In this document: positions 1 to 64,000 of the stretch, piece by piece | How positions within the stretch are numbered: position 1 is the first letter of the stretch | How the letters are laid out: the number at the start of each line of letters is the position of its first letter | The notes under the pieces: generated by a model | What the model saw: the letters and a program-made list of their open reading frames with translations, nothing else | Database searches by the model: none | Told to the model about the DNA's origin: nothing | Source of the DNA: Antarcticibacterium sp. 1MA-6-2 | Lineage (GTDB): Bacteria; Bacteroidota; Bacteroidia; Flavobacteriales; Flavobacteriaceae | Assembly: GCF_021535135.1 (NCBI RefSeq) | Contig: NZ_CP091036.1 | Span: 3,596,001-3,660,000, forward strand | DNA length: 64,000 bases | Reading direction: 5' to 3' | Program-made: the position numbers and the translations under genes

Positions 1-1
1 T

Positions 2-1541
2 CATGAATATAGTTTCGGACCTAAAATAGCACCAGATGGTTCCTTCTTTGTAACAGGTAATGTTGCTTTTGGGGATGAAGAATGGTGGAGAGGAGAGAGT
101 CGTGTGCCATGGAGAGGGTGGACGATGAAGATTAGCGAAGATGGTAAAATGGAACCATGGGCTACAGGTATGAGATCTCCTGCAGGTCTTGGAATGATTG
201 ATGGAGAATTTTTCTACGCTGAAAATCAGGGAGACTGGATGGGATCCGGTGGTGTGTGGAAAGTAGATAAAGGAACTTTTACCGGGCATCCTGCAGGTTT
301 GCGCTGGTCTAATAAACCCGGTTCTCCAGTAAATATCACTACAGAACAATTGTATGCCCAGGTTGACCCAATGCAGGAAAAGAATGAGAATGGAAGATAT
401 ATCAAACCAGAAAATTCTCAAAATACAGACTTCGTAAGTTTGTACGAGTTAAAAGATGAATTTCCACAACTTAAAACTCCTGTGGTATGGTTGCCTCACG
501 GAATTCTGGGAATTTCTAATTCTGAAATTCTAAAGATACCTGAAGGAAATTTTGGTCCTTTTGAAGGTCAATTGCTGGTAGGTGATCAGGGAATGAGTAT
601 GATCATGAGAGTTTTCATGGAGGAGATCAATGGAGTTCACCAGGGAGCTGCATTTGCTTTCCGAAGTGGTTTCCAGTCGGGAGTACTGCGATTGGCCTGG
701 GCAAAGGACGGTTCTCTTTTTGTAGGTGAGACTAACCGTGGATGGGGATCTGCTTAGTGAGGCTAACCAGGGTTTACAGCGCCTGGTGTGGAATAAAAAA
801 CTTCCTTTTGAAATGAAGGCCGTTCGGGCAATGCCTGATGGATTTGAAATAGAATTCACTATGCTAGTAGATCGCAAAACGGCAGAGGATCCGGCTTCCT
901 ATTTTGTAAATAGCTTTATATATAAATATTATGCTGTTTATGGAAGTCCCCCGGTTAATCTTGAAGAAAATGAAATCCAGGGTGTAAAGGTTTCAGAAGA
1001 CGGAATGAAGGTGCGGATAGTAGTTGATAATCTTAGAGAGAATTTCGTTCATAACATTTCCCTTTTTGGAGTTAGGGCTAAAGAAAATTCTTATTCGTTA
1101 GTTCATCCTACTGCCTACTATACTTTAAATGTTATTCCAGATGGAGAGAAATTAAAGCTGGCTGACTTGAAAAAGACAAGTAGTGCAAAAGAAACTACGA
1201 CAGCGGCAAAAGCAAAAGCAGAAACTGCAAAATCAACTAAAACCACTGTAGCTACCTCAAAGCAGCAGGTGCCAGATTTTGAAACTATACAGCCAATTCT
1301 TCAGCGGAATACTTGTTTTGCCTGTCATGCTGTGGATAAAAAGCAAATTGGTCCTTCTTATATGGAAGTTGCCAAACGAAACTATAGCAATGAAAGGATC
1401 CTGGAGCTTATTCATAATCCGGAACCTCAGAACTGGCCCGATTATCCTGTTGCAATGCCTCCAATGCCTCAGGTCTCTAAAGAAGACGGTTTAAAAATAG
1501 CAGCCTATATAAACTCTTTGAATGATAAATCGAAGAAGTAA
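2..1541 (+). CDS. Beta-propeller dehydrogenase-like protein with C-terminal cytochrome c domain (5' end outside window)
   Basis: The frame is open from base 2, so the start lies upstream. The first ~250 residues read like a glucose/sorbosone-dehydrogenase-type propeller (TNRGWGS, the LPHGILGISNSE stretch). A beta-sandwich-like segment follows, then an Ala/Lys/Thr-rich linker at about 1180-1265, then a cytochrome c domain with a CFACH haem motif near 1315 and a distal Met in a PPMP context near 1460. Families of this build are exported redox proteins; the substrate is unknown. The frame breaks at 752-758 (GCTTAGT). Restoring GCCGGT there gives the family motif GWGSAGE and one frame of 513 codons. 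GCTAGT at 863-868 gives Leu-Val where Pro-Val (GCCGGT) is expected, probably an in-frame scar of the same kind. The gene ends in a terminator at 1564. Confidence 0.8.
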
Positions 1542-1563
1542 CAGGTAAAAAAAATATCCTGAG

Positions 1564-1595
1564 ATGCCATTCCATGATTACGGAATGGCATTTTT
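1564..1595 (+). terminator. Rho-independent terminator
   Basis: A perfect 10-bp stem (ATGCCATTCC / GGAATGGCAT) has an 8-base loop and runs into five Ts. It lies 22 bases after the stop of the cytochrome c protein and separates it from the next gene. Confidence 0.85.
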
Positions 1596-1632
1596 AGGAT
1601 TAAGGTAAAATTCAAAATAGAGTGTATTTTTT

Positions 1633-2028
1633 ATGAAGGTTTCCCGTATCTTTTTTGCGATATGGAGCTTATTATTTCTTCTCTTCGCTTATTGGCAATG
1701 GAACGATCCTGATCCCGAAGTTTGGGTGAGTATCTACTTCTTCAGTGCACTAATGTGCGTACTTGCAGCCTTTGAACGGTTTTATCTACCGCTCCTAATA
1801 GTGGTAGCCATAGCAGCATTTTTTGGAGGGATATACCTATTTCCTTCTTCTGTGAGAGATTGGGTTCTTCAGGAGTGGCAACAGGCAGATCTTTCTATGA
1901 AAACTCCCGATATGGAAGTTGCCCGGGAGTCTTTTGGGCTATTTATAGTTTCGTTAATTATAGGCCTGGCAGCATTAAATGGATGGTTCATAAAACGTTC
2001 TAAAAACCTAGCCCGGTTAAAGTCATAA
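1633..2028 (+). CDS. TMEM220-type small membrane protein
   Basis: A 131-residue integral membrane protein with about four hydrophobic segments (near residues 5-20, 33-48, 52-72 and 103-122). It carries the YWQWNDPDPEVW motif after the first helix, the hallmark of the transmembrane protein 220 family, whose function is unknown. The ATG start puts the first helix at the N terminus. The gene sits alone between a terminator and the ebo operon promoter and has no frame damage. Confidence 0.8.
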   Translation: MKVSRIFFAIWSLLFLLFAYWQWNDPDPEVWVSIYFFSALMCVLAAFERFYLPLLIVVAIAAFFGGIYLFPSSVRDWVLQEWQQADLSMKTPDMEVARESFGLFIVSLIIGLAALNGWFIKRSKNLARLKS

Positions 2029-2106
2029 ATTCGGCGGAAAGACTATCTTTTTAAGTTGCCTGCATTACTTTTGTTGATTCAGTTAAAACATGAAAATCCC
2101 GGTAGT

Positions 2107-2136
2107 TTTGCTGTGTTAACCTATGTTTTATCTTTA
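2107..2136 (+). promoter_or_regulatory. Bacteroidota-type promoter of the ebo operon
   Basis: TTTG at 2107-2110, an 18-base spacer and TATCTTTA at 2129-2136. This matches the Flavobacterium/Bacteroides consensus TTTG-N17-19-TAnnTTTG except for the last base. The -7 box ends 29 bases before the eboA ATG. It is a pattern match only. Confidence 0.5.
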
Positions 2137-2165
2137 CCTTTATATCTCTAAAATATAAATGATTT

Positions 2166-3068
2166 ATGACCGCTCAGGTAGATTTTTCGCAGGCTTCCAG
2201 GTTTCTGAAAAATATTATTGAAAAAAATTCCAATGTAAAGGAGTTGGAATGGGTAAACCTAAGCAGGAGGATAAACTTCAGAATAATTTTGAATTGCGTT
2301 CTTTTTACCTTGCTTTCAGTTCTGCCTCTCGTTTTATCAGGAAAAGTAATCTTGATAGTGCTGAGGAGATTTTAGCCCGTGCAGATAGTATTCGCAAAGG
2401 GTTCCAACCTCAATCCTGGAATTTACTGCAATGTGTGCGTACCTATTTCCTTTTAATGCTTCCACAAGAAGATGCTGAAGCCTACGAACATAATCTTACC
2501 AAACTTCACGAAACGGCAGATGTTGAGGAACAGGTAACTTTATATGCGGCATTACCACTTCTTCCATATCCTTCAATTAATTCAAAACGTGCGGCGGAGG
2601 GAATAAGAACAAATATTACCGATGTTTTTGATGCCATTGCTCTGGACAATCCTTATCCTGCCGATTTTCTTAATGAGCTAAGCCTGGAATCAAATGGTTT
2701 TAAAAGCTGTTTTTATGCAACGACCTTTGTACCGTATTTATCGTGCAGATGAACGTGCAAATCCTGAATTAGCTGCAATGCTTATAGACTTTGCCCATGA
2801 ACGGTGGGCAGCAAACAGAAAAGTTTTACCGGAACTATGGCGTTTTGTAGGTCCGTTTTTAAATTCTGAAAGGTTTAATGATATTGAAAAAGTAGTTAAA
2901 GGAGAAGATCTTGAAAAAAGAGCAGGTTTACTGGCCTGTTCTCAAAATGAGCTTCCTGAGGCAAAACAGTTACTTGATCAGTTTCCTGATGTAAAGAATA
3001 GCATACATACCGGGGAATTGAACTGGACTTTAGTGGGTGAGGAATACCGGACCGAACTTTCTAAGTAA
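2166..3068 (+). CDS. eboA: EboA domain-containing protein
   Basis: First gene of the ebo operon. EboA proteins have no known biochemical activity. Family features are the central stretch reading AWNQMVLKAVFM after repair, followed by PLYRIYRADERANPELA and a DFAHERW motif. The frame is broken twice, at 2257-2264 (ACCTAAGC) and 2677-2683 (GCTAAGC). Restoring ACCGGC and GCCGGC gives VNRQED and NEPAWNQ and a single frame of 299 residues. Identification rests on the protein pattern and on the complete eboA-F order behind it. The ebo cluster is known from cyanobacteria, where it takes part in moving a scytonemin precursor to the periplasm, and from Bacteroidota and some proteobacteria. Confidence 0.85.
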
Positions 3069-3169
3069 TGAATTAGGTGCTTAAAAGGATGAGCCTAAAG
3101 AGAAAGAAATAATATTTTCAGAAAAAATAAATCTGCTACGCTTTCTGTAGCTTTTAAAAAAAGAATAGA

Positions 3170-4083
3170 ATGTATATAGATCCACATATTCACGTAAGCT
3201 CACGTACAACCGATGATTACGAGGCTATGCAAAAGGTAGGTATTAAAGCTATTATAGAACCTGCATTTTGGCTGGGCCAGCCCCGTACAAAAGTAGGAAG
3301 TTTTCAGGATTACTTTAATAGCCTTGTAGGTTGGGAACGTTTCCGGGCGAGCCAGTTTGGAATTAAACACTATTGTACTATCGGCTTAAATTCCAAGGAG
3401 GCAAATAATGAAGCTTTGGCAGAACAGGTAATGGAGTTGTTGCCTTTATACGTTGGAAAAGAGGGAGTAGTTGCAGTGGGGGAAATTGGTTATGATGATC
3501 AAACTAAAGCTGAGGATAAGTACTACCGCCTTCAGCTCGATCTGGCCAAAGAAGTGAATTTGCTTAGGTTATGATCCATACTCCTCACAGGGATAAGAAA
3601 AGAGGGACTACCAAAAGTATGGATGTAAGTGAAGAACATGGGCTTGAGCCTTCTATGGTGATAGTAGATCACAACAATGAGGAGACGGTAAGAGAAGTGT
3701 TAGATAGAGGCTATTGGGCTGCCTTTACTATTTACCCACATACTAAAATGGGTAGTGAAAGAATGGTTGAAATTATAAAACAATATGGGGCAGAGAGAAT
3801 AATTGTGGATAGTGCTGCCGATTGGGGCATTAGTGACCCCCTTGCTGTTCCCAAGACTGCCAAATTAATGGCGGAAAAAGGTATAGGAGAGGATCTTATT
3901 CATCTTGCCTGCTACCAAAATGCTCTTACAGCTTATGGGCAGAGTGGACAGATGAGAGAAAGTGACTGGTTAAATGCAGAACCTATAGATCAACGCAAAA
4001 AGCTTTCAGGTAATACCGTGTTACGGGGAGGCCAAACCCCAAAAGTAGAAGGTGATACATCTTCAGATTTCGTTGAAAATTAA
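3170..4083 (+). CDS. eboB: TatD-family metal-dependent hydrolase EboB
   Basis: A TIM-barrel amidohydrolase-superfamily protein of the TatD type. The N-terminal metal motif is DPHIHVSSRTTDDY, followed by VGEIGYDDQT, the IHTPHRDKKRGT metal-binding segment, IVDHNNEET and a DSAADWG motif near the C terminus. The frame breaks at 3562-3569 (GCTTAGGT). Restoring GCCGGT turns the break into NLPVMIHTPHRD, the expected family sequence, and yields 303 residues. It is the second ebo gene, about 100 bases after eboA. Its substrate in the ebo pathway is not known. Confidence 0.88.
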
Positions 4084-4107
4084 GATGAATTACCTTAGAA
4101 CCTATAA

Positions 4108-5017
4108 ATGAACTCCTTCCTCGCTCACTTACGGTTGATGCGTCCTGCAAATATTCTAACAGCAATTGCAGATATTTTAGCGGGCTATGCAGTATCTGGT
4201 GCTGCGGTGGAACTTTTTAATTCAGGGGAGGGGAATCCGTTTTTTTATTGAATTCTTTACTGTGGTTAATTTTGGCCACTATAGGATTATATGGTGGAGG
4301 AATTGTTTTTAATGATGTTTTTGATGCTGAACTTGACAAAATAGAAAGACCGGAAAGACCTATTCCCAGCGGAAAAGCCTCGGTGCTAAGCGCCAGTGTC
4401 CTGGGGGCAATATTATTTATTGTGGGCATCATATCAGCCTTTCAGGTATCTTCTCTCAGCGGTTTAATTGCCGTTGTGGTAGCCGTACTAGCTGTTATGT
4501 ATAATTCTTGGGGGAAACATCAAACCTTATTTGGACCTGTGAATATGGGACTGTGCAGGGGGACAAATTTGTTGTTAGGGATGAGTGTCATTCCAGCTGC
4601 TCTTCAGGATCTTTGGTGGATCGCTTTGCTACTCAGTAATCTATATTGCAGCAATTACTATGATAAGTAGGGGAGAAGTTCATGGAGGAAATAGAAAAGC
4701 GATCATTGCAGGATTTTTTATGTACACCATTATAATTGTGGCAATAATTATTCTTGCTTTTACATCTATCATACCCTGGTGGCAGGCGGTGCCATTTGTG
4801 CTTCTTTTCTCATTTCTAATCTTCCGGCCACTTATTAAAGCATTGAAAGAACAGGAGCCTCAATTAATAGGGAAAGCTGTTAAGGCAGGTGTTCTGGCGC
4901 TTATTGTGTTTGATGCTTCACTGGCTACAGTATTTGCTTAGCTGGATATATGGGCTGCTGGTATTATTATTGTTGCCAATTTCCCTGGTTATTGCAAAAA
5001 AATTTTCTGTTACCTGA
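4108..5017 (+). CDS. eboC: UbiA-family prenyltransferase EboC
   Basis: Multi-spanning UbiA-superfamily protein. It starts MNSFLAHLRLMRPANILTA, and the first Asp-rich motif is NDVFDAELDKIERPERPIPSGK; an isoprenoid or aromatic transfer at the inner membrane is inferred from the family. Three breaks are present: one T lost from a T run near 4232-4238, ACTCAGT at 4631-4637 and GCTTAGC at 4936-4942. Restoring T8, ACCGGT and GCCGGC gives LLPVIYIAAITMISRGEV and TVFAGWIYGLL and one frame of 302 residues ending at 5017. The start used lies upstream of the T-run break and includes the first helix and the RPAN motif. Confidence 0.87.
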
Positions 5018-5053
5018 GAAGATCCGGAGGATATACTATAATAAATTAATTAA

Positions 5054-6203
5054 ATGAAATCTATTCAGCAGACATTTTCTGTTCCATTTACATACGCTGT
5101 TCACTTTACAGAAGATATATTCAATATAAGCAACCCCATTTTTGCACAGGTGGTTAAAACTTCAAGGGTAGCAAAGGTTTTCTTTGTTATTGATGATGGG
5201 GTAGTAAATACCCACCCTTCCCTAATCAACAATATTAAAAATTATGCTGAGGCTAACACTTAGGTGTTTTTGTGCTGTGCGCAGACCCGCTGGTTATACC
5301 GGGAGGTGAAGGTGTCAAGAATGAGAAAATTTACGTTGAGCAAATTCTGGAGGCCAGTAATACCTACGGTATAGACAGGCATTCTTTTATTGTGGCCATT
5401 GGTGGAGGTGCAGTTCTTGATATGGTAGGTTTTGCAACGGCTATTGCCCACAGGGGGATTAGACATATACGTATCCCAACCACTGTTCTGGCTCAGAATG
5501 ATTCGGGAATAGGAGTAAAGAATAGCGTAAATGCCTATAATAAAAAAAATTTCCTCGGAACATTTGCTCCTCCTTTTTCAGTAATAAATGACAGTACTTT
5601 TTTAAAAACTTTAGACCCGAGGGATTGGTGTGCGGGTATTTCTGAAGCTGTTAAAGTGGCTCTTATAAAAGATGCTTCTTTCTTTGAATGGATAGAAGCC
5701 AACGTTGAAAAACTGGCTAGCAGGGAGATGCCGCCAATGGAGGAATTAATCTATCGCTGTGCACAAATGCATCTTGACCATATTGCAGGTGGAGATCCTT
5801 TTGAATCTGGTTCTTCACGACCCCTTGATTTTGGTCATTGGGCGGCACATAAGTTAGAACAATTAACAAATTATAACCTGCGCCACGGGAAGCTGTTGCT
5901 ATAGGTATATGTTTGGATTCAACTTATTCTTATCTCAAAGGAATGATTTCTGAAGAGGATTTACACAGGATCATTAATTTGTTTCAGAAATTAAATTTTG
6001 CTGTTCATATTCCGGAATTATCCGGAGAAAACCTTCTGAAAGGCCTGGAGGAATTCAGGGAACATCTGGGAGGGCAATTAACTATTATGCTGCTTGATGA
6101 AATAGGAAAGGGAGTGGAGGTTCATCAAATGGACTCCACAGTAATTTCTAATTCAGCAGACAAACTTCAGGAGTTTCAGGAAGAAGGTTTTAAGTTTGCC
6201 TAA
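5054..6203 (+). CDS. eboD: 3-dehydroquinate synthase-like protein EboD
   Basis: Sugar-phosphate-cyclase family (3-dehydroquinate synthase and valiolone synthase relatives). The NAD-binding motif is [15 protein letters not shown], followed by [25 protein letters not shown], a Lys-rich segment and the metal-site [10 protein letters not shown] and LRHGEAVAIG regions. The frame breaks at 5258-5265 (ACTTAGGT; ACCGGT gives [13 protein letters not shown]) and near 5887-5892, where one G of a run is lost (the correction gives HGEAVAIG). The corrected protein has 382 residues. This is the ebo-specific paralogue rather than aroB, judged from its neighbours. Its product in the pathway is unknown. Confidence 0.87.
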
Positions 6204-6231
6204 CGACCTTGCCTGAATAAATATTCTTAAA

Positions 6232-7437
6232 ATGTATAAAAACGGATATCATCTTACCTATTGTACCAATATCCACCCGGGAGAGAGCTGGGAGGAGACT
6301 TTTGAAAATTTAAAGAATTATATTCCCAAAGTAAAGACCGAAGTTTCACCCGATGCTGCATTTGGGATAGGTTTGCGATTATCCAATGATGCCAGTATAT
6401 CACTAAAAAAGGAAAAAAATCTTTCGAATTTTAAACACTGGTTAATCGAAAATGACTGCTATGTCTTTACTATGAACGGATTTCCTTTTGGAGGTTTCCA
6501 TCATCAAGCTGTAAAAGATCAGGTGCATTATCCTGACTGGACCACGACCGAACGACTGGATTATACTCTTAGACTATTTGATATACTTAATAGTATTCTT
6601 CCTGAGGGAATGGAGGGCGGCATTTCAACATCTCCACTATCTTACAAATACTGGGAGGCTGCGAGTACTAATAAACAGGAAGTATTTGAAAATGCAACGC
6701 TCCATATGGTGAAGGTGGCAGAGCGGCTTTATCATTTTCAGGAGAATGAAGGTAAGACATTACATTTGGATATTGAACCAGAGCCAGACGGACTCCTGGA
6801 AAATACCCAGGGAGTAATTGAATGGTATAGAAACTGGCTAATTCCTATGGGAACGGTTTACTTAAAGGAACACCTGGATCTATCTGCGGAGCAAGCAGAA
6901 GCATGTCTTAAAAATCACATCCGCCTTTGTTACGACGTGTGTCATTTTGCTATTGTTTATGAAAAACCTGCACAAGTCTTTTCATTGCTGGAAGCTGAAG
7001 GAATAAAAATTGGAAAGGTCCAGATAAGTGCTGCCCTAAAAGCTGATCTGCATAAAGATATAGAAAACCGGACCTGGCTGAAAGATGCCTTTGCACCTTT
7101 TGTGGAGTCTACATATTTACACCAGGTGGTAGAAAAGGATGTGAAAGGATTTCTCACTCATTATCCCGACCTGCCTCAGGCACTTGAAAATGTTAATAAA
7201 ACTGATGCCACACAATGGCGCACGCACTTTCACGTCCCTGTTTTTCTTTCCCGTTACGGGCAACTGCAATCTACCCAGGAAGATATTTTAGACGTGCTTA
7301 ACCATCTAAAAAACGAGAAAACGACCCGTCACCTGGAGGTGGAGACTTATACCTGGGAAGTTTTACCCAATGATATTCAACTGGAAATTGTAGATTCAAT
7401 TGTAAGGGAATTAAAATGGGTACAGAAAAATTTTTAA
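6232..7437 (+). CDS. eboE: EboE, xylose-isomerase-like TIM-barrel protein
   Basis: Intact 401-residue reading frame. It begins with the family motif YHLTYCTNIHPGESWEET, and contains HLDIEPEPDGLLEN and RLCYDVCHFAIVYE, which carry the acidic and His ligands expected of the xylose isomerase-like/endonuclease IV fold. EboE is known only by its conserved place in the ebo cluster, with no assigned reaction. The gene follows eboD by 28 bases and is separated from eboF by a single base, so it is cotranscribed with them. Confidence 0.88.
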   Translation: MYKNGYHLTYCTNIHPGESWEETFENLKNYIPKVKTEVSPDAAFGIGLRLSNDASISLKKEKNLSNFKHWLIENDCYVFTMNGFPFGGFHHQAVKDQVHYPDWTTTERLDYTLRLFDILNSILPEGMEGGISTSPLSYKYWEAASTNKQEVFENATLHMVKVAERLYHFQENEGKTLHLDIEPEPDGLLENTQGVIEWYRNWLIPMGTVYLKEHLDLSAEQAEACLKNHIRLCYDVCHFAIVYEKPAQVFSLLEAEGIKIGKVQISAALKADLHKDIENRTWLKDAFAPFVESTYLHQVVEKDVKGFLTHYPDLPQALENVNKTDATQWRTHFHVPVFLSRYGQLQSTQEDILDVLNHLKNEKTTRHLEVETYTWEVLPNDIQLEIVDSIVRELKWVQKNF

Positions 7438-7438
7438 A

Positions 7439-8813
7439 ATGAAGAAAACCGTTGTTTTAAACGTGGTAGCCCTTTCTCCCCGGCTTATAGGGGAGCATAC
7501 ACCTTTCCTCAGGGAATGGTCCCAAAAAGGATCTTTATTAAATGTGAAACCGCTATTGCTTACTGTAACCTGTTCCTCCCAGGCTACTTATTTCACCGTA
7601 AATGGCCGGAAGAGCACGGAGTAGTTGGTAACGGCTGGTGCTTTAAAGATGAGTATGAAATAAAATTTTGGAGGCAGTCAAATAAGCTGGTTCAGGCTCC
7701 GAAGATTTGGGAGGAGTTGAAGAAGCAAGATCCAAATTTTACCTGCGCCAATATGTTCTGGTGGTTCAATATGAATTCTACAGTAGACTACGCAGTTACA
7801 CCCCGACCACTTTATCCCGCCACAGGACTTAAACTACCCGATGTTCATAGCCAGCCCATGGATCTTAGAGAAAAGCTGCAAAATGAGCTGGGGCAGTTTC
7901 CTCTCTTTTCATTCTGGGGACCTAATGCCAACATTAGCTCCACCCGTTGGATAGCTGATGCTTCTATGCTTGTGGATAAATGGCACGATCCAACTCTCAC
8001 CCTTATTTACCTGCCGCACCTCGATTATAATCTGCAAAGAGTAGGTATAGATTTCAATAAGATTGGCAGGGACCTGCAGGAGATCGATAAAGTATGTGAA
8101 GATCTAATTACCTATTACGAAAAACAGGGAGCAGAGGTAGTGATTGTATCAGAATACGGAATAACCGATGTTTCCAATCCAGTACATATTAACAGGATTC
8201 TCAGGAATAATGATTATATAGCTGTAAAAGATGAGCTTGGAAGGGAAACCTTGGACACCTGGGCTAGTAAAGCTTTTGCAGTGGCCGATCATCAATTGGC
8301 CCATGTTTATGTAAGAGACTACCGGGATATTCCTGCCGTAAAGAAGCTTTTAGAAAATACTCCGGGAATAGAACTCGTTCTGGATGAGGAAGGAAAAAAG
8401 AACATCACCTTAATCATGACAGGGCGGGAGATTTGGTAGTAATGGCGAATGAAGATTCCTGGTTCACCTATTACTTTTGGCTGGACGACAAAAAAGCACC
8501 CGATTATGCCCGAACGGTAGACATACATCGTAAACCGGGTTATGACCCTGTAGAAACCATTGCCGATCCGGAAATTAAATTCCTGAAAGGAAAAATTGGA
8601 TGGACGCTCCTAAAGAAAAAACTTGGGTTTAGATATTTAATGGATGTTATTCCCCTGGATGCCACACTGGTGAAGGGGTCTCACGGACGCTTAAGTAAGC
8701 AAACTGAAAACTGGCCATTGTTTATAACTCAAAATAACACTGTCAATAAATCTTCAACTATCGAACCTGTAGATGTTTATGATTTAATACTGTCGCATTT
8801 GAATAGAATATGA
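7439..8813 (+). CDS. eboF: Alkaline-phosphatase-superfamily nucleotide pyrophosphatase/phosphodiesterase EboF
   Basis: Type I phosphodiesterase/nucleotide pyrophosphatase family. The N-terminal CSSQATYFTG nucleophile region is followed by EEHGVVGNGW, LPHLDYNLQRVG, VSEYGITDV and, after repair, the C-terminal metal-site stretch LNHDRAGDLVVMA. The frame breaks at 7595-7599 (ACCGT; restoring ACCGGT gives YFTGKWPEEHG) and in the A run near 8395-8402, where one A appears lost (correction gives KEHHLNHDRAGD). The corrected length is 458 residues. GCTAGT at 8267-8272 gives WASKAF where Gly is also possible. It is the last ebo gene. Confidence 0.87.
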
Positions 8814-9164
8814 GCCGCAATTAAAGTTAGGCCGTAATTTTTTGACTAAAACTGAACTCTATTCCTGTAAAGAATGTAACTAAAGAAGGGTAGTATTCCG
8901 TTTTGATTATATTGTTATATCTCCCCGACACATCCCTGTAAATTTCAAATAATGAAACTTAGGAGTAATAGTTAGCTATTGTATATGTGGCTGTTTTATT
9001 TTTTTACTTAAATGTTTAATCAAAGTTTTACCTGTCAGAGAATTAGCTAGTTTATTTAAATTCCCAGCATTCCTTTTATAATTTCCCTGTTTAACATCTC
9101 TTCAATCCATTATTTCTAAAAATCAAACGCAGTTGACTATAGTATTTTTTCGGGAAATAGGAGG
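8814..9164. other. Convergent intergenic stretch, no gene seen
   Basis: AT-rich sequence between the 3' ends of eboF and the AraC gene. I see no convincing ORF, RNA gene or clear hairpin terminator here. It contains one GCTAGT near 9049 of unknown meaning. Confidence 0.5.
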
Positions 9165-10055
9165 TTATGATCTGGAATTAGAAGGGAGATTAATTTTAGA
9201 TTGATATTGGGTAGGACATACACCCATTACTTTTTTAAAGGTCCGATTAAAATAGGATAGGCTGTTGAACCCGGATTTGTAACAAGCTTCTGAAATCGAT
9301 CCTGAAGGAATGTTTTCGGTAAGAAGTTTACAGGCGTAGTTAATACGTACTTCGTTTAAATAACTAATGAATGTCTTGCAAGTATTTTTCCTGAAGTAGC
9401 GACAAAAAGCTGATTTGTTCATACCCGATATTTCCGCTGCCTTTTCAAGAGGTATTTCCTCTCTAAAGTGAAGAATAATGTGCTCAATGACATCAGTAAT
9501 TCGCAAGTCTGAAATTTGAAAGTAGTCAAGCCAGTTAAGACTGCCAAGGCTTTTGAAAGTTTTATAATTAGAGAGATGTAAAAGTAGTTGAAAAACCATC
9601 AGGGCATTTTCTGAAGGTGTATTGTGGTCCAGGTTTTCAAGGTACCCAAGAATTTCCTTATTCCGCTTCTCCCTGAACATGACTCCTCTTTCACTAATCT
9701 TAAGGATGTGTTGTAAAAAATGAAACTCTGGCAAAGTGCTAAAACCACTGCTTAGAAAAGAGTAGTTTATATGGAAAACACAGGCTTTAGATATTATTTG
9801 TGTTTCTGCAAAGCTTTTACTGGAGAACATGTGAGGAACGTTCTTTCCTAAAATGAAGATATCATCTTCAGTATAATTCCCAATAAAATCGCCTGCGTAT
9901 AAGGTGCCTTCACCTTTCACTATGTAGATTAGTTCCAGTTCGGGATGATAATGCCATAATCTCAGAAATTCTTTTTCGGTATGTACAGAAAACTGAACAT
10001 TAGTACTTAAATTTTTATGTAAGTAATGGAGCCTCATATTGAAGTAATTTAGCAA
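9165..10055 (-). CDS. AraC-family transcriptional regulator, probable activator of the fucose operon
   Basis: 296 residues. The N-terminal ~100 residues form a cupin sensing domain (LWHYHPELELIYIVKGEGTLYAGDFIG, with metal/ligand His and Glu). The C-terminal ~100 residues hold two helix-turn-helix motifs of the AraC type (PLEKAAEISGMNKSAFCRYFRKNT and ISEACYKSGFNSLSYFNRTFKKVMGVCPTQY). It is divergent from the fucose operon, whose first gene begins 120 bases away. Divergent placement and a sugar-type cupin suggest that it senses a fucose-related compound. The inducer is not visible from sequence. The frame is intact. Confidence 0.85.
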   Translation of the reverse strand: MLNYFNMRLHYLHKNLSTNVQFSVHTEKEFLRLWHYHPELELIYIVKGEGTLYAGDFIGNYTEDDIFILGKNVPHMFSSKSFAETQIISKACVFHINYSFLSSGFSTLPEFHFLQHILKISERGVMFREKRNKEILGYLENLDHNTPSENALMVFQLLLHLSNYKTFKSLGSLNWLDYFQISDLRITDVIEHIILHFREEIPLEKAAEISGMNKSAFCRYFRKNTCKTFISYLNEVRINYACKLLTENIPSGSISEACYKSGFNSLSYFNRTFKKVMGVCPTQYQSKINLPSNSRS

Positions 10056-10087
10056 GAATAATAATATTATTGCCTTACCTGCAAATA

Positions 10088-10116
10088 TTGTTCAATATTA
10101 TTATAAAATTGTACAA
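10088..10116. promoter_or_regulatory. Inverted repeat, candidate operator between araC and the fucose operon
   Basis: TTGTTCAAT, 11 bases, ATTGTACAA: half-sites match at 8 of 9 positions. It lies between the divergent genes and upstream of the TATTTTTG box, where a regulator would bind. The 12-bp perfect palindrome AATAATATTATT at 10060-10071 is nearby. No binding evidence exists. Confidence 0.45.
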
Positions 10117-10137
10117 AGTAGCTGCCCTATTATATCC

Positions 10138-10145
10138 TATTTTTG
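10138..10145 (+). promoter_or_regulatory. -7 element of the fucose operon promoter
   Basis: TATTTTTG is an exact match to the Bacteroidota TAnnTTTG element, 30 bases before the first start codon of the operon. I see no good TTTG at the usual distance upstream, which would fit an activator-dependent promoter. Confidence 0.45.
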
Positions 10146-10175
10146 GATTATAGATGTACTTAAACTATTCCATTT

Positions 10176-11797
10176 TTGGACAAAATTACAATAATATCAT
10201 CCGGGGATAATGTTGCTGTTGCTTTAGAGGATTTAAGAGCGGGAGAGGAATTGAACTTCCGCGGAATATCCTTAAGGCTTGTGGAAGATATTTCTGCAAA
10301 ACACAAACTGGCACTCGAGGCTTTCAATGTAGGAGATACTATAATTATGTATGGTGTTCCTGTTGCTGAAGTAGTGAGGCCTATTCCTAAGGGTGGGGTG
10401 CTAACTACCAGCAATGTAAAACACCGCACTGCTTACTATAGAATTAATGATGATTTCAAAGAGGAAATCTACTACAAACCGGATTCTTTTCCTGCTCTTG
10501 AAGAGCGATACTTTAGTGGTTTCCATCGAAAAGATGGACAGGTAGGAACGGCGAACTATTGGCTTTTTATTCCCCTGGTATTTTGTCAAAATAGAAATAT
10601 TCAAGTGCTAAAGGAGGCTTTTGAAACAGAGTTGGGGTATAAAAAAGAAAATTCGCTCAAATTACAGCTTAGGACGCTTATAAATGGTGAACATTCCGGT
10701 AAGGATGATTTTTTTCAAAGAAACGAAGAAAAGGTATTTGAAAATATTGACGGAATAAAATTTCTGACCCATGAAGGCGGCTGTGGAGGAACTAGAGCCG
10801 ATGCCCAGGCCCTAATAAATTTGTTATCAGGATACATTAAAAATCCTAATGTGGCGGGGGCAACTGTTTTGAGTTTGGGATGTCAACATGCTCAAATGAG
10901 TATGCTTCAGGAAGCACTGGATCTCCTAAATAATCATAAAGTTAAGTCTTATATTTCGAACAACAACAGTACTCTTCAGAAAATCATATGCTTACTGAAA
11001 TTCTTGATAAAACCTACCAGGAACTAAAAGTGGTTAATACCTTCAGCAGGAAATCTGCACCTTTAAGTAAATTAGTTGTGGGCTTGGAGTGTGGAGGATC
11101 AGACGGGCTTTCAGGAATAACTGCAAATCCTTTAATTGGTGTAGTGTCTGATAAAATAAATGCTGTTGGAGGGTCTACAATTTTATCTGAATTTCCTGAA
11201 TTGTGCGGTGTGGAGCAGGATTTGATCGATAGATGTGTTAATCAAGACATAGCGGGAAAATTTATTTCCTTAATGGAAGCCTATAATAATCGGGCAAGGG
11301 AGGTTGGATCTGGTTTCGATATGAATCCATCCCCCGGTAACATTAAAGATGGTCTTATAACAGATGCCATAAAATCTGCAGGAGCTGCGACTAAGGGAGG
11401 ACGAGCTCCCATTGCAGATGTTCTGGATTACGGAGAGTATGTTACAAAACCGGGTTTGAATCTTCTTTGCACCCCCGGGAATGATGTAGAAAGTACCACA
11501 GGTTTGGCGGGATCTGGAGCAAACCTTATACTTTTTTCAACAGGATTAGGAACTCCTACAGGAAATCCTGTTTGTCCTGTTATAAAAATATCTTCCAATT
11601 CTAAACTACCCCAAAAAATGAAGGATATTATTGATTTTGATGCCGGAAAATTTATTTCGGAAAGGAAATCTTTAGAGGATCTCTCAAATGATCTTTTAGA
11701 TCTTATTATAGAGGTAGCAAGTGGCAGACAAAAGACTTGTGCAGACAATCTTGGTCAGGACGATTTTATTCCGTGGAAACGGGGAGTATCACTTTAA
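10176..11797 (+). CDS. UxaA-family hydro-lyase, probable L-fuconate dehydratase
   Basis: Altronate/galactarate dehydratase family: a SAF domain at the N terminus (residues ~1-90), then HEGGCGGTRADA, the LSLGCQH stretch, GLECGGSDGLSGITANP and PTGNPVCPVIKISSN with the conserved Cys residues. In this operon it should dehydrate L-fuconate to 2-keto-3-deoxy-L-fuconate; the substrate is inferred from the neighbours, since the family also acts on altronate. The frame breaks near 10975-10980, where a G seems lost (cag-gaa read as cagaa). One base corrects it to 540 residues. This break is not at an RCCGGY site. The start shown is TTG; no in-frame ATG precedes it before a stop at 10161, so the true N terminus is uncertain. 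Confidence 0.8.
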
Positions 11798-11806
11798 AAA
11801 GAGAAA

Positions 11807-13109
11807 ATGAAAAATCTTTTTCTATTACTGGTAATGATTTTGAGTATCCAGGCTGGAACAGCTCAGGGTAATTACGTGCCTCACAAAGAAAACCTGGAAG
11901 CCAGGCAATGGTTTGAGGAAGCTAAATTCGGGATGTTTATCCACTGGGGAGTCTACAGTAACCTTGGAGATGGGGAATGGGTTATGAACAACCAGAATAT
12001 AGCAATTGAAAATTATGAAAAGCTTCCTAAATTTTTTAACCCCACAAAATTTGATGCTGAAGAGTGGGTAAAAGTGGCCAAGGATGCCGGGATGAAATAT
12101 ATTACCATAACCTCACGACACCACGATGGATTTTCTATGTTCGACACCAGAGCTTCAGATTATAACATAGTAAATAATACTCCATTTGGAAGGGATATTC
12201 TAAAAGAGCTGGCAGAAGCCTGCAGGAAGGAGGATATTAAATTGTTTTTCTATTACTCCCTGTTGGATTGGCGGCATCCCGATTATTATCCGCAAGGGAA
12301 AACGGGTAAGGAAATCCGGGATAGATCCACAAAAGGCAATTGGGAGGAGTATATAACTTTTATGAAAGCTCAACTCACAGAATTACTTACAAATTATGGT
12401 GAAATAGGTGGAATTTGGTTTGACGGCCATTGGGATAAACCTGAAGCCAACTGGAACTACGACGAAATTTATAAACTTATTCATGATTTACAGCCCCAGG
12501 CCCTCATTGGGAATAATCATCACTCAGCTCCAATAGATGGAGAAGATTTTCAAATGTTTGAGAAAGACCTTCCCGGAAAGAATACAAAAGGATATAGAAA
12601 TGATCCTGCAAGTGTGGGAGCACTCCCTAAGGAAACTTGCGAGACTATCAACAATTCATGGGGTTTTAATTTACAGGACGATACTCATAAATCAGACAAG
12701 CAGTTAATTCGCTATTTGATCCAAACAGCAGGTTATGGGGCGAATTTTCTCCTTAACGTGGGGCCAATGCCTAATGGGGAAATTCAGGAAAACCACAAAC
12801 AAACCTTGAGGAGTATTGGAAGCTGGCTAAATCAATATGGAGACCTTATTTATGGCAGCAAACAGGGACCTATACTTAGCAGATGAACAAATGGTTTCCA
12901 CTCAAAAAAACGGTAAAATCTATCTGCATCTACTGGATGACCAGGAACTGGTTTTTATTAAAAAATTTGATGCAGAAATAGCGTCAGTAAATTTTTATGA
13001 TTCCGGAAGGAAAGCAAAATTAGAAAAGACAAGCTATGGAACTTTTATAAAGGTACCTAAAGCTGAAAGAAATGATATAGCAACAACTTTAGAAATAAAA
13101 TTAAAGTAA
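11807..13109 (+). CDS. GH29 alpha-L-fucosidase, secreted
   Basis: Signal peptide (residues ~1-20, ending AQG), then the GH29 barrel: WFEEAKFGMFIHWGVYS, TSRHHDGFSMFDT and GGIWFDGHWD, with the nucleophile Asp near residue 206. The C terminus is a beta-sandwich domain. Removes terminal L-fucose from glycans. The frame breaks at 12874-12880 (ACTTAGC). Restoring ACCGGC gives GPIPADEQMVS and a 433-residue protein. It is the first hydrolase of the operon, 9 bases after the dehydratase. Confidence 0.92.
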
Positions 13110-13117
13110 CTACACAA

Positions 13118-13897
13118 ATGTCTTTATTTAGTCTCAAAGGGAAAACAGCAGTAATTACTGGAGGTGGTAGCGGAATAGGAAAGGCAATAGCCGAAAAATT
13201 TGCAGCCCGGGGTGCAACTGTTCACGTTTTGGAATACAATATTGAGGAGGGAGAAAAATTGGTGGCAGAAATTCGCGGGAATGAAGGTAAAGCTGAGTTT
13301 CATTCCTGTGACGTATCAAAGCAGGAAGAGGTAAGGCAGGTAATATCGAAAATAGCTAAGTCAACACCAATTAATATTCTTGTAAATAACGCAGGGGTTG
13401 CTCACGTGGGAAATGTTGAAAATACCACCGAAGAAGATATGGATCGCCTTTATCAGGTAAATATTAAAGGGGTCTATAATTGCCTTTTTGCTGTAATTCC
13501 ATATATGAAAAAAAATGGCGGAGGTTGTATTATCAATATGGCGAGTATAGCATCGGTCGTGGGAATAGCAGATAGGTTTGCATATTCAATGTCTAAAGGA
13601 GCTGCTTTAACGATGACTTATTCTATAGCTAAAGATTATCTTAATTTTGGAATTCGTTGCAACAGTATTTCTCCCGCCCGGGTTCACACACCTTTTGTTG
13701 ATGGTTTTATTACCAAAAATTATCCGGGCAAAGAGGCCGAAATGTTCGAAAAGCTTTCCAAAACCCAGCCCATTGGAAGAATGGGAACTACAGAGGAGAT
13801 AGCCAATTTAGCATTGTATCTATGTTCTGATGAAGCATCATTTATTACAGGAACTAATTTTCCCATTGATGGAGGTTTTATTAAACTAAACGGTTAA
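13118..13897 (+). CDS. SDR oxidoreductase, probable 2-keto-3-deoxy-L-fuconate dehydrogenase
   Basis: Intact 259-residue short-chain dehydrogenase. The nucleotide-binding motif is TGGGSGIGKA, the structural motif is NNAGVAH, and the catalytic set is Ser in NMASIAS with YSMSK. The C-terminal half (NSISPARVHTPFVDGF) resembles the SDRs that oxidise 2-keto-3-deoxy-L-fuconate to the 2,4-diketo acid. It lies between the dehydratase and the diketo-acid hydrolase, which fits that step. The assignment of the two SDRs of this operon to their steps is an inference. The stop overlaps the next ATG. Confidence 0.8.
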   Translation: MSLFSLKGKTAVITGGGSGIGKAIAEKFAARGATVHVLEYNIEEGEKLVAEIRGNEGKAEFHSCDVSKQEEVRQVISKIAKSTPINILVNNAGVAHVGNVENTTEEDMDRLYQVNIKGVYNCLFAVIPYMKKNGGGCIINMASIASVVGIADRFAYSMSKGAALTMTYSIAKDYLNFGIRCNSISPARVHTPFVDGFITKNYPGKEAEMFEKLSKTQPIGRMGTTEEIANLALYLCSDEASFITGTNFPIDGGFIKLNG

Positions 13898-15688
13898 TGA
13901 AAATAATACTTACTTTATTTTGTTCGCTTTTTTTAGCAACAGCCTACGGTCAAACTTCCCACGAAGAGGCGAAAAAAGCGATTGAGAACCGGGAATTCCC
14001 TGGCTGGTTTCAGGATGCTAAACTGGGGATTTTTGTGCATTGGGGGTTATATTCAGTTCCTGCTTATGGCGGCAAGGAGAGTTATTCTGAATGGTTTCTG
14101 AGGGGCTTACAAATGAAGGACAGTCTTCGCACCAATTTTTTGAAGAACACCTATGGCGAAAATTTTACCTATAACGACCTGGCCCATGAGTTTAAAGCAG
14201 AACTTTTTGATCCGGAAGAATGGGCTGATCTTTTTAAAATGGCGGGGGCAAAATATGTAGTATTGGTGTCCAAACATCACGATGGATATGCCTTATGGCC
14301 AAGTAAATACAACAGGAACTGGAATAGTGCAGACAACAAGTCCAAAAAGGGATATTGTGGGAGAACTTACAGAATCTGTAAGGGGTGCAGGATTAAAAAT
14401 GGGACTGTATTACTCCTTGCCAGAATGGAATCATCCCTTGCACCGCTGGTATGCAGATCCCCATGATAGTATAGGCGAATATGTTGATACCTATATGATC
14501 CCCCAATTTAAAGAACTGGTAAGCACCTATAAACCTTCCTTAATCTTTGCTGATGGGGAATGGTTCAATACTGCAGAGCAATGGCATTCAGCAGAATTAA
14601 TAAACTGGTATTATAATCTGGTGGGAGATGAGGCTATTGTAAACAACCGCTGGGGAAGTGGGCTGGATGTAGGTTTTCTCACCCCTGAATATAGTGCGGG
14701 AATAAAAGAAACTACCAGGCCCTGGGCAGAAGTTAGGGGAATTGGGAGATCCTTCGGCCTTAATAGAAATGAAGATCTGGAAGCCTATGGCACTTCAAAG
14801 GAATTGGTTGAAAAATTTGTGCAAGCGGTTGCCAATGGTGGTGGAATGATCCTCAACGTAGGTCCCGGAGCTGACGGGCAGATCCCATTGATCCAGCAGG
14901 AACGCCTTGTACAGTTAGGGAAGTGGCTTAAGATCAATGGAGAAGCAATTTATGGTACAAAATCTTTTTCTGTAATTGAAGAAGAGAAAGAAGTTCAAAT
15001 ATCAAGAATAGATAACAATATAAACTTTAACTGGGTACGTAATGCACCAATGAAGGGAATTCGGGAGGATGATTTTTCTGTGAAATGGGAAGGATTTCTG
15101 TTTCCTCCCCAAAGCGGGAAGTACATTCTGGAACTGGAAGCTGATGATGAAGCAGTTCTTAAACTGGACGGTAAAACTATTATAAATAACAATTATACAG
15201 CCCCAGACAAAGAGGCTGAGGTTATGAATGCCAATACCAGTAATTCCAACCGGGCAGAGATAAATCTTACGGCAAATAAGCCTTACTACCTGGTGCTGGA
15301 GTACAGGGAAAAGAAGCAAAATGCCATGGTAAAGTTGTCCTGGAGCACAAAGGGAAAAGAAAAGGATATTATTCCACCTTCAGCTTTTTATTTAGATCAA
15401 AATCGAAATGACGCCGGAATTTCAGGAGAATATAATTCTTTGAAAACTCATATGGCGTATACCAGGAATACTAATTCGGTGTTTGCCATAAGCTTTGAAT
15501 GGCCGGAAGAAATTTTGGAGTTAAACATACCAAAACCCCGGGACGGAGCCACAGTTCAAATGCTGGGATTGGAAAGAGATTTAAAATGGTGGTATAAGGA
15601 AGAAAAACTATATATAAACACAGGTGAGATAAAATATGGGGAATTACCTTCCCACGATGCCTGGACATTTAAAATTGAAAATTACTAA
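13897..15688 (+). CDS. GH29 alpha-L-fucosidase with C-terminal PA14-like domain
   Basis: Signal peptide (residues 1-18, AYGQ), then the GH29 barrel: FQDAKLGIFVHWGLYS, VSKHHDGYALW and SLIFADGEW, which holds the probable nucleophile Asp. The C terminus (from ~15020) has a PA14/GLEYA-like pattern (FSVKWEGFLFPPQSGKYIL, LEADDEAVLKLDG), a likely carbohydrate-binding module. The frame breaks at 14333-14341. Restoring ACCGGT there gives NSADTGPKRDIVGEL, matching the conserved GPKRD of GH29, and a protein of 596 residues. Confidence 0.9.
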
Positions 15689-15699
15689 TTTCTATAAAA

Positions 15700-16557
15700 A
15701 TGAAAATAATAAGATTTGGTGAGGCGGGAAAAGAAAAACCTGGAGTACAACTGGCAAATGGAAAGCGTCTTGACGTTTCTGGCTTTGAGTCAGATTATAC
15801 CGAAGATTTTTTTGCTAATGATGGAATTTCAAAACTAAATACCTGGCTCAGCTCAAATGAAGAAAATTGCGAGGAAATTGGGGAAAATGTAAGGCTTGGT
15901 TCTCCTATTGCACGTCCTTCAAAAATTGTTTGTGTAGGTCTAAATTATGCCAAACATGCTGCTGAAAGTGGGATGGATGTCCCTAAAGAACCTATTCTTT
16001 TTTTTAAAGCAACCAGTGCCATTGTTGGGCCTAATGACGATTTGATCATTCCCCGCGGAAGTAAGAAAACAGATTGGGAAGTGGAGTTGGGTGTAGTGAT
16101 TGGTAAGAAAACCTCCTATGTAGATGAAGCAGAAGCTATGGATTATGTTGTAGGGTATGTTCTACATAATGACTACAGTGAAAGAGAATTCCAGATAGAG
16201 AGATCGGGGCAATGGGTGAAGGGAAAAAGCTGTGACACTTTCGCACCCCTCGGTCCTTTTTTGGCAACTAAAGATGAAATAAAGGATCCACATAATTTAG
16301 ATTTATGGCTAAAATTAAATGGAGAGATTAAGCAGCAAAGTAATACTTCAGATTTTGTTTTTAATATTCCCCAATTAGTAAGCTATATAAGTCAATTTAT
16401 GACCCTTTTACCAGGCGACATAATATCAACAGGAACCCCTTTTGGGGTTGGGATGGGACTTAACCCACAACGTTACCTAAAACCGGGAGATCTAGTAGAA
16501 CTGGGTATTGATGGACTGGGAACATCCAAACAAACAGCAAGAGCTTATAAAAAATAA
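15700..16557 (+). CDS. Fumarylacetoacetate hydrolase family protein, probable 2,4-diketo-3-deoxy-L-fuconate hydrolase
   Basis: Intact, 285 residues. FAH-fold motifs: KIVCVGLNYAKHAAESG, DWEVELGVVIGKK (metal-binding Glu residues), GYVLHNDYSEREFQ, KSCDTFAPLGPFL and GDIISTGTPFGVG. In the non-phosphorylating fucose route this family cleaves the 2,4-diketo acid to pyruvate and L-lactate. The lactate oxidation genes at the end of the operon support that assignment. The stop is immediately followed by the next ATG. Confidence 0.87.
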   Translation: MKIIRFGEAGKEKPGVQLANGKRLDVSGFESDYTEDFFANDGISKLNTWLSSNEENCEEIGENVRLGSPIARPSKIVCVGLNYAKHAAESGMDVPKEPILFFKATSAIVGPNDDLIIPRGSKKTDWEVELGVVIGKKTSYVDEAEAMDYVVGYVLHNDYSEREFQIERSGQWVKGKSCDTFAPLGPFLATKDEIKDPHNLDLWLKLNGEIKQQSNTSDFVFNIPQLVSYISQFMTLLPGDIISTGTPFGVGMGLNPQRYLKPGDLVELGIDGLGTSKQTARAYKK

Positions 16558-17384
16558 ATGAGAGTTGACAGCCATCAACATTTCTGGGCCTATGATTCGC
16601 AACGGGAAAGCTGGATAAATGAGAATATGAAGGCCATCCGCAGGAATTTTTTTCCTGAAGATCTTAAGCCTGTTCTTTCTCAGCACCATTTCGATGGCTG
16701 TATTGCTGTGGAGGCAAATAATTCAGAAGAAGAAACACAATTTTTACTAGACCTGGCACGTCAGAACTCTTTTATAAAGGGTGTGGTTGGCTGGGTGGAC
16801 CTGGCTGCCGATAATTGTGAAGAGCGGTTAGAATATTTTTTAGAAAATCCATTATTTAAAGGAATACGATACTCGCTGCAGGGTCAAGATTTAAGGGAGA
16901 TTATCACTCCACATTTTAAAAGAGGAATTGCACTCCTCAGTAAATTTGATCTCACTTACGATTTGCTTGTACAGGAACAACAATTACCAGAAATTGTTGA
17001 GTTTGTAAAAGAATTTCCTTCCCAGCGCTTTGTTCTGGATCATATGGCGAAACCTCAAATTTCATTTGGTCATTCCGGGAAATGGGAGAAGAACATCAGC
17101 AATTTGGGAGCTTGTGATAATGTCTATTGTAAAGTGTCAGGATTTCTTACTGAGACAGAAGATTATAAATGGAGTTCCAATGATTTTACGCCTTTTATAG
17201 ATACTGTGGCTAAGTGTTTTCGGGGAAGATCGATTGATGTTTGGATCAGATTGGCTAAGTATGCCTTGCAGCAGGAACTTATGGGGATACAGTGCAAATC
17301 ATAGAAAGTTTTTTTGCCACGCGTGGTAGTTCCGCTTTGGAAAAAGTAATGGGTAATAATGCTTTGAAATTTTATAAAATATGA
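16558..17384 (+). CDS. Amidohydrolase-2 family, probable L-fuconolactonase
   Basis: Begins MRVDSHQHFWAYD, the metal-binding HxH motif of the amidohydrolase-2/lactonase family; FVLDHMAKP follows. The 3' part carries two breaks, both GCTAAGT, at 17209-17215 and 17254-17260. Restoring GCCGGT in both gives VAGVFGEDRLMFGSDWPVC, the textbook C-terminal motif of the family, and extends the protein to 274 residues with its stop at 17382-17384. Without repair the frame ends early at 17304. The product opens L-fuconolactone to L-fuconate. It overlaps the next gene by ATGA. Confidence 0.87.
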
Positions 17385-19762
17385 TTAAGAAGATCTCCGT
17401 TTTGTTTTCTGCGGTGTTGGTTTCCTGTTCCTCTTTTAAAGCGGAGCAAGTTCAGGTGCAGCCAGATACTCTTCCTCAACACATTTTATGGTATGAAGCA
17501 CTTAAGCAGAAGAGTGGTTGCAGGCTTTACCAATAGGGAACGGCAGGTTGGGGGCGATGGTATTTGGTGATCCTGAAAATGAGAGAATTCAGCTTAATGA
17601 AGATTCCATGTGGCCCGGTGGACCAGATTGGGGAAATTCCAAAGGAACTCCTGAAGATTTAAAATTTCTGAGGCAATTGATTGAAAATGGAAATATTGAA
17701 CAGGCCGATAACGAGATCGTTGAAAGGTTTTCTTATAAGGGAATTGTACGCTCCCATCAAACTATGGGCGATCTTTTTATACAATTTGAAGATCGCGGTC
17801 CTATAGAAAATTACAGGCGGTCTCTCAATCTTAATACTGCCGAAGTGGTAGTAAATTACACTTCAGGAGACGCAGATTATAACCAAAAAGTTCTGGCCAG
17901 TGCGCCCGATGATGTGGTAATTATTGAACTATCTACTACTTCAAAAAAAGGAATGGATCTTAAACTCAGGTTAGATCGGCCAAAAGATGAGGGTCACTCA
18001 ACAGTTACCCTTAGTAATCCATCCTCTTCTGAAATTTCTATGAAAGGTGAAGTAACCCAATATGGGGGAAGAAAACATTCTCAACTAAGCACCTTTAGAC
18101 TATGGTGTTAAATTTGAGACAGTTCTAAAAGCCGAAAATGAGGGTGGTACTGTAACAGCCCAAAATGGTGGCCTAATTCTGCAGGGTGTAAAAAAAGTAA
18201 CTCTAAAAGTAGTTGCGAACACCTCCTTTTATAACAAGGATTTTGAAGATAAGAACAAAAAAGAGTTGCGCCGTCTTTCCAACATAAAATATTCTGAAAT
18301 CTTTAAAAGACACGTTCGGGATCATCAAAAGTATTTCAATAGAGTCAGTCTTCAATTGGGGGATTCACAAAAGGTAAATTTGCCCACAGATATTCGGCTC
18401 AAAAATTTGGCAACCGGAAAGGAAGATCTGGGATTAGTAGCAGATCTATTTCAGTTTGGTCGCTACCTCCTAATTTCATCGTCGCGCCCGGGAACTAATC
18501 CTGCGAATCTACAGGGTCTCTGGAATGAACATATTGCCGCACCCTGGAATGCTGATTATCACCTGAATGTTAACCTGCAAATGAATTATTGGCCCGCAGA
18601 AGTGACGAACCTTACCGAATTGCATATGCCCCTCTTCGATTTTACAGATAAGCTCATAGAACGGGGTCGTATAACAGCAAGGGAACAATATGGTATAAAA
18701 AGAGGAGCTGTAGCTCATCAGGCTACAGATCTTTGGGCCCCCGCATTTATGCGTGCCGAGCAACCTTACTGGGGAAGCTGGATACACGGTGGAGGCTGGC
18801 TGGCACAACATTATTGGGAGCATTATAATTTTACAAAAGACAAGACTTTTCTCAGAGAAAGGGCTTTCCCCGCTATAAAATCATTTGCTGAATTTTATCT
18901 TGACTGGTTGGTATGGGATGAAAAGACCCAAAAGTGGGTTTCTTTTCCTGAAACTTCTCCGGAAAACTCTTATCTTAATAAGGAAGGAAAAAGGGCAGCG
19001 GTCTCTTATGGCAGCGCCATGGGGCATCAAATCATTGCAGAGGTATTCGACAATATCCTATCCGCAGCTGAGGTTTTGGAAATAGAAGATGATTTTGTCA
19101 AAGAAGTAAAAGAAAAACGAAAAAACCTTTTTCCCGGGATTGTGGTGGGTCCCGATGAAAGGTTGCTTGAGTGGAATGAACCTTATGAGGAACCGGAAAA
19201 AGGCCATAGACATCTCTCTCATCTTTACGGGCTGCATCCGGGAAATGATATTATCCAATCCACACCTGGAGCTTTTGAGGCTGCAAAAAATTCTATTGAT
19301 TACCGTCTTCAGCATGGAGGGGCAGGAACCGGGTGGAGTCGTGCCTGGATGATCAACTTTAATGCACGCCTATTGGACGGGCGATCGGCCAAAGAAAACA
19401 TAGATAAATTTATGCAGATCTCTCTGGCAAAAAATTTATTTGATCTGCACCCCCCGTTCCAGATAGACGGTAATTTTGGATTTACTGCAGGAGTAGCGGA
19501 AATGCTTCTTCAGTCCCACGAAGACTTTATAAGGATCCTTCCTGCACTTCCAGAATCCTGGGAAAACGGAGAAATTGCAGGTTTAAAGGCAAGAGGAGAT
19601 ATTGAAGTAGATATCCGGTGGGAAAAAGGTTTATTAAAAGAACTGGTTTTAAGAGCCAAGGAAGGGAAAAAACAAAAGATTCATTACGCAGGAACTGAAG
19701 TTGTAATAAACCTGCTTTCCGGCAAGGAAGTAATTCTTAGTGCTGACCTTAAAACATTATAA
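17381..19762 (+). CDS. GH95 alpha-L-fucosidase, lipoprotein
   Basis: Starts MIKKISVLFSAVLVSCSS, a lipoprotein signal with Cys near residue 16. The GH95 core includes ALPIGNGRLGAMVFGDPENERIQLNEDSMW, GLWNEHIAAPWNADYHLNVNLQMNYWPAE, GSWIHGGGWLAQHYWEHY and DGNFGFTAGVAEML. The family hydrolyses alpha-1,2-linked L-fucose by inversion (some members act on galactose). The frame breaks at 17500-17507 (ACTTAAGC; ACCGGC gives WYEAPAEEWLQALPIG) and 18084-18090 (ACTAAGC; ACCGGC gives HSQPAPLDYGVKFE). The corrected length is 792 residues. The ATG overlaps the stop of the lactonase. Confidence 0.9.
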
Positions 19763-19800
19763 CCAATAGTTAATCAATAGATTACCTAAAAACTTTATTT

Positions 19801-21906
19801 ATGAAAACCCTATATCGATATAGTTTTATCAGCCTGTTCCTACTTTCAACATTTTTTGCAGGTGCCCAGGAACCCGAACCTGTTGGTCCCCTGCCGTCTC
19901 AGCGGCAGTTAGACTGGCATGAAATGGAATACTATGCTTTTGTTCATTTCAACATGAACACCTTTACCAATATGGAATGGGGAGAGGGAGGGGAATCTCC
20001 TGAAAAGTTTAATCCTACAAATCTGGATACCCGTCAATGGGCGCGCGTAGCGAAGGAAGCAGGTATGAAAGGAATAATTCTTACGGCTAAACACCACGAT
20101 GGATTTGCGCTTTGGCCTACTAAAACGACAGAACATTCAGTAAAAAATTCTCCCTGGAAGGAAGGTGAGGGTGATGTAATAAAAGAGCTTGCAGAAGCTT
20201 GTAAGGAGTATGGGCTCAAACTGGGAGTGTACCTTTCTCCGTGGGACAGGAACCATCCCGAATATGGATGGGAAGAATATGTTGAGGTTTTTCACAAACA
20301 ACTGGAAGAGCTGCTAACCAATTATGGAGAGTTATTCGAGGTATGGTTTGATGGTGCGAACGGCGGGACAGGTTATTATGGTGGAGCTAATGAAGAGCGT
20401 AAAATTGATAACAGGACCTACTATCAATGGGATAAAGTTACGGAAATGGTAAGAAAGTATCAGCCCAACGCCGTGATCTTTAGTGATAATGGCCCTGATG
20501 TAAGATGGGTAGGTAACGAAGAAGGTTTTGCTTAGCAAAACTAACTGGAGTATAATAAGGAGAGATGAAGTATATCCCGGTTGGCCAAAGTATAAGGAGC
20601 TACAGTATGGACATGAAGACGGTACTCACTGGGTGCCCGCTGAGGCGGACGTATCCATACGTCCCGGTTGGTATTACCATCCTCAGGAGGATCATTTGGT
20701 GAAATCTTTACCTCACTTGCTGGATATTTACTATCGTTCAATAGGAAGAAATGCTTCCCTGCTGCTTAACCTTCCTGTCGATAATAGGGGGCTGGTTCAT
20801 GAAAAAGATGTAGAGCAGTTAATGAAGCTTCGGAAGAAAATTGATGAAGATTTTAAGACAAACCTAGCTAAAGATGTTGTTATAACTGCAAGCTCAGAAA
20901 GAGGAAATGCTTTAAAATATACTGCTGGTAAAGCTATAGACGGAGATAAGCAAACATACTGGGCGCCTAAAGAGGCTGAGGTGGAGGCTACTCTTACACT
21001 TGATTTTGGGGAGGAGACGACTTTTAATAGATTTTTGGCTCAGGAGTATATCTCATTGGGACAAAGGGTAAAAGAATTCAGCATCGAGGCTTTGGTAAAC
21101 GGAACCTGGAAGGAAATCGACAGGCAAACAACTATTGGCTATAAGCGTATTTTAAGATTTGATCCTGTAAAAGCGACGTCGATAAGATTTAAAGTACTGG
21201 ATGCCAAAGCAGGTGCACTTATTTCTAATATTGAAGTTTATAATGCTCCTGTCTTACTGGTAGCTCCAGAGATTCAAAGAACTACTTCGGGTGAAATCAC
21301 ATTACAGGTTCCAGATGAAAATGTAGAATTGTTCTATACTTTAGATGGTAGTGAGCCAACGAAAAAGTCAAAAAAATATACTAATTCCTTTACACGGTTA
21401 GAACCCTTAAAAATTAAAGCCGTGGCTTTTAATCCTGAAACAGGGGAGTATAGCGAATCAAAAACTATAAATTTTGATATTGCAAAAAAAGATTGGGAGA
21501 TTGTAAAGGTAAGCTCTGGTAAAACTGAAGAAGCATCTAAAATAATTGATGAAGATATAAATAGCTCGTGGTCTACAGCAAGAGATGGAGGACTGCCACA
21601 GGAAGTGGTGATTGACCTGAAAAAAGAATACAGTTTGCAGGGGTTTACTTATACTCCCCCCCAAGGAAGATGGACGTTTGGAATCATCTCAGAATACAAT
21701 TTTCAGGTGAGTTCCAACAATAAAACATGGAAAACAGCAGCTTCAGGTGAATTTGGAAACATAAAGAACAATCCCATAGAGCAAACCGTAACATTTAAAC
21801 CTAGGTAAATGCCCGATATATAAAACTAAAAGGAATAAGAACCACAGATAATAGTGGAGCAATCTCAATTGGAGAGATAGGGGTGATCACGCTAAATCAG
21901 AAATAA
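19801..21906 (+). CDS. GH29 alpha-L-fucosidase with discoidin (F5/8 C) domains
   Basis: Signal peptide (residues ~1-22, FAGAQ). GH29 barrel: WHEMEYYAFVHFNMNTFTN, TAKHHDGFALWPT and LFEVWFDGANGG (nucleophile Asp). Two F5/8-type-C-like segments follow, near 20870-21240 and 21480-21900, with a chitobiase/beta-hexosaminidase C-terminal-like repeat between them (LFYTLDGSEPTKKS). Frame breaks are at 20530-20536 (GCTTAGC; GCCGGC gives EEGFAGKTNWS) and 21799-21806 (ACCTAGGT; ACCGGT gives FKPVNARYIKLKGI). The second extends the protein to a stop at 21906, for 700 residues. This multi-domain build is typical of GH29 enzymes that act on complex, possibly sulfated, fucans, but the substrate is not provable here. 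Confidence 0.9.
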
Positions 21907-21911
21907 GAACC

Positions 21912-22694
21912 ATGGATTTAAAACTAAAAGATAAAGTTATTTTGGTAATAGGTGGAACACAGGGTATTGGTGGTGCTATCTCCCGGGCAGTGGCCCGTGA
22001 AGGTGGGGTGCCTTTGTTTGTTGGAAGAAATCCCGGGTCAGGAGAAAGCCTTGAAGAGGAGTTGCGTGAGAAAAACCTTCAGGGAGCTTTTGTACAGGGA
22101 GATCTAAATGAGATAGACACCAGTAAAAGAGTCGTGGAGGAAGTGGTACAGAGATTTGGACACATCTATGCCCTGGTTAATAATGCGGGAATAAATGACG
22201 GTGTAGGACTTGAAAAAGGGAATCCAGCCAGTTTTGCAAATTCGGTTTTTAATAATCTAAACCATTATTACGAGATGGCGCATTATTGTCTCCCACATTT
22301 AAAAATTTCCCAGGGAAATATATTAAATATTAGTTCCAAAGTCGCTTTAACAGGCCAGGGAGGTACTTCTGGATATGCTGCTGCAAAGGGTGCTCAACTG
22401 GCGCTTACCCGCGAATGGGCTGCTGAACTTTTGCCTTATAAGATTCGTGTAAATGCCATTATGCCTGCAGAAGTTATGACGCCGCTTTATAAAAGTTGGC
22501 TGGAGTCATTTGAAGACTCCGAAATGAAACTGCAAGAGATAATTTCAAAAATCCCGTTGGGTAAGCGTATGACCAAAGACGAGGAGATAGCAGATCTTGC
22601 CGTTTTCCTGCTTTCTGAAAGATCTTCTCATACTACTGCTCAATTTTTTAATCCAGATGGTGGGTATGTTCACCTGGATAGATCCTTAACGTAG
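21912..22694 (+). CDS. SDR oxidoreductase, probable L-fucose dehydrogenase
   Basis: Intact 260-residue short-chain dehydrogenase: GGTQGIGGA cofactor motif, NNAGIND, catalytic Ser in NISSKVAL and YAAAK. The segment GAQLALTREWAAELLPYKIRVNAIMPAEVMTP is characteristic of L-fucose dehydrogenases of the non-phosphorylating pathway. It would oxidise L-fucose to L-fuconolactone. It lies 5 bases after the fucosidase and 8 bases before the fucose transporter. Confidence 0.82.
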   Translation: MDLKLKDKVILVIGGTQGIGGAISRAVAREGGVPLFVGRNPGSGESLEEELREKNLQGAFVQGDLNEIDTSKRVVEEVVQRFGHIYALVNNAGINDGVGLEKGNPASFANSVFNNLNHYYEMAHYCLPHLKISQGNILNISSKVALTGQGGTSGYAAAKGAQLALTREWAAELLPYKIRVNAIMPAEVMTPLYKSWLESFEDSEMKLQEIISKIPLGKRMTKDEEIADLAVFLLSERSSHTTAQFFNPDGGYVHLDRSLT

Positions 22695-22702
22695 AGTTTT
22701 AT

Positions 22703-24019
22703 ATGGCCAGAACAACAGCACTTATGGTTTCAGGAAAAATCCTCCTTCCTTTTCTCCTTATCACCTCTTTATTTGCTCTATGGGGATTTGCCAATGATAT
22801 AACCAATCCAATGGTTTCAGCTTTTAAAAAAATTCTGGAACTAAATAACTTTCAGGCTTCTTTAGTGCAGCTGGCATTTTATGGAGGTTATTTTACCATG
22901 GCCATTCCCGCAGCTATATTTGTGAACTGGTTTTCTTACAAAAAGGGAATATTACTGGGACTGGCGTTGTATGCCTGTGGAGCTTTATTGTTCTATCCTG
23001 CAGCTGCTTTTCAGGAATACAATTATTTTCTTGCCGCTCTGTACATTTTAACTTTTGGATTGGCTTTCCTTGAAACAACGGCAAATCCTTATATATTATC
23101 AATGGGAGCAGAAGAAACTGCCACCCAAAGATTAAATCTTGCTCAGGCTTTTAACCCCCTGGGGGCTTTAGGAGGTCTCATCGTTGCACAAAATTTCATT
23201 CTTAATGCTTTAAAGACTGATGATCTGGATGAAGAGGGGAATCTTATTTATAGTACATTACCAGAAGAGGCGAGAGAAAATATTCGCACTTCAGATCTTG
23301 AGGTGATCAGGGATCCCTATATTTTTCTTGGTTTGGTGGTGGTCCTTTTTTTCGTGGTGATCCTCTTGGTAAAAATGCCTAAAAATGAGAATAAAGAATC
23401 AAATGTTCCTATAATTAAATCTATAAAGAGACTGTTTAAGCATCCAAAATTTTATGGTGGTGTTGTAGCACAGGCCTTTTATGTGGGAGCTCAGATAATG
23501 TGTTGGACCTATATTTATCAATACGCTGAATCCATAGGAATACCAAATAGTACAGCAGTTAATTATGCTATTTCAGCCCTGGTGCTATTTCTTATTGGAA
23601 GATGGATAGGTACAGCGCTTCTCAGGTACATTAATGCAGGTAAATTATTAATGGTTTTTGCAATAGGTGCCATGATCTGCACTATCTTGACCATTTGTAT
23701 TACAGGACCTTCAGGCTTGTATGCACTGGTGGCGATATCCTTTTTTATGTCTATTATGTTTCCTACTATTTACGGGATTGCTTTAGAAGGACGTGGAGAA
23801 GATGCCAAATTTGGAGCCGCGTTCCTGGTAATGGCTATTGTTGGGGGTGCATTAATGCCCAGTCTACAGGGGCTGTTGCTGGATATTGGTGGTCCGGGAT
23901 ACGTGGATACGACCATTCTTGGGGTGCCAGAAGTAAATTTTTCCTTTATACTCCCGGCTATTTGCTTTTTGGTAGTGGGGCTCTACGGAAGAAATGTCTA
24001 TAAAAAACGTATAAATTGA
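22703..24019 (+). CDS. fucP: L-fucose:H+ symporter
   Basis: Intact 438-residue MFS protein with about 12 hydrophobic segments. FucP-family signatures: LFALWGFANDITNPMVSAFKKI at the end of helix 1, FLETTANPYILSMG, ATQRLNLAQAFNPLGALGG and FPTIYGIALEGRGEDAKFGAAFLVMAIVGGALMP. It imports L-fucose released by the fucosidases across the inner membrane. The surrounding catabolic genes make fucose the expected substrate. Confidence 0.92.
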   Translation: MARTTALMVSGKILLPFLLITSLFALWGFANDITNPMVSAFKKILELNNFQASLVQLAFYGGYFTMAIPAAIFVNWFSYKKGILLGLALYACGALLFYPAAAFQEYNYFLAALYILTFGLAFLETTANPYILSMGAEETATQRLNLAQAFNPLGALGGLIVAQNFILNALKTDDLDEEGNLIYSTLPEEARENIRTSDLEVIRDPYIFLGLVVVLFFVVILLVKMPKNENKESNVPIIKSIKRLFKHPKFYGGVVAQAFYVGAQIMCWTYIYQYAESIGIPNSTAVNYAISALVLFLIGRWIGTALLRYINAGKLLMVFAIGAMICTILTICITGPSGLYALVAISFFMSIMFPTIYGIALEGRGEDAKFGAAFLVMAIVGGALMPSLQGLLLDIGGPGYVDTTILGVPEVNFSFILPAICFLVVGLYGRNVYKKRIN

Positions 24020-24024
24020 TTTAA

Positions 24025-24360
24025 ATGAAGAAGTATGTTCTTGCCTGTGATCTCAAGGATGATGATGAGCTAAAAAAGGAATATATAGAACATCATAAAA
24101 AGGTGTGGCCGGAAGTATTGAAAAGTATAAGGCAGAGTGGAATTCAAAACATGGAAATTTTTAGTGTAGGTAACCGCCTGGTTATGGTAATTGAAACCAC
24201 AACTGATTTTTCTTTTGAAAAAAAGGCGGAGATGGATGATAAAAATTTCAGGGTTCGGGAGTGGGAAGAGCTAATGTGGAAATACCAGGAGCGAATACCA
24301 ACTTCAGGAGCGGGGGAGAAGTGGGTTTTAATGGATAAAATTTTTTCTCTAAATGAATAA
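24025..24360 (+). CDS. L-rhamnose mutarotase family protein, probable L-fucose mutarotase
   Basis: Intact, 111 residues, the usual length of the RhaM/DUF718 family. It has the N-terminal ACDLKDDDELKKEYIEHHKKVWPEV with the active-site His, NMEIFSVGNRLVMVIET, and the C-terminal motif WEELMWKYQERIPTSGAGEKWVLMDKIFSL. Family members interconvert sugar anomers. Beside FucP and fucose dehydrogenase the natural substrate is L-fucose. It overlaps the next gene by 8 bases. Confidence 0.87.
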   Translation: MKKYVLACDLKDDDELKKEYIEHHKKVWPEVLKSIRQSGIQNMEIFSVGNRLVMVIETTTDFSFEKKAEMDDKNFRVREWEELMWKYQERIPTSGAGEKWVLMDKIFSLNE

Positions 24361-25096
24361 AATGAAAGTTGGATTATTTGTTCCCTGCTACATAGACCAA
24401 TTATATCCGCAGGTTGGAAAGGCAAGTTTAGAACTACTTGAGAAGACAGAGTGTGAAGTGATCTTTCTTGAGGATATTCTCTGCTGCGGGCAACCTATGG
24501 ACAACAGCGGTTTTCAACATTATACCGATAAAAATAATTATGCCACCCCGTTTCTTGAAGCTCTTCCAAAGATTGATTATTTAGTGGTACCCTCTGCAAG
24601 CTGTGCCTATCATTTAACTCATCATTTATTAAAGGAAAAAACAGGTAGGGACCAACTGGATAAAATTCGGGAAATAACAGAATTTTTACATGACCTAAAA
24701 CCAAATGTGACTCTGGGAAGCCATTTCCCGCATCGAGTAGGTTTACATGAGTCCTGTCATGGACTAAGAGGTCTTGAATTAGCCAAAGCATCAGAACTTG
24801 GTGGATCAGGGTTTTCTAAAATTGAAAACTTGTTGAATAAAGTTCATTGTCTTGAATTGGTAAAACCCTCCATGTGCGATGAATGCTGTGGGTTTGGAGG
24901 AAGCTTTTCTGTGTTTGAAAATGCGATTTCGGTGAGAATGGGAGAAGACAAAATGAAAAATGTTCAAGAGGAGGCGCTGGAATTCCTGACTGCGACAGAC
25001 ATGTCCTGTTTAATGCATCTTGAAGGTGTTTTTAATAAGAACAATGCAGGAATTAAAGTATTACATATCACTGAAATTTTAAATTCCCAGCTATGA
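24353..25096 (+). CDS. lutA: (Fe-S)-binding protein, LutA/LldE subunit of L-lactate oxidation
   Basis: Intact, 247 residues, with two cysteine-rich CCG-type domains: ILCCGQPMDNSGF and HESCHGLRGL, then CDECCGFGGSFSVF. This matches the LutA/LldE subunit that works with LutB and LutC to oxidise L-lactate to pyruvate. In this operon it consumes the lactate produced by cleavage of the fucose-derived diketo acid. The ATG at 24362 (MKVGLFVPCYID) is an alternative and more family-like start. Confidence 0.9.
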   Translation: MNKMKVGLFVPCYIDQLYPQVGKASLELLEKTECEVIFLEDILCCGQPMDNSGFQHYTDKNNYATPFLEALPKIDYLVVPSASCAYHLTHHLLKEKTGRDQLDKIREITEFLHDLKPNVTLGSHFPHRVGLHESCHGLRGLELAKASELGGSGFSKIENLLNKVHCLELVKPSMCDECCGFGGSFSVFENAISVRMGEDKMKNVQEEALEFLTATDMSCLMHLEGVFNKNNAGIKVLHITEILNSQL

Positions 25097-26451
25097 AAGC
25101 CAAACATGCCCAGTTAAGCGAAAATTTTCTGGCTCATCGCAAAGATGCTGATTGGCATAACGATACCCTGTGGTTCCTGCGTGAAAAGCGAGACATCGCT
25201 AAAGATAAGTTGCCGGAATGGGAGAAATTAAGGGAAACTGCCTCCCAGATAAAAAAACATACCCTATCGTATCTCCCTGATTACCTGGAGAAATTCGAGG
25301 CTGCGGCCAAAAAAAACGGAATGATAGTGGAGTGGGCATGGGATGGTGCAGAAGTAAATGAGCTGGTCGCTAAAATTTTAAGGGATAATAATGTTTCCTC
25401 TGTTGTTAAAAGTAAGTCGATGCTCACCGAAGAGTGCGGCTTAAATCCATTCCTGGAGAAGAACGGTTTCGAAGTTGTGGATACCGATCTTGGTGAACGT
25501 ATAGTTCAATTACGCAAAGAGCATCCAAGTCACATCGTTGTTCCTGCCGTTCATTTGAGAAAGGAGCAGGTGAGTGATACCTTTCATCAATTTTTAAATA
25601 CTGAAGAAGGAAATTTTAATCCTTCCTATCTGGCAGAGGCAGCGCGTGTTTCTTTAAGAAAAGACTTTATAAGGGCAGAGGCTGCGATTACCGGAGTAAA
25701 CTTTGGAGTAGCTTCAAACGGAAGTGTGGTAGTATGTACAAATGAAGGAAATGCCGATCTGGGGGTACATAGTAAAAAGGTAGTGATACATTGTATGGGA
25801 ATAGAGAAATTAGTTCCCGGACTAAAAGAACTTTCCGTTTTCACGAGATTATTAGCCAGGTCGGCTGTAGGACAACCAATTACTATTTATACCTCCCACT
25901 ACAGAAGACCCCGGGCAGAGACGAGAGAATATATAATTATAGTTAATAACAAAAGAACGGAAATTTATAAGGATGAGGAATTTCGAGAAGCCCTGCAGTG
26001 TATAAGGTGTGGAGCCTGTATGAATACCTGCCCCGTGTACCGTCGTTCTGGAGGACATTCTTATCATAATACTGTGCCGGGACCAATAGGAAGTGTTTTA
26101 GCGCCGTTTTATGGTAAGGAGGAGAACAAAGACCTGCCGTTTGCTTCAACTTTGTGTGGATCCTGTAATAATGTTTGCCCCGTCAAAATTGATCTGGCGG
26201 GATTGCTATATAAATGGAGACAGAAGCTTACTCTGGAAACTTCAGGAGACTTTAAAAAAACAGTGGGGATGAAAGTTGGAACAAAATTACTTTCTAATAA
26301 AACTGCATACAGCCTGGCAGGAAAATGTGCACGTATGAAAATTTCTTCCGTAGTATTAAAGTCCGATTTTAATCCATGGAATAAAGGCAGGGTTTTTTCA
26401 GATCTCCCTAAAGAGAGTTTCCGGGAATGGTATAAAAAGAATAAAAAATGA
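25093..26451 (+). CDS. lutB: Iron-sulfur cluster-binding protein, LutB/LldF
   Basis: Intact, 452 residues. An N-terminal LUD domain (AAITGVNFGVASNGSVVVCTNEGNADL) is followed by a ferredoxin-type pair of 4Fe-4S motifs: CIRCGACMNTCPVYRRSGGHSY and, about 50 residues later, LCGSCNNVCPVKIDL. This is the electron-carrying subunit of the LutABC lactate oxidation complex. The ATG overlaps the end of lutA and the stop overlaps lutC. Confidence 0.92.
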   Translation: MKAKHAQLSENFLAHRKDADWHNDTLWFLREKRDIAKDKLPEWEKLRETASQIKKHTLSYLPDYLEKFEAAAKKNGMIVEWAWDGAEVNELVAKILRDNNVSSVVKSKSMLTEECGLNPFLEKNGFEVVDTDLGERIVQLRKEHPSHIVVPAVHLRKEQVSDTFHQFLNTEEGNFNPSYLAEAARVSLRKDFIRAEAAITGVNFGVASNGSVVVCTNEGNADLGVHSKKVVIHCMGIEKLVPGLKELSVFTRLLARSAVGQPITIYTSHYRRPRAETREYIIIVNNKRTEIYKDEEFREALQCIRCGACMNTCPVYRRSGGHSYHNTVPGPIGSVLAPFYGKEENKDLPFASTLCGSCNNVCPVKIDLAGLLYKWRQKLTLETSGDFKKTVGMKVGTKLLSNKTAYSLAGKCARMKISSVVLKSDFNPWNKGRVFSDLPKESFREWYKKNKK

Positions 26452-27029
26452 AGAGCAGGGAAAAGATTCTGGTTAGTTTAAGAGCAGCTCAATCACTAAA
26501 GATCGATTTGCCTGAAATGAACTATAATCGCGAAAATCATTTCCTGATCGAACAGTTCACTCAAATGGCCACTTTAGCAGGTATAGAGGTAATCGAGGTT
26601 GCGAAGACTAATGTTTCAGAAGTACTTCATTCAATAGAAGATAACAAGAACATTCAATCTTCCATAAAAGGATATGAAGAACAATATCCAATATTATTGA
26701 ACGAAACAGATCTGTTTAACAAAGCCAACACTCCAGATGTTTTTTTATGTGAAGCAAGATTTGGGGTTGCCGAGAATGCAGCAATGTGGTTGGATGATGA
26801 AGTCCTTCCCTTTAGGATATTAGCATTTCTTCCTGAAGAGTTGATCATTTTGCTCTCCAAAAATCAGCTGGTACCTACCATGGATGAAGCTTATGAACGG
26901 GTAGAAGAAAAAGATTACAGTTATGGATTATTTATTGCAGGTCCTTCTAAAACAGCTGATATTGAACAGACATTAGTAACTGGTGCACAGGGGGCTAAAA
27001 AAGTCTCTGTAATACTTACCAATGAGTAA
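26448..27029 (+). CDS. lutC: LUD-domain protein, LutC/LldG
   Basis: Intact, 193 residues. LUD (DUF162) domain with CEARFGVAENAAMWLDDE, FLPEELIILLSKNQLVPTM and the C-terminal IAGPSKTADIEQTLVTGAQGAKKV that ends LutC proteins. Third lactate oxidation subunit and last gene of the fucose operon. About 100 bases follow before the convergent LytTR gene. Confidence 0.9.
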   Translation: MKSREKILVSLRAAQSLKIDLPEMNYNRENHFLIEQFTQMATLAGIEVIEVAKTNVSEVLHSIEDNKNIQSSIKGYEEQYPILLNETDLFNKANTPDVFLCEARFGVAENAAMWLDDEVLPFRILAFLPEELIILLSKNQLVPTMDEAYERVEEKDYSYGLFIAGPSKTADIEQTLVTGAQGAKKVSVILTNE

Positions 27030-27134
27030 AAATATTATAATTTTAAAATTTAATTCCTTCTGGATTAAGGAGCCATATTAACTCCTTTCTGTTTCTGTAT
27101 TTTTATAAAAAGATCAAAAAACAAGTATAAGGAC

Positions 27135-27851
27135 TTAATTAATGTCACTAAGACGATTCAGAATTCGTTCCTTCACCTCATTTAAATAACTTCTGCCAAT
27201 AGTATATCGATACCCGGCAATTTCTACGCTATTTCCTTCTATAATATCTATCTTATTTATTGCTACGGTATAAGATCTGTGAATACGAATAAAATTTGAA
27301 TCAGAAACTTTATTAGTAAAACTGCTCAGGGTTTGATGTACGATGTAATTTTTAGGTGCGGTTACGATTTTGATGTAATCTTTTAAGCTCTCGATCAACA
27401 ATATATCATCCAGATATATTTTTTTTAATTTTTTAGAGTCTATTTTTATAAAGATAAATTCTTTTTCTGGTATTGGTGGATTTCTATTTTGCTCCTGCAA
27501 CTTATTTCGTGCTTTGTTAATTGCTCTTAAGAAGCGGGGAAATGAAATTGGTTTTACCAGATAATCTAGAACTTCCAACTCATAACTTTGTACAGCATAA
27601 TCTTCATGTGCAGTAGTAATAATTACCAATGGCTTTTTATCCAGACTTTTAAGAAGTCCAATCCCATTTAAAATAGGTAAATTAATGTCTAAAAAAAGCA
27701 AATCTACTTTTGTTTCTCTAAGATAATCTAAAGCGTCTATGCCATTACTAAAAGTTGCGGGTACCGAGAGATCTTTAACTTGTGCTAAATAATTTTTTAT
27801 CACATTTATTGCAAGTGGTTCATCATCTATTATTAAACATTTATAGGTCAT
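27135..27851 (-). CDS. LytTR-family response regulator
   Basis: Intact, 238 residues. The receiver domain (residues ~1-120) has DDEP, phospho-acceptor Asp in DLLFLDINLP and the conserved Lys in DYLVKPISFPRFLRA. The C-terminal LytTR DNA-binding domain is IYLDDILLIESLKDYIKIVT, SNFIRIHRSYTVAINKI and YTIGRSYLNEV. It overlaps the kinase gene by four bases, so the two form one operon. The target is unknown; its position between two carbohydrate loci is the only hint. Confidence 0.9.
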   Translation of the reverse strand: MTYKCLIIDDEPLAINVIKNYLAQVKDLSVPATFSNGIDALDYLRETKVDLLFLDINLPILNGIGLLKSLDKKPLVIITTAHEDYAVQSYELEVLDYLVKPISFPRFLRAINKARNKLQEQNRNPPIPEKEFIFIKIDSKKLKKIYLDDILLIESLKDYIKIVTAPKNYIVHQTLSSFTNKVSDSNFIRIHRSYTVAINKIDIIEGNSVEIAGYRYTIGRSYLNEVKERILNRLSDIN

Positions 27852-28936
27852 TCCAGCTTCAACTTTAATTCAACAATATAACTTTGATCTTTTTCATAAT
27901 TTTTAAGCTCATATTCTCCTTTTTTATAACCTAACTCAAGCCTTTTTTTCACATTGGCTATACCTATTCCTCCAGAGCCTTGAGAAAGGTTTAAGGAGTC
28001 CTGTACGTGTGGTAAGGTATTGGTGATTTTAAAGTATAAAAAACTATTCTCCACTTGAAGATCAAGGTTTATAAATACTTTTCCTAAATTTTTATTTGCT
28101 CCATGTTTAAACGCATTCTCGAGGAACGGAATTAATAACATAGGTGCAATAAGCTTATCTTCTATATCCCCACCTATTGCCATATTTATTTTCAGGGATT
28201 GTCCATAGCGGATCTTCTCAAGATCCATATAATTTTGAAGGCACATTATTTCCTTTGAAAGATATTGTTTGTTTTCAATGGTGTCATAGAGTAAATAACG
28301 CATAAGTTCTGATAATTTTAAAATAGTATCAGAAGCTTTATTAGATCTCTCTAACGTAAGAGAATATATATTATTTAAGGTGTTAAAGAAAAAGTGTGGA
28401 GAGATTTGAGATCTTAAAAATCTCAATTCAGTTTCAAGATGAGTCTTTTCCAAAGTAGATACGCGTTTGTTCTCCTGCATCCAGTCAATAGTAAGTTTTA
28501 TAGCAGTTGCGAAAGAAACAACATAGAGCTCACCCAACATCATTGTTATAATGTAATTGGCAGTGAGCCTGGAAGTCTCTACGGGACCCTCTGGCCATAC
28601 ATTATTGCTAATTAAAAAATAGGTGAGATAAAATTTAATATAGACCATTATAAAAAGTGCCGCGAGCAGTAGAATAGAAAATTTGAAGAATTTCCGGCTG
28701 TAAATGTATCTGGGGAGTAAAAAATATATAGTAAAATAACTTAAAATGATATGAATTGGGAAACCTAATAGATTTCCTTTTAAAGAAAGTGCATAGTTAT
28801 CGTAATAACTTCCCCACCTTAAAAAATTAAATAAGAAATAAATGGTCCAAAATATTATATGGTGTACAGTGGTTACTTTAAAACTGGTAGAAGAGTTTAC
28901 ATAAAACTCCCTTTGAAGCCATCCTTTAACAGACAT
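27848..28936 (-). CDS. LytS/YehU-type sensor histidine kinase
   Basis: Intact, 362 residues. Four membrane helices in the N-terminal ~150 residues, a short coiled segment, then the His_kinase domain with the phospho-His motif LRFLRSQISPHFFFNTLNNIYSL. The ATPase region includes IPFLENAFKHGANK and GSGGIGIANVKKRLEL. It has no large periplasmic domain, so it likely senses a membrane or internal signal. Partner of the adjacent LytTR regulator. Confidence 0.9.
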   Translation of the reverse strand: MSVKGWLQREFYVNSSTSFKVTTVHHIIFWTIYFLFNFLRWGSYYDNYALSLKGNLLGFPIHIILSYFTIYFLLPRYIYSRKFFKFSILLLAALFIMVYIKFYLTYFLISNNVWPEGPVETSRLTANYIITMMLGELYVVSFATAIKLTIDWMQENKRVSTLEKTHLETELRFLRSQISPHFFFNTLNNIYSLTLERSNKASDTILKLSELMRYLLYDTIENKQYLSKEIMCLQNYMDLEKIRYGQSLKINMAIGGDIEDKLIAPMLLIPFLENAFKHGANKNLGKVFINLDLQVENSFLYFKITNTLPHVQDSLNLSQGSGGIGIANVKKRLELGYKKGEYELKNYEKDQSYIVELKLKLE

Positions 28937-29133
28937 ATTAGGTGTATTTGGTCGTTTATCCCAGTGGAATTGTTACTGGTCTAATTTTATTTTTTTATCG
29001 CCTCAATATATTCAATTTTATAAAAGCTTTAACATTTTATGTCTACTCCCCAAATATTTAATTCAGGTGTATTCCATAGATATTTAAAGAGGGGATCAAC
29101 TGTTATTTTGCAAACCCTTAAAAGAGGATATAA

Positions 29134-29280
29134 ATGAATTTAATTTCAGACAAAAATATGCATCGCTTTGCAGAAATTTTTAAGTCCGCAGTAATTTTTT
29201 CTCTTTCGATTCAGGGTCGAAAAGATAAGAGCCGGAATCCTAAAATACCTCTTGATGTTGCAGTAAGATTATTATATTAA
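29134..29280 (+). CDS. Possible 48-residue small ORF, unknown
   Basis: The ~450-base gap between the divergent kinase gene and the symporter holds one ATG-led frame of 48 codons with a mildly hydrophobic middle. I recognise no family, and the frame could be chance. The rest of the gap is AT-rich with no obvious RNA gene or hairpin. Confidence 0.2.
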   Translation: MNLISDKNMHRFAEIFKSAVIFSLSIQGRKDKSRNPKIPLDVAVRLLY

Positions 29281-29386
29281 AGTTGATCGATCTTAAATTT
29301 CATTGATTCGGTAATTTGGAGAATAGCAAAATCTTAAGCTCATAATAATTAAAAAATTAAATCCGGGGATAAAATAAGCAGGGCTT

Positions 29387-31292
29387 ATGCATATTATTGA
29401 TCTTATTATTATTGTACTTTATATTTTCATAACCCTTGGTGTAGGTATTTGGGTATCTAAAAAGGCGAGCAAGGGCCTGGAATCTTATTTTTTGGGCGGT
29501 AAAACAATTAAGTGGTATTACCTGGGTTTAAGTAATGGTTCGGGAATGTTTGATGTTTCTGGTACAGCCTGGATGGTGGGGATATTATTCCTTTATGGGG
29601 TAAAAAGCTTTATGTTCATGTGGATGTGGCCCATATGGAATCAGGTTTTTGTAATGATGTTTCTTGCAGTTTGGATAAGAAGATCCAAAGTCATGACCGG
29701 GTCTGAATGGATTCTTACGAGATTTGGGGATGGTAAAGCTGGACGTGCTTCCCATTTAATAGTGGCGATTTTTGCTGTTATTGCTTCCATAGGTTTTATT
29801 GCATATTTTTTTGAAGGTGCTTAAGTAAATTTATGACTGTAATCCTACCGTGGGATCTAAGCTTTACTGTAGGCAATGTAATCCTGCTCACCTCTGAACA
29901 GAGTTACGCGTTATGGATTATATTTTTCACAACAATTTATACCATTAAAGGTGGAATGTTTTCTGTTGTTACTACTGAAGTTTTACAGTACGGCATTATG
30001 GTACTTTCAGGATTTTTAATCGCTTAGCTATACATTCTACGCTTTTACTGATGTTGAAATTAATGCACTAATTCCTGAAGAATGGAAAAATGTTGCTTTC
30101 GCGAACGAACTTTCCAATTTCTGGTCTAAAGATTATGAAGATTTCAATCAGCTCATTGATACGCAGGGATATAAAATGTTTGGAGCCTTTATTGGTATGA
30201 CATTATTTAAAGGGTTTTTTGCCAGCGTTGCTTAGTCCCACTCCGGGTTACGACATGCAAAGGATCCTTTCTACACGCAATGTTAAGGAGGCTGCTTATA
30301 TGAGCGGTTTTACTAATTTAATTTTATTTATTCCACGATATTTGCTTATTGCAGGAATTGTTGTTTTAGGATTGGTTTTCGTAGCTCCTCAAATGATAGA
30401 AAGTGGTGCGGTTTCAGGAAATGATTTAGAAGTCGTCCTTCCAAAAGTAATAAATGACCACGTTCCTGTTGGAATAAAAGGACTCTTGCTGGCAGGTTTA
30501 CTTGCAGCGTTTATGTCAACCTTTTCAGCATTTGTAAATGCTGATCCCGCGTATATAGTGAACGATATTTATAAGAAATATTTTAAACTAGTTTGCTACA
30601 GATAAGCATTTTGTGCGAATTAGCCATATTGCTTCCTTTGCCGTAGTTATTTTAGGAGTTATAATGGGATTTTTTGCAGATTCTATTAATTCAATCACTC
30701 TTTGGATTACCAGTGCACTTTACGGGGGTTATATAGCTTCCAATTTTCTAAAGTGGATTTGGTGGCGCTTTAATGGTTGGGGGTATTTTTGGGGTATGTT
30801 GGCAGGATTAATAATAGCTACTGTTCAATATGTACTTGATCAAAATAAAGGAAATTTTGGAGCAGGAACATTGTTACACGACCTTTCTGAAATTCCCGCG
30901 ATATATCTTTTTCCAATAATCTTTAGCTTCTCCTTGCTGGGATCCTTTTTAGGAACCTTCCTCACAAGACCTACAGATATGAAGACCTTGAAACTTTTTT
31001 ATAAAAATGTTCGCCCCTGGGGTTTTTGGAAGCTAGAAAAGATAATTTTGCAGGCGGGGAAGTGGAGAAGAATAATCACTTCTGGTTAGATATGTTCAAT
31101 TGTATTATCGGCATTATCTGGCAGTCAGGTATGATTTTACTACCCATATTTCTGGTGGTGAGGGATTATGATAAAATGTGGATGACGCTTACAGTTTTTA
31201 TAGTGACAAGTGTTATACTGAAATTCACCTGGTTGGATAAAGTAAATAAATTAAAAAATATAGAGAATGAAGAATATCCCGTGGCAGGATAA
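29387..31292 (+). CDS. Sodium:solute symporter (SSS family)
   Basis: Multi-helix SSS transporter: starts [50 protein letters not shown], with [10 protein letters not shown] and, after repair, [13 protein letters not shown]. It is the most damaged gene here, with five breaks at 29819-29826 (GCTTAAGT), 30022-30028 (GCTTAGC), 30230-30236 (GCTTAGT), 30587-30594 (ACTAGTTT) and 31032-31037 (GCTAGA). Restoring GCCGGT, GCCGGC, GCCGGT, ACCGGT and GCCGGT joins all fragments (FFEGAGKFM, FLIAGYTFY, ASVAGPTPG, FKPVATDKH, WKPVKDN) into 633 residues. First gene of the N-glycan locus. The substrate is probably a sugar, but this is not proven. It overlaps the GH130 gene by 26 bases. Confidence 0.87.
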
Positions 31293-32232
31293 ACCAGAAG
31301 GTTGTAAAGATGTCCTCTGGCGTTATGACAATAATCCAATTATAGACCGCTATGCAATTCCTACATCTAACAGTATTTTTAACAGTGCTGTAGTTCCTTT
31401 TGAAAATGGTTTTGCCGGAGTTTTTCGATGTGACAACAAGGCGGTGCAAATGAATATTTTTGCAGGGTTTAGTGATGATGGGTTAAATTGGAAGATTAAC
31501 CACGAACCTATTCAAATGAAAACGGGAAATACTGAAATGATTGAATCTGATTATAAGTATGATCCCCGGGTAACCTTTATCGAAGATCGTTATTGGGTTA
31601 CCTGGTGTAATGGTTATCATGGACCCACAATAGGAATAGCTTACACCTTTGATTTTAAAGAATTTTTTCAGTGTGAAAACGCTTTTCTGCCCTTTAACCG
31701 CAATGGAGTTTTATTCCCTAAAAAGATCAACGGCAGGTATGCTATGCTCAGTCGGCCAAGTGATAATGGGCATACTCCTTTTGGTGATATTTATATTAGT
31801 TATAGTCCAGATATGAAGTATTGGGGAGAGCATCGTTGTGTTATGAAAGTTGCTCCCTTTGAAAAAAGCGCATGGCAATGTACAAAAATAGGTGCCAGTC
31901 CTGTGCCAATATTGACAAGTGAAGGTTGGCTATTGTTTTATCATGGAGTTATTGCCACCTGTAATGGATTTCGATATTCTGTAGGTGCTGCTATTTTAGA
32001 TGAAAAGGAACCCGAGAAGGTGAAATATCGCTCTCAGCCTTATCTTATGGCTCCGGCTGAATTATACGAACTTGCCGGGGATGTTCCAAATGTCGTTTTC
32101 CCTTGTGCTGCATTGCATTCTCATGAGGAGGATAAACTTGCGTTATATTATGGAGCTGCGGATACTGTAACCGCTGTTGCTTTTGGAAAGATTAGCAACA
32201 TCATTGAATTTGTAAAGAATAACACGCTATAG
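31267..32232 (+). CDS. GH130 family glycoside phosphorylase/hydrolase
   Basis: Intact, 321 residues, cytoplasmic (no signal peptide). Five-bladed propeller signatures of GH130: [38 protein letters not shown] and [21 protein letters not shown]130 enzymes phosphorolyse beta-mannosides such as mannosyl-GlcNAc. Cytosolic mannosyl-GlcNAc phosphorolysis would complete the N-glycan core degradation started by the GH92, GH20 and asparaginase genes downstream. The exact specificity (phosphorylase or hydrolase) is not decidable from sequence here. Confidence 0.85.
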
Positions 32233-33288
32233 ATGAAAATATTTTCAGCCATTTTTGGTTATCTATTTTTTCTGAATTGTTTTGCGCAGGATCCTCCGCG
32301 GGTGTATGTGGCTCACAAAGCTTCAGAGAATATAGACATTGACGGGAGGGCAGATGAAAAAGACTGGAAAGAGGCCCTTTGGACGGCAGATTTTATTGAT
32401 ATTGAAGGTCAAAAAATTCCGAAGTACAAAACGAATGTAAAGATGCTTTGGGATGAGAAATACTTTTATGTTTACGCAAAAATGGAGGAGCCCCATATAT
32501 GGGCAACGCTAAAACAAAGAGATACTGTTATTTTTTACAATAATGATTTTGAAGTTTTTATTGATCCTGATGGTGACGCTCAAAAATATATGGAATTTGA
32601 GATGAATGCTTTAAATACCGTATGGGATTTAATGTTAGTTGAAGCCTACAGGGAAGGAGGAAATGCGATTGATAGTTGGAATATTGTTGGGGTGAAATCT
32701 GCAGTAAACATCGAAGGAACCCTAAATAATTCTGGAGATATTGATGAATATTGGGAAGTTGAAATTGCTATGCCCTGGTCTGTATTGACTGAGGCTGGTA
32801 ATAGTAGTAAAACTCCGGTTAATGATTTTTGGCGGGTGAATTTCTCGAGGGTGAACTGGGATCATCATATATCGAAAGGGAGGTATTCAAGAAAGAAAGC
32901 TGAGGATGGTAATTTTTTGCCGGAATATAACTGGGTATGGTCCCCGCAGGGCGTGATCAATATGCATGAACCAGAACATTGGGGATATGTCTACTTCAGC
33001 GATAATAATCCTTCAAAGAATTTCACATTTTCTCTTCCAAAAGATGAGCATATTCGCTGGAAGATGTACGAGCTATATCGGGCGCAGAAGAAATATTTTG
33101 AAAAGCATCAAAAATGGGCACGTTCAATAGAGAAAATTGAACTTGAGCCCATTTCTATTTTAGGAGCACCTGTTCATCCTGAAATCGAAATTCATTCCGC
33201 AGGATATAATATAGTTATAGAAAGTCCTTTTACAGGAATTAAGTATTTGATTAATAACAATGGAAAATTTATTCAATTAAGTAACTAA
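32233..33288 (+). CDS. Secreted CBM9-like carbohydrate-binding protein
   Basis: Intact, 351 residues. Signal peptide (residues ~1-18, NCFAQ), then a family-9-like fold: ENIDIDGRADEKDWKEALWTADFIDIEG, MLWDEKYFYVYAKMEEPHIWATLKQRD, NDFEVFIDPDGDAQKYMEFEMNALNTVWD and FWRVNFSRVNW. This domain is common as a stand-alone protein in Bacteroidota polysaccharide loci. Its role is binding, or an unproven enzyme activity. It starts directly after the GH130 stop. Confidence 0.83.
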   Translation: MKIFSAIFGYLFFLNCFAQDPPRVYVAHKASENIDIDGRADEKDWKEALWTADFIDIEGQKIPKYKTNVKMLWDEKYFYVYAKMEEPHIWATLKQRDTVIFYNNDFEVFIDPDGDAQKYMEFEMNALNTVWDLMLVEAYREGGNAIDSWNIVGVKSAVNIEGTLNNSGDIDEYWEVEIAMPWSVLTEAGNSSKTPVNDFWRVNFSRVNWDHHISKGRYSRKKAEDGNFLPEYNWVWSPQGVINMHEPEHWGYVYFSDNNPSKNFTFSLPKDEHIRWKMYELYRAQKKYFEKHQKWARSIEKIELEPISILGAPVHPEIEIHSAGYNIVIESPFTGIKYLINNNGKFIQLSN

Positions 33289-33328
33289 TTAAGCAGCCAT
33301 TTGGCAATTGAAGATCAAAACCTAAATT

Positions 33329-34447
33329 ATGAAACTGAAATTTTTACTTCTTGCGTTAAGCGTTTCTTTTTGCAGTGTTTCCTGCCAGGATAACATGCCT
33401 GCCACTCAAAAGTCAAAAGAGAATTTGGCTTCACAAGAAAAAGCAGAAAAGACAGACTTTAAATACTGGACCTGGATCACAGCAGACTCTAATAGACCCG
33501 ATTCGTCCTACACCTCTGAATTTAAAAAATATAAGGAATACGGCCTGGATGCTGTGTTAATTAATACAAATACTGATCCTCAACTGCTTGACCGTTTAAC
33601 TCCTCTTGCCACAAACGAAGGTCTTGAAGTACACGCCTGGATTATGGCAATGAACAGGCCGGGAGATAGTATCGCACTACAGCATCCCGATTGGTATGCA
33701 GTGAGCAGGGAAGGAAATTCTTCTTTTGATACCAGACCTTATGTGGATTATTACCAGTGGCTCTGCCCAACCCGTGAAGGTTCCAGGGATCACGTATTGA
33801 GTTTGGTGGAAGGCTTGGCAAAGGTGAAAGGAGTGACGAGTGTTCACCTTGACTATATTCGCCTACCAGACATTTATTTACCCATAGGTTTACTTCCGAA
33901 GTACAATTTGAAACAGGAAACGGAACTTCCGGAATTTGATTTTTGCTATTGTGACGTATGTGTGGCAGAATTTGAGAAAATTCATCATAAAAATCCACGT
34001 AATTTTGAAAATCCTGCCATAGATATGGAATGGAAACAATTTCGCCTGAACAAAATAAAAGAAGTGGTTGATGATGCCTATGAAATTGCGCATAAGAATG
34101 GTAAAATTTTAACGGCAGCAGTTTTTCCTTATCCCGAAATGGCAGATCATATGGTAAGACAACGCTGGGATAAATGGAAAATAGACGCTGTGCTTCCCAT
34201 GATTTATCACGGTTTTTACAATGAAGAAATAGATTGGATTGGATTTGCTACCAAACAGGGTGTTGAAGACCTGGAAAGTAAAAATGTGGAACTTCACACG
34301 GGAGTATATCTTCCCGATATGGACGGCGCTAAACTAAGTAAGGCAATACAGTTGGCAAAAGACAACGGGGCAAAAGGTATTTCGTTTTTTGACGGGCAGG
34401 CATTTACTCCCGAAACTCTTGAAGCCGTGAAAAATTCAAAAAAATAA
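33329..34447 (+). CDS. GHL10-like putative glycoside hydrolase, lipoprotein
   Basis: Intact, 372 residues. Lipoprotein signal with Cys near residue 19 (CSVSCQDN). A TIM-barrel pattern follows: YWTWITADSNRPDSSY, DAVLINTNTDP, VHAWIMAMNRPG, VTSVHLDYIRLPD, the CYCDVCVAEFEKIH insertion with a possible metal site, and DAVLPMIYHGFYNEEIDW. It resembles the GHL10/family-10-like glycosylhydrolases. Acidic residues at HLDYIR and FYNEE are candidate catalytic groups. The substrate is unknown. Confidence 0.75.
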   Translation: MKLKFLLLALSVSFCSVSCQDNMPATQKSKENLASQEKAEKTDFKYWTWITADSNRPDSSYTSEFKKYKEYGLDAVLINTNTDPQLLDRLTPLATNEGLEVHAWIMAMNRPGDSIALQHPDWYAVSREGNSSFDTRPYVDYYQWLCPTREGSRDHVLSLVEGLAKVKGVTSVHLDYIRLPDIYLPIGLLPKYNLKQETELPEFDFCYCDVCVAEFEKIHHKNPRNFENPAIDMEWKQFRLNKIKEVVDDAYEIAHKNGKILTAAVFPYPEMADHMVRQRWDKWKIDAVLPMIYHGFYNEEIDWIGFATKQGVEDLESKNVELHTGVYLPDMDGAKLSKAIQLAKDNGAKGISFFDGQAFTPETLEAVKNSKK

Positions 34448-34593
34448 CACGGGTACCTTTCCCATGCCTCAGTACTTTTCTGGATCTTGAGTATTGAAAA
34501 TATTTGACTGGAAAAGCTCCCTGTATTGATTACAGGGAGACTGGAGGCAGGGGCGAGTGAACTTGTGTCCACACCTGAACACTTTTGATAAAT

Positions 34594-36926
34594 ATGAAAT
34601 TTGCCAAGTATTTTCTTATTTCTCTTTTTTTGTTGGGAATAAGCTGCGAAGAAACTGAGAATCCATCCTTTGAAAAAGAAGACCTGGTTCTAATCCCGCA
34701 ACCAAAATCAATTAAAATTAATAGAGGAAGTTTTATTGTAGATAAAAATACCAGGTTAGTAATACCAGCAGATAGTTTAAGCTCTATTACAAGCATTTTA
34801 AATGATCTATTCGAAAAATCTGCTTAGGTTTTCAACTGGAACTTTCCAGGGAAGTTCCGGGGGATAATTTTATTGAATTATCGCAAAATTCTGAAATTCC
34901 CGCAGAAGGATACCAGCTCTCGGTAACTAATGATAAAGTGGTTGTTGAGGCCAATTCCAGGTTAGGATTTGTATATGCACTGGAAACCATCAGGCAATTA
35001 CTACCAAAGGAAGTAGAAAGTAGATCAATAGTATCAAACATCAACTGGACAATTCCAAATGTGGAAATTTTGGATGCACCACAATATTCGTGGAGAGGCA
35101 GTATGTTAGATGTTTCCCGCCATTTCTTCGGAAAGGAATATATTAAAGCTCACCTTGACCGAATGGCATTTCTGAAATTGAATACTTTTCACTTTCATTT
35201 GGTCGATGATCAGGGGTGGAGAATTGAGATCAAAAAATATCCCAAATTAACAGAAGTTGGAGCCTTCAGGGTAAATCAGGAAGAGAAGCACTGGAATGCA
35301 AGAAGCGTAAATGATCTGGAAACCAAAGCAACTTATGGTGGATATTATACTCAGGATGATATAAAGGAGATTGTTGCATATGCTCAGGAAAAAGGAATTC
35401 GTATAATTCCTGAAATTGAAATGCTTAGCCCACGTAATGAGTGCAATTGCTTCCTATCCCTGGCTTTCCTGTACTGGAGAACCTATCGCTGTTCCTTCAG
35501 GAGGTGTCTGGCCTATTACCAGTATTTATTGTGCCGGAAAGGAGTCTACATTTGAATTCCTGGAGGATGTGTTAATCGAAGTTATGGCTTTGTTCCCCGG
35601 TAAATATATTCACGTAGGAGGTGATGAAGCTACTAAAACTAACTGGGAAACCTGCCCCGATTGTCAGCGAAGGATTAAAGAAGAAGGACTTGCAGATGAA
35701 CATGAGCTGCAAAGCTATTTTATGAAACGCATAGAGAAATTTCTGAAAGCAAATGGCAGAACTCTTATTGGCTGGGATGAAATTTTGGAAGGCGGCCTGC
35801 CTGAAGATGCAGCTGTTATGAGTTGGCGCGGATATGAAGGAGGGTGGGAAGCCTCTAAACAAGGGCATGATGTTGTAATGACCCCAACAAGCCCTATGTA
35901 CTTTGATTATTATCAGGGAAGTCCCGATTACGAACTTGATTGCTTTTAATGCTTTTACATCACTTAGCCAGGTTTATCAATTCAGGCTAGGTTTTAGATT
36001 CAATGACGGTTGAGCAAAAGAAGCATATTCTTGGAGGACAGGCGAACCTTTGGGCAGAATATATTCCAACTCCGGAACATTCAGAATATATGCTTTTTCC
36101 AAGATTAGCAGCTTTAGCAGAAGTGGTATGGACACCAGATGATCAGCTGGAATGGAAAGATTTTTCGGTGAGAGTTCAGAAGTTGATGGACCGATTTGAA
36201 ATTATGGGAATTAATTACGCAAAAAGCGCCTACGGCATACAACCTGAATCAGAAATTAACCTGGAAACGGGAGAAGTAACGGTTTCTCTTGAAGCGGAAT
36301 TTCCCGATGTGGAGATTAAATATGCTTTTGGTGATGCAGAATTAACAGCTAATGCCAATATATATAGAGAGCCGTTAAAAATTGATTCATCTACTTCCTT
36401 AAAAGCAGCAGTTTTTGAAAATGGAAAATTGCTGGGGCTTACTATGAACAAATCTTATGTTTTTCATAAGGCTGTTGCCAAACCTGTTGAATATAAATTT
36501 CCATATAACGAGAATTATAATGGAGGCGGAAAAACAGGACTTGTGGATGTTTTAAGAGGAAGTAAATATTTCAAAGACGGTCGCTGGCAGGGATGGATAA
36601 ATCGTCCTGCAGTTGTTACTATTAATTTGGAAGAGCCTTTAGATGTTAATCAGGTTATAGTAGGAAGTCTTGAGGAGCAGGGAACGGGAATATATTTTCC
36701 TGAAAGCATTCAAGTCGAGGTTTCTGAAGATGGAATGAATTATAGAACTGTAGGAAACTTACCGCGCAAATTCCAAAGTAATCCTGGAGCAAAAATTGAA
36801 AATTTTACTATAAAGTTTGAACCTCAAAATAACATCAGCTTTGTTCGAGTAACCGCCGTGCCTTTAAAAGAAAATCCCACAGGCGGAGGTTCCTGGTTAT
36901 TTTTAGATGAAATTGAAATAAAATAA
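34594..36926 (+). CDS. GH20 beta-N-acetylhexosaminidase, lipoprotein
   Basis: Lipoprotein signal MKFAKYFLISLFLLGISCEE; an N-terminal GH20b domain; then the catalytic barrel with SWRGSMLDVSRHFF, HFHLVDDQGWRIEIKKYP, IIPEIEMPAH and the catalytic pair VGGDEATK; and a C-terminal chitobiase-like/F5-8C region. Four breaks: 34822-34829 (GCTTAGGT), 35423-35429 (GCTTAGC), 35934-35940 (ACTTGAT) and 35986-35992 (GCTAGGT). GCCGGT, GCCGGC, ACCGGT and GCCGGT restore FEKSAGFQLEL, EIEMPAHVMSAI, YEPVAFNAF and FEPVLDSM, for 775 residues. It releases beta-linked GlcNAc/GalNAc, fitting the N-glycan locus. The ATG at 34594 is preferred over an upstream TTG because it begins the signal. Confidence 0.9.
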
Positions 36927-36930
36927 AACT

Positions 36931-39193
36931 ATGGTTTCAGGGTTAAAATTATTTGTATCGGGGGTTTTGGTTTTAGCTTCAGTTCATTTTTGTAGAGCAC
37001 AGGAAGATTTTTCACTCTAGTAAATTATGTAAATCCATTTATTGGAACTTCCAATTACGGAGCGACAAACCCTGGAGCAATTGCACCAAGAGGAATGGCG
37101 AGTGTTTCTCCTTTTAATGTTGCGGGAAAGGAAAACAAACTTGAAAAAGACAGCCAGTGGTTGTCAAATCCTTACGTATACGAGAATACTTTTTTAACGG
37201 GTTTTAGTCACGTAAATATGAGTGGGGTAGGCTGTCCCGAGCTGGGAGTCATTATTACAATGCCTACAACGGGATCACTTGAAACAGATCATTTAAAATA
37301 CGGCACTACCTATTCAAAGGAAATTGCAAAAGCTGGTTATTATTCGGTTAACCTGGATAAGTATAATGTAAAGGCAGAAGCGACTGCCACTACCAGGACC
37401 GGACTTACAAGGTATTCCTTTCCAGCAGGGAAATCCAACATTCTGCTCAACTTAGGTTTGGGATTAACTAATGAGCAGGGGGCGATGGTTCATATTGTTT
37501 CCCCCAGCGAAATTGAAGGAATGCGTATGGTTGGTAGTTTTTGCTATAATAGTGCAGAAGAGGCTTATCCGGTTTATTTCGTCGCCAAATTCTCAGAACT
37601 ACTGATGATTTTGGGATTTGGAAAACACCTTACAAATATGAAGGAGTGGAGGCACAGTGGATGACCTACAATGGAAAAACCCGTATTAAAAATGGATTTA
37701 CACGTGAGGTTGTGGGGGATAGCATTGGGGCATATATGAGTTACGACTTTAAAAAACCCCAACAAGTGGAGGTAAAAATTGGAGTTTCTTATGTGAGTAT
37801 AGAAAATGCAAGAGAAAATTTGGAGAAAGAAGTAGGAGATTCCAATTTTGAAAAAGTTTATACCAATACAAGGGAGGAATGGAATAAGAAGTTGAAAGTT
37901 ATTGAAGTTGAGGGAGGAACTGAAGATGAAAAAACTATTTTCTACACCGCTCTATATCATACTCAAATTCATCCCAATATTTTGAATGACATCAATGGAG
38001 AATATCCTGAAATAGCTACAGGAAAAACGGGGAAAACTGAAGGAACCCGCTATACTACTTTCTCACTCTGGGATACTTATAGAAATTATCACCAATTAAT
38101 GAGTTTGCTTTATCCTGAAGAACAATTGAACATGGTAAAATCCATGCTGGAGATGTATGATGAAAACGGCTGGTTGCCAAAATGGGAATTGAACTCTACT
38201 GAAACTTTTACTATGGTTGGTGATCCCGCTGCAGTTGTGTTGGCAGACACTTATTTGCAGAGCCTTACAAATTTTAATGTAGAGAAAGCTTACGAAGCTA
38301 TGTTGAAAAGCGCAAGAGATACGGTAAATAATCCTTTGCGGCCGGGGTTAAAGGAGTACATTGATAATGGATACATAGGTGTTGACAGCAATATTGAAGG
38401 CCCTGTTTCTATTACACAGGAATATAACATTGCAGATTATGCCATCGCACAATTGGCGAAAAAGTTAGGAAAGAAAGGAGATTATCAGGAATTTTTAGAT
38501 AGATCCTTATCTTACAAAAAGCTTTATAACCCCAGTACAAAATTTCTCCAGCCAAAAAACAAGGATGGCTCCTGGTATGCAGATTTTGATCCTTTGGCAG
38601 GGGCCAACTTTACCAAAAATCCTGGGTATATTGAAGGAAATGCATGGCAGTACCTTTTTATGGTTCCTCATGACATTGATGGTCTAATAAAAATAATGGG
38701 AGGTAAGCGTAAATTTGAGGCAAGACTGGATGAGCTTTTCGCCAGGGGACATTTTGACATGGCGAATGAACCTGATTTTGCTTACGGTTACCTGTATAAT
38801 TTTATCCCGGGGAAAGAGTATAAAGCTTCGGAAAAGATAGGAGAATTAATAAAGACTTATTATAAAAACTCTCCGGATGGTCTCCCCGGGAACGATGATA
38901 CGGGAACAATGAGTGCGTGGGTAATCTATTCTATGATGGGAATATATCCCATTACTCCGGGTAAGCCTATGTATACCTTAATTGCCCCTTCTTTTGAAAA
39001 AATCACTATTAATTTAGACAGAAATTATTTTAATAGAAGTCAACTCATTATAAGCTCTAATGCTTCAGATGAAAATAAGATAATTAAGGATATTAGCCTT
39101 AACGGGAGAAGTTTGAAAAACACATTTTTTGTTTCTTTTAAGAGTTTATTAGAAGCTTCCAGGCTTGACTTTGATCTAACCAATAAAAAGTAG
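36931..39193 (+). CDS. GH92 alpha-mannosidase, secreted
   Basis: Signal peptide ending near CRAQ, then the GH92 start NYVNPFIGTSNYGATNPGAIAPRGM, GFSHVNMSGVGCPELGV, YTTFSLWDTYRNYHQLMSLLYP and GNDDTGTMSAWVIYSMMGIYP (catalytic acidic residues and Ca-binding region). GH92 exo-acting alpha-mannosidases trim alpha-1,2/1,3/1,6 mannose. Frame breaks: 37014-37021 (ACTCTAGT; ACCGGT gives FSPVNYVNPFIG) and 37598-37603 (ACTACT; ACCGGT gives FSEPVDDFGIWK). The corrected length is 753 residues. The second GH92 of this locus is at 53748. Confidence 0.9.
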
Positions 39194-39340
39194 TTCCCGC
39201 TCTCTGCTGTAAGTATTTAGACCGCATGTTGTTCAGCTATTGCCTGCTGTTGTTCGTCGAAAATGGTGTTTATACTTAACACTATTATAACAATTGATTT
39301 ATATTTACCCTCATTCACAATTAAAATAAATTATAAAAAC

Positions 39341-42300
39341 ATGAAAATTAAATTACTTATTTTCTACAGTATTGTGTTCGGTTTTTTAAGCCAAAACGGC
39401 TTTGCTCAGGACCAGACGGTATCTGGAACTATTACCGATGCACAAAGCGGAATGCCTCTACCGGGAGTTACGGTGGTCGAGAAAGGCACTAATAATGGGA
39501 CTGCCTCCGACATAGATGGAAATTATTCCATTGATGTGCCTTCTGAGGCTGTTCTGGTTTTTTCAATGGTTGGTTTTGGCTCTTATGAAGTTGAAGTTGG
39601 TCAACAAACCAACATTGATGTTCAGCTTTCTGAAGATATGGAATCTCTCAATGAAGTAGTTGTAACAGCTTTAGGTATTAAGAGAGAGACTAAAGCACTG
39701 GGATATGCGATGAGTGAGGTGGACGGAGAGGAGTTGGTGCAGACCAATACCATTAACCCGGTACGTGGATTACAGGGAAAAGTTGCTGGGGTAAGTATTG
39801 GAGCATCAGATGGAGGTCTTTTTGGTAATTCTAAAATTCAAATTAGAGGGGTATCTTCCTTAAATTCCAGTAATAACCAGCCTATCTTTGTTATAGATGG
39901 AGTAATTCTGGATAATAATGTTTCGAATGAAAGTCCAGATTGGGCATCAAATGCCAATGACTACGGTAACATTTTAAAGAACCTTAATCCCGATGATTAC
40001 GAAAGTGTTTCGATTCTAAAAGGTGCTGCTGCCACTGCGTTATATGGATCAAGAGGTATTAATGGAGTTATATTAATAGAGACTAAGAGTGGTGCTAGAT
40101 GAGAGGATTAGGTGTAAATATAAGTCAGTCTATTGGTATTGATCACGTTTACAGGCAGCCTGGTCTACAAAATGAATATGGTCCAGGAACTCTTCCCGGC
40201 TATGTAGGTTATGGAGAGCAGGATGAGCAAGGTAACTATTATAGGTTTTCTCCTCAGTTTTATTATAATGAAGAGGGAGATCCTACTTTAATTAATCACC
40301 CTGGAGGCGGATTGAGCTACGGGCCAAGATTTGATGGAAGGGAAATTCAGGATTATGACGGTAATATGGTGCCATATTTGCCTCAGGAAGATAATATGCT
40401 CGATGCATATGAGACAGGTTTAAATAGTAATACTCACGTTGCAGTGAGTGGAGGAAATGAAAAAGGTAACTTTTACCTATCGGATTCCTATAGTACAAGA
40501 ACCGGAGTTTTACCTAATAATAGTTTTGATAGAAACTCTGTATCTCTTAGAGCTGCATATGAACTTGCTCCATGGTTAAGAGCAAATGGTTCTATTTCCT
40601 TTACACAGTCTGCGGCGAGAAATGCCAGAAGTGATATTTCGGAACTGTTTTTCTCAGGAGGATTTGAGAGGATTTATAATACCGATAAGTTTTCTCAGCG
40701 ACAATATTGGCAGGCTCCTCACGGAGGGGTACCAAGTACTAACTATGGTGATGAATATGCATATGCACCTAATCGCGGTCTTTGGTTTGGATTTAATACC
40801 ATGGATGATGCGCGCAAAGAAACTGTTGTAAGACCTATCGTCGGTTTGTCAATGGACCTTGCTCCGGGAATAACTTTGGGAGTAGAAGGTAGTATGAATT
40901 ATTACACCATTCATTATGAATCAAAATCTTTAGGATCTGGCTTTGCTAATGAAGGAGGAGGTTATACACTAGATCATTCAAGAGATGTAAGTAGAACCGG
41001 AAAAATAACTTTAAACGCAAACAGACAAATCAGTGATGACCTTTCAATTCAACTCTTAGTTGGAGGTGAAATATGGGATCAGGAGAGGTCTAATAGTAAT
41101 GTTAGAACAGACGGAGGACTAGTAGTTCCGGGAAGATTTTTTATAGGAAACTCAAGGAGAGATCCAATTGGTACTGCTGGTGTTTCCGGTACTAAACAAA
41201 TTAATTCTCTTTACTTTTTATCAAGTTTTGGTTACAAAGAACAACTTTTCCTTGATGTAACTGGACGTAATGACTGGTCTTCGGCATTAGTTTACACAAA
41301 TGGAACTGGTAACAATTCATATTTCTATCCTTCAGTTTCCACTTCATGGATTTTTGATGAAACTTTTGAATTACCACAGTGGGTTACTTTTGGTAAATTA
41401 CGTGCATCGTGGGCTCAGGTAGGTAGTGATACAGACCCTTATGCAATAAACCAGGGGTATGGTATTGGAAGTTATGAAATGGAAGGTGGTAATTTTGTTT
41501 ATCATAACAGCATATCAACTACTTTAGTTGACAGGGAGATACAACCAGAACGAAAAAACTCATTTGAGATAGGAGCAGATGTAAGATTATTTGATAACCG
41601 TCTTGGGTTGGATGTTGCTTACTATGACGAAACTATTAAGAATCAGATAGGCTCAGTTCCTATTCCTTATGAGTCAGGTTACAATAATTTATTTACCAAT
41701 ATTGGTACTCTTAGTAATTATGGGGTTGAATTAAGTTTAACAGTAGATCCTATTAGAACAGAAGACTTTAGATGGAGATCAATATTTAATTACTGGAATA
41801 ATACAACAAAAGTATTAGATCTACATGAGGATTATGGTGATTATAAAACTTTAGGAGGAGATATATCTTATGGAAATTTCCGAATAGGTTCTGTTGCTTT
41901 TGAAGGAGGAGAATATGGAGTTTTAATGTCTGATAGTGCAAAGAAATTATGGCAATCTACAGATGCTAACGGGAATCCTATTGACGATCCAAGAAATGGT
42001 ATGCCATTATTGAATTACAGTGATTCAAGGAGAGGAGCCGCCTTTGTTAGAAGTGGCACGGTGGAAGAGGTTGGAAAAGTTCAACCAGATTTTGAAGGAT
42101 CATGGAACAATGAATTTACTTATAAAGGTCTTTCTTTGTCAATCTTAATGGATGCTCGAATTGGAGGACATATCGCTTCTTATTCCAGTAGATATGGAAC
42201 GGCCTATGGATATTTAGATGCTTCATTAAGAGGTAGAGCTCCTGAATTTGGAGGTGTTTCCTGGACTTCAACTTATCCTGATACACAGGGGCAACAGTTT

Positions 42301-42750
42301 GGTGATGGAATTATTCCCGAAGGAGTTTTTCAATCAGGACAAACAGTTACTACACCAAATGGTGCTGTCGTTGAGGTTGGAGGAATGACATATCAGGAAG
42401 CATTTGATCAGGGCTATGTTGAGCCTACACACGCTGGTTATTATCACTATTTTTCTAATTCCTGGGGGGGTGGTGTTGTAAATGATGACTGGTTTACTGA
42501 ACTTACTTATGTTTCTTTGAGAAATATCTCTATAGGATACACTTTCCCAAGAAGCATCAGTGAAAAATTAAATGCCCGCAACCTGTACATTGGTGTTAAT
42601 GGGAGAAATTTAGCTTATTTATATAATTCAATGCCTAATAATATTAATCCTGAAAGCTTCAGGGGTACAACGAGTTCTGACTCTTTTAGGGAAAGATCTT
42701 TTACACCGTATCAGGCTAGTTATACAATGACAGTATCGTTAGATTTTTAA
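39341..42750 (+). CDS. SusC/RagA-family TonB-dependent outer-membrane transporter
   Basis: Signal peptide (to FAQ near residue 23), a carboxypeptidase-like regulatory domain (VSGTITDAQSGMPLPGVTVVEKGTNNGTASDIDGNYSI), a plug (GVSSLNSSNNQPIFVIDGVILDN, ILKGAAATALYGSRGINGVILI), then a ~880-residue barrel ending in ASYTMTVSLDF. The frame breaks at 40094-40099 (GCTAGA). Restoring GCCGGT before ATG gives KSGAGMRGLGVNIS and 1136 residues. It imports oligosaccharides with the SusD that follows. The ATG at 39341 is chosen because the signal peptide starts there. Confidence 0.92.
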
Positions 42751-42768
42751 GAAAAAATAGTAATTATT

Positions 42769-44628
42769 ATGAAAAATACATATAAAGGAATCTTATTCTT
42801 CCTGATGATTTTTGCCATCGGGTGTGACAAAGAGGATTTTGCAGAATTAAATAGTAATCCATCTACGGTTTCTGAACCGGAGCTAAGATTTTCCATTACT
42901 AAGGCAGTGGAACAGATGTATGGGAATGATTATACGAGTTGGTTTTACAACGCGTTTGATTACACTTACCCATGGTCCCAGGTAGTTACAGGGGGTGTAA
43001 ACAGTGGTAATACAGAGGGTGTCGTTGAGATGGGGCCTACTGGTGATCAAAATATATATGCATCTTTAATTCCAACTGTAAGAGATATAAGAGCAAGAAT
43101 CGACGCGATGAGTCCTGAACAGCAGGAAGAGAGACGGGCAATGAGAGCCATGACCTTTCCTATCCAAATTCAGCTTACTATAAGCCTTAGTGATTATTAT
43201 GGTTCTATTATTTATTCAGAAGCGGGGATGGCTCCTTATACTTCCCCTCCATTAATTACTCCTAAGTATGATTCACAGGAAGAACTCTTTGATATTTGGT
43301 TAGCTGAACTGGATGCTGCTATAGAGGATTTACTGGCACCAGATCAATTTGAAATTGGTGCACAGGATGTAATCTATGGTGGTGATTACACTAAATGGGC
43401 TAAATTCTGTAATCTTCTGAAGTTAAAAATTGCTGCCAGACTTGTAAATGCTGATAGGGCAAAAGCTCTTGGTATTGTAGCTGAAGTCATAAACTCTCCT
43501 GCAGGTTATATGAGCAGTCTTGAGGACGATTTTATCTACCAAAGAGGAATAGAATATTTTGGAACAGGAGAAGGAGTGCAACCAGGTATTGGTGGGGAAA
43601 ATTTAATCGACTTTATGGTTGATAATAAGGATCCAAGAGTACGGGTTCTTTTTGAAAAAAACTCATTTAACGGTGAGGTGGTACAGGCATTTATTGATGC
43701 AGGAAAACCTTTACCTCCATACGTAGAACAATATGTACAACTTGATGGATCCGGAAATTTCGCAGGATGGTCTGGACCGGGTGAGCCCTGGGTTAGATAT
43801 TTTGGAGCACCTCTTGCTCCAGATGCAGTTTTCGAGGGTGGAAATGATTTTTATTTCAATCAGGGTATCGTAAACAGGATAAATTTAGGTGGTGTTGAAA
43901 AAACGTATGAGTCTACCTCAGATTTTAATGAGAGAGTAGTTCGTACTGGTTATCCGTTTGTGTATCCTACAAAACCTGGAGGACGTGTTCTGGAATTAAG
44001 AGATAATTACCCGCCTCTTGAAGTGATATTAGGTTCTTCAGCGGAAACTTATCTTTATTTAGCTGAATTTAAATTATTGGGTGCAAATATACCTGGAGAA
44101 GCTCAGGAATACTTTAACAGAGGAGTAGAGCTTTCGGTTGGAAGATTAGATGAACTGGCAGAAAATAACCGTTTTCCATATTATAATGAAGATCCCGTGT
44201 ACACGAATGCTGAATTAGCTGCGGCGGGTGCTACTGCTTTAAAATCTGGGGAAATACAAAACTTACTGTCTCAACCAGCTTATGATCTAAGTTCAAATGG
44301 TCTGGAAAAAGTTTATATCCAGCAGTATATTAATTTCGCTGCAACTCCAGGTGATCTATGGACAACTGTGCGTCGTTCAGGAATTCCTAAGAGAAACAGT
44401 GAAGTGTTTGCCTGGGATCCTCTTTTGGCTGGAGGTTCTGAGTTAATTATTCCTCGTCGATTTATGATTAATACTCCTACACAGGATAATAAAAATTTCC
44501 AGAATGCAATGGAAGCTTATACAAATCAGGGATTTACAACAGGAACCAACGATCCTAATATCCTGAATAATGAAAGGATTTGGTGGGATGAAGAAAATCC
44601 TGACTACGGAGCCGGGCCGATTCAATAA
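42769..44628 (+). CDS. SusD/RagB-family glycan-binding lipoprotein
   Basis: Intact, 619 residues. Lipobox FAIGCDKE near residue 18; alpha-helical TPR-like SusD fold; partner of the SusC 18 bases upstream. It resembles the SusD-like 2 subgroup (PTVRDIRARIDAMSPEQQ, GDYTKWAKFCNLLKLKIAARLVNAD, LYLAEFKLLGANI, and YINFAATPGDLWTTVRRSGIPKRNS near the C terminus). It binds glycans at the cell surface and caps the SusC pore. No damage is seen. Confidence 0.9.
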   Translation: MKNTYKGILFFLMIFAIGCDKEDFAELNSNPSTVSEPELRFSITKAVEQMYGNDYTSWFYNAFDYTYPWSQVVTGGVNSGNTEGVVEMGPTGDQNIYASLIPTVRDIRARIDAMSPEQQEERRAMRAMTFPIQIQLTISLSDYYGSIIYSEAGMAPYTSPPLITPKYDSQEELFDIWLAELDAAIEDLLAPDQFEIGAQDVIYGGDYTKWAKFCNLLKLKIAARLVNADRAKALGIVAEVINSPAGYMSSLEDDFIYQRGIEYFGTGEGVQPGIGGENLIDFMVDNKDPRVRVLFEKNSFNGEVVQAFIDAGKPLPPYVEQYVQLDGSGNFAGWSGPGEPWVRYFGAPLAPDAVFEGGNDFYFNQGIVNRINLGGVEKTYESTSDFNERVVRTGYPFVYPTKPGGRVLELRDNYPPLEVILGSSAETYLYLAEFKLLGANIPGEAQEYFNRGVELSVGRLDELAENNRFPYYNEDPVYTNAELAAAGATALKSGEIQNLLSQPAYDLSSNGLEKVYIQQYINFAATPGDLWTTVRRSGIPKRNSEVFAWDPLLAGGSELIIPRRFMINTPTQDNKNFQNAMEAYTNQGFTTGTNDPNILNNERIWWDEENPDYGAGPIQ

Positions 44629-44666
44629 AAAGCCCTAAGTCAATTAGTAAAATTATTTGGATTTTG

Positions 44667-44700
44667 AAAAAAGGGAATTTTAAAAAGTTCCCTTTTTTTT
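44667..44700 (+). terminator. Rho-independent terminator/attenuator after SusCD
   Basis: Stem AAAAAAGGGAA / TTCCCTTTTTT with a ~10-base loop, ending in a T tract, 40 bases after the SusD stop. Downstream genes run in the same direction, so it probably lowers expression of the enzymes relative to susCD. Confidence 0.75.
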
Positions 44701-44722
44701 AAATAACTTTAAGTATTCAGTA

Positions 44723-47318
44723 ATGAAAAAATTTAATGCTATTAACCTGCTAATCATAATGATGCTCTTTTCCTTTTCATATGGTCAGGAAAAAGAAGGG
44801 AATATTGTAGAATATTTTGGAAAAGAAAAAGTAGAAGATGTTCTTGAGGGGGATATCATCCATATTTTTAAAGAGGGCCTCATGTATAGTAGGAGAAATT
44901 TTCCTACTGAACCAAAATCTGTTCTAAGTGATCCTATTTTCGCACGGATAATAGCTAAATCCGAAAGTGGAATTACCGAGGGTAAAAGCGAGGGGAAAGA
45001 TTTTAAGGGTGAGGAAGTAAAGTGGGAAAGAATTGAAGTTAAAGAAAACAATGAGTTTAATGAAAGAAGATTGGGATCAGGTTATTTGTACCTGGAATAT
45101 GATTCTAAGGTAGAACAAGTGGTACTTTTTGAAGCTTCGGGGCATACAACCGTTCTTATTAATGGCTTTCCACATGAAGGGGACCATTATGATTTTGGGT
45201 GGAGTCTTATTCCCGTAAAGCTTAAAAAAGGAAGGAATGAATTTGTACTGTCTGGCGGGAGATTTTCTCATATGCGTGCCCGTCTTCTAAATACTTATAA
45301 ACCTGTTGAATTCACAAGCAGGGATCTTACTTTACCCGATTTACTGATAGAAGAAAAATCCCCACTTTGGGGAGCAATTAGGGTAATAAATATGAAAGAT
45401 ACCTGGATAAAAGGTGGAAAAATTTTAGTTGAAGTAGGTGATGCTTCAAGAGAAACAAAAATTGCCGATATATTACCAATGGATGTGAGGAAAGTGCCTT
45501 TCTCTATTCCAATCCCCTCAAATTTAGAGGCTTTAGAATCTGTGGAAGCTATACTTTATCTAAAAGATGGCAGGAATAAAATTATCGATACCACAAAAAT
45601 AGAATTGGGGGTAAAATCAAAATACAAACATCATAAAAACACATTTTTAAGTGATATTGACAAGAGCGTTCAGTATTACAGCCTCGTACCCTCACTGACC
45701 AAAAACAAAGAAAATCAGGCACTATTTTTATCGGTACATGGTGCGTCTGTAGAAGCGGTAAATCAGGCAAACGCCTATAAACAAAAAGATTGGGGACATG
45801 TTGTTGCTCCTACTAACAGGAGGCCTTTTGGTTTTGCCTGGGAAGACTGGGGAAGGCTGGATGCAATGGAGGTTTTAAATCATTCAGAAAAATTATTGGA
45901 AACAGATCCGCAACAAACTTATTTGACTTACTACTCAATGGGAGGACATGGAACCTGGTATCTTGGGGCCACTTATCCCGATAGGTTTGCAGCTATCGCA
46001 CCCGCAGCAGGTTATCCCGACCTTTTAGGGTACAGGCAAAGTCGTATGAGCCGCATGTCTGAAGATCAGATTCAGCAGTATTTTGAAATGACTAAGGCAG
46101 AATTTGAGGAAAGAATGAGTGAGGATTTTTCCAATGCTGAAGAAGAACAACTGGATGAAATAATCAAAAGGGCGGGTAATCCAAGCCGTACCCTGAAACT
46201 GGAGAATAATTATCTGCATTACGGGGTTTATATACTTCATGGTGATTCAGATAATGTGGTACCTACTTATCTTGCTCAGGAAATGAGAGAGCGCCTGGGC
46301 CAATTTCATAATGATTTTGCATATTATGAATATCCCGGTGGAGAGCATTGGTTTGGTGATGAAAGTGTAGACTGGCCGCCAATATTCTATTTCTTTAACT
46401 TAGCGAAAAATAAAGGCAGACAATGAAATTAATAAAATTGATTTCACAACCGCCTCTCCCGGGGTATCTGCAGGTTCTCATTTTGTAGATATTCTTCAGC
46501 AGGAAACTCCATTTGAAATCAGCAACTTTGATTTCAAGAGAACAGAAAATGGGTTTGAACTTAAAACCATAAATGTTTTAACCCTGGCGATAGATTTACA
46601 AGCGATGCAGCAGGCAGACTTATCAAAGGTTAGTATTGATAACCAGGAAATATCGATACCCGAAGCTAAGCTTGTTTACCTGGAGAAGGAAAATGGAAAC
46701 TGGAAAATTTCCAAAAAACCGGAAGCTTCAGAAAAAGGTCCTCACAGGAACGGCAGCTTTAAAGATGCTTTTAGAAATAATGTGGTTTTTGTTTATGCTT
46801 CAAAGGGATCTAAAAATGAAAATGAGTGGTATTATAATCGTGCGAAATTTGATGCCGAAAAATTCTATTACAGAGCAAACGGAAGTGTGGATATTGTAAA
46901 AGATACCGATTTTAAAGCTTCAGATTTTCCAGATAGAAATGTGATCATATATGGCAATAAATCCAATAATGCCGCCTGGAGGAAGGTATTGAACCACGCA
47001 CCTGTACAGGTTTCAAATAATCAAATGCAAATAGGAGAAAAGATCATTAAGGGAGAAAACCTTGGGGCCTACTTTATCTATCCCAGGGCAGATAGTGAAA
47101 TTGCCAGCGTGGGTGTAGTGACAGCTACCGGGGAAGAAGGAATGTATGCGGCTTATGCCAATGACTATTTGGTTAACGGTACATTTTTTCCTGATATAAT
47201 GATCTTTGACAATACTATGGGCAAAGAAGGATTAAAAGGAGTGTTAGGCGCTAGTTTTTTTGGAAACGACTGGAGTGTAAAAAATGGCTTCTTAAAGTGG
47301 AAAAAAATTGGCGAATAG
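44723..47318 (+). CDS. Alpha/beta hydrolase (prolyl-oligopeptidase/esterase type), secreted
   Basis: Signal peptide (to SYGQ), an N-terminal beta-rich ~250 residues (including GYLYLEYDSKVEQVVLFEASGHTTVLINGFPHEG), then an alpha/beta hydrolase domain with YLGATYPDRFAAIAPAAGYPDL, HGDSDNVVPTYLA (Asp) and EYPGGEHWF (His). The nucleophile region reads LTYYSMGGHGTW, where the family has LTGHSMGGHGTW. ACTTAC at 45926-45931 with the next codon fits a scarred ACCGGCCAC that keeps frame. One extra base near 46414-46420 splits off the ~300 C-terminal residues (FTTASPGVSAGSHF onward). Removing it gives 864 residues. It may be a carbohydrate esterase or peptidase; the substrate is unknown. Confidence 0.75.
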
Positions 47319-47402
47319 GAGAGGTACTAGTCAGTTTATCTTAATAATGAACGGGAATCGATTCTCTAGCGAGGATCAACTCCCCTTAAATGTATAATAC
47401 CG

Positions 47403-49790
47403 ATGAAGAAAAGTTGCCTTCTCTTTTTCTTAATTACTCATACGCTTTTAAGTCAGGACATTAAGAACGCTGCTTATAAGGATGCATCTTTAAAGGTAGA
47501 AGGCAGGGTTGAGAATCTTGTTTCTTTAATGACTTTGGAAGAGAAAATAGGTCAACTTACCACCCCTCTAGGCTGGAAGATGTATGCTAAAAAAGATAAT
47601 ACTGTCGAAATTAGCGAACTCTACAAAAAGGAAATTAATAACCGACACATTGGCGGATTGTGGGGCTTACTAAGAGCCGATCCCTGGACGCAAAAAACAT
47701 TAGAAACAGGACTTAGTCCTAAGGAAGCGGCAAAAATTACTAATAATATTCAAAAATATGCTATAGAGAACAGCCGTTTAGGAATTCCTCTTTTGATAGA
47801 AGAAGAAGCTATGCATGGTCATATGGCCATTGGAACAACTGTTTTTCCTACAGCGATTGGACAGGGTAGTACATGGAATACAGAGCTCATTAATTCAATG
47901 GCTGAGGCTATCGCAAAGGAAATTAGAGCGCAGGGAGCAAATGTAGCTTATGGACCCATCATTGATATTGCCCGTGATCCCCGATGGTCCCGAGTGGAAG
48001 AAACTTTTGGTGAAGATCCTTTCCTCATTTCAGAAATGAGCAAGGCAATAATCCTTGGATTTCAGGGAGAGACTGCGGAAGATCTTAAAAATGGAGAACA
48101 TGTGGCTGCTACTTTAAAACACTTTGCCGCTTATGGAGTTTCTGAAGGCGGGCATAATGGAGGCGCAGTAAATGTGGGACAGCGGGATTTATTTCAGAAT
48201 TATATGTACCCTGTCAAAGAGGCCGTAAATTCAGGAGTTTTATCTATAATGACGGCATATAGTTCAATTGATGGTATTCCCAGTACGGCTCATAAAGGTT
48301 TATTAACTCACACTTTAAGAGAAGAGTGGGGCTTTAATGGATTTGTAATATCTGACCTTGGTAGTATAGAAGGGCTTCGTGGAAGTCATCATATTGTTTC
48401 TACTGCAGAAGATGCTGCAGCAGTGGCCATGAATGCCGGGGTGGATGTCGACCTTGGCGGAAATGGATTTGATAGTGCGTTACTGGATGCAGTAAAATCG
48501 GGTAAGGTTTCAGAAAAGCGGATCAACGAAGCAGTAAAAAGAGTTTTAACTGTAAAATTTAAGTTAGGACTTTTCGATCAACCTTATGTGAATGTTGAAA
48601 ATGCCGGAAAAGTGGTGAGGAATCCCAAGCATGTAAAATTAGCCCGAGAAGTTGCCCGTCAATCCATGATCTTACTTAAAAATGAAAATGACCTCCTGCC
48701 TCTAAGCAAGAACCTGAAAAGAATTGCTGTAATTGGTTCCAATGCAGATGTGCAATACAACCAATTAGGAGATTACACAGCTCCCCAGGCTAAAGAGAAT
48801 ATAGTAACCGTACTGGAAGGAATACAGGATAAAATGCCCCACACCCAAATTCATTACGTAAAAGGGACCGCTGTTCGGGATACTACTCAAACTAATATTC
48901 CAGCAGCTGTAGAAGCTGCTAAAAATGCTGAGGTTGCCATTGTAGTATTGGGAGGGTCCAGTGCCAGGAATTTTAAGACTGAATATTTAGAAACAGGAGC
49001 GGCAACAGTTTCCTCTTCAAAAGAAGAAATTTTAAGCGATATGGAGAGTGGTGAGGGTTATGATCGTTCTACCCTTAACTTAATGGGGAAACAACTGGAA
49101 TTATTACAAGCTGTTGTAGCTACCGGGACGCCTACGGTTTTGGTCTTAATTAAAGGCAGGCCTTTGTTATTAAATTGGCCTTCAGCACATGTTCCTGCTA
49201 TTTTAGATGCCTGGTATCCCGGGCAGGAAGGTGGAAATGCTGTTGCAGATGTCCTTTTTGGTGATTATAATCCTGCGGGAAGACTACCTGTTTCCGTACC
49301 AAAATCCATAGGACAACTACCTGTTTATTATAACTACTGGTTTCCGACCAGGAGGGATTATGTAGAAAACGATGCCCATCCTCTTTATCCTTTTGGTTAT
49401 GGATTAAGTTATGCCGAATTTGAATATTCCGATTTAGACTTATCTGTTGAAGGAACAGGAAAGGATATAAAGCTTCATGTTAGTTTAAAAGTTAAGAACA
49501 TAAGTAATAAGGATGGCGATGAAGTGGTCCAGCTTTATGTAAGGGATATGACCAGCAGTGTACTCACTCCGGTTAAACAATTACGGGGATTCGAGAGGAT
49601 TTCTTTAAAAGCGGGAGAAATTAAAACCATTCTTTTTGAGTTAACTCCAAAAGAATTATCCCTTTATAACGTTGAAATGGAGCAGGTGGCAGAAGCGGGA
49701 AAATTTCTTTTTATGATTGGTTCTTCCTCTGAAGATATCAGATTGGAAACCTCTTTTGAATTACAGGAAACAATAGCAATAAAAAATTAA
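47403..49790 (+). CDS. GH3 beta-glucosidase-like glycoside hydrolase, secreted
   Basis: Intact, 795 residues. Signal peptide (to LLSQ), the GH3 N-terminal barrel (VSLMTLEEKIGQLTTP, EEEAMHGHMAIGTTVFP, ARDPRWSRVEETFGEDPFL, LKHFAAYG) and the nucleophile Asp in VISDLGSIEGL near residue 318. Then the C-terminal sandwich domain (SMILLKNENDLLPL), a PA14-less linker, and a fibronectin-III-like tail (GDEVVQLYVRDMTSSVLTPVKQLRGFERI). GH3 enzymes remove terminal beta-linked glucose, xylose or GlcNAc. The specificity is not decidable from this sequence. Confidence 0.92.
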   Translation: MKKSCLLFFLITHTLLSQDIKNAAYKDASLKVEGRVENLVSLMTLEEKIGQLTTPLGWKMYAKKDNTVEISELYKKEINNRHIGGLWGLLRADPWTQKTLETGLSPKEAAKITNNIQKYAIENSRLGIPLLIEEEAMHGHMAIGTTVFPTAIGQGSTWNTELINSMAEAIAKEIRAQGANVAYGPIIDIARDPRWSRVEETFGEDPFLISEMSKAIILGFQGETAEDLKNGEHVAATLKHFAAYGVSEGGHNGGAVNVGQRDLFQNYMYPVKEAVNSGVLSIMTAYSSIDGIPSTAHKGLLTHTLREEWGFNGFVISDLGSIEGLRGSHHIVSTAEDAAAVAMNAGVDVDLGGNGFDSALLDAVKSGKVSEKRINEAVKRVLTVKFKLGLFDQPYVNVENAGKVVRNPKHVKLAREVARQSMILLKNENDLLPLSKNLKRIAVIGSNADVQYNQLGDYTAPQAKENIVTVLEGIQDKMPHTQIHYVKGTAVRDTTQTNIPAAVEAAKNAEVAIVVLGGSSARNFKTEYLETGAATVSSSKEEILSDMESGEGYDRSTLNLMGKQLELLQAVVATGTPTVLVLIKGRPLLLNWPSAHVPAILDAWYPGQEGGNAVADVLFGDYNPAGRLPVSVPKSIGQLPVYYNYWFPTRRDYVENDAHPLYPFGYGLSYAEFEYSDLDLSVEGTGKDIKLHVSLKVKNISNKDGDEVVQLYVRDMTSSVLTPVKQLRGFERISLKAGEIKTILFELTPKELSLYNVEMEQVAEAGKFLFMIGSSSEDIRLETSFELQETIAIKN

Positions 49791-49798
49791 ACAGGAAG

Positions 49799-51241
49799 AT
49801 GCTTAGAATTAACAAAATTAGAATCCTTGTCATATTTGTCCTGGGGTTTTCTTGCCAATTAATAGAAGCACAGGAAGAACAGGGAGTGCACCAACGATCA
49901 GAGGAATATGTTGCGCCAAAAGATCCTTTGGTAAAGGAGAAACTTTCGAAATGGGAGAACCAGAAATTTGGGATGCTAATCCATTGGGGAATTTATTCGG
50001 TTCCCGGAATTATGGAGTCGTGGAATTTAAATTCTGAAGATTGGATTGAGCGCGACAGTACTATTGCTTATAATGATTACAAAAAATGGTACTGGAATTT
50101 AGACAAGATTTTCAACCCTGTTAATTTTGATCCTGAGAGTTGGGCAGATGCTGCGGAAGATGCAGGAATGAAGTACGTAGTTTTCACTACCAAACACCAC
50201 GACGGTTTTAATATGTTTGATACGCAGCAAACAGATTATAAGATCACCAACGGGCCTTTTCAAAATCATCCAAAAGCGAATGTTGCTAAATACGTGTTCG
50301 AGGCTTTCCGCAATAAAGGTTTTATGATTGGAGCTTATTTTTCCAAACCCGATTGGCATTCCCAGTATTTTTGGTGGGATAAATACGCCACTCCAAACAG
50401 AAACGCAAATTATGATATTGAAAAATATGATTGGCGCTGGAACAAATTTAAAGAGTTTTCTTTTAATCAAATAAGTGAATTGATGCACGATTATGGAAGC
50501 ATTGATATTCTGTGGTTAGATGGTGGCTGGATACGGCCAAAAGAAACAGTAAATGACGAAGTTCGTGCCTGGGGTGCACCAATTCCCGAAGCAAGTCAGG
50601 AAATTGACATGCCCAAAATCGCTGAAATGGCAAGGGAAGCGCAACCGGGAATCATATTTGCAGATCGTACCGTTCATGGCCCCTACGAAAATTACCAGAC
50701 ACCCGAACGTAAAATTCCCGAAACCAAATTGGATGTTCCTTGGGAAAGTTGCCTGCCCTTAGGAAATAATTGGGGTTACGTGCCAAATGATCCTCTAAAA
50801 TCCCCAACAACAGTAATTCATAATCTCATAGAGGTTGTTGCCAAAGGAGGAAACATGCTCCTTGGGGTAGGTCCCAAGCCAGATGGAACATTGCCATATG
50901 AGGTTGTGAATATATTAGAGAAAATAGGGAACTGGCTGGACAAAAATGGTGAAGCTATTTATCATACTAATGCTATTGATAATTACCAGGACGGTAATGT
51001 CTTTTTTACTGAGAACGGAAAAAAGCTGTATGCAATTGCTGTTTTTGAAGATGAAAGTCAATTGCCGGGGACAATTAGCTGGTCTAAAAATTTGCCATCA
51101 GAAAAAGCTAAAATTACATTGTTGGAAACAGGGGAGAAGGTTAGATATAAAATAAAAGGAAACAAGTTGGAGGTGGTAATACCCCAAAAAATCAGGTCCA
51201 CTAAAAACATATCTGCAATTGCATTTTTAATTGAGAATTAA
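49799..51241 (+). CDS. GH29 alpha-L-fucosidase, secreted (N-glycan locus)
   Basis: Intact, 480 residues. Signal peptide (to LIEAQ), then the GH29 barrel: WENQKFGMLIHWGIYSVPG, TTKHHDGFNMFDT and SIDILWLDGGWIRP (nucleophile Asp), with IIFADRT and GNMLLGVGPKPDGTLP downstream. A C-terminal sandwich domain follows. In this context it would remove core or antennary fucose from N-glycans. It is the fourth GH29 of the window and the only one outside the fucose operon. The gene begins 8 bases after the GH3 stop. Confidence 0.92.
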   Translation: MLRINKIRILVIFVLGFSCQLIEAQEEQGVHQRSEEYVAPKDPLVKEKLSKWENQKFGMLIHWGIYSVPGIMESWNLNSEDWIERDSTIAYNDYKKWYWNLDKIFNPVNFDPESWADAAEDAGMKYVVFTTKHHDGFNMFDTQQTDYKITNGPFQNHPKANVAKYVFEAFRNKGFMIGAYFSKPDWHSQYFWWDKYATPNRNANYDIEKYDWRWNKFKEFSFNQISELMHDYGSIDILWLDGGWIRPKETVNDEVRAWGAPIPEASQEIDMPKIAEMAREAQPGIIFADRTVHGPYENYQTPERKIPETKLDVPWESCLPLGNNWGYVPNDPLKSPTTVIHNLIEVVAKGGNMLLGVGPKPDGTLPYEVVNILEKIGNWLDKNGEAIYHTNAIDNYQDGNVFFTENGKKLYAIAVFEDESQLPGTISWSKNLPSEKAKITLLETGEKVRYKIKGNKLEVVIPQKIRSTKNISAIAFLIEN

Positions 51242-51278
51242 AGTTAAACAGGAGAGTCTTCAATTATTAATATTAAAT

Positions 51279-52325
51279 GTGAGAAAGAAAACAAGGGTTT
51301 GTTGGTTTATGATCTTGCTGAGCTGTATTACATCCAGGGCTCAGGAGGATATAGAATTTGAAATTCTTAAAAATGAGTTTATATATTCCGAGGCCGATTT
51401 TGCAAGCTCTCATGCCTCTACAGTTGCCGAACTAAAAGACGGTAAATTGATTAGTGCATGGTTTGGCGGTACCCACGAACGCCATCAAGATGTAAGTATT
51501 TACACAAGTTTTAAAAAGAAAGGTAAATGGTCTCCTCCTAAAAAGGTTGCAGATGGTGTAATTAATGATAGCTTGCGTTATCCCACGTGGAATCCGGTTT
51601 TATTTAACACAGAAAAAACATTATTCCTTTTTTATAAAATTGGACCTTCCCCTTCCACCTGGTGGGGAGCCTATAAAACTTCAGAAGATAACGGGAAAAC
51701 ATGGTCTCATGCTGTATTATTACCATCTGGAATTTTAGGTCCTATAAAGAATAAACCAATTCAGTTAGAAAGTGGCAGGATTATTAGTCCTTCAAGTGTG
51801 GAACTGGACGACGGTGAAGTATGGCGTGCACATATGGAAATTTCAGATGATTCAGGAAAAACCTGGAGAAAGATTCTGGTGAATCACGATTCAGAATATA
51901 AAGTAATTCAGCCGAGTATTGTTCAGCTAAAAGGAGGAATTTTAAAAGCTTTTTTCCGAAGTGATCAGGATTTTATTTTGGAAAGTGTGAGTAAGGATGA
52001 TGGAGAAAATTGGTCTGCTTTTACACCCTCAAAATTGCCAAATCCAAATTCCGGAATTGATGCTGTTAGCCTTGATAATGGAATGTTTCTTATGGTTTAC
52101 AATCCTTTAGCTTCTGGGCGGGATTGGTTTAATGGCAGGAATAAATTAAATCTTGCTGTTTCAAAAGATGCAGAAAACTGGCAGGATATATTGCAATTGG
52201 AGAATGAAGCTGAAGGTGAATTTAGTTACCCGGCAATCATCCAGGGAGAAGATGGACAAATTCATATTACGTATACCTACAATCGGGAGAAAATAAATTA
52301 TGTTAGTTTGAAGTTTCTGAATTAA
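51279..52325 (+). CDS. BNR-repeat sialidase-like protein, secreted
   Basis: Six-bladed propeller of the BNR_2/sialidase-like family: ASSHASTVAELKDGKLISAWFGGTHERHQDV, EDNGKTWSHAVLLPSG, SDDSGKTWRKILV and SKDDGENWSAF (Asp-box-like repeats). About 348 residues. I chose the GTG at 51279 because it gives a short signal peptide (MRKKTRVCWFMILLSC to RAQ); a TTG at 51231 would lie inside the preceding gene. These propellers are often annotated exo-alpha-sialidase, but close relatives have other activities. The sialidase role fits the N-glycan locus but is unproven. Confidence 0.72.
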   Translation: MRKKTRVCWFMILLSCITSRAQEDIEFEILKNEFIYSEADFASSHASTVAELKDGKLISAWFGGTHERHQDVSIYTSFKKKGKWSPPKKVADGVINDSLRYPTWNPVLFNTEKTLFLFYKIGPSPSTWWGAYKTSEDNGKTWSHAVLLPSGILGPIKNKPIQLESGRIISPSSVELDDGEVWRAHMEISDDSGKTWRKILVNHDSEYKVIQPSIVQLKGGILKAFFRSDQDFILESVSKDDGENWSAFTPSKLPNPNSGIDAVSLDNGMFLMVYNPLASGRDWFNGRNKLNLAVSKDAENWQDILQLENEAEGEFSYPAIIQGEDGQIHITYTYNREKINYVSLKFLN

Positions 52326-52549
52326 ACTGAAAATGTCAATACCAGTTTTGAATTAGATAAACCCATTGTGAACTATTAAAGAACGTTTATTGATCAAGAA
52401 GTGGGGGTGTATTTAAATGATTTTGAATGTAAGATATCCGGATAAAGTTATAGGTGCCAACCTAATTTTTTAACCTCTGCTTCTCACCGAAAGAAAAATG
52501 TGGTTTAACAGGATTAAGTGTTTAATTTTTAATTCAATCATATAATATT

Positions 52550-53530
52550 ATGAAAAGAAGAAATTTTATAAGAAATATAGGAATAGCAGGTGTAGGCTTG
52601 CCTTTGATCCCTAACAATCTATCTTTTGATTTATCTGGTAATAAGAATATACCAGTTCATAGTCCGGTTTCTATTACCACCTGGAATTTTCAGGAAGCTA
52701 ATAGAACAGCAGGCGAGTTACTACAAAAGGGAATCTCTGCTCTCGATGCAGTTGAGCAAGGGGTGAGAATAGAAGAGTCAAATATTAAAAATCATACCGT
52801 TGGAAAAGGTGGTGCACCAGATAGAGATGGAAAGGTGACTCTGGATGCTATAATAATGGCACCAAATGGTAATTTTGGCAGTGTTGCTTTTCTTGAGAAT
52901 ATTGAACATCCTGTCTCTGTAGCACGAAAGGTTATGGAGGAGACACCACATAATATGTTAGTTGGCGAGGGAGCCTATCAATTTGCATTAAGCCAGGGCT
53001 TTGAACCGGAAAATTTATTAACTGAAGAATCGGAAAAACAGTGGAAAAACTGGTTGGTTGAGAAGGAATATAAACCTATTATAAACATTGAAAATCACGA
53101 CACGATAGGAATGCTTTGCCTGGATTCAAAGGGGGATATAGCAGGTGCCTGTACAACTTCAGGTTTGGCTTACAAAATGAGAGGGCGGGTAGGGGATTCC
53201 CCAATAATTGGCTCGGGACTTTTTATTGATAATGAAGTTGGGGGTGCAGTGGCAACAGGTTTGGGAGAAGAAATTCTTAAAAATGTAAGTACATTTTTAA
53301 TTGTAGAATTAATGCGATCAGGAAAAAGTCCTCAGGAAGCCTGTGAAATTGCGGTAGAGAGGATTGTAAAAAAACCTACAGATTTAAAGGATTTTCAGGT
53401 GGCATTTCTGGCACTGAATAAGAATGGAGAGGTAGGCTCTTATTGCATACATCCAGGATTTTCATATGCCCTACATAGCAAAGGGGATGAGGAAGCTGTT
53501 CAAAGCAAATCCTATTTAGCTGAAAAATAA
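52550..53530 (+). CDS. Glycosylasparaginase (N4-(beta-GlcNAc)-L-asparaginase)
   Basis: Intact, 326 residues, Ntn-hydrolase. The N-terminal Tat-like sequence MKRRNFIRNIGIAGVGLP suggests export. Family motifs: DAVEQGVRIEE, VGKGGAPDRDGKVTLDA, the autocleavage/nucleophile motif HDTIGMLCLD with Thr near residue 185, and IIGSGLFIDNEVGGAVATGLGEE. It cleaves the GlcNAc-Asn linkage after the glycan has been trimmed. This is the strongest single indicator that the surrounding enzymes target N-glycoproteins. Confidence 0.9.
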   Translation: MKRRNFIRNIGIAGVGLPLIPNNLSFDLSGNKNIPVHSPVSITTWNFQEANRTAGELLQKGISALDAVEQGVRIEESNIKNHTVGKGGAPDRDGKVTLDAIIMAPNGNFGSVAFLENIEHPVSVARKVMEETPHNMLVGEGAYQFALSQGFEPENLLTEESEKQWKNWLVEKEYKPIINIENHDTIGMLCLDSKGDIAGACTTSGLAYKMRGRVGDSPIIGSGLFIDNEVGGAVATGLGEEILKNVSTFLIVELMRSGKSPQEACEIAVERIVKKPTDLKDFQVAFLALNKNGEVGSYCIHPGFSYALHSKGDEEAVQSKSYLAEK

Positions 53531-53747
53531 ATTTCACAATTTTTCTTTTAATCAAAGGAGAATTCCGGAGAGAGGTTCAGGTTACGATATTTTATAAAAT
53601 GCGAATAAAAATTATATGGATTCTTTTATTTATTCCTCCAATTTAAATTTTTGATGCATTATAAGAAATATCCTGGTTAAAATTTGAAAATTAAATTTGT
53701 GAAACTCTGACTCAAAAATTGCCCTCCCGGGAGCTGCCAAAAGCTGT

Positions 53748-56129
53748 TTATCTTATTTCGGAATTGCTGGTTGAACTCATGTAAAATTTTAATTCCCCAC
53801 CTTTTAAAATTTCCTCGTGCTGTATAAATGGTTTTTCCAGTTTCCTTCCGTTCAATTCTACTTTTTCAACAAAAACATTTTCTTCGCTCTGGTTTTCCGC
53901 AATAATCTTGAATTTCTTTCCATTCTCCAGATTAATAAGGCCTTCATTAACTGCAGGGCTTCCCAGAGCATATTCCACACTTCCGGGAGCAACCGGATAA
54001 AAACCTAAAGAACTAAAAATGTACCAGGCACTCATTTGCCCAAAATCATCATTACCTCCCAACCCGTCTGCACTCGGTTTGATATTGATCTTTTAATATC
54101 ATTCTTATTTTATCCTGAGCTTTCCAGGGAGTATTGGTCCAATTGTATAAATATGCGACGTGATGGGAGGGCTCATTTCCATGAACATAATTTCCAATAA
54201 TGCCTTCCCGCGAAATATCTTCGGTATTTGCAAAATATTTATCCGGAAGATCCATAGTAAATAACGAATCGAGGTGTTGTGAGAATTTTTCTTTACCACC
54301 CATCAATTCCATCATTTCAGCCGGAGCGTGAGGTACATATAAACTATAGTTCCAGGCATTTCCTTCAATGAATCCCTGGCCGTGAGTGTCCAGCGCATCA
54401 AATTCCTTCTTAAAGCTACCATCACTCAATTTAGGCCTCATAAATCCCGATTTTGAATCATAGACATTTCGGTAGTTTTCAGAACGCTTTATAAACTCCT
54501 TATAGATATCTTCCCTACCTAATTTTTTGGCAGCCTGTGCTATCGCCCAGTCATCATAAGCATACTCTAAAGTTTTTGAGACCGAAGCTCCATTTTTATC
54601 CTCAGGCACATATCCCATATCCATATAATACTGAAGGCCATCGTAATAGCCCGTTTTTGCTGTTTGCACCATGGCTTCTAAAGCCTTTTCCTGATCAAAA
54701 TCGGCGTTACCTTTTACAATAGCATCTGCAATAACAGATACGCTGTGGTAGCCTATCATACACCAGTTTTCATTGGCATAATGGGACCACACCGGAAGCA
54801 TAGTATGCACGCTTTGATCATAATGGGCCATCATGGACTCTACCATGTGAGCATTTCTTTTTGGCTGTAGTACATTGAAAAGAGGATGCAATGCGCGATA
54901 GGTATCCCACAGGGAGAAACTTGTATAATTTGTGAAACCTTCAGCCTTATGAATTCCCTGGTCAATCCCGCGGTATTGTCCATCTGTATCCATATATTCC
55001 GTAGGACCTAAAAAGGCGTGGTACATAGCGGTGTAGAAGTTCACCATATCCTCACGTTTATCTGTTTTAACAATAACTTTGTTAAGTTCTTTATTCCATT
55101 TGTCCCGTGCTTCTTTCTTTACCTGTTCAAAGTTCCAGTGAGGAATTTCTTTTTTCATATTTTCTAAAGCACCTTCAGCACTTACAGGAGATATTGCAAG
55201 TTTCACCTTTACCTTATCATTCACCTTCGTGTCAAAATCAAAATACATTCTAATTTTTTCTCCTGCTATTTCAGGGAAGTTACGGGATTGATCAAATTTC
55301 CTCCAGAAACCACCATACACCTGTTGGTCATATCTCTCCCGGCCGTAATTTTTAATGGGTTTGTCAAATGAAAGAGCAAAATATACTTTTCTGGTTCTGG
55401 CCCAGCCATTGGTTTGGCGGTATCCTGTCACTAAAGTATCGTTTTCTACCCTTACAAAAGTCCATACATTTTTATCATCATAATTATAAATTCCCGCTAC
55501 AAGGTCCAGGATTATGTGAGAAGTTCCGGCTTCCGGAAAAGTATACTGGTGCATCCCAACACGGCTGCTTGCCGTCAATTCTGCTTTGATGTTATAGTCT
55601 TTTAAGAGGACGCTGTAATAGCCGGGTTCCGCAGTTTCCTCCTTATGGGAGAACCTGGATCGATAGCCGCTGTCAGGATTAGTTTCAGTTCCGGGATTAA
55701 GTTTTAAATCTCCGGTAGTAGGCATAATTAAAAAATCCCCAAGATCGGAATGTCCTGTTCCGCTAAAGTGGGTATGGCTAAATCCCACAATGGTTTCATC
55801 ATCGTATTGATATCCTGCACAATATTTATAAACATCAGGATTGTATTTTCCATCTACGGCGTAAGGAATAGTATCGGTATCAGGACTTAACTGTACGCTT
55901 CCAAAAGGCACTGTCGCTCCGGGATAGGTGTGTCCCATTTTTGCAGTTCCTATGAAGGGATCTACATATTGAGCAAGGTCCTCCAGATTTTCTAATTCTA
56001 CATTATCTCCTTCTTTGGCAACAGATTTTTCGCAGCTTGTGAAGAAGGGTAATACAACAGCACAAATGCTTAAGTATAGAAGATCTTTTGAAGGGAGAGA
56101 GATTTATTTTTCAATGGGTGCAGTATCAT
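53748..56129 (-). CDS. GH92 alpha-mannosidase, lipoprotein
   Basis: GH92 signatures: YVDPFIGTAKMGHTYPGATVPFG, GFSHTHFSGTGHSDLGDFLI, NYTSFSLWDTYRALHPLFNVLQP and GNDDFGQMSAWYIFSSLGFYPVAPGS. Two breaks: ACTCGGT at 54072-54078 (plus strand; ACCGGT gives QTGADGLGGNDD) and GCTTAAGT at 56068-56075 (plus strand; minus-strand ACCGGC gives FYTGICAVVLPFF). The second matters because the short frame starting at 55938 lacks a signal. Repair moves the start to the ATG at 56129 and adds a lipoprotein signal ending FFTSC. The corrected length is 792 residues. It removes alpha-linked mannose and is convergent with the asparaginase gene. Confidence 0.88.
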
Positions 56130-56158
56130 TAAATGTTCTATTAGTCGCTTCGAGGTAA

Positions 56159-57145
56159 TTACTTTTTTAAAGGATAGGCTTCTACACCTTCATGAGTTAT
56201 AGTTACAGGCTTTATCAATCCATTTTCGTCGAAGTGCATTTCTTCAATAGAAGTCACCCTGGAGTTTCTATCGGTTTCACCAAGAGGCCTGCGATGATAA
56301 ACTATATAATATTTTTCTTCATTAGGTACTTTAATGACTGAATGATGTCCTGCTCCGGTAGCAATTTTTGGATCCTGCTGGAGAATTTTTCCAATACGTT
56401 TAAATGGCCCCATAGGGGAATCAGCAATGGCATAAGCAACGCTGTAATCTGGTCCTGTCCATCCGCCTTCAGACCACATAAAATAATATTTTCCATCTTT
56501 TACGAACATAAATGGGCCTTCCACATAATTATCAGGAGTTACTTCTTTAAAGATTTCACCATTTTCAAAGGGTACAAAGCCCGTAAAATCATCATTTAAT
56601 TTGGCAATATTGCAGTGACGCCATCCTCCGTATATGAGGTAATGCTCCCCGTCTACATCTTTAAATACAAATTGATCTATTGGTTGTGCTCCATTGTGAA
56701 ATTTATCAATAAGGGGTTTACCTATATGATCTTTATAGGGTCCTTCAGGAGTAGAAGCAACTGCAACTCCAATCCCACCTTTTTCTTCGTTGCTCTGGAT
56801 GTCGTTTGCTCCAAAGAACAGGAAGTAACGATCATCTTTCTTTATTATGGAAGGAGCCCAAACTGCCCTGTTAGCCCATTTAATTGCAGAGGTGTCCAAT
56901 ACCTTTTCATGTTTTGTCCAGTTGACAAGATCGGGAGAAGAAAAGGCATCAAAGAAAACCTGCTTCTCGTATGGAGCAGAGTAGGTTGGAAAAATCCAGT
57001 ATGTGTCGTCAAAAATAATTCCTTCAGGATCTGCATACCACCCGGGAAAAACAGGATTGTTATTACCGGAAGTTTCTGATTGGTTTTTTTGAGCTGAACA
57101 TCCTACTCCAAAAAAAAGGATAGACAAATAGAGGAGATTTTTCAT
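56159..57145 (-). CDS. GH43-like glycoside hydrolase, lipoprotein
   Basis: Intact, 328 residues. Lipobox FGVGCSAQ near residue 16. Five-bladed propeller of the GH43/62 clan with the three acidic residues in place: Asp in WYADPEG, Asp in QPIDQFVF and Glu in NYVEGPFMFV. YYFMWSEGGWTGPDYSVAYA and GHHSVIKVPNEEKYYIVYHRR follow. Family members act on arabinosides, xylosides or beta-galactosides; the substrate is unknown. It lies 29 bases upstream of the GH92 gene in the same direction, so the two may share a transcript that begins in the 57146-57488 gap. Confidence 0.87.
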   Translation of the reverse strand: MKNLLYLSILFFGVGCSAQKNQSETSGNNNPVFPGWYADPEGIIFDDTYWIFPTYSAPYEKQVFFDAFSSPDLVNWTKHEKVLDTSAIKWANRAVWAPSIIKKDDRYFLFFGANDIQSNEEKGGIGVAVASTPEGPYKDHIGKPLIDKFHNGAQPIDQFVFKDVDGEHYLIYGGWRHCNIAKLNDDFTGFVPFENGEIFKEVTPDNYVEGPFMFVKDGKYYFMWSEGGWTGPDYSVAYAIADSPMGPFKRIGKILQQDPKIATGAGHHSVIKVPNEEKYYIVYHRRPLGETDRNSRVTSIEEMHFDENGLIKPVTITHEGVEAYPLKK

Positions 57146-57291
57146 AAATAAGTTTTAAAATAAAAGCGTAAGATAGACATTCTTTTAAAAGGTTAATCGT
57201 TTTAGCTTAAATAAATTTATCAATAAATAGGTGAGAGACTGAGCAAATTAAGGAGATATTAAACTTTTTGAGAAAAAAATTAATATAAATT

Positions 57292-57321
57292 TTTGATAAT
57301 TTAAAAATAAGAGTAATATTT
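57292..57321 (+). promoter_or_regulatory. Candidate promoter of the second SusC gene
   Basis: TTTG at 57292-57295 and, 18 bases later, TAATATTT at 57314-57321, a partial match to TTTG-N18-TAnnTTTG. It lies in the ~340-base AT-rich gap between the divergent GH43 and SusC genes, which holds no other recognisable feature. Confidence 0.3.
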
Positions 57322-57488
57322 ACGTTTATAAAACTATATCGATTTAGCCTTTCCTATTTCCTGAATATTTTATTGTCCCCCTGAAACAAAATTTATAATT
57401 AAAAATGGCTAATCATTAGGAGGAAGGATATAGATGAAGATTCTGGAATTGTTTAACCTGAAATATTAATTACTTAAAATGAATATCA

Positions 57489-60400
57489 ATGAAAAAACTA
57501 TTACATGCCTTCTTGAAGAAGAGTCTTTTTCTGGTTCCTGTTTTTATGTGTTTTCTTGGAACACAACAATCATTTTCGCAGGACCAAATTGAAGTTACTG
57601 GAAATGTTACGGGTGAGGACGATTTACCGCTCCCGGGTGTTACGGTAATGGTGAAGGGTACAACCAATGGCGTTGTTACAGATTTTGATGGAAATTACAG
57701 CATAAATGCACCGGACAATTCTACCTTGGTTTTTACTTATGTAGGTTTTGCATCAAGAGAGGTTGCTGTTGATGGAGTACCGTGTAATTAATGTTGTATT
57801 AAGAGAAGACGTTTCGGCACTTGATGAAGTGGTAGTAACAGGATATGGAACTCAGGAGAAACGATCTATAACAGGCGCAATTTCCACAGTGACAAGTGAA
57901 GACCTGGAAAGGGTGCACGGTGGTGCTACGGTAAGTTCTGGTCTCGCTGGAAAACTATCGGGAGTTAACTTCCGGATGAATGATGGACGCCCAGGTGCAG
58001 GTGCGAGTATCCAGATAAGAAATATGGGAACTCCTCTATATGTTATAGATGGAATCCAGCAAGATGAAGGCCAATTCAACAACCTTGCTCCGGGAGATAT
58101 AGAAAGTCTCACCATACTTAAGGACGCCTCAGCTGCTATATATGGTGTGAGAGCGGCAAATGGAGTTGTGGTTGTTACAACTAAACGAGGAAAAAGAAAT
58201 ACTAAGAGCACGGTTACTATTAACGCTTATACAGGTTGGCAAAATTGGTCTAGATTTCCTGAGCCCGTAACTAATTCTTATGATTATGTGAGGCTACAGG
58301 CAGAAGCTGAGGTCAACCAGTTTGGATCAACAAATATAACTCAGGATGAACTTGAGAGATATAGAGTTGGAACAGAGGAAGGATATAAGTCCTTTAACTG
58401 GAAAGATTTTATTATTAAGAAGAATGCCCCGCTAACCAGTGTGCAGGTGAGCGCTTCCGGTGGTTCTGAGAATATAAATTACTATTTATCTGCTACAGAT
58501 TTGTCTCAGGAATCAGTATTAGGTGATGAATTTAGATTTGATAGGAGCAATATCCAAAGTAATGTGAATGCAAGCATTACAGATCGCTTACAGGTTGGTG
58601 TTCAAATTAATGGAAGAATTGAAACAAGGGAAAATCCGGGAATACCAGGGTTTGATGATTATTGGTTACCACGATTTGCAATCTTAAGGAACCGACCTTA
58701 CGAGCGGCCATATGCCAATGATAATCCGGAATATCTAAACGATATTGGTCATAACGAAACCAACTGGGCATTACATAATTTCGAAATAGGAGGATACAAA
58801 CTTGATACCTGGAGAGTACTTCAAAACAACTTTACTGCAGAATATGATATTCCTTATATTGAAGGGCTTGAAATAAGCGGTATGTACTCTTATTATATTG
58901 CAGATCATGTAATGGATGGGCATGAATATACCTATGAGGCTTATACTTATGATCCAGAGAGTGAAACTTATAACGTAACTGGTGGTAGTACTAACCCATG
59001 GAGAGAGCGCGAACAAAATAAAGTTATTCGTAATATATACCAGGGACAGCTACAATATAAGAGAGACTTTGGTGACCACGCCGTAGACGCTATGTTTATC
59101 GTAGAGCGGCAGGAAGCAAAATATACCCGAAATTGGGTTCATGCTGTACCGCAAACCAATACTTTACCGCTTATTTATTTTTCTGATGTGGATACTTATG
59201 ATGATAGTGAAAGTGAAGAAGCTAGAATAGGGTACATTGCAAGAATCAGTTATAATTTCAGAGATAAATATTACCTGGAACTTTCCGGAAGAAGAGATGC
59301 ATCCTGGAAATTTCATCCTGATAAAAGGGTAGGGTACTTCCCTTCTGCATCAGCAGGTTGGAGAATTACTGAAGAACCTTTTATGGAGAATCTTTTGGGG
59401 TCAGATAGTTTTCTTAATGATTTGAAAATAAGAGGATCTTATGGAGTGTTGGGAGATGATGATATTGGTATTGGAGCATTTGATTATAGAGTAGGATATA
59501 ACTACAACCAGGGGGTAGCTATTTTAGATGGTGTTCCAGTTATAGCAAGTAGGGATCGGGGTCAGCCTATTACCAATATTACATGGTTTAAAAGTAAGAT
59601 TACAGACATAGGTTTAGATGCTTATTTCTTTGACAACAAGCTCTCTGCAACTTTTGATTACTTCTACAGGTTGCGTACAGGATTAAGGGGTAGAAAATAC
59701 GATATTCTTCTTCCAAACGAATTAGGATATGGACTACCAGATGAGAATGTGAATAGTGATGCTTCTTTTGGAGTTGAAGGAGCAATAGGGTACAATGATA
59801 AAATTGGAGAAGTAACATTTAACGTTTCTGCAAATGCTTCCCTGGCCCGAAATAAATTTATTTCCTCGTATAAGCCGCGATTTAACAATTCCTGGGACCA
59901 ATACAGGAACTCCAGTGAAGACCTTATCAAAATATTTTCTGGGGGTACACTGCACTTGGGCAGTTCCAGTCTCAGGAAGAAATTGATAATTACCCGGTCA
60001 ATATTGACGGAAGAGGAAATGAAAGTCTTCTTCCCGGAGATATTATTTATGAAGACGTTAATGATGATGGAAGAATAGATGGATATGATCAGCGGCCAAT
60101 TGGTTTTAATAACTACAGTCCTCGGGTAAACATGGGATTGAGTATTTACGTTGCTTACAAAGGTTTTGACTTTTCGGCAGATTTTTCAGGAGCATCAGGA
60201 TATTCTTATAACCAGGAGTGGGAAACCAGAATACCTTTCCAAAATGGTGGAGCTTTAAATGAAATATTTTTAGATAGGTGGCATCGAGCAGATCCTTTTG
60301 ATCCAGATAGTGAATGGATACCCGGCAAATATCCTGCTTTACGTTACAATAATAGTGGGCACAGTAACTACAATAAAAATTCGACTTTCTGGTTGCATAA

Positions 60401-60626
60401 TGTTACATATTTAAGAGCGAGAACTTTAGAATTAGGATATTCTTTGCCGGAAAGTTTATTGACAAAACTTAACCTGGAAAGAGCAAGGTTCTATGTAAAT
60501 GGATACAACCTATTTTCTTTCGATAATCTAAAAGATTTTGGAATTGATCCGGAAATTTCTGATACCAACGGGTTACAGTATCCTCAGAATAAATTTGTTA
60601 ATGTGGGAGTGAATATCTCTATATAA
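57489..60626 (+). CDS. SusC/RagA-family TonB-dependent transporter (second PUL)
   Basis: Signal peptide (to SFSQ near residue 33), regulatory domain (VTGNVTGEDDLPLPGVTVMVKGTTNGVVTDFDGNYSI), TonB-box-like ALDEVVVTGYGTQEKRSITGAI, plug (NMGTPLYVIDGIQQDEG, ILKDASAAIYGVRAANGVVVVTTK) and barrel ending KFVNVGVNISI. Two breaks: 57779-57785 (ACCGTGT; ACCGGT gives DGVPVINVVLRED) and near 59935-59945 (one base missing before the G run; correction gives WGYTALGQFQSQEE). The corrected length is 1045 residues. Oligosaccharide importer with the SusD that follows. Confidence 0.9.
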
Positions 60627-60637
60627 ATTTAGAAAAA

Positions 60638-62528
60638 ATGAAAAAGCACGTAATAGTATTTTTAATAATGGCAATTATTGCCGTGGGTTGTACCTCAGAT
60701 CAGGAATTCCTGGACAGAGAACCCACAAATATCCTAACAGAGGATCAAATTTTTAGTGATCCTGAATTGCCCGTATCCATTTTGGCAGATTTGTATAATC
60801 GTTATCATGACTTCGGCAGCGTGGAACAGTGGTGGACCCTGGCAGATTTTAATCAGGCGTTCTACTCAAATCAGGGAGATTACTGGCGTTTTCAAAATCC
60901 AGAGCGGGGCTATGGAGACTGGGGTACCTGGGATTATGGCTATATAAGACATATGAACCTTTTTATTGAAAGGCTTGAAGCTTCAGAAGCACTGGACGAA
61001 GAAGATAGGAATGCTTTAATAGCAGAGACCAGGTTTCTTCGGGCTTCTTATTACTTCACACTGGTTAAACGAATGGGGGGTGTACCTCTTATAACTGAAT
61101 CCCTGACTTACGATTTTAGCGGCGATCCTACATACCTGCAAACTCCACGTTCAACTGAAGCTGAAATATATGATTTTGTTATCCAGGAGGCAGAAGAAAT
61201 TAAAGACATGTTGCCTGCTAATGCAAACAGGAAATCACGAGCTACAAAAGGGGCCGTTCTTGCAATGCAAAGTCGGGCCGCTTTATACGCTTAGTTCAAT
61301 TGCAAAGTATGGGAGTGGAACTCCCCAGGTTTCTCTTCCGGGTGGAGAAGTGGGTATTCCGGCTTCCAGAGCAGATGGATATTATCAAACCGCCCTTGAT
61401 GCAGCACAGGCTATTATTAACGGCGAAGCGGGAGCTTATTCACTTTATATGAAAAAACCAGAGCTTTCTGAAAATTTCGCGAGTATTTTCTACGATAAAT
61501 CTAACAATCCGGAAGCCATTTTTGTAGAAGATTATATGTTGCAAAGTGGAAAAGTGCATGGCTTTACTATTGCCAATCAGCCAAGGTATGGTGCAGAAGA
61601 GGAAGAGGGAGGGAGAATTAATCCATCTTTAAATCTTGTTCAGTCCTTTGAAACTATTGAAGGTGAATGTAAACCTTTACCTATAAAAGATGCCTCTGGA
61701 AATTTTATAGAATATGAGGAACCAGAGGACCTTTTTGCAGGTAGGGATGCCCGTTTACAGGGAACTGTAATAGTACCAGGCTCAACTTTCAAAGGTAGAG
61801 AAGTGGATATAATGGCCGGGATACTGCTTCCTGGTGGAGAAATCGTTTCAGGGGATGCCCGGGGTCAACAAAAAGAATTTCCAGGTTCAAACGGGCAGGA
61901 AAAGGTTGTAGGTTTTGATGGACCTGTAGATGGTCTGGAACATACTGCCCAAACTAAGTTTTACCTCAGAAAATATTTAGATCCAAAAGCGGGGTCTGGA
62001 CAACGTGGCGTTCAAAGTGACGTGTGGTTTATCAGGTATCGTTATGCAGAAGTATTATTAAACGCAGCTGAAGCAGCCTTTGAATTGGGTCAAACAGGTA
62101 TTGCTGCAGATTATATGAACCAGGTACGTTCCAGAGCAGGAATTATTACCGAACTTACTCCGGGAGACATTAATTTTGACAGAATTGCCCATGAGAGATA
62201 CGTAGAGTTTGCCTTTGAAGGTCTTTATTTCTTTGATCTAAAAAGATGGAGATTAGCCCATACTGTTCTGGATGGAACCGCTATGTCTGAAGGTGATGTG
62301 GTTGAAGATGTTTGTGATCCAACAGATAAAAATACTCAACCTTATGGTCTATGGCCATACAAAATTTACAATCCTGGGAGTGAAGATCATGAAGATTGGG
62401 TTTATGATATTGTCCTTCCCTCAAGAGTAACAGGAGCCTACCGTTTTAGGTTAGGAAATTATTATTCCGAAATAGGGCAGGATATTCTCAACAACAATCC
62501 GTTGATAGTAAGAAATCCAAATCAATAA
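60638..62528 (+). CDS. SusD/RagB-family glycan-binding lipoprotein (second PUL)
   Basis: Lipobox IAVGCTSD near residue 15, then the classic SusD pattern: FLDREPTNILTEDQIFSDPE, EDRNALIAETRFLRASYYFTLVKRMGGVPLITE, STEAEIYDFVIQEAEEI, and the C-terminal RYRYAEVLLNAAEAAFELGQ and RIAHERYVEFAFEGLYFFDLKRW. The frame breaks at 61289-61295 (GCTTAGT). GCCGGT restores RAALYAGSIAKYGSG and 629 residues. It partners the SusC 11 bases upstream. Confidence 0.92.
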
Positions 62529-62548
62529 CAGAAACAAAAAGTAAACTT

Positions 62549-63223
62549 ATGAAAACTATATATTTTATTTTATTTCTTGGAGTCATCCTGTCACTGGGAT
62601 CCTGTGAAATTGATAATTATGACGAACCGGATGCATTATTTTCCGGTCAGCTTACATATCAGGGTGAGCCTGTAAGGGTTGCAGCAGATGAGGTGAGATT
62701 TCAGCTTTGGCAAACTGGATTTGGGAATGAAGGTCCTTTAGATGTTCATGTTGCGCAGGATGGATCATTTAGTGCAGTTCTTTTTAGTGGAGAATACCTG
62801 CTGAGTCTTCTAAGTGGAGAAGGTCCATTCCAGGCAAACACTGGTGAGGAACAGATAATTATTAATGGGAATACAACTATGGATATCGAGGTAACTCCCT
62901 ATTATATGATCAGCAATGCAGCCTATAATGTTTCAGGAAATGTAGTTGAAGGATCTGCAAGTTTAAATCAAATCATTACAGGAGAAGGTGGAAGAAATGT
63001 TGAGCGGGTAACACTTTACCTTAACGACGCACAATTCGTTTCAGAAAATAGTGATGAAAATATTGCGGGAGGTGATGCAAACCTGGAAGATTTAAGTAAC
63101 CTTATGATGAGCGTTGAAATTCCAGGCGACTATGACAGGAACTATATTTTCGCCCGAATTGGAGTGAAAATAGAAGGAGTTGAAGATATGTTATTTTCTC
63201 CTGTCCAAAAATTAACTTTGTAG
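62549..63223 (+). CDS. DUF3823 SusE/F-like surface lipoprotein
   Basis: Intact, 224 residues. Lipoprotein signal with Cys near residue 19 (LSLGSCEID). DUF3823 pattern: DEPDALFSGQLTYQGEPV, VRFQLWQTGFG, VHVAQDGSFSAVLFSGEYLL, then an Ig-like second half (YNVSGNVVEGSASLNQI, VERVTLYLNDAQFVSEN). Found after susCD pairs in Bacteroidota loci, likely a surface glycan-binding accessory. It starts 20 bases after SusD. Confidence 0.85.
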   Translation: MKTIYFILFLGVILSLGSCEIDNYDEPDALFSGQLTYQGEPVRVAADEVRFQLWQTGFGNEGPLDVHVAQDGSFSAVLFSGEYLLSLLSGEGPFQANTGEEQIIINGNTTMDIEVTPYYMISNAAYNVSGNVVEGSASLNQIITGEGGRNVERVTLYLNDAQFVSENSDENIAGGDANLEDLSNLMMSVEIPGDYDRNYIFARIGVKIEGVEDMLFSPVQKLTL

Positions 63224-63248
63224 CAAGTACCCAAATATTAATCCCCTT

Positions 63249-63322
63249 AGAAGGAGTACGGTAAAATTGTTAGATAGAATTTCTAAGAAAATCTACAGAA
63301 CAAAATTATGTGTACTCCTTCT
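63249..63322. repeat. Inverted repeat between DUF3823 and GH2 genes
   Basis: An 11-bp perfect inverted repeat, AGAAGGAGTAC at 63249-63259 and GTACTCCTTCT at 63312-63322, enclosing 52 bases. It could form a long-loop hairpin or be a paired protein-binding site upstream of the GH2 gene. It is not followed by a T run, so it is not an ordinary terminator. Confidence 0.5.
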
Positions 63323-63340
63323 TAAATAAAGAATTTAAAA

Positions 63341-64000
63341 ATGTTTAAAAAGAGAAATAATCAATTCTTAATTATTGTATTGCTGTTAATATTCCTATCA
63401 CCTGCTCTGCAAGCTCAATGGAAACCAGCTGGAGATAAGCTTAAGACCACCTGGGGTGAAAATCTGGATCCCAACAATGTTCTTCCGGAATACCCCCGGC
63501 CAATTATGGAGCGAAACGATTGGCAAAACCTGAATGGACTTTGGGATTATAAAATAACAAAACGAGGAGAGCCACGGCCAACCCAGATGGATGGAAAAAT
63601 TCTGGTTCCTTTTGCGGTTGAATCCAGTCTTTCCGGAGTAATGAAAACCGTGGGTACTGATCAGGAACTTTGGTACAATACCAGCTTTAATGTGCCAAAA
63701 TCGTGGAGAAATAAGAGCATTATGCTCAATTTTGGAGCTGTAGACTGGCGAGCTGATGTTTGGATTAATGACATCAAAATTGGTTCTCACGAAGGTGGTT
63801 TTGATCCTTTTTCTTTTGATATTTCACCTTTCCTTGTAAGTGGGCAATCTCAGAAACTAACTGTTAAAGTATGGGATCCTTCTAATGACGGACCTCAACC
63901 TAGAGGAAAGCAGGTAAAAAATCCTGAAGGAATTTGGTACACACCTGTTACAGGTATTTGGCAAACAGTTTGGCTGGAGCTAAGTAAATAAGAAGAAAAT
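63341..64000 (+). CDS. GH2-family glycoside hydrolase, N-terminal part (continues beyond window)
   Basis: Signal peptide (to LQAQ), then the GH2 sugar-binding domain: [80 protein letters not shown] and [17 protein letters not shown]. An apparent stop follows at 63989-63991, but GCTAAGT at 63979-63985 is the recurrent scar of GCCGGT. With GCCGGT the frame reads WLEPVNKKK, as in intact GH2 proteins, and stays open to the window edge. The ~217-residue frame is therefore not a truncated enzyme. The specificity (galactosidase, mannosidase, glucuronidase) needs the missing barrel. Confidence 0.85.

Follow-up and report, generated by a model that had tools for sequence, protein, structure and literature searches.

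The window analysed here is a stretch of 64,000 nt from the chromosome of Antarcticibacterium sp. 1MA-6-2 (GCF_021535135.1, NZ_CP091036.1, positions 3,596,001 to 3,660,000 of the forward strand), in which genes are cut at short strings that stand in the place of RCCGGY. A sequence-only reading had listed 35 such sites, of which three were called less regular and two in-frame; each of the other 30, the regular scars, was found at its position and on its strand (forward unless indicated). Several separate the domains of a single gene. In a GH20 gene, GCTTAGC (35423–35429) lies where PF00728 positions 1–100 and 102–273 fall on separate ORFs, a candidate irregular site (35934–35942) lies at the break between PF00728 positions 273 and 306, and GCTAGGT (35986–35992) precedes the restart of the domain at position 306 in ORF 36003–36926. 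Plug and barrel of a SusC/RagA gene with GCTAGA (40094–40099) are encoded on separate ORFs, as are the N-terminal domain (ORF 57489–57791) and the plug (ORF 57748–60078) of a second SusC/RagA gene with ACCGTGT (57779–57785), the SusD-like_3 and SusD_RagB domains of a SusD gene with GCTTAGT (61289–61295), and the N-domain and catalytic domain of a GH92 gene with a candidate irregular site (37598–37606). The third irregular candidate (14333–14341) is located in an alpha-L-fucosidase gene, where ORF 14282–15688 starts at PF01120 position 135; GCTTAGC (20530–20536) lies 3' of another fucosidase piece, with PF01120 positions 57–247 of 345 in an ORF ending at 20535 and the next ORF running from 20528. 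GCTTAGGT (3562–3569) lies next to position 3574, where an ORF that covers the N-terminal half of PF01026 (TatD) stops.

Other regular scars coincide with the ends of ORFs. GCTTAGT (752–758) marks the junction of ORFs 104–757 and 726–1541, and ORFs 2249–2752 and 2694–3068 overlap just downstream of GCTAAGC (2677–2683). ORFs 4585–4941 and 29387–29824 end at GCTTAGC (4936–4942) and GCTTAAGT (29819–29826), whereas ORFs 11807–12886, 30219–30605, and 63341–63991 stop just past ACTTAGC (12874–12880), ACTAGTTT (30587–30594), and GCTAAGT (63979–63985), respectively. The remaining regular scars are ACCTAAGC (2257–2264), ACTCAGT (4631–4637), ACTTAGGT (5258–5265), the short form ACCGT (7595–7599), GCTAAGT (17209–17215 and 17254–17260), ACTTAAGC (17500–17507 and, on the reverse strand, 56068–56075), ACTAAGC (18084–18090), ACCTAGGT (21799–21806), GCTTAGC (30022–30028), GCTTAGT (30230–30236), GCTAGA (31032–31037), a second GCTTAGGT (34822–34829), ACTCTAGT (37014–37021), and ACCGAGT on the reverse strand (54072–54078). 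The strings of the irregular candidates and of the two in-frame candidates (GCTAGT at 863–868 and a site at 45926–45934) were likewise seen, and the window contains 18 further strings of the regular forms that had not been listed.

The hexamer itself is absent from the window (RCCGGY 0; YCCGGR 72; RCCGGR 58; YCCGGY 40), and its loss is a phenomenon of the whole genome. In a 464-kb sample of the chromosome, comprising the window and 20 further stretches of 20 kb, RCCGGY occurs 5 times and YCCGGR 442 times; the RCCGGY/YCCGGR ratios of five other genomes predict 241–422 RCCGGY sites. The claim that every site is scarred thus holds as near-total loss (about 98%), but not literally. Among the 6-mers with an expectation above 20, depletion is strongest for GCCGGC, ACCGGC, GCCGGT, and ACCGGT (observed/expected ratios of 0, 0.05, 0.05, and 0.06), and the next 6-mer stands at 0.46. 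GCCGGC occurs only once in the 4.38-Mb genome, compared with 91–739 times in 12 relatives of the same genus. DNA searches with 20 kb of the window yielded few matches in the genus relatives, so samples of the relatives were used instead. None of their 37 RCCGGY sites that could be aligned to this genome (a number that rRNA sites enter repeatedly) is kept, in contrast to 30 of 58 YCCGGR sites and at least 32 of 77 RCCGGR/YCCGGY sites in the same kind of alignment. The genome, which represents its species in a reference set, is assembled into a single contig, with a completeness below that of 8 and a contamination above that of 11 of the 12 genus relatives; these figures point to damaged gene calls, nothing more.

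The effect of the scars on reading frames is regular. Wherever a regular scar lies at a frame junction (16 of 16), the shift relative to the reading frames of relatives equals the length of the scar minus six. Of the 27 frame junctions outside rRNA genes, 11 lack a regular scar, but eight of these carry what appear by eye to be irregular versions; the remaining three do not look scar-like and are an exception to the confinement of errors to the motif that is expected of modification-mediated sequencing error. A frame break of thrS (L122:3023) lies in a run of A and fits an ordinary indel. Genes cut at regular scars include tamL and rlmD, and those cut at irregular scars include an FtsK-like gene and accD, which is essential.

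The decisive evidence comes from differences between the rRNA operons at two RCCGGY sites of the 16S rRNA gene. At the V1 site, where the three relatives compared have ACCGGC, the three operons of this genome show ACTAAGC, ACTAAGC, and ACTGAC; at the second site, GCCGGT in genome G003, they show GCTTAGGT, GCTAAGGT, and GCAGGT. Beyond the RCCGGY sites, the three copies differ at two columns only. Conserved RNA, housekeeping genes, and the disagreement among rRNA copies therefore all indirectly contradict the scars as true DNA and point to artefacts. The 23S rRNA gene, in whose alignment a misoriented row (L091) was disregarded, was discarded as a test site: neither the three copies of this genome nor those of G003 contain RCCGGY, and the GCTTAGT and CTAG strings in the gene are natural.

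Not all strings of scar form are scars, as the GCTTAGT of the 23S rRNA is common to relatives. GCTTAGY occurs 426 times on the forward strand of the whole genome, compared with 139 occurrences of the reversed control pattern. Compared with relatives, the regular forms are in excess by about 30 per 100 kb, which is below the expected loss of 52–91 sites per 100 kb. Hence, many lost sites carry non-regular forms, including indel-free substitutions as in the third 16S copy, and the description as a recurrent scar, although correct for the forms that recur, is too strong as a general statement. Comparison with relatives was more informative than a Markov background, against which the enrichment of scar k-mers gave no clear top list. 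Homopolymer lengths showed no clear difference from those of relatives and are therefore uninformative on the platform.

The proposed search for an RCCGGY methyltransferase covered two families. The genome encodes exactly one C5-cytosine methyltransferase (PF00145), whereas PF01555 had no match in it, with controls matched in 11 of 14 genomes. The gene is located in a chromosomal type II restriction-modification cassette (about 3,943,900–3,947,500 of C1) together with an integrase-like gene, vsr, and a gene for a putative 359-aa endonuclease. Among the best four plasmid relatives of the methyltransferase, three (53%, 51%, and 40% identity) adjoin endonucleases of the Cfr10I/Bse634I type, which cut R^CCGGY, all with PF07832; the one with 40% identity is located on pBsrF30 of Geobacillus CPW16, and m5C at RCCGGY has been measured in a strain named CPW16 (PMC8112702). 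Within 3 kb of the third-ranked relative (Rhizobium, 48%), neither a Cfr10I-type enzyme nor the 359-aa protein has a match. The recognition region shares 45–68 of 132 positions with the three methyltransferases that adjoin Cfr10I/Bse634I enzymes and 66–81 with four closer orthologues, compared with 17–23 for six other C5 methyltransferases. It thus matches those of Cfr10I/BsrFI-type systems, and we infer from this homology and by elimination that the enzyme is specific for RCCGGY. The modified base, which the sequence-only reading had left open, is most likely 5-methylcytosine, given the PF00145 family, the nearby vsr gene, and the precedents of VchM and CPW16.

The endonuclease gene next to the methyltransferase encodes a REase_II-type protein, in place of a Cfr10I/Bse634I-family enzyme as defined by PF07832, and the assigned specificity therefore derives solely from the methyltransferase. 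The 359-aa protein has no sequence similarity to the three Cfr10I/Bse634I enzymes. A PF07832 profile search had no match in 21 genomes, including this one, and matched none of the controls either. CCGG-family enzymes have been described with an R-(D/E)R motif (PMC4652773); taken as R[DE]R, it is absent from the protein but also from the three Cfr10I-type proteins and is thus uninformative. The structure model of its homologue from L214 was too poor for a fold search (mean pLDDT 52.6), and a further scan yielded one new locus (L268). The 359-aa protein is a possible RCCGGY endonuclease unrelated in sequence to the Cfr10I family.

The motif, the artificial nature of the scars, and the presence of a matching methyltransferase all agree with the methylation artefact originally proposed, and the RCCGGY scars are very probably modification-mediated consensus errors of one assembly and not the DNA of the organism. 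The methyltransferase of the cassette would modify both strands of RCCGGY, probably by placing 5-methylcytosine at the first C, and native DNA would have been read on a modification-sensing platform, most likely nanopore, by a basecaller untrained for this context. We infer the methylation state, the platform, and a failure of polishing that would follow from the palindrome, because reads of both strands would be wrong over the same central bases. The consensus would then be written in one of several garbled forms, commonly of 7 or 8 bases, whose frame shifts split genes in silico, although the living cell probably has them intact. There is precedent for assembly errors caused by modifications on which nanopore basecallers were not trained (PMC10687267), and the m5C-linked mismatches and indels reported for native nanopore assemblies are gone with PCR-based libraries (PMC12506013). 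Some observations do not sit easily with this account: besides the partner endonuclease, the Rhizobium relative, and the frame junctions that lack a regular scar, the near-total loss of sites with one or two inserted bases is severe by the standard of published errors, and the regular forms cover only part of the lost sites.

It is unlikely that the same artefact results from a mark other than plain m5C, such as 4mC or a further-modified cytosine, or from an enzyme outside PF00145 and PF01555. The unusually complete corruption and the restriction of the search to two families would allow for it, but the recognition region of the single C5 methyltransferase is of RCCGGY type, vsr lies close to its gene, and PF01555 is unmatched although controls matched in most genomes. 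Even less credence is due to a faulty polishing or correction model, that is, a computational step other than basecalling, that rewrote RCCGGY in unmodified DNA: recurrent forms and the quality figures of the one-contig assembly are compatible with such a fault, but nothing in it would single out precisely the sequence that is predicted as the target of the only C5 methyltransferase of the genome. That the scars are real, produced by a self-targeting endonuclease with error-prone repair or by a mutator that converts the sites, is very improbable. Although the changes are limited to one restriction-site motif in a strain with a restriction-modification cassette, they hit accD and 16S rRNA, the three 16S copies disagree at the same sites, and three other genomes with the same methyltransferase–endonuclease pair have normal numbers of GCCGGC and RCCGGY (64 in 200 kb of G173, 90 in 160 kb of G577, and 179 in 240 kb of G474). 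Self-restriction scars were therefore rejected, as was programmed frameshifting, a practically negligible option in which a recurrent CTTAG-like string, where the frame jumps by +1 or +2, would act as a translational recoding signal, because the same changes occur in untranslated 16S rRNA, on both strands, and in differing forms, and the loss of RCCGGY would be left unexplained.

By extrapolation, some 2,300–4,000 sites are garbled genome-wide, with genes broken and the 16S rRNA sequence altered; with thousands of such sites, annotation, pan-genome, and pseudogene counts from this genome are unreliable. As the pattern suggests, a finished assembly may suffice, without raw data, to identify a methylation motif and its enzyme, through a missing palindrome and the scars in its place. 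The 359-aa protein may represent a new type of endonuclease for the classic recognition site RCCGGY. A more speculative combination, to which we assign little probability, is that the mark is a cytosine modification other than plain 5-methylcytosine and new to basecallers, that the 359-aa endonuclease is an independently evolved second RCCGGY enzyme, and that the intact sites are unmodified; in that case the scars would record the mark by accident across the genome.

The modification-linked errors described for nanopore data (PMC10687267, PMC12506013, PMC12016153) are likewise strain-specific and located at modified sites or motifs, and include m5C-linked indels in native Neisseria data. As described in these reports, however, they are mostly single-position mismatches and indels, whereas the present consensus has lost nearly every site of the motif, often with one or two extra bases, so that genes break. 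The known m5C enzymes for RCCGGY, those of CPW16/BsrFI, M.AvaIX, and VchM (PMC8112702, PMC6555945, PMC4654547), likewise belong to PF00145; the comparison of recognition regions covered the enzymes of pBsrF30, Nostoc, and Moraxella, which share that of the methyltransferase described here. Unlike in CPW16/BsrFI-type systems, the partner of the methyltransferase is a predicted endonuclease of 359 aa that is dissimilar in sequence to the three Cfr10I/Bse634I enzymes.

The loss of RCCGGY from the assembly of Antarcticibacterium sp. 1MA-6-2 (a single contig of 4,383,004 bases, with the window at 3,596,001–3,660,000) is near-total and genome-wide. The sequence-only reading had described a scar at every RCCGGY site; the window contains no copy of RCCGGY versus 72 of YCCGGR. 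In a 464-kb chromosome sample, made up of the window and 20 segments of 20 kb each, no 6-mers are more strongly depleted than the four RCCGGY hexamers, and the remaining NCCGGN words are plentiful (147–286 each, both strands counted). The ratio of RCCGGY to YCCGGR is 5/442 in this sample, compared with 423/504 in the sample of the relative G003, 152/223 in G002, and 64/67, 90/165, and 179/269 in three genomes that carry the same methyltransferase–endonuclease pair (G173, G577, and G474); therefore, 97.9–98.8% of the sites have been lost. The loss does not extend to every site, as that reading had it: five copies are intact in the 464 kb (L105:15392, L111:7340, L111:11170, L117:19861, and L121:7977) and may either be unmethylated or lie in a context that was called correctly. 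The whole genome has a single GCCGGC, whereas 12 genus relatives have 91–739. Among 46 distinct genomes counted, its frequency relative to the reversed control is lowest here (1 vs. 199), followed by G219 (5 vs. 22); in the more distant genomes with low counts (G219, 5; G014, 7; G019, 8), the reversed control is also low (15–22).

In DNA alignments with good flanks to G002, G003, or G005, none of 37 RCCGGY sites of these relatives is kept, versus 30 of 58 YCCGGR and at least 32 of 77 RCCGGR/YCCGGY sites, although the 37 include rRNA sites that recur via several relatives and some of the differences are plain divergence. A string check of the window located all 30 regular scars previously reported (garbled strings such as GCTTAGT) at the positions given for them, and regular forms account for only part of the lost sites. 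When proteins of the G002 and G003 samples and of locus L002 were compared with the six-frame translation of the 464-kb sample, 30 frame junctions were found, three of which were dropped as antisense rRNA readings. A regular scar is present at 16 of the remaining 27, and in all 16 the shift equals the scar length minus six. By eye, eight of the other 11 resemble irregular scars; the three exceptions are an A-run in thrS and the junctions at L110:13653 and window:10919. The break in thrS (L122:3023–3029, minus strand), which is without an RCCGGY scar, looks like an ordinary homopolymer indel. Ten of the relatives' proteins were named; among the genes affected, regular scars cut tamL and rlmD, and irregular ones accD and an FtsK-like gene (below the cut-off of its model). 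In the window, genes for GH20, GH92, SusC, and SusD have their Pfam domains spread over separate ORFs at or near the reported sites. Polysaccharide-utilization genes (two alpha-L-fucosidases, GH20, GH92, and SusC) occupy positions 14282–21808 and 34938–42750. Among 80 retained loci, the top hit to a window protein comes from Sinomicrobium oceani (72%) and the remainder are mostly from Flavobacterium, so the stretch appears to be of flavobacteriaceal (Flavobacteriaceae) origin.

The 16S rRNA genes bear on the origin of the scars. At the V1 site, which is ACCGGC in the compared copies of G002, G003, and G005, the three operons read ACTAAGC, ACTAAGC, and ACTGAC. A second site, GCCGGT in G003 and in one G002 copy but GCCAGT in the aligned copies of G002 and G005, reads GCTTAGGT, GCTAAGGT, and GCAGGT. 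The three copies otherwise differ at only two alignment columns. Because copies of a conserved, non-translated gene are garbled differently, recoding is excluded and real mutation is very unlikely; the 23S rRNA is uninformative because it carries natural GCTTAGT strings.

The sequence-only reading had attributed the scars to RCCGGY methylation miscalled by long-read sequencing. Untrained modifications are reported to cause nanopore errors (PMC10687267). In native Neisseria data, methylated sites hold 154 of 208 mismatches, and 77 of 103 indels lie at or next to one; PCR-based libraries left no methylation-linked errors and a single homopolymer indel (PMC12506013). With 6mA, the miscalled base is reportedly a neighbor of the modified base (PMC12016153), which fits the damage seen at the central bases of RCCGGY. 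Among the papers listed in library searches on RCCGGY and on nanopore errors, no title or abstract opening described a scar of this kind.

A search for an RCCGGY-type methyltransferase yielded a plausible enzyme, the sole PF00145 match in the genome (PF01555 had no match there; controls were positive in 11 of 14 genomes), whose recognition region appears close to those of Cfr10I/Bse634I-associated enzymes. Its cassette comprises an integrase-like gene, vsr, the methyltransferase (394 aa; MTase_II in PADLOC, 7e-161), and a 359-aa protein (REase_II, 7e-132) encoded at about 3943900–3945000 of the chromosome (L001:381–1460, minus strand). The best four of 518 matching plasmid records are from Nostoc HK-01 (53%), Moraxella osloensis (51%), Rhizobium (an unannotated place, 48%), and Geobacillus CPW16 pBsrF30 (40%), which, to judge from its name, encodes BsrFI. 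All but the Rhizobium enzyme adjoin Cfr10I/Bse634I endonucleases (PF07832 in 3/3); within 3 kb of the Rhizobium gene, neither such an enzyme nor the 359-aa protein was matched. Over 132 positions of the recognition region, 45–68 are identical to the three endonuclease-associated enzymes, 66–81 to four closer orthologues, and 17–23 to six other C5 methyltransferases. Homology and elimination thus point to RCCGGY specificity. As parallels, a strain called CPW16 reportedly carries m5C within RCCGGY (3,050 of 8,133 sites detected), and the same source assigns RCCGGY to M.AvaIX of Anabaena (PMC8112702); VchM of Vibrio cholerae is described as methylating the first C (PMC6555945, PMC4654547).

The methyltransferase is matched (E ≤ 1e-50) in seven of 395 Bacteroidota genomes, including this one. 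The three closest other carriers (63–66%) also possess the 359-aa partner (76–80%), and the RCCGGY and GCCGGC counts in their assembly sequences are normal, which argues against the site loss being a biological effect of the cassette. Four IMG/VR contigs (L213, L214, L215, and L268) bear the same pair, followed in L215 by a Vsr gene, so the cassette is likely to be mobile. The 359-aa protein adjoins this methyltransferase type in all eight loci checked (homologues in L184, L213–L215, L240, L241, and L268), a count biased by loci found via the methyltransferase, and has weak partial matches in 155 plasmid records. Although the partner methyltransferases are related, it has no detectable similarity to the three Cfr10I/Bse634I endonucleases, which makes it a candidate for a second kind of RCCGGY endonuclease.
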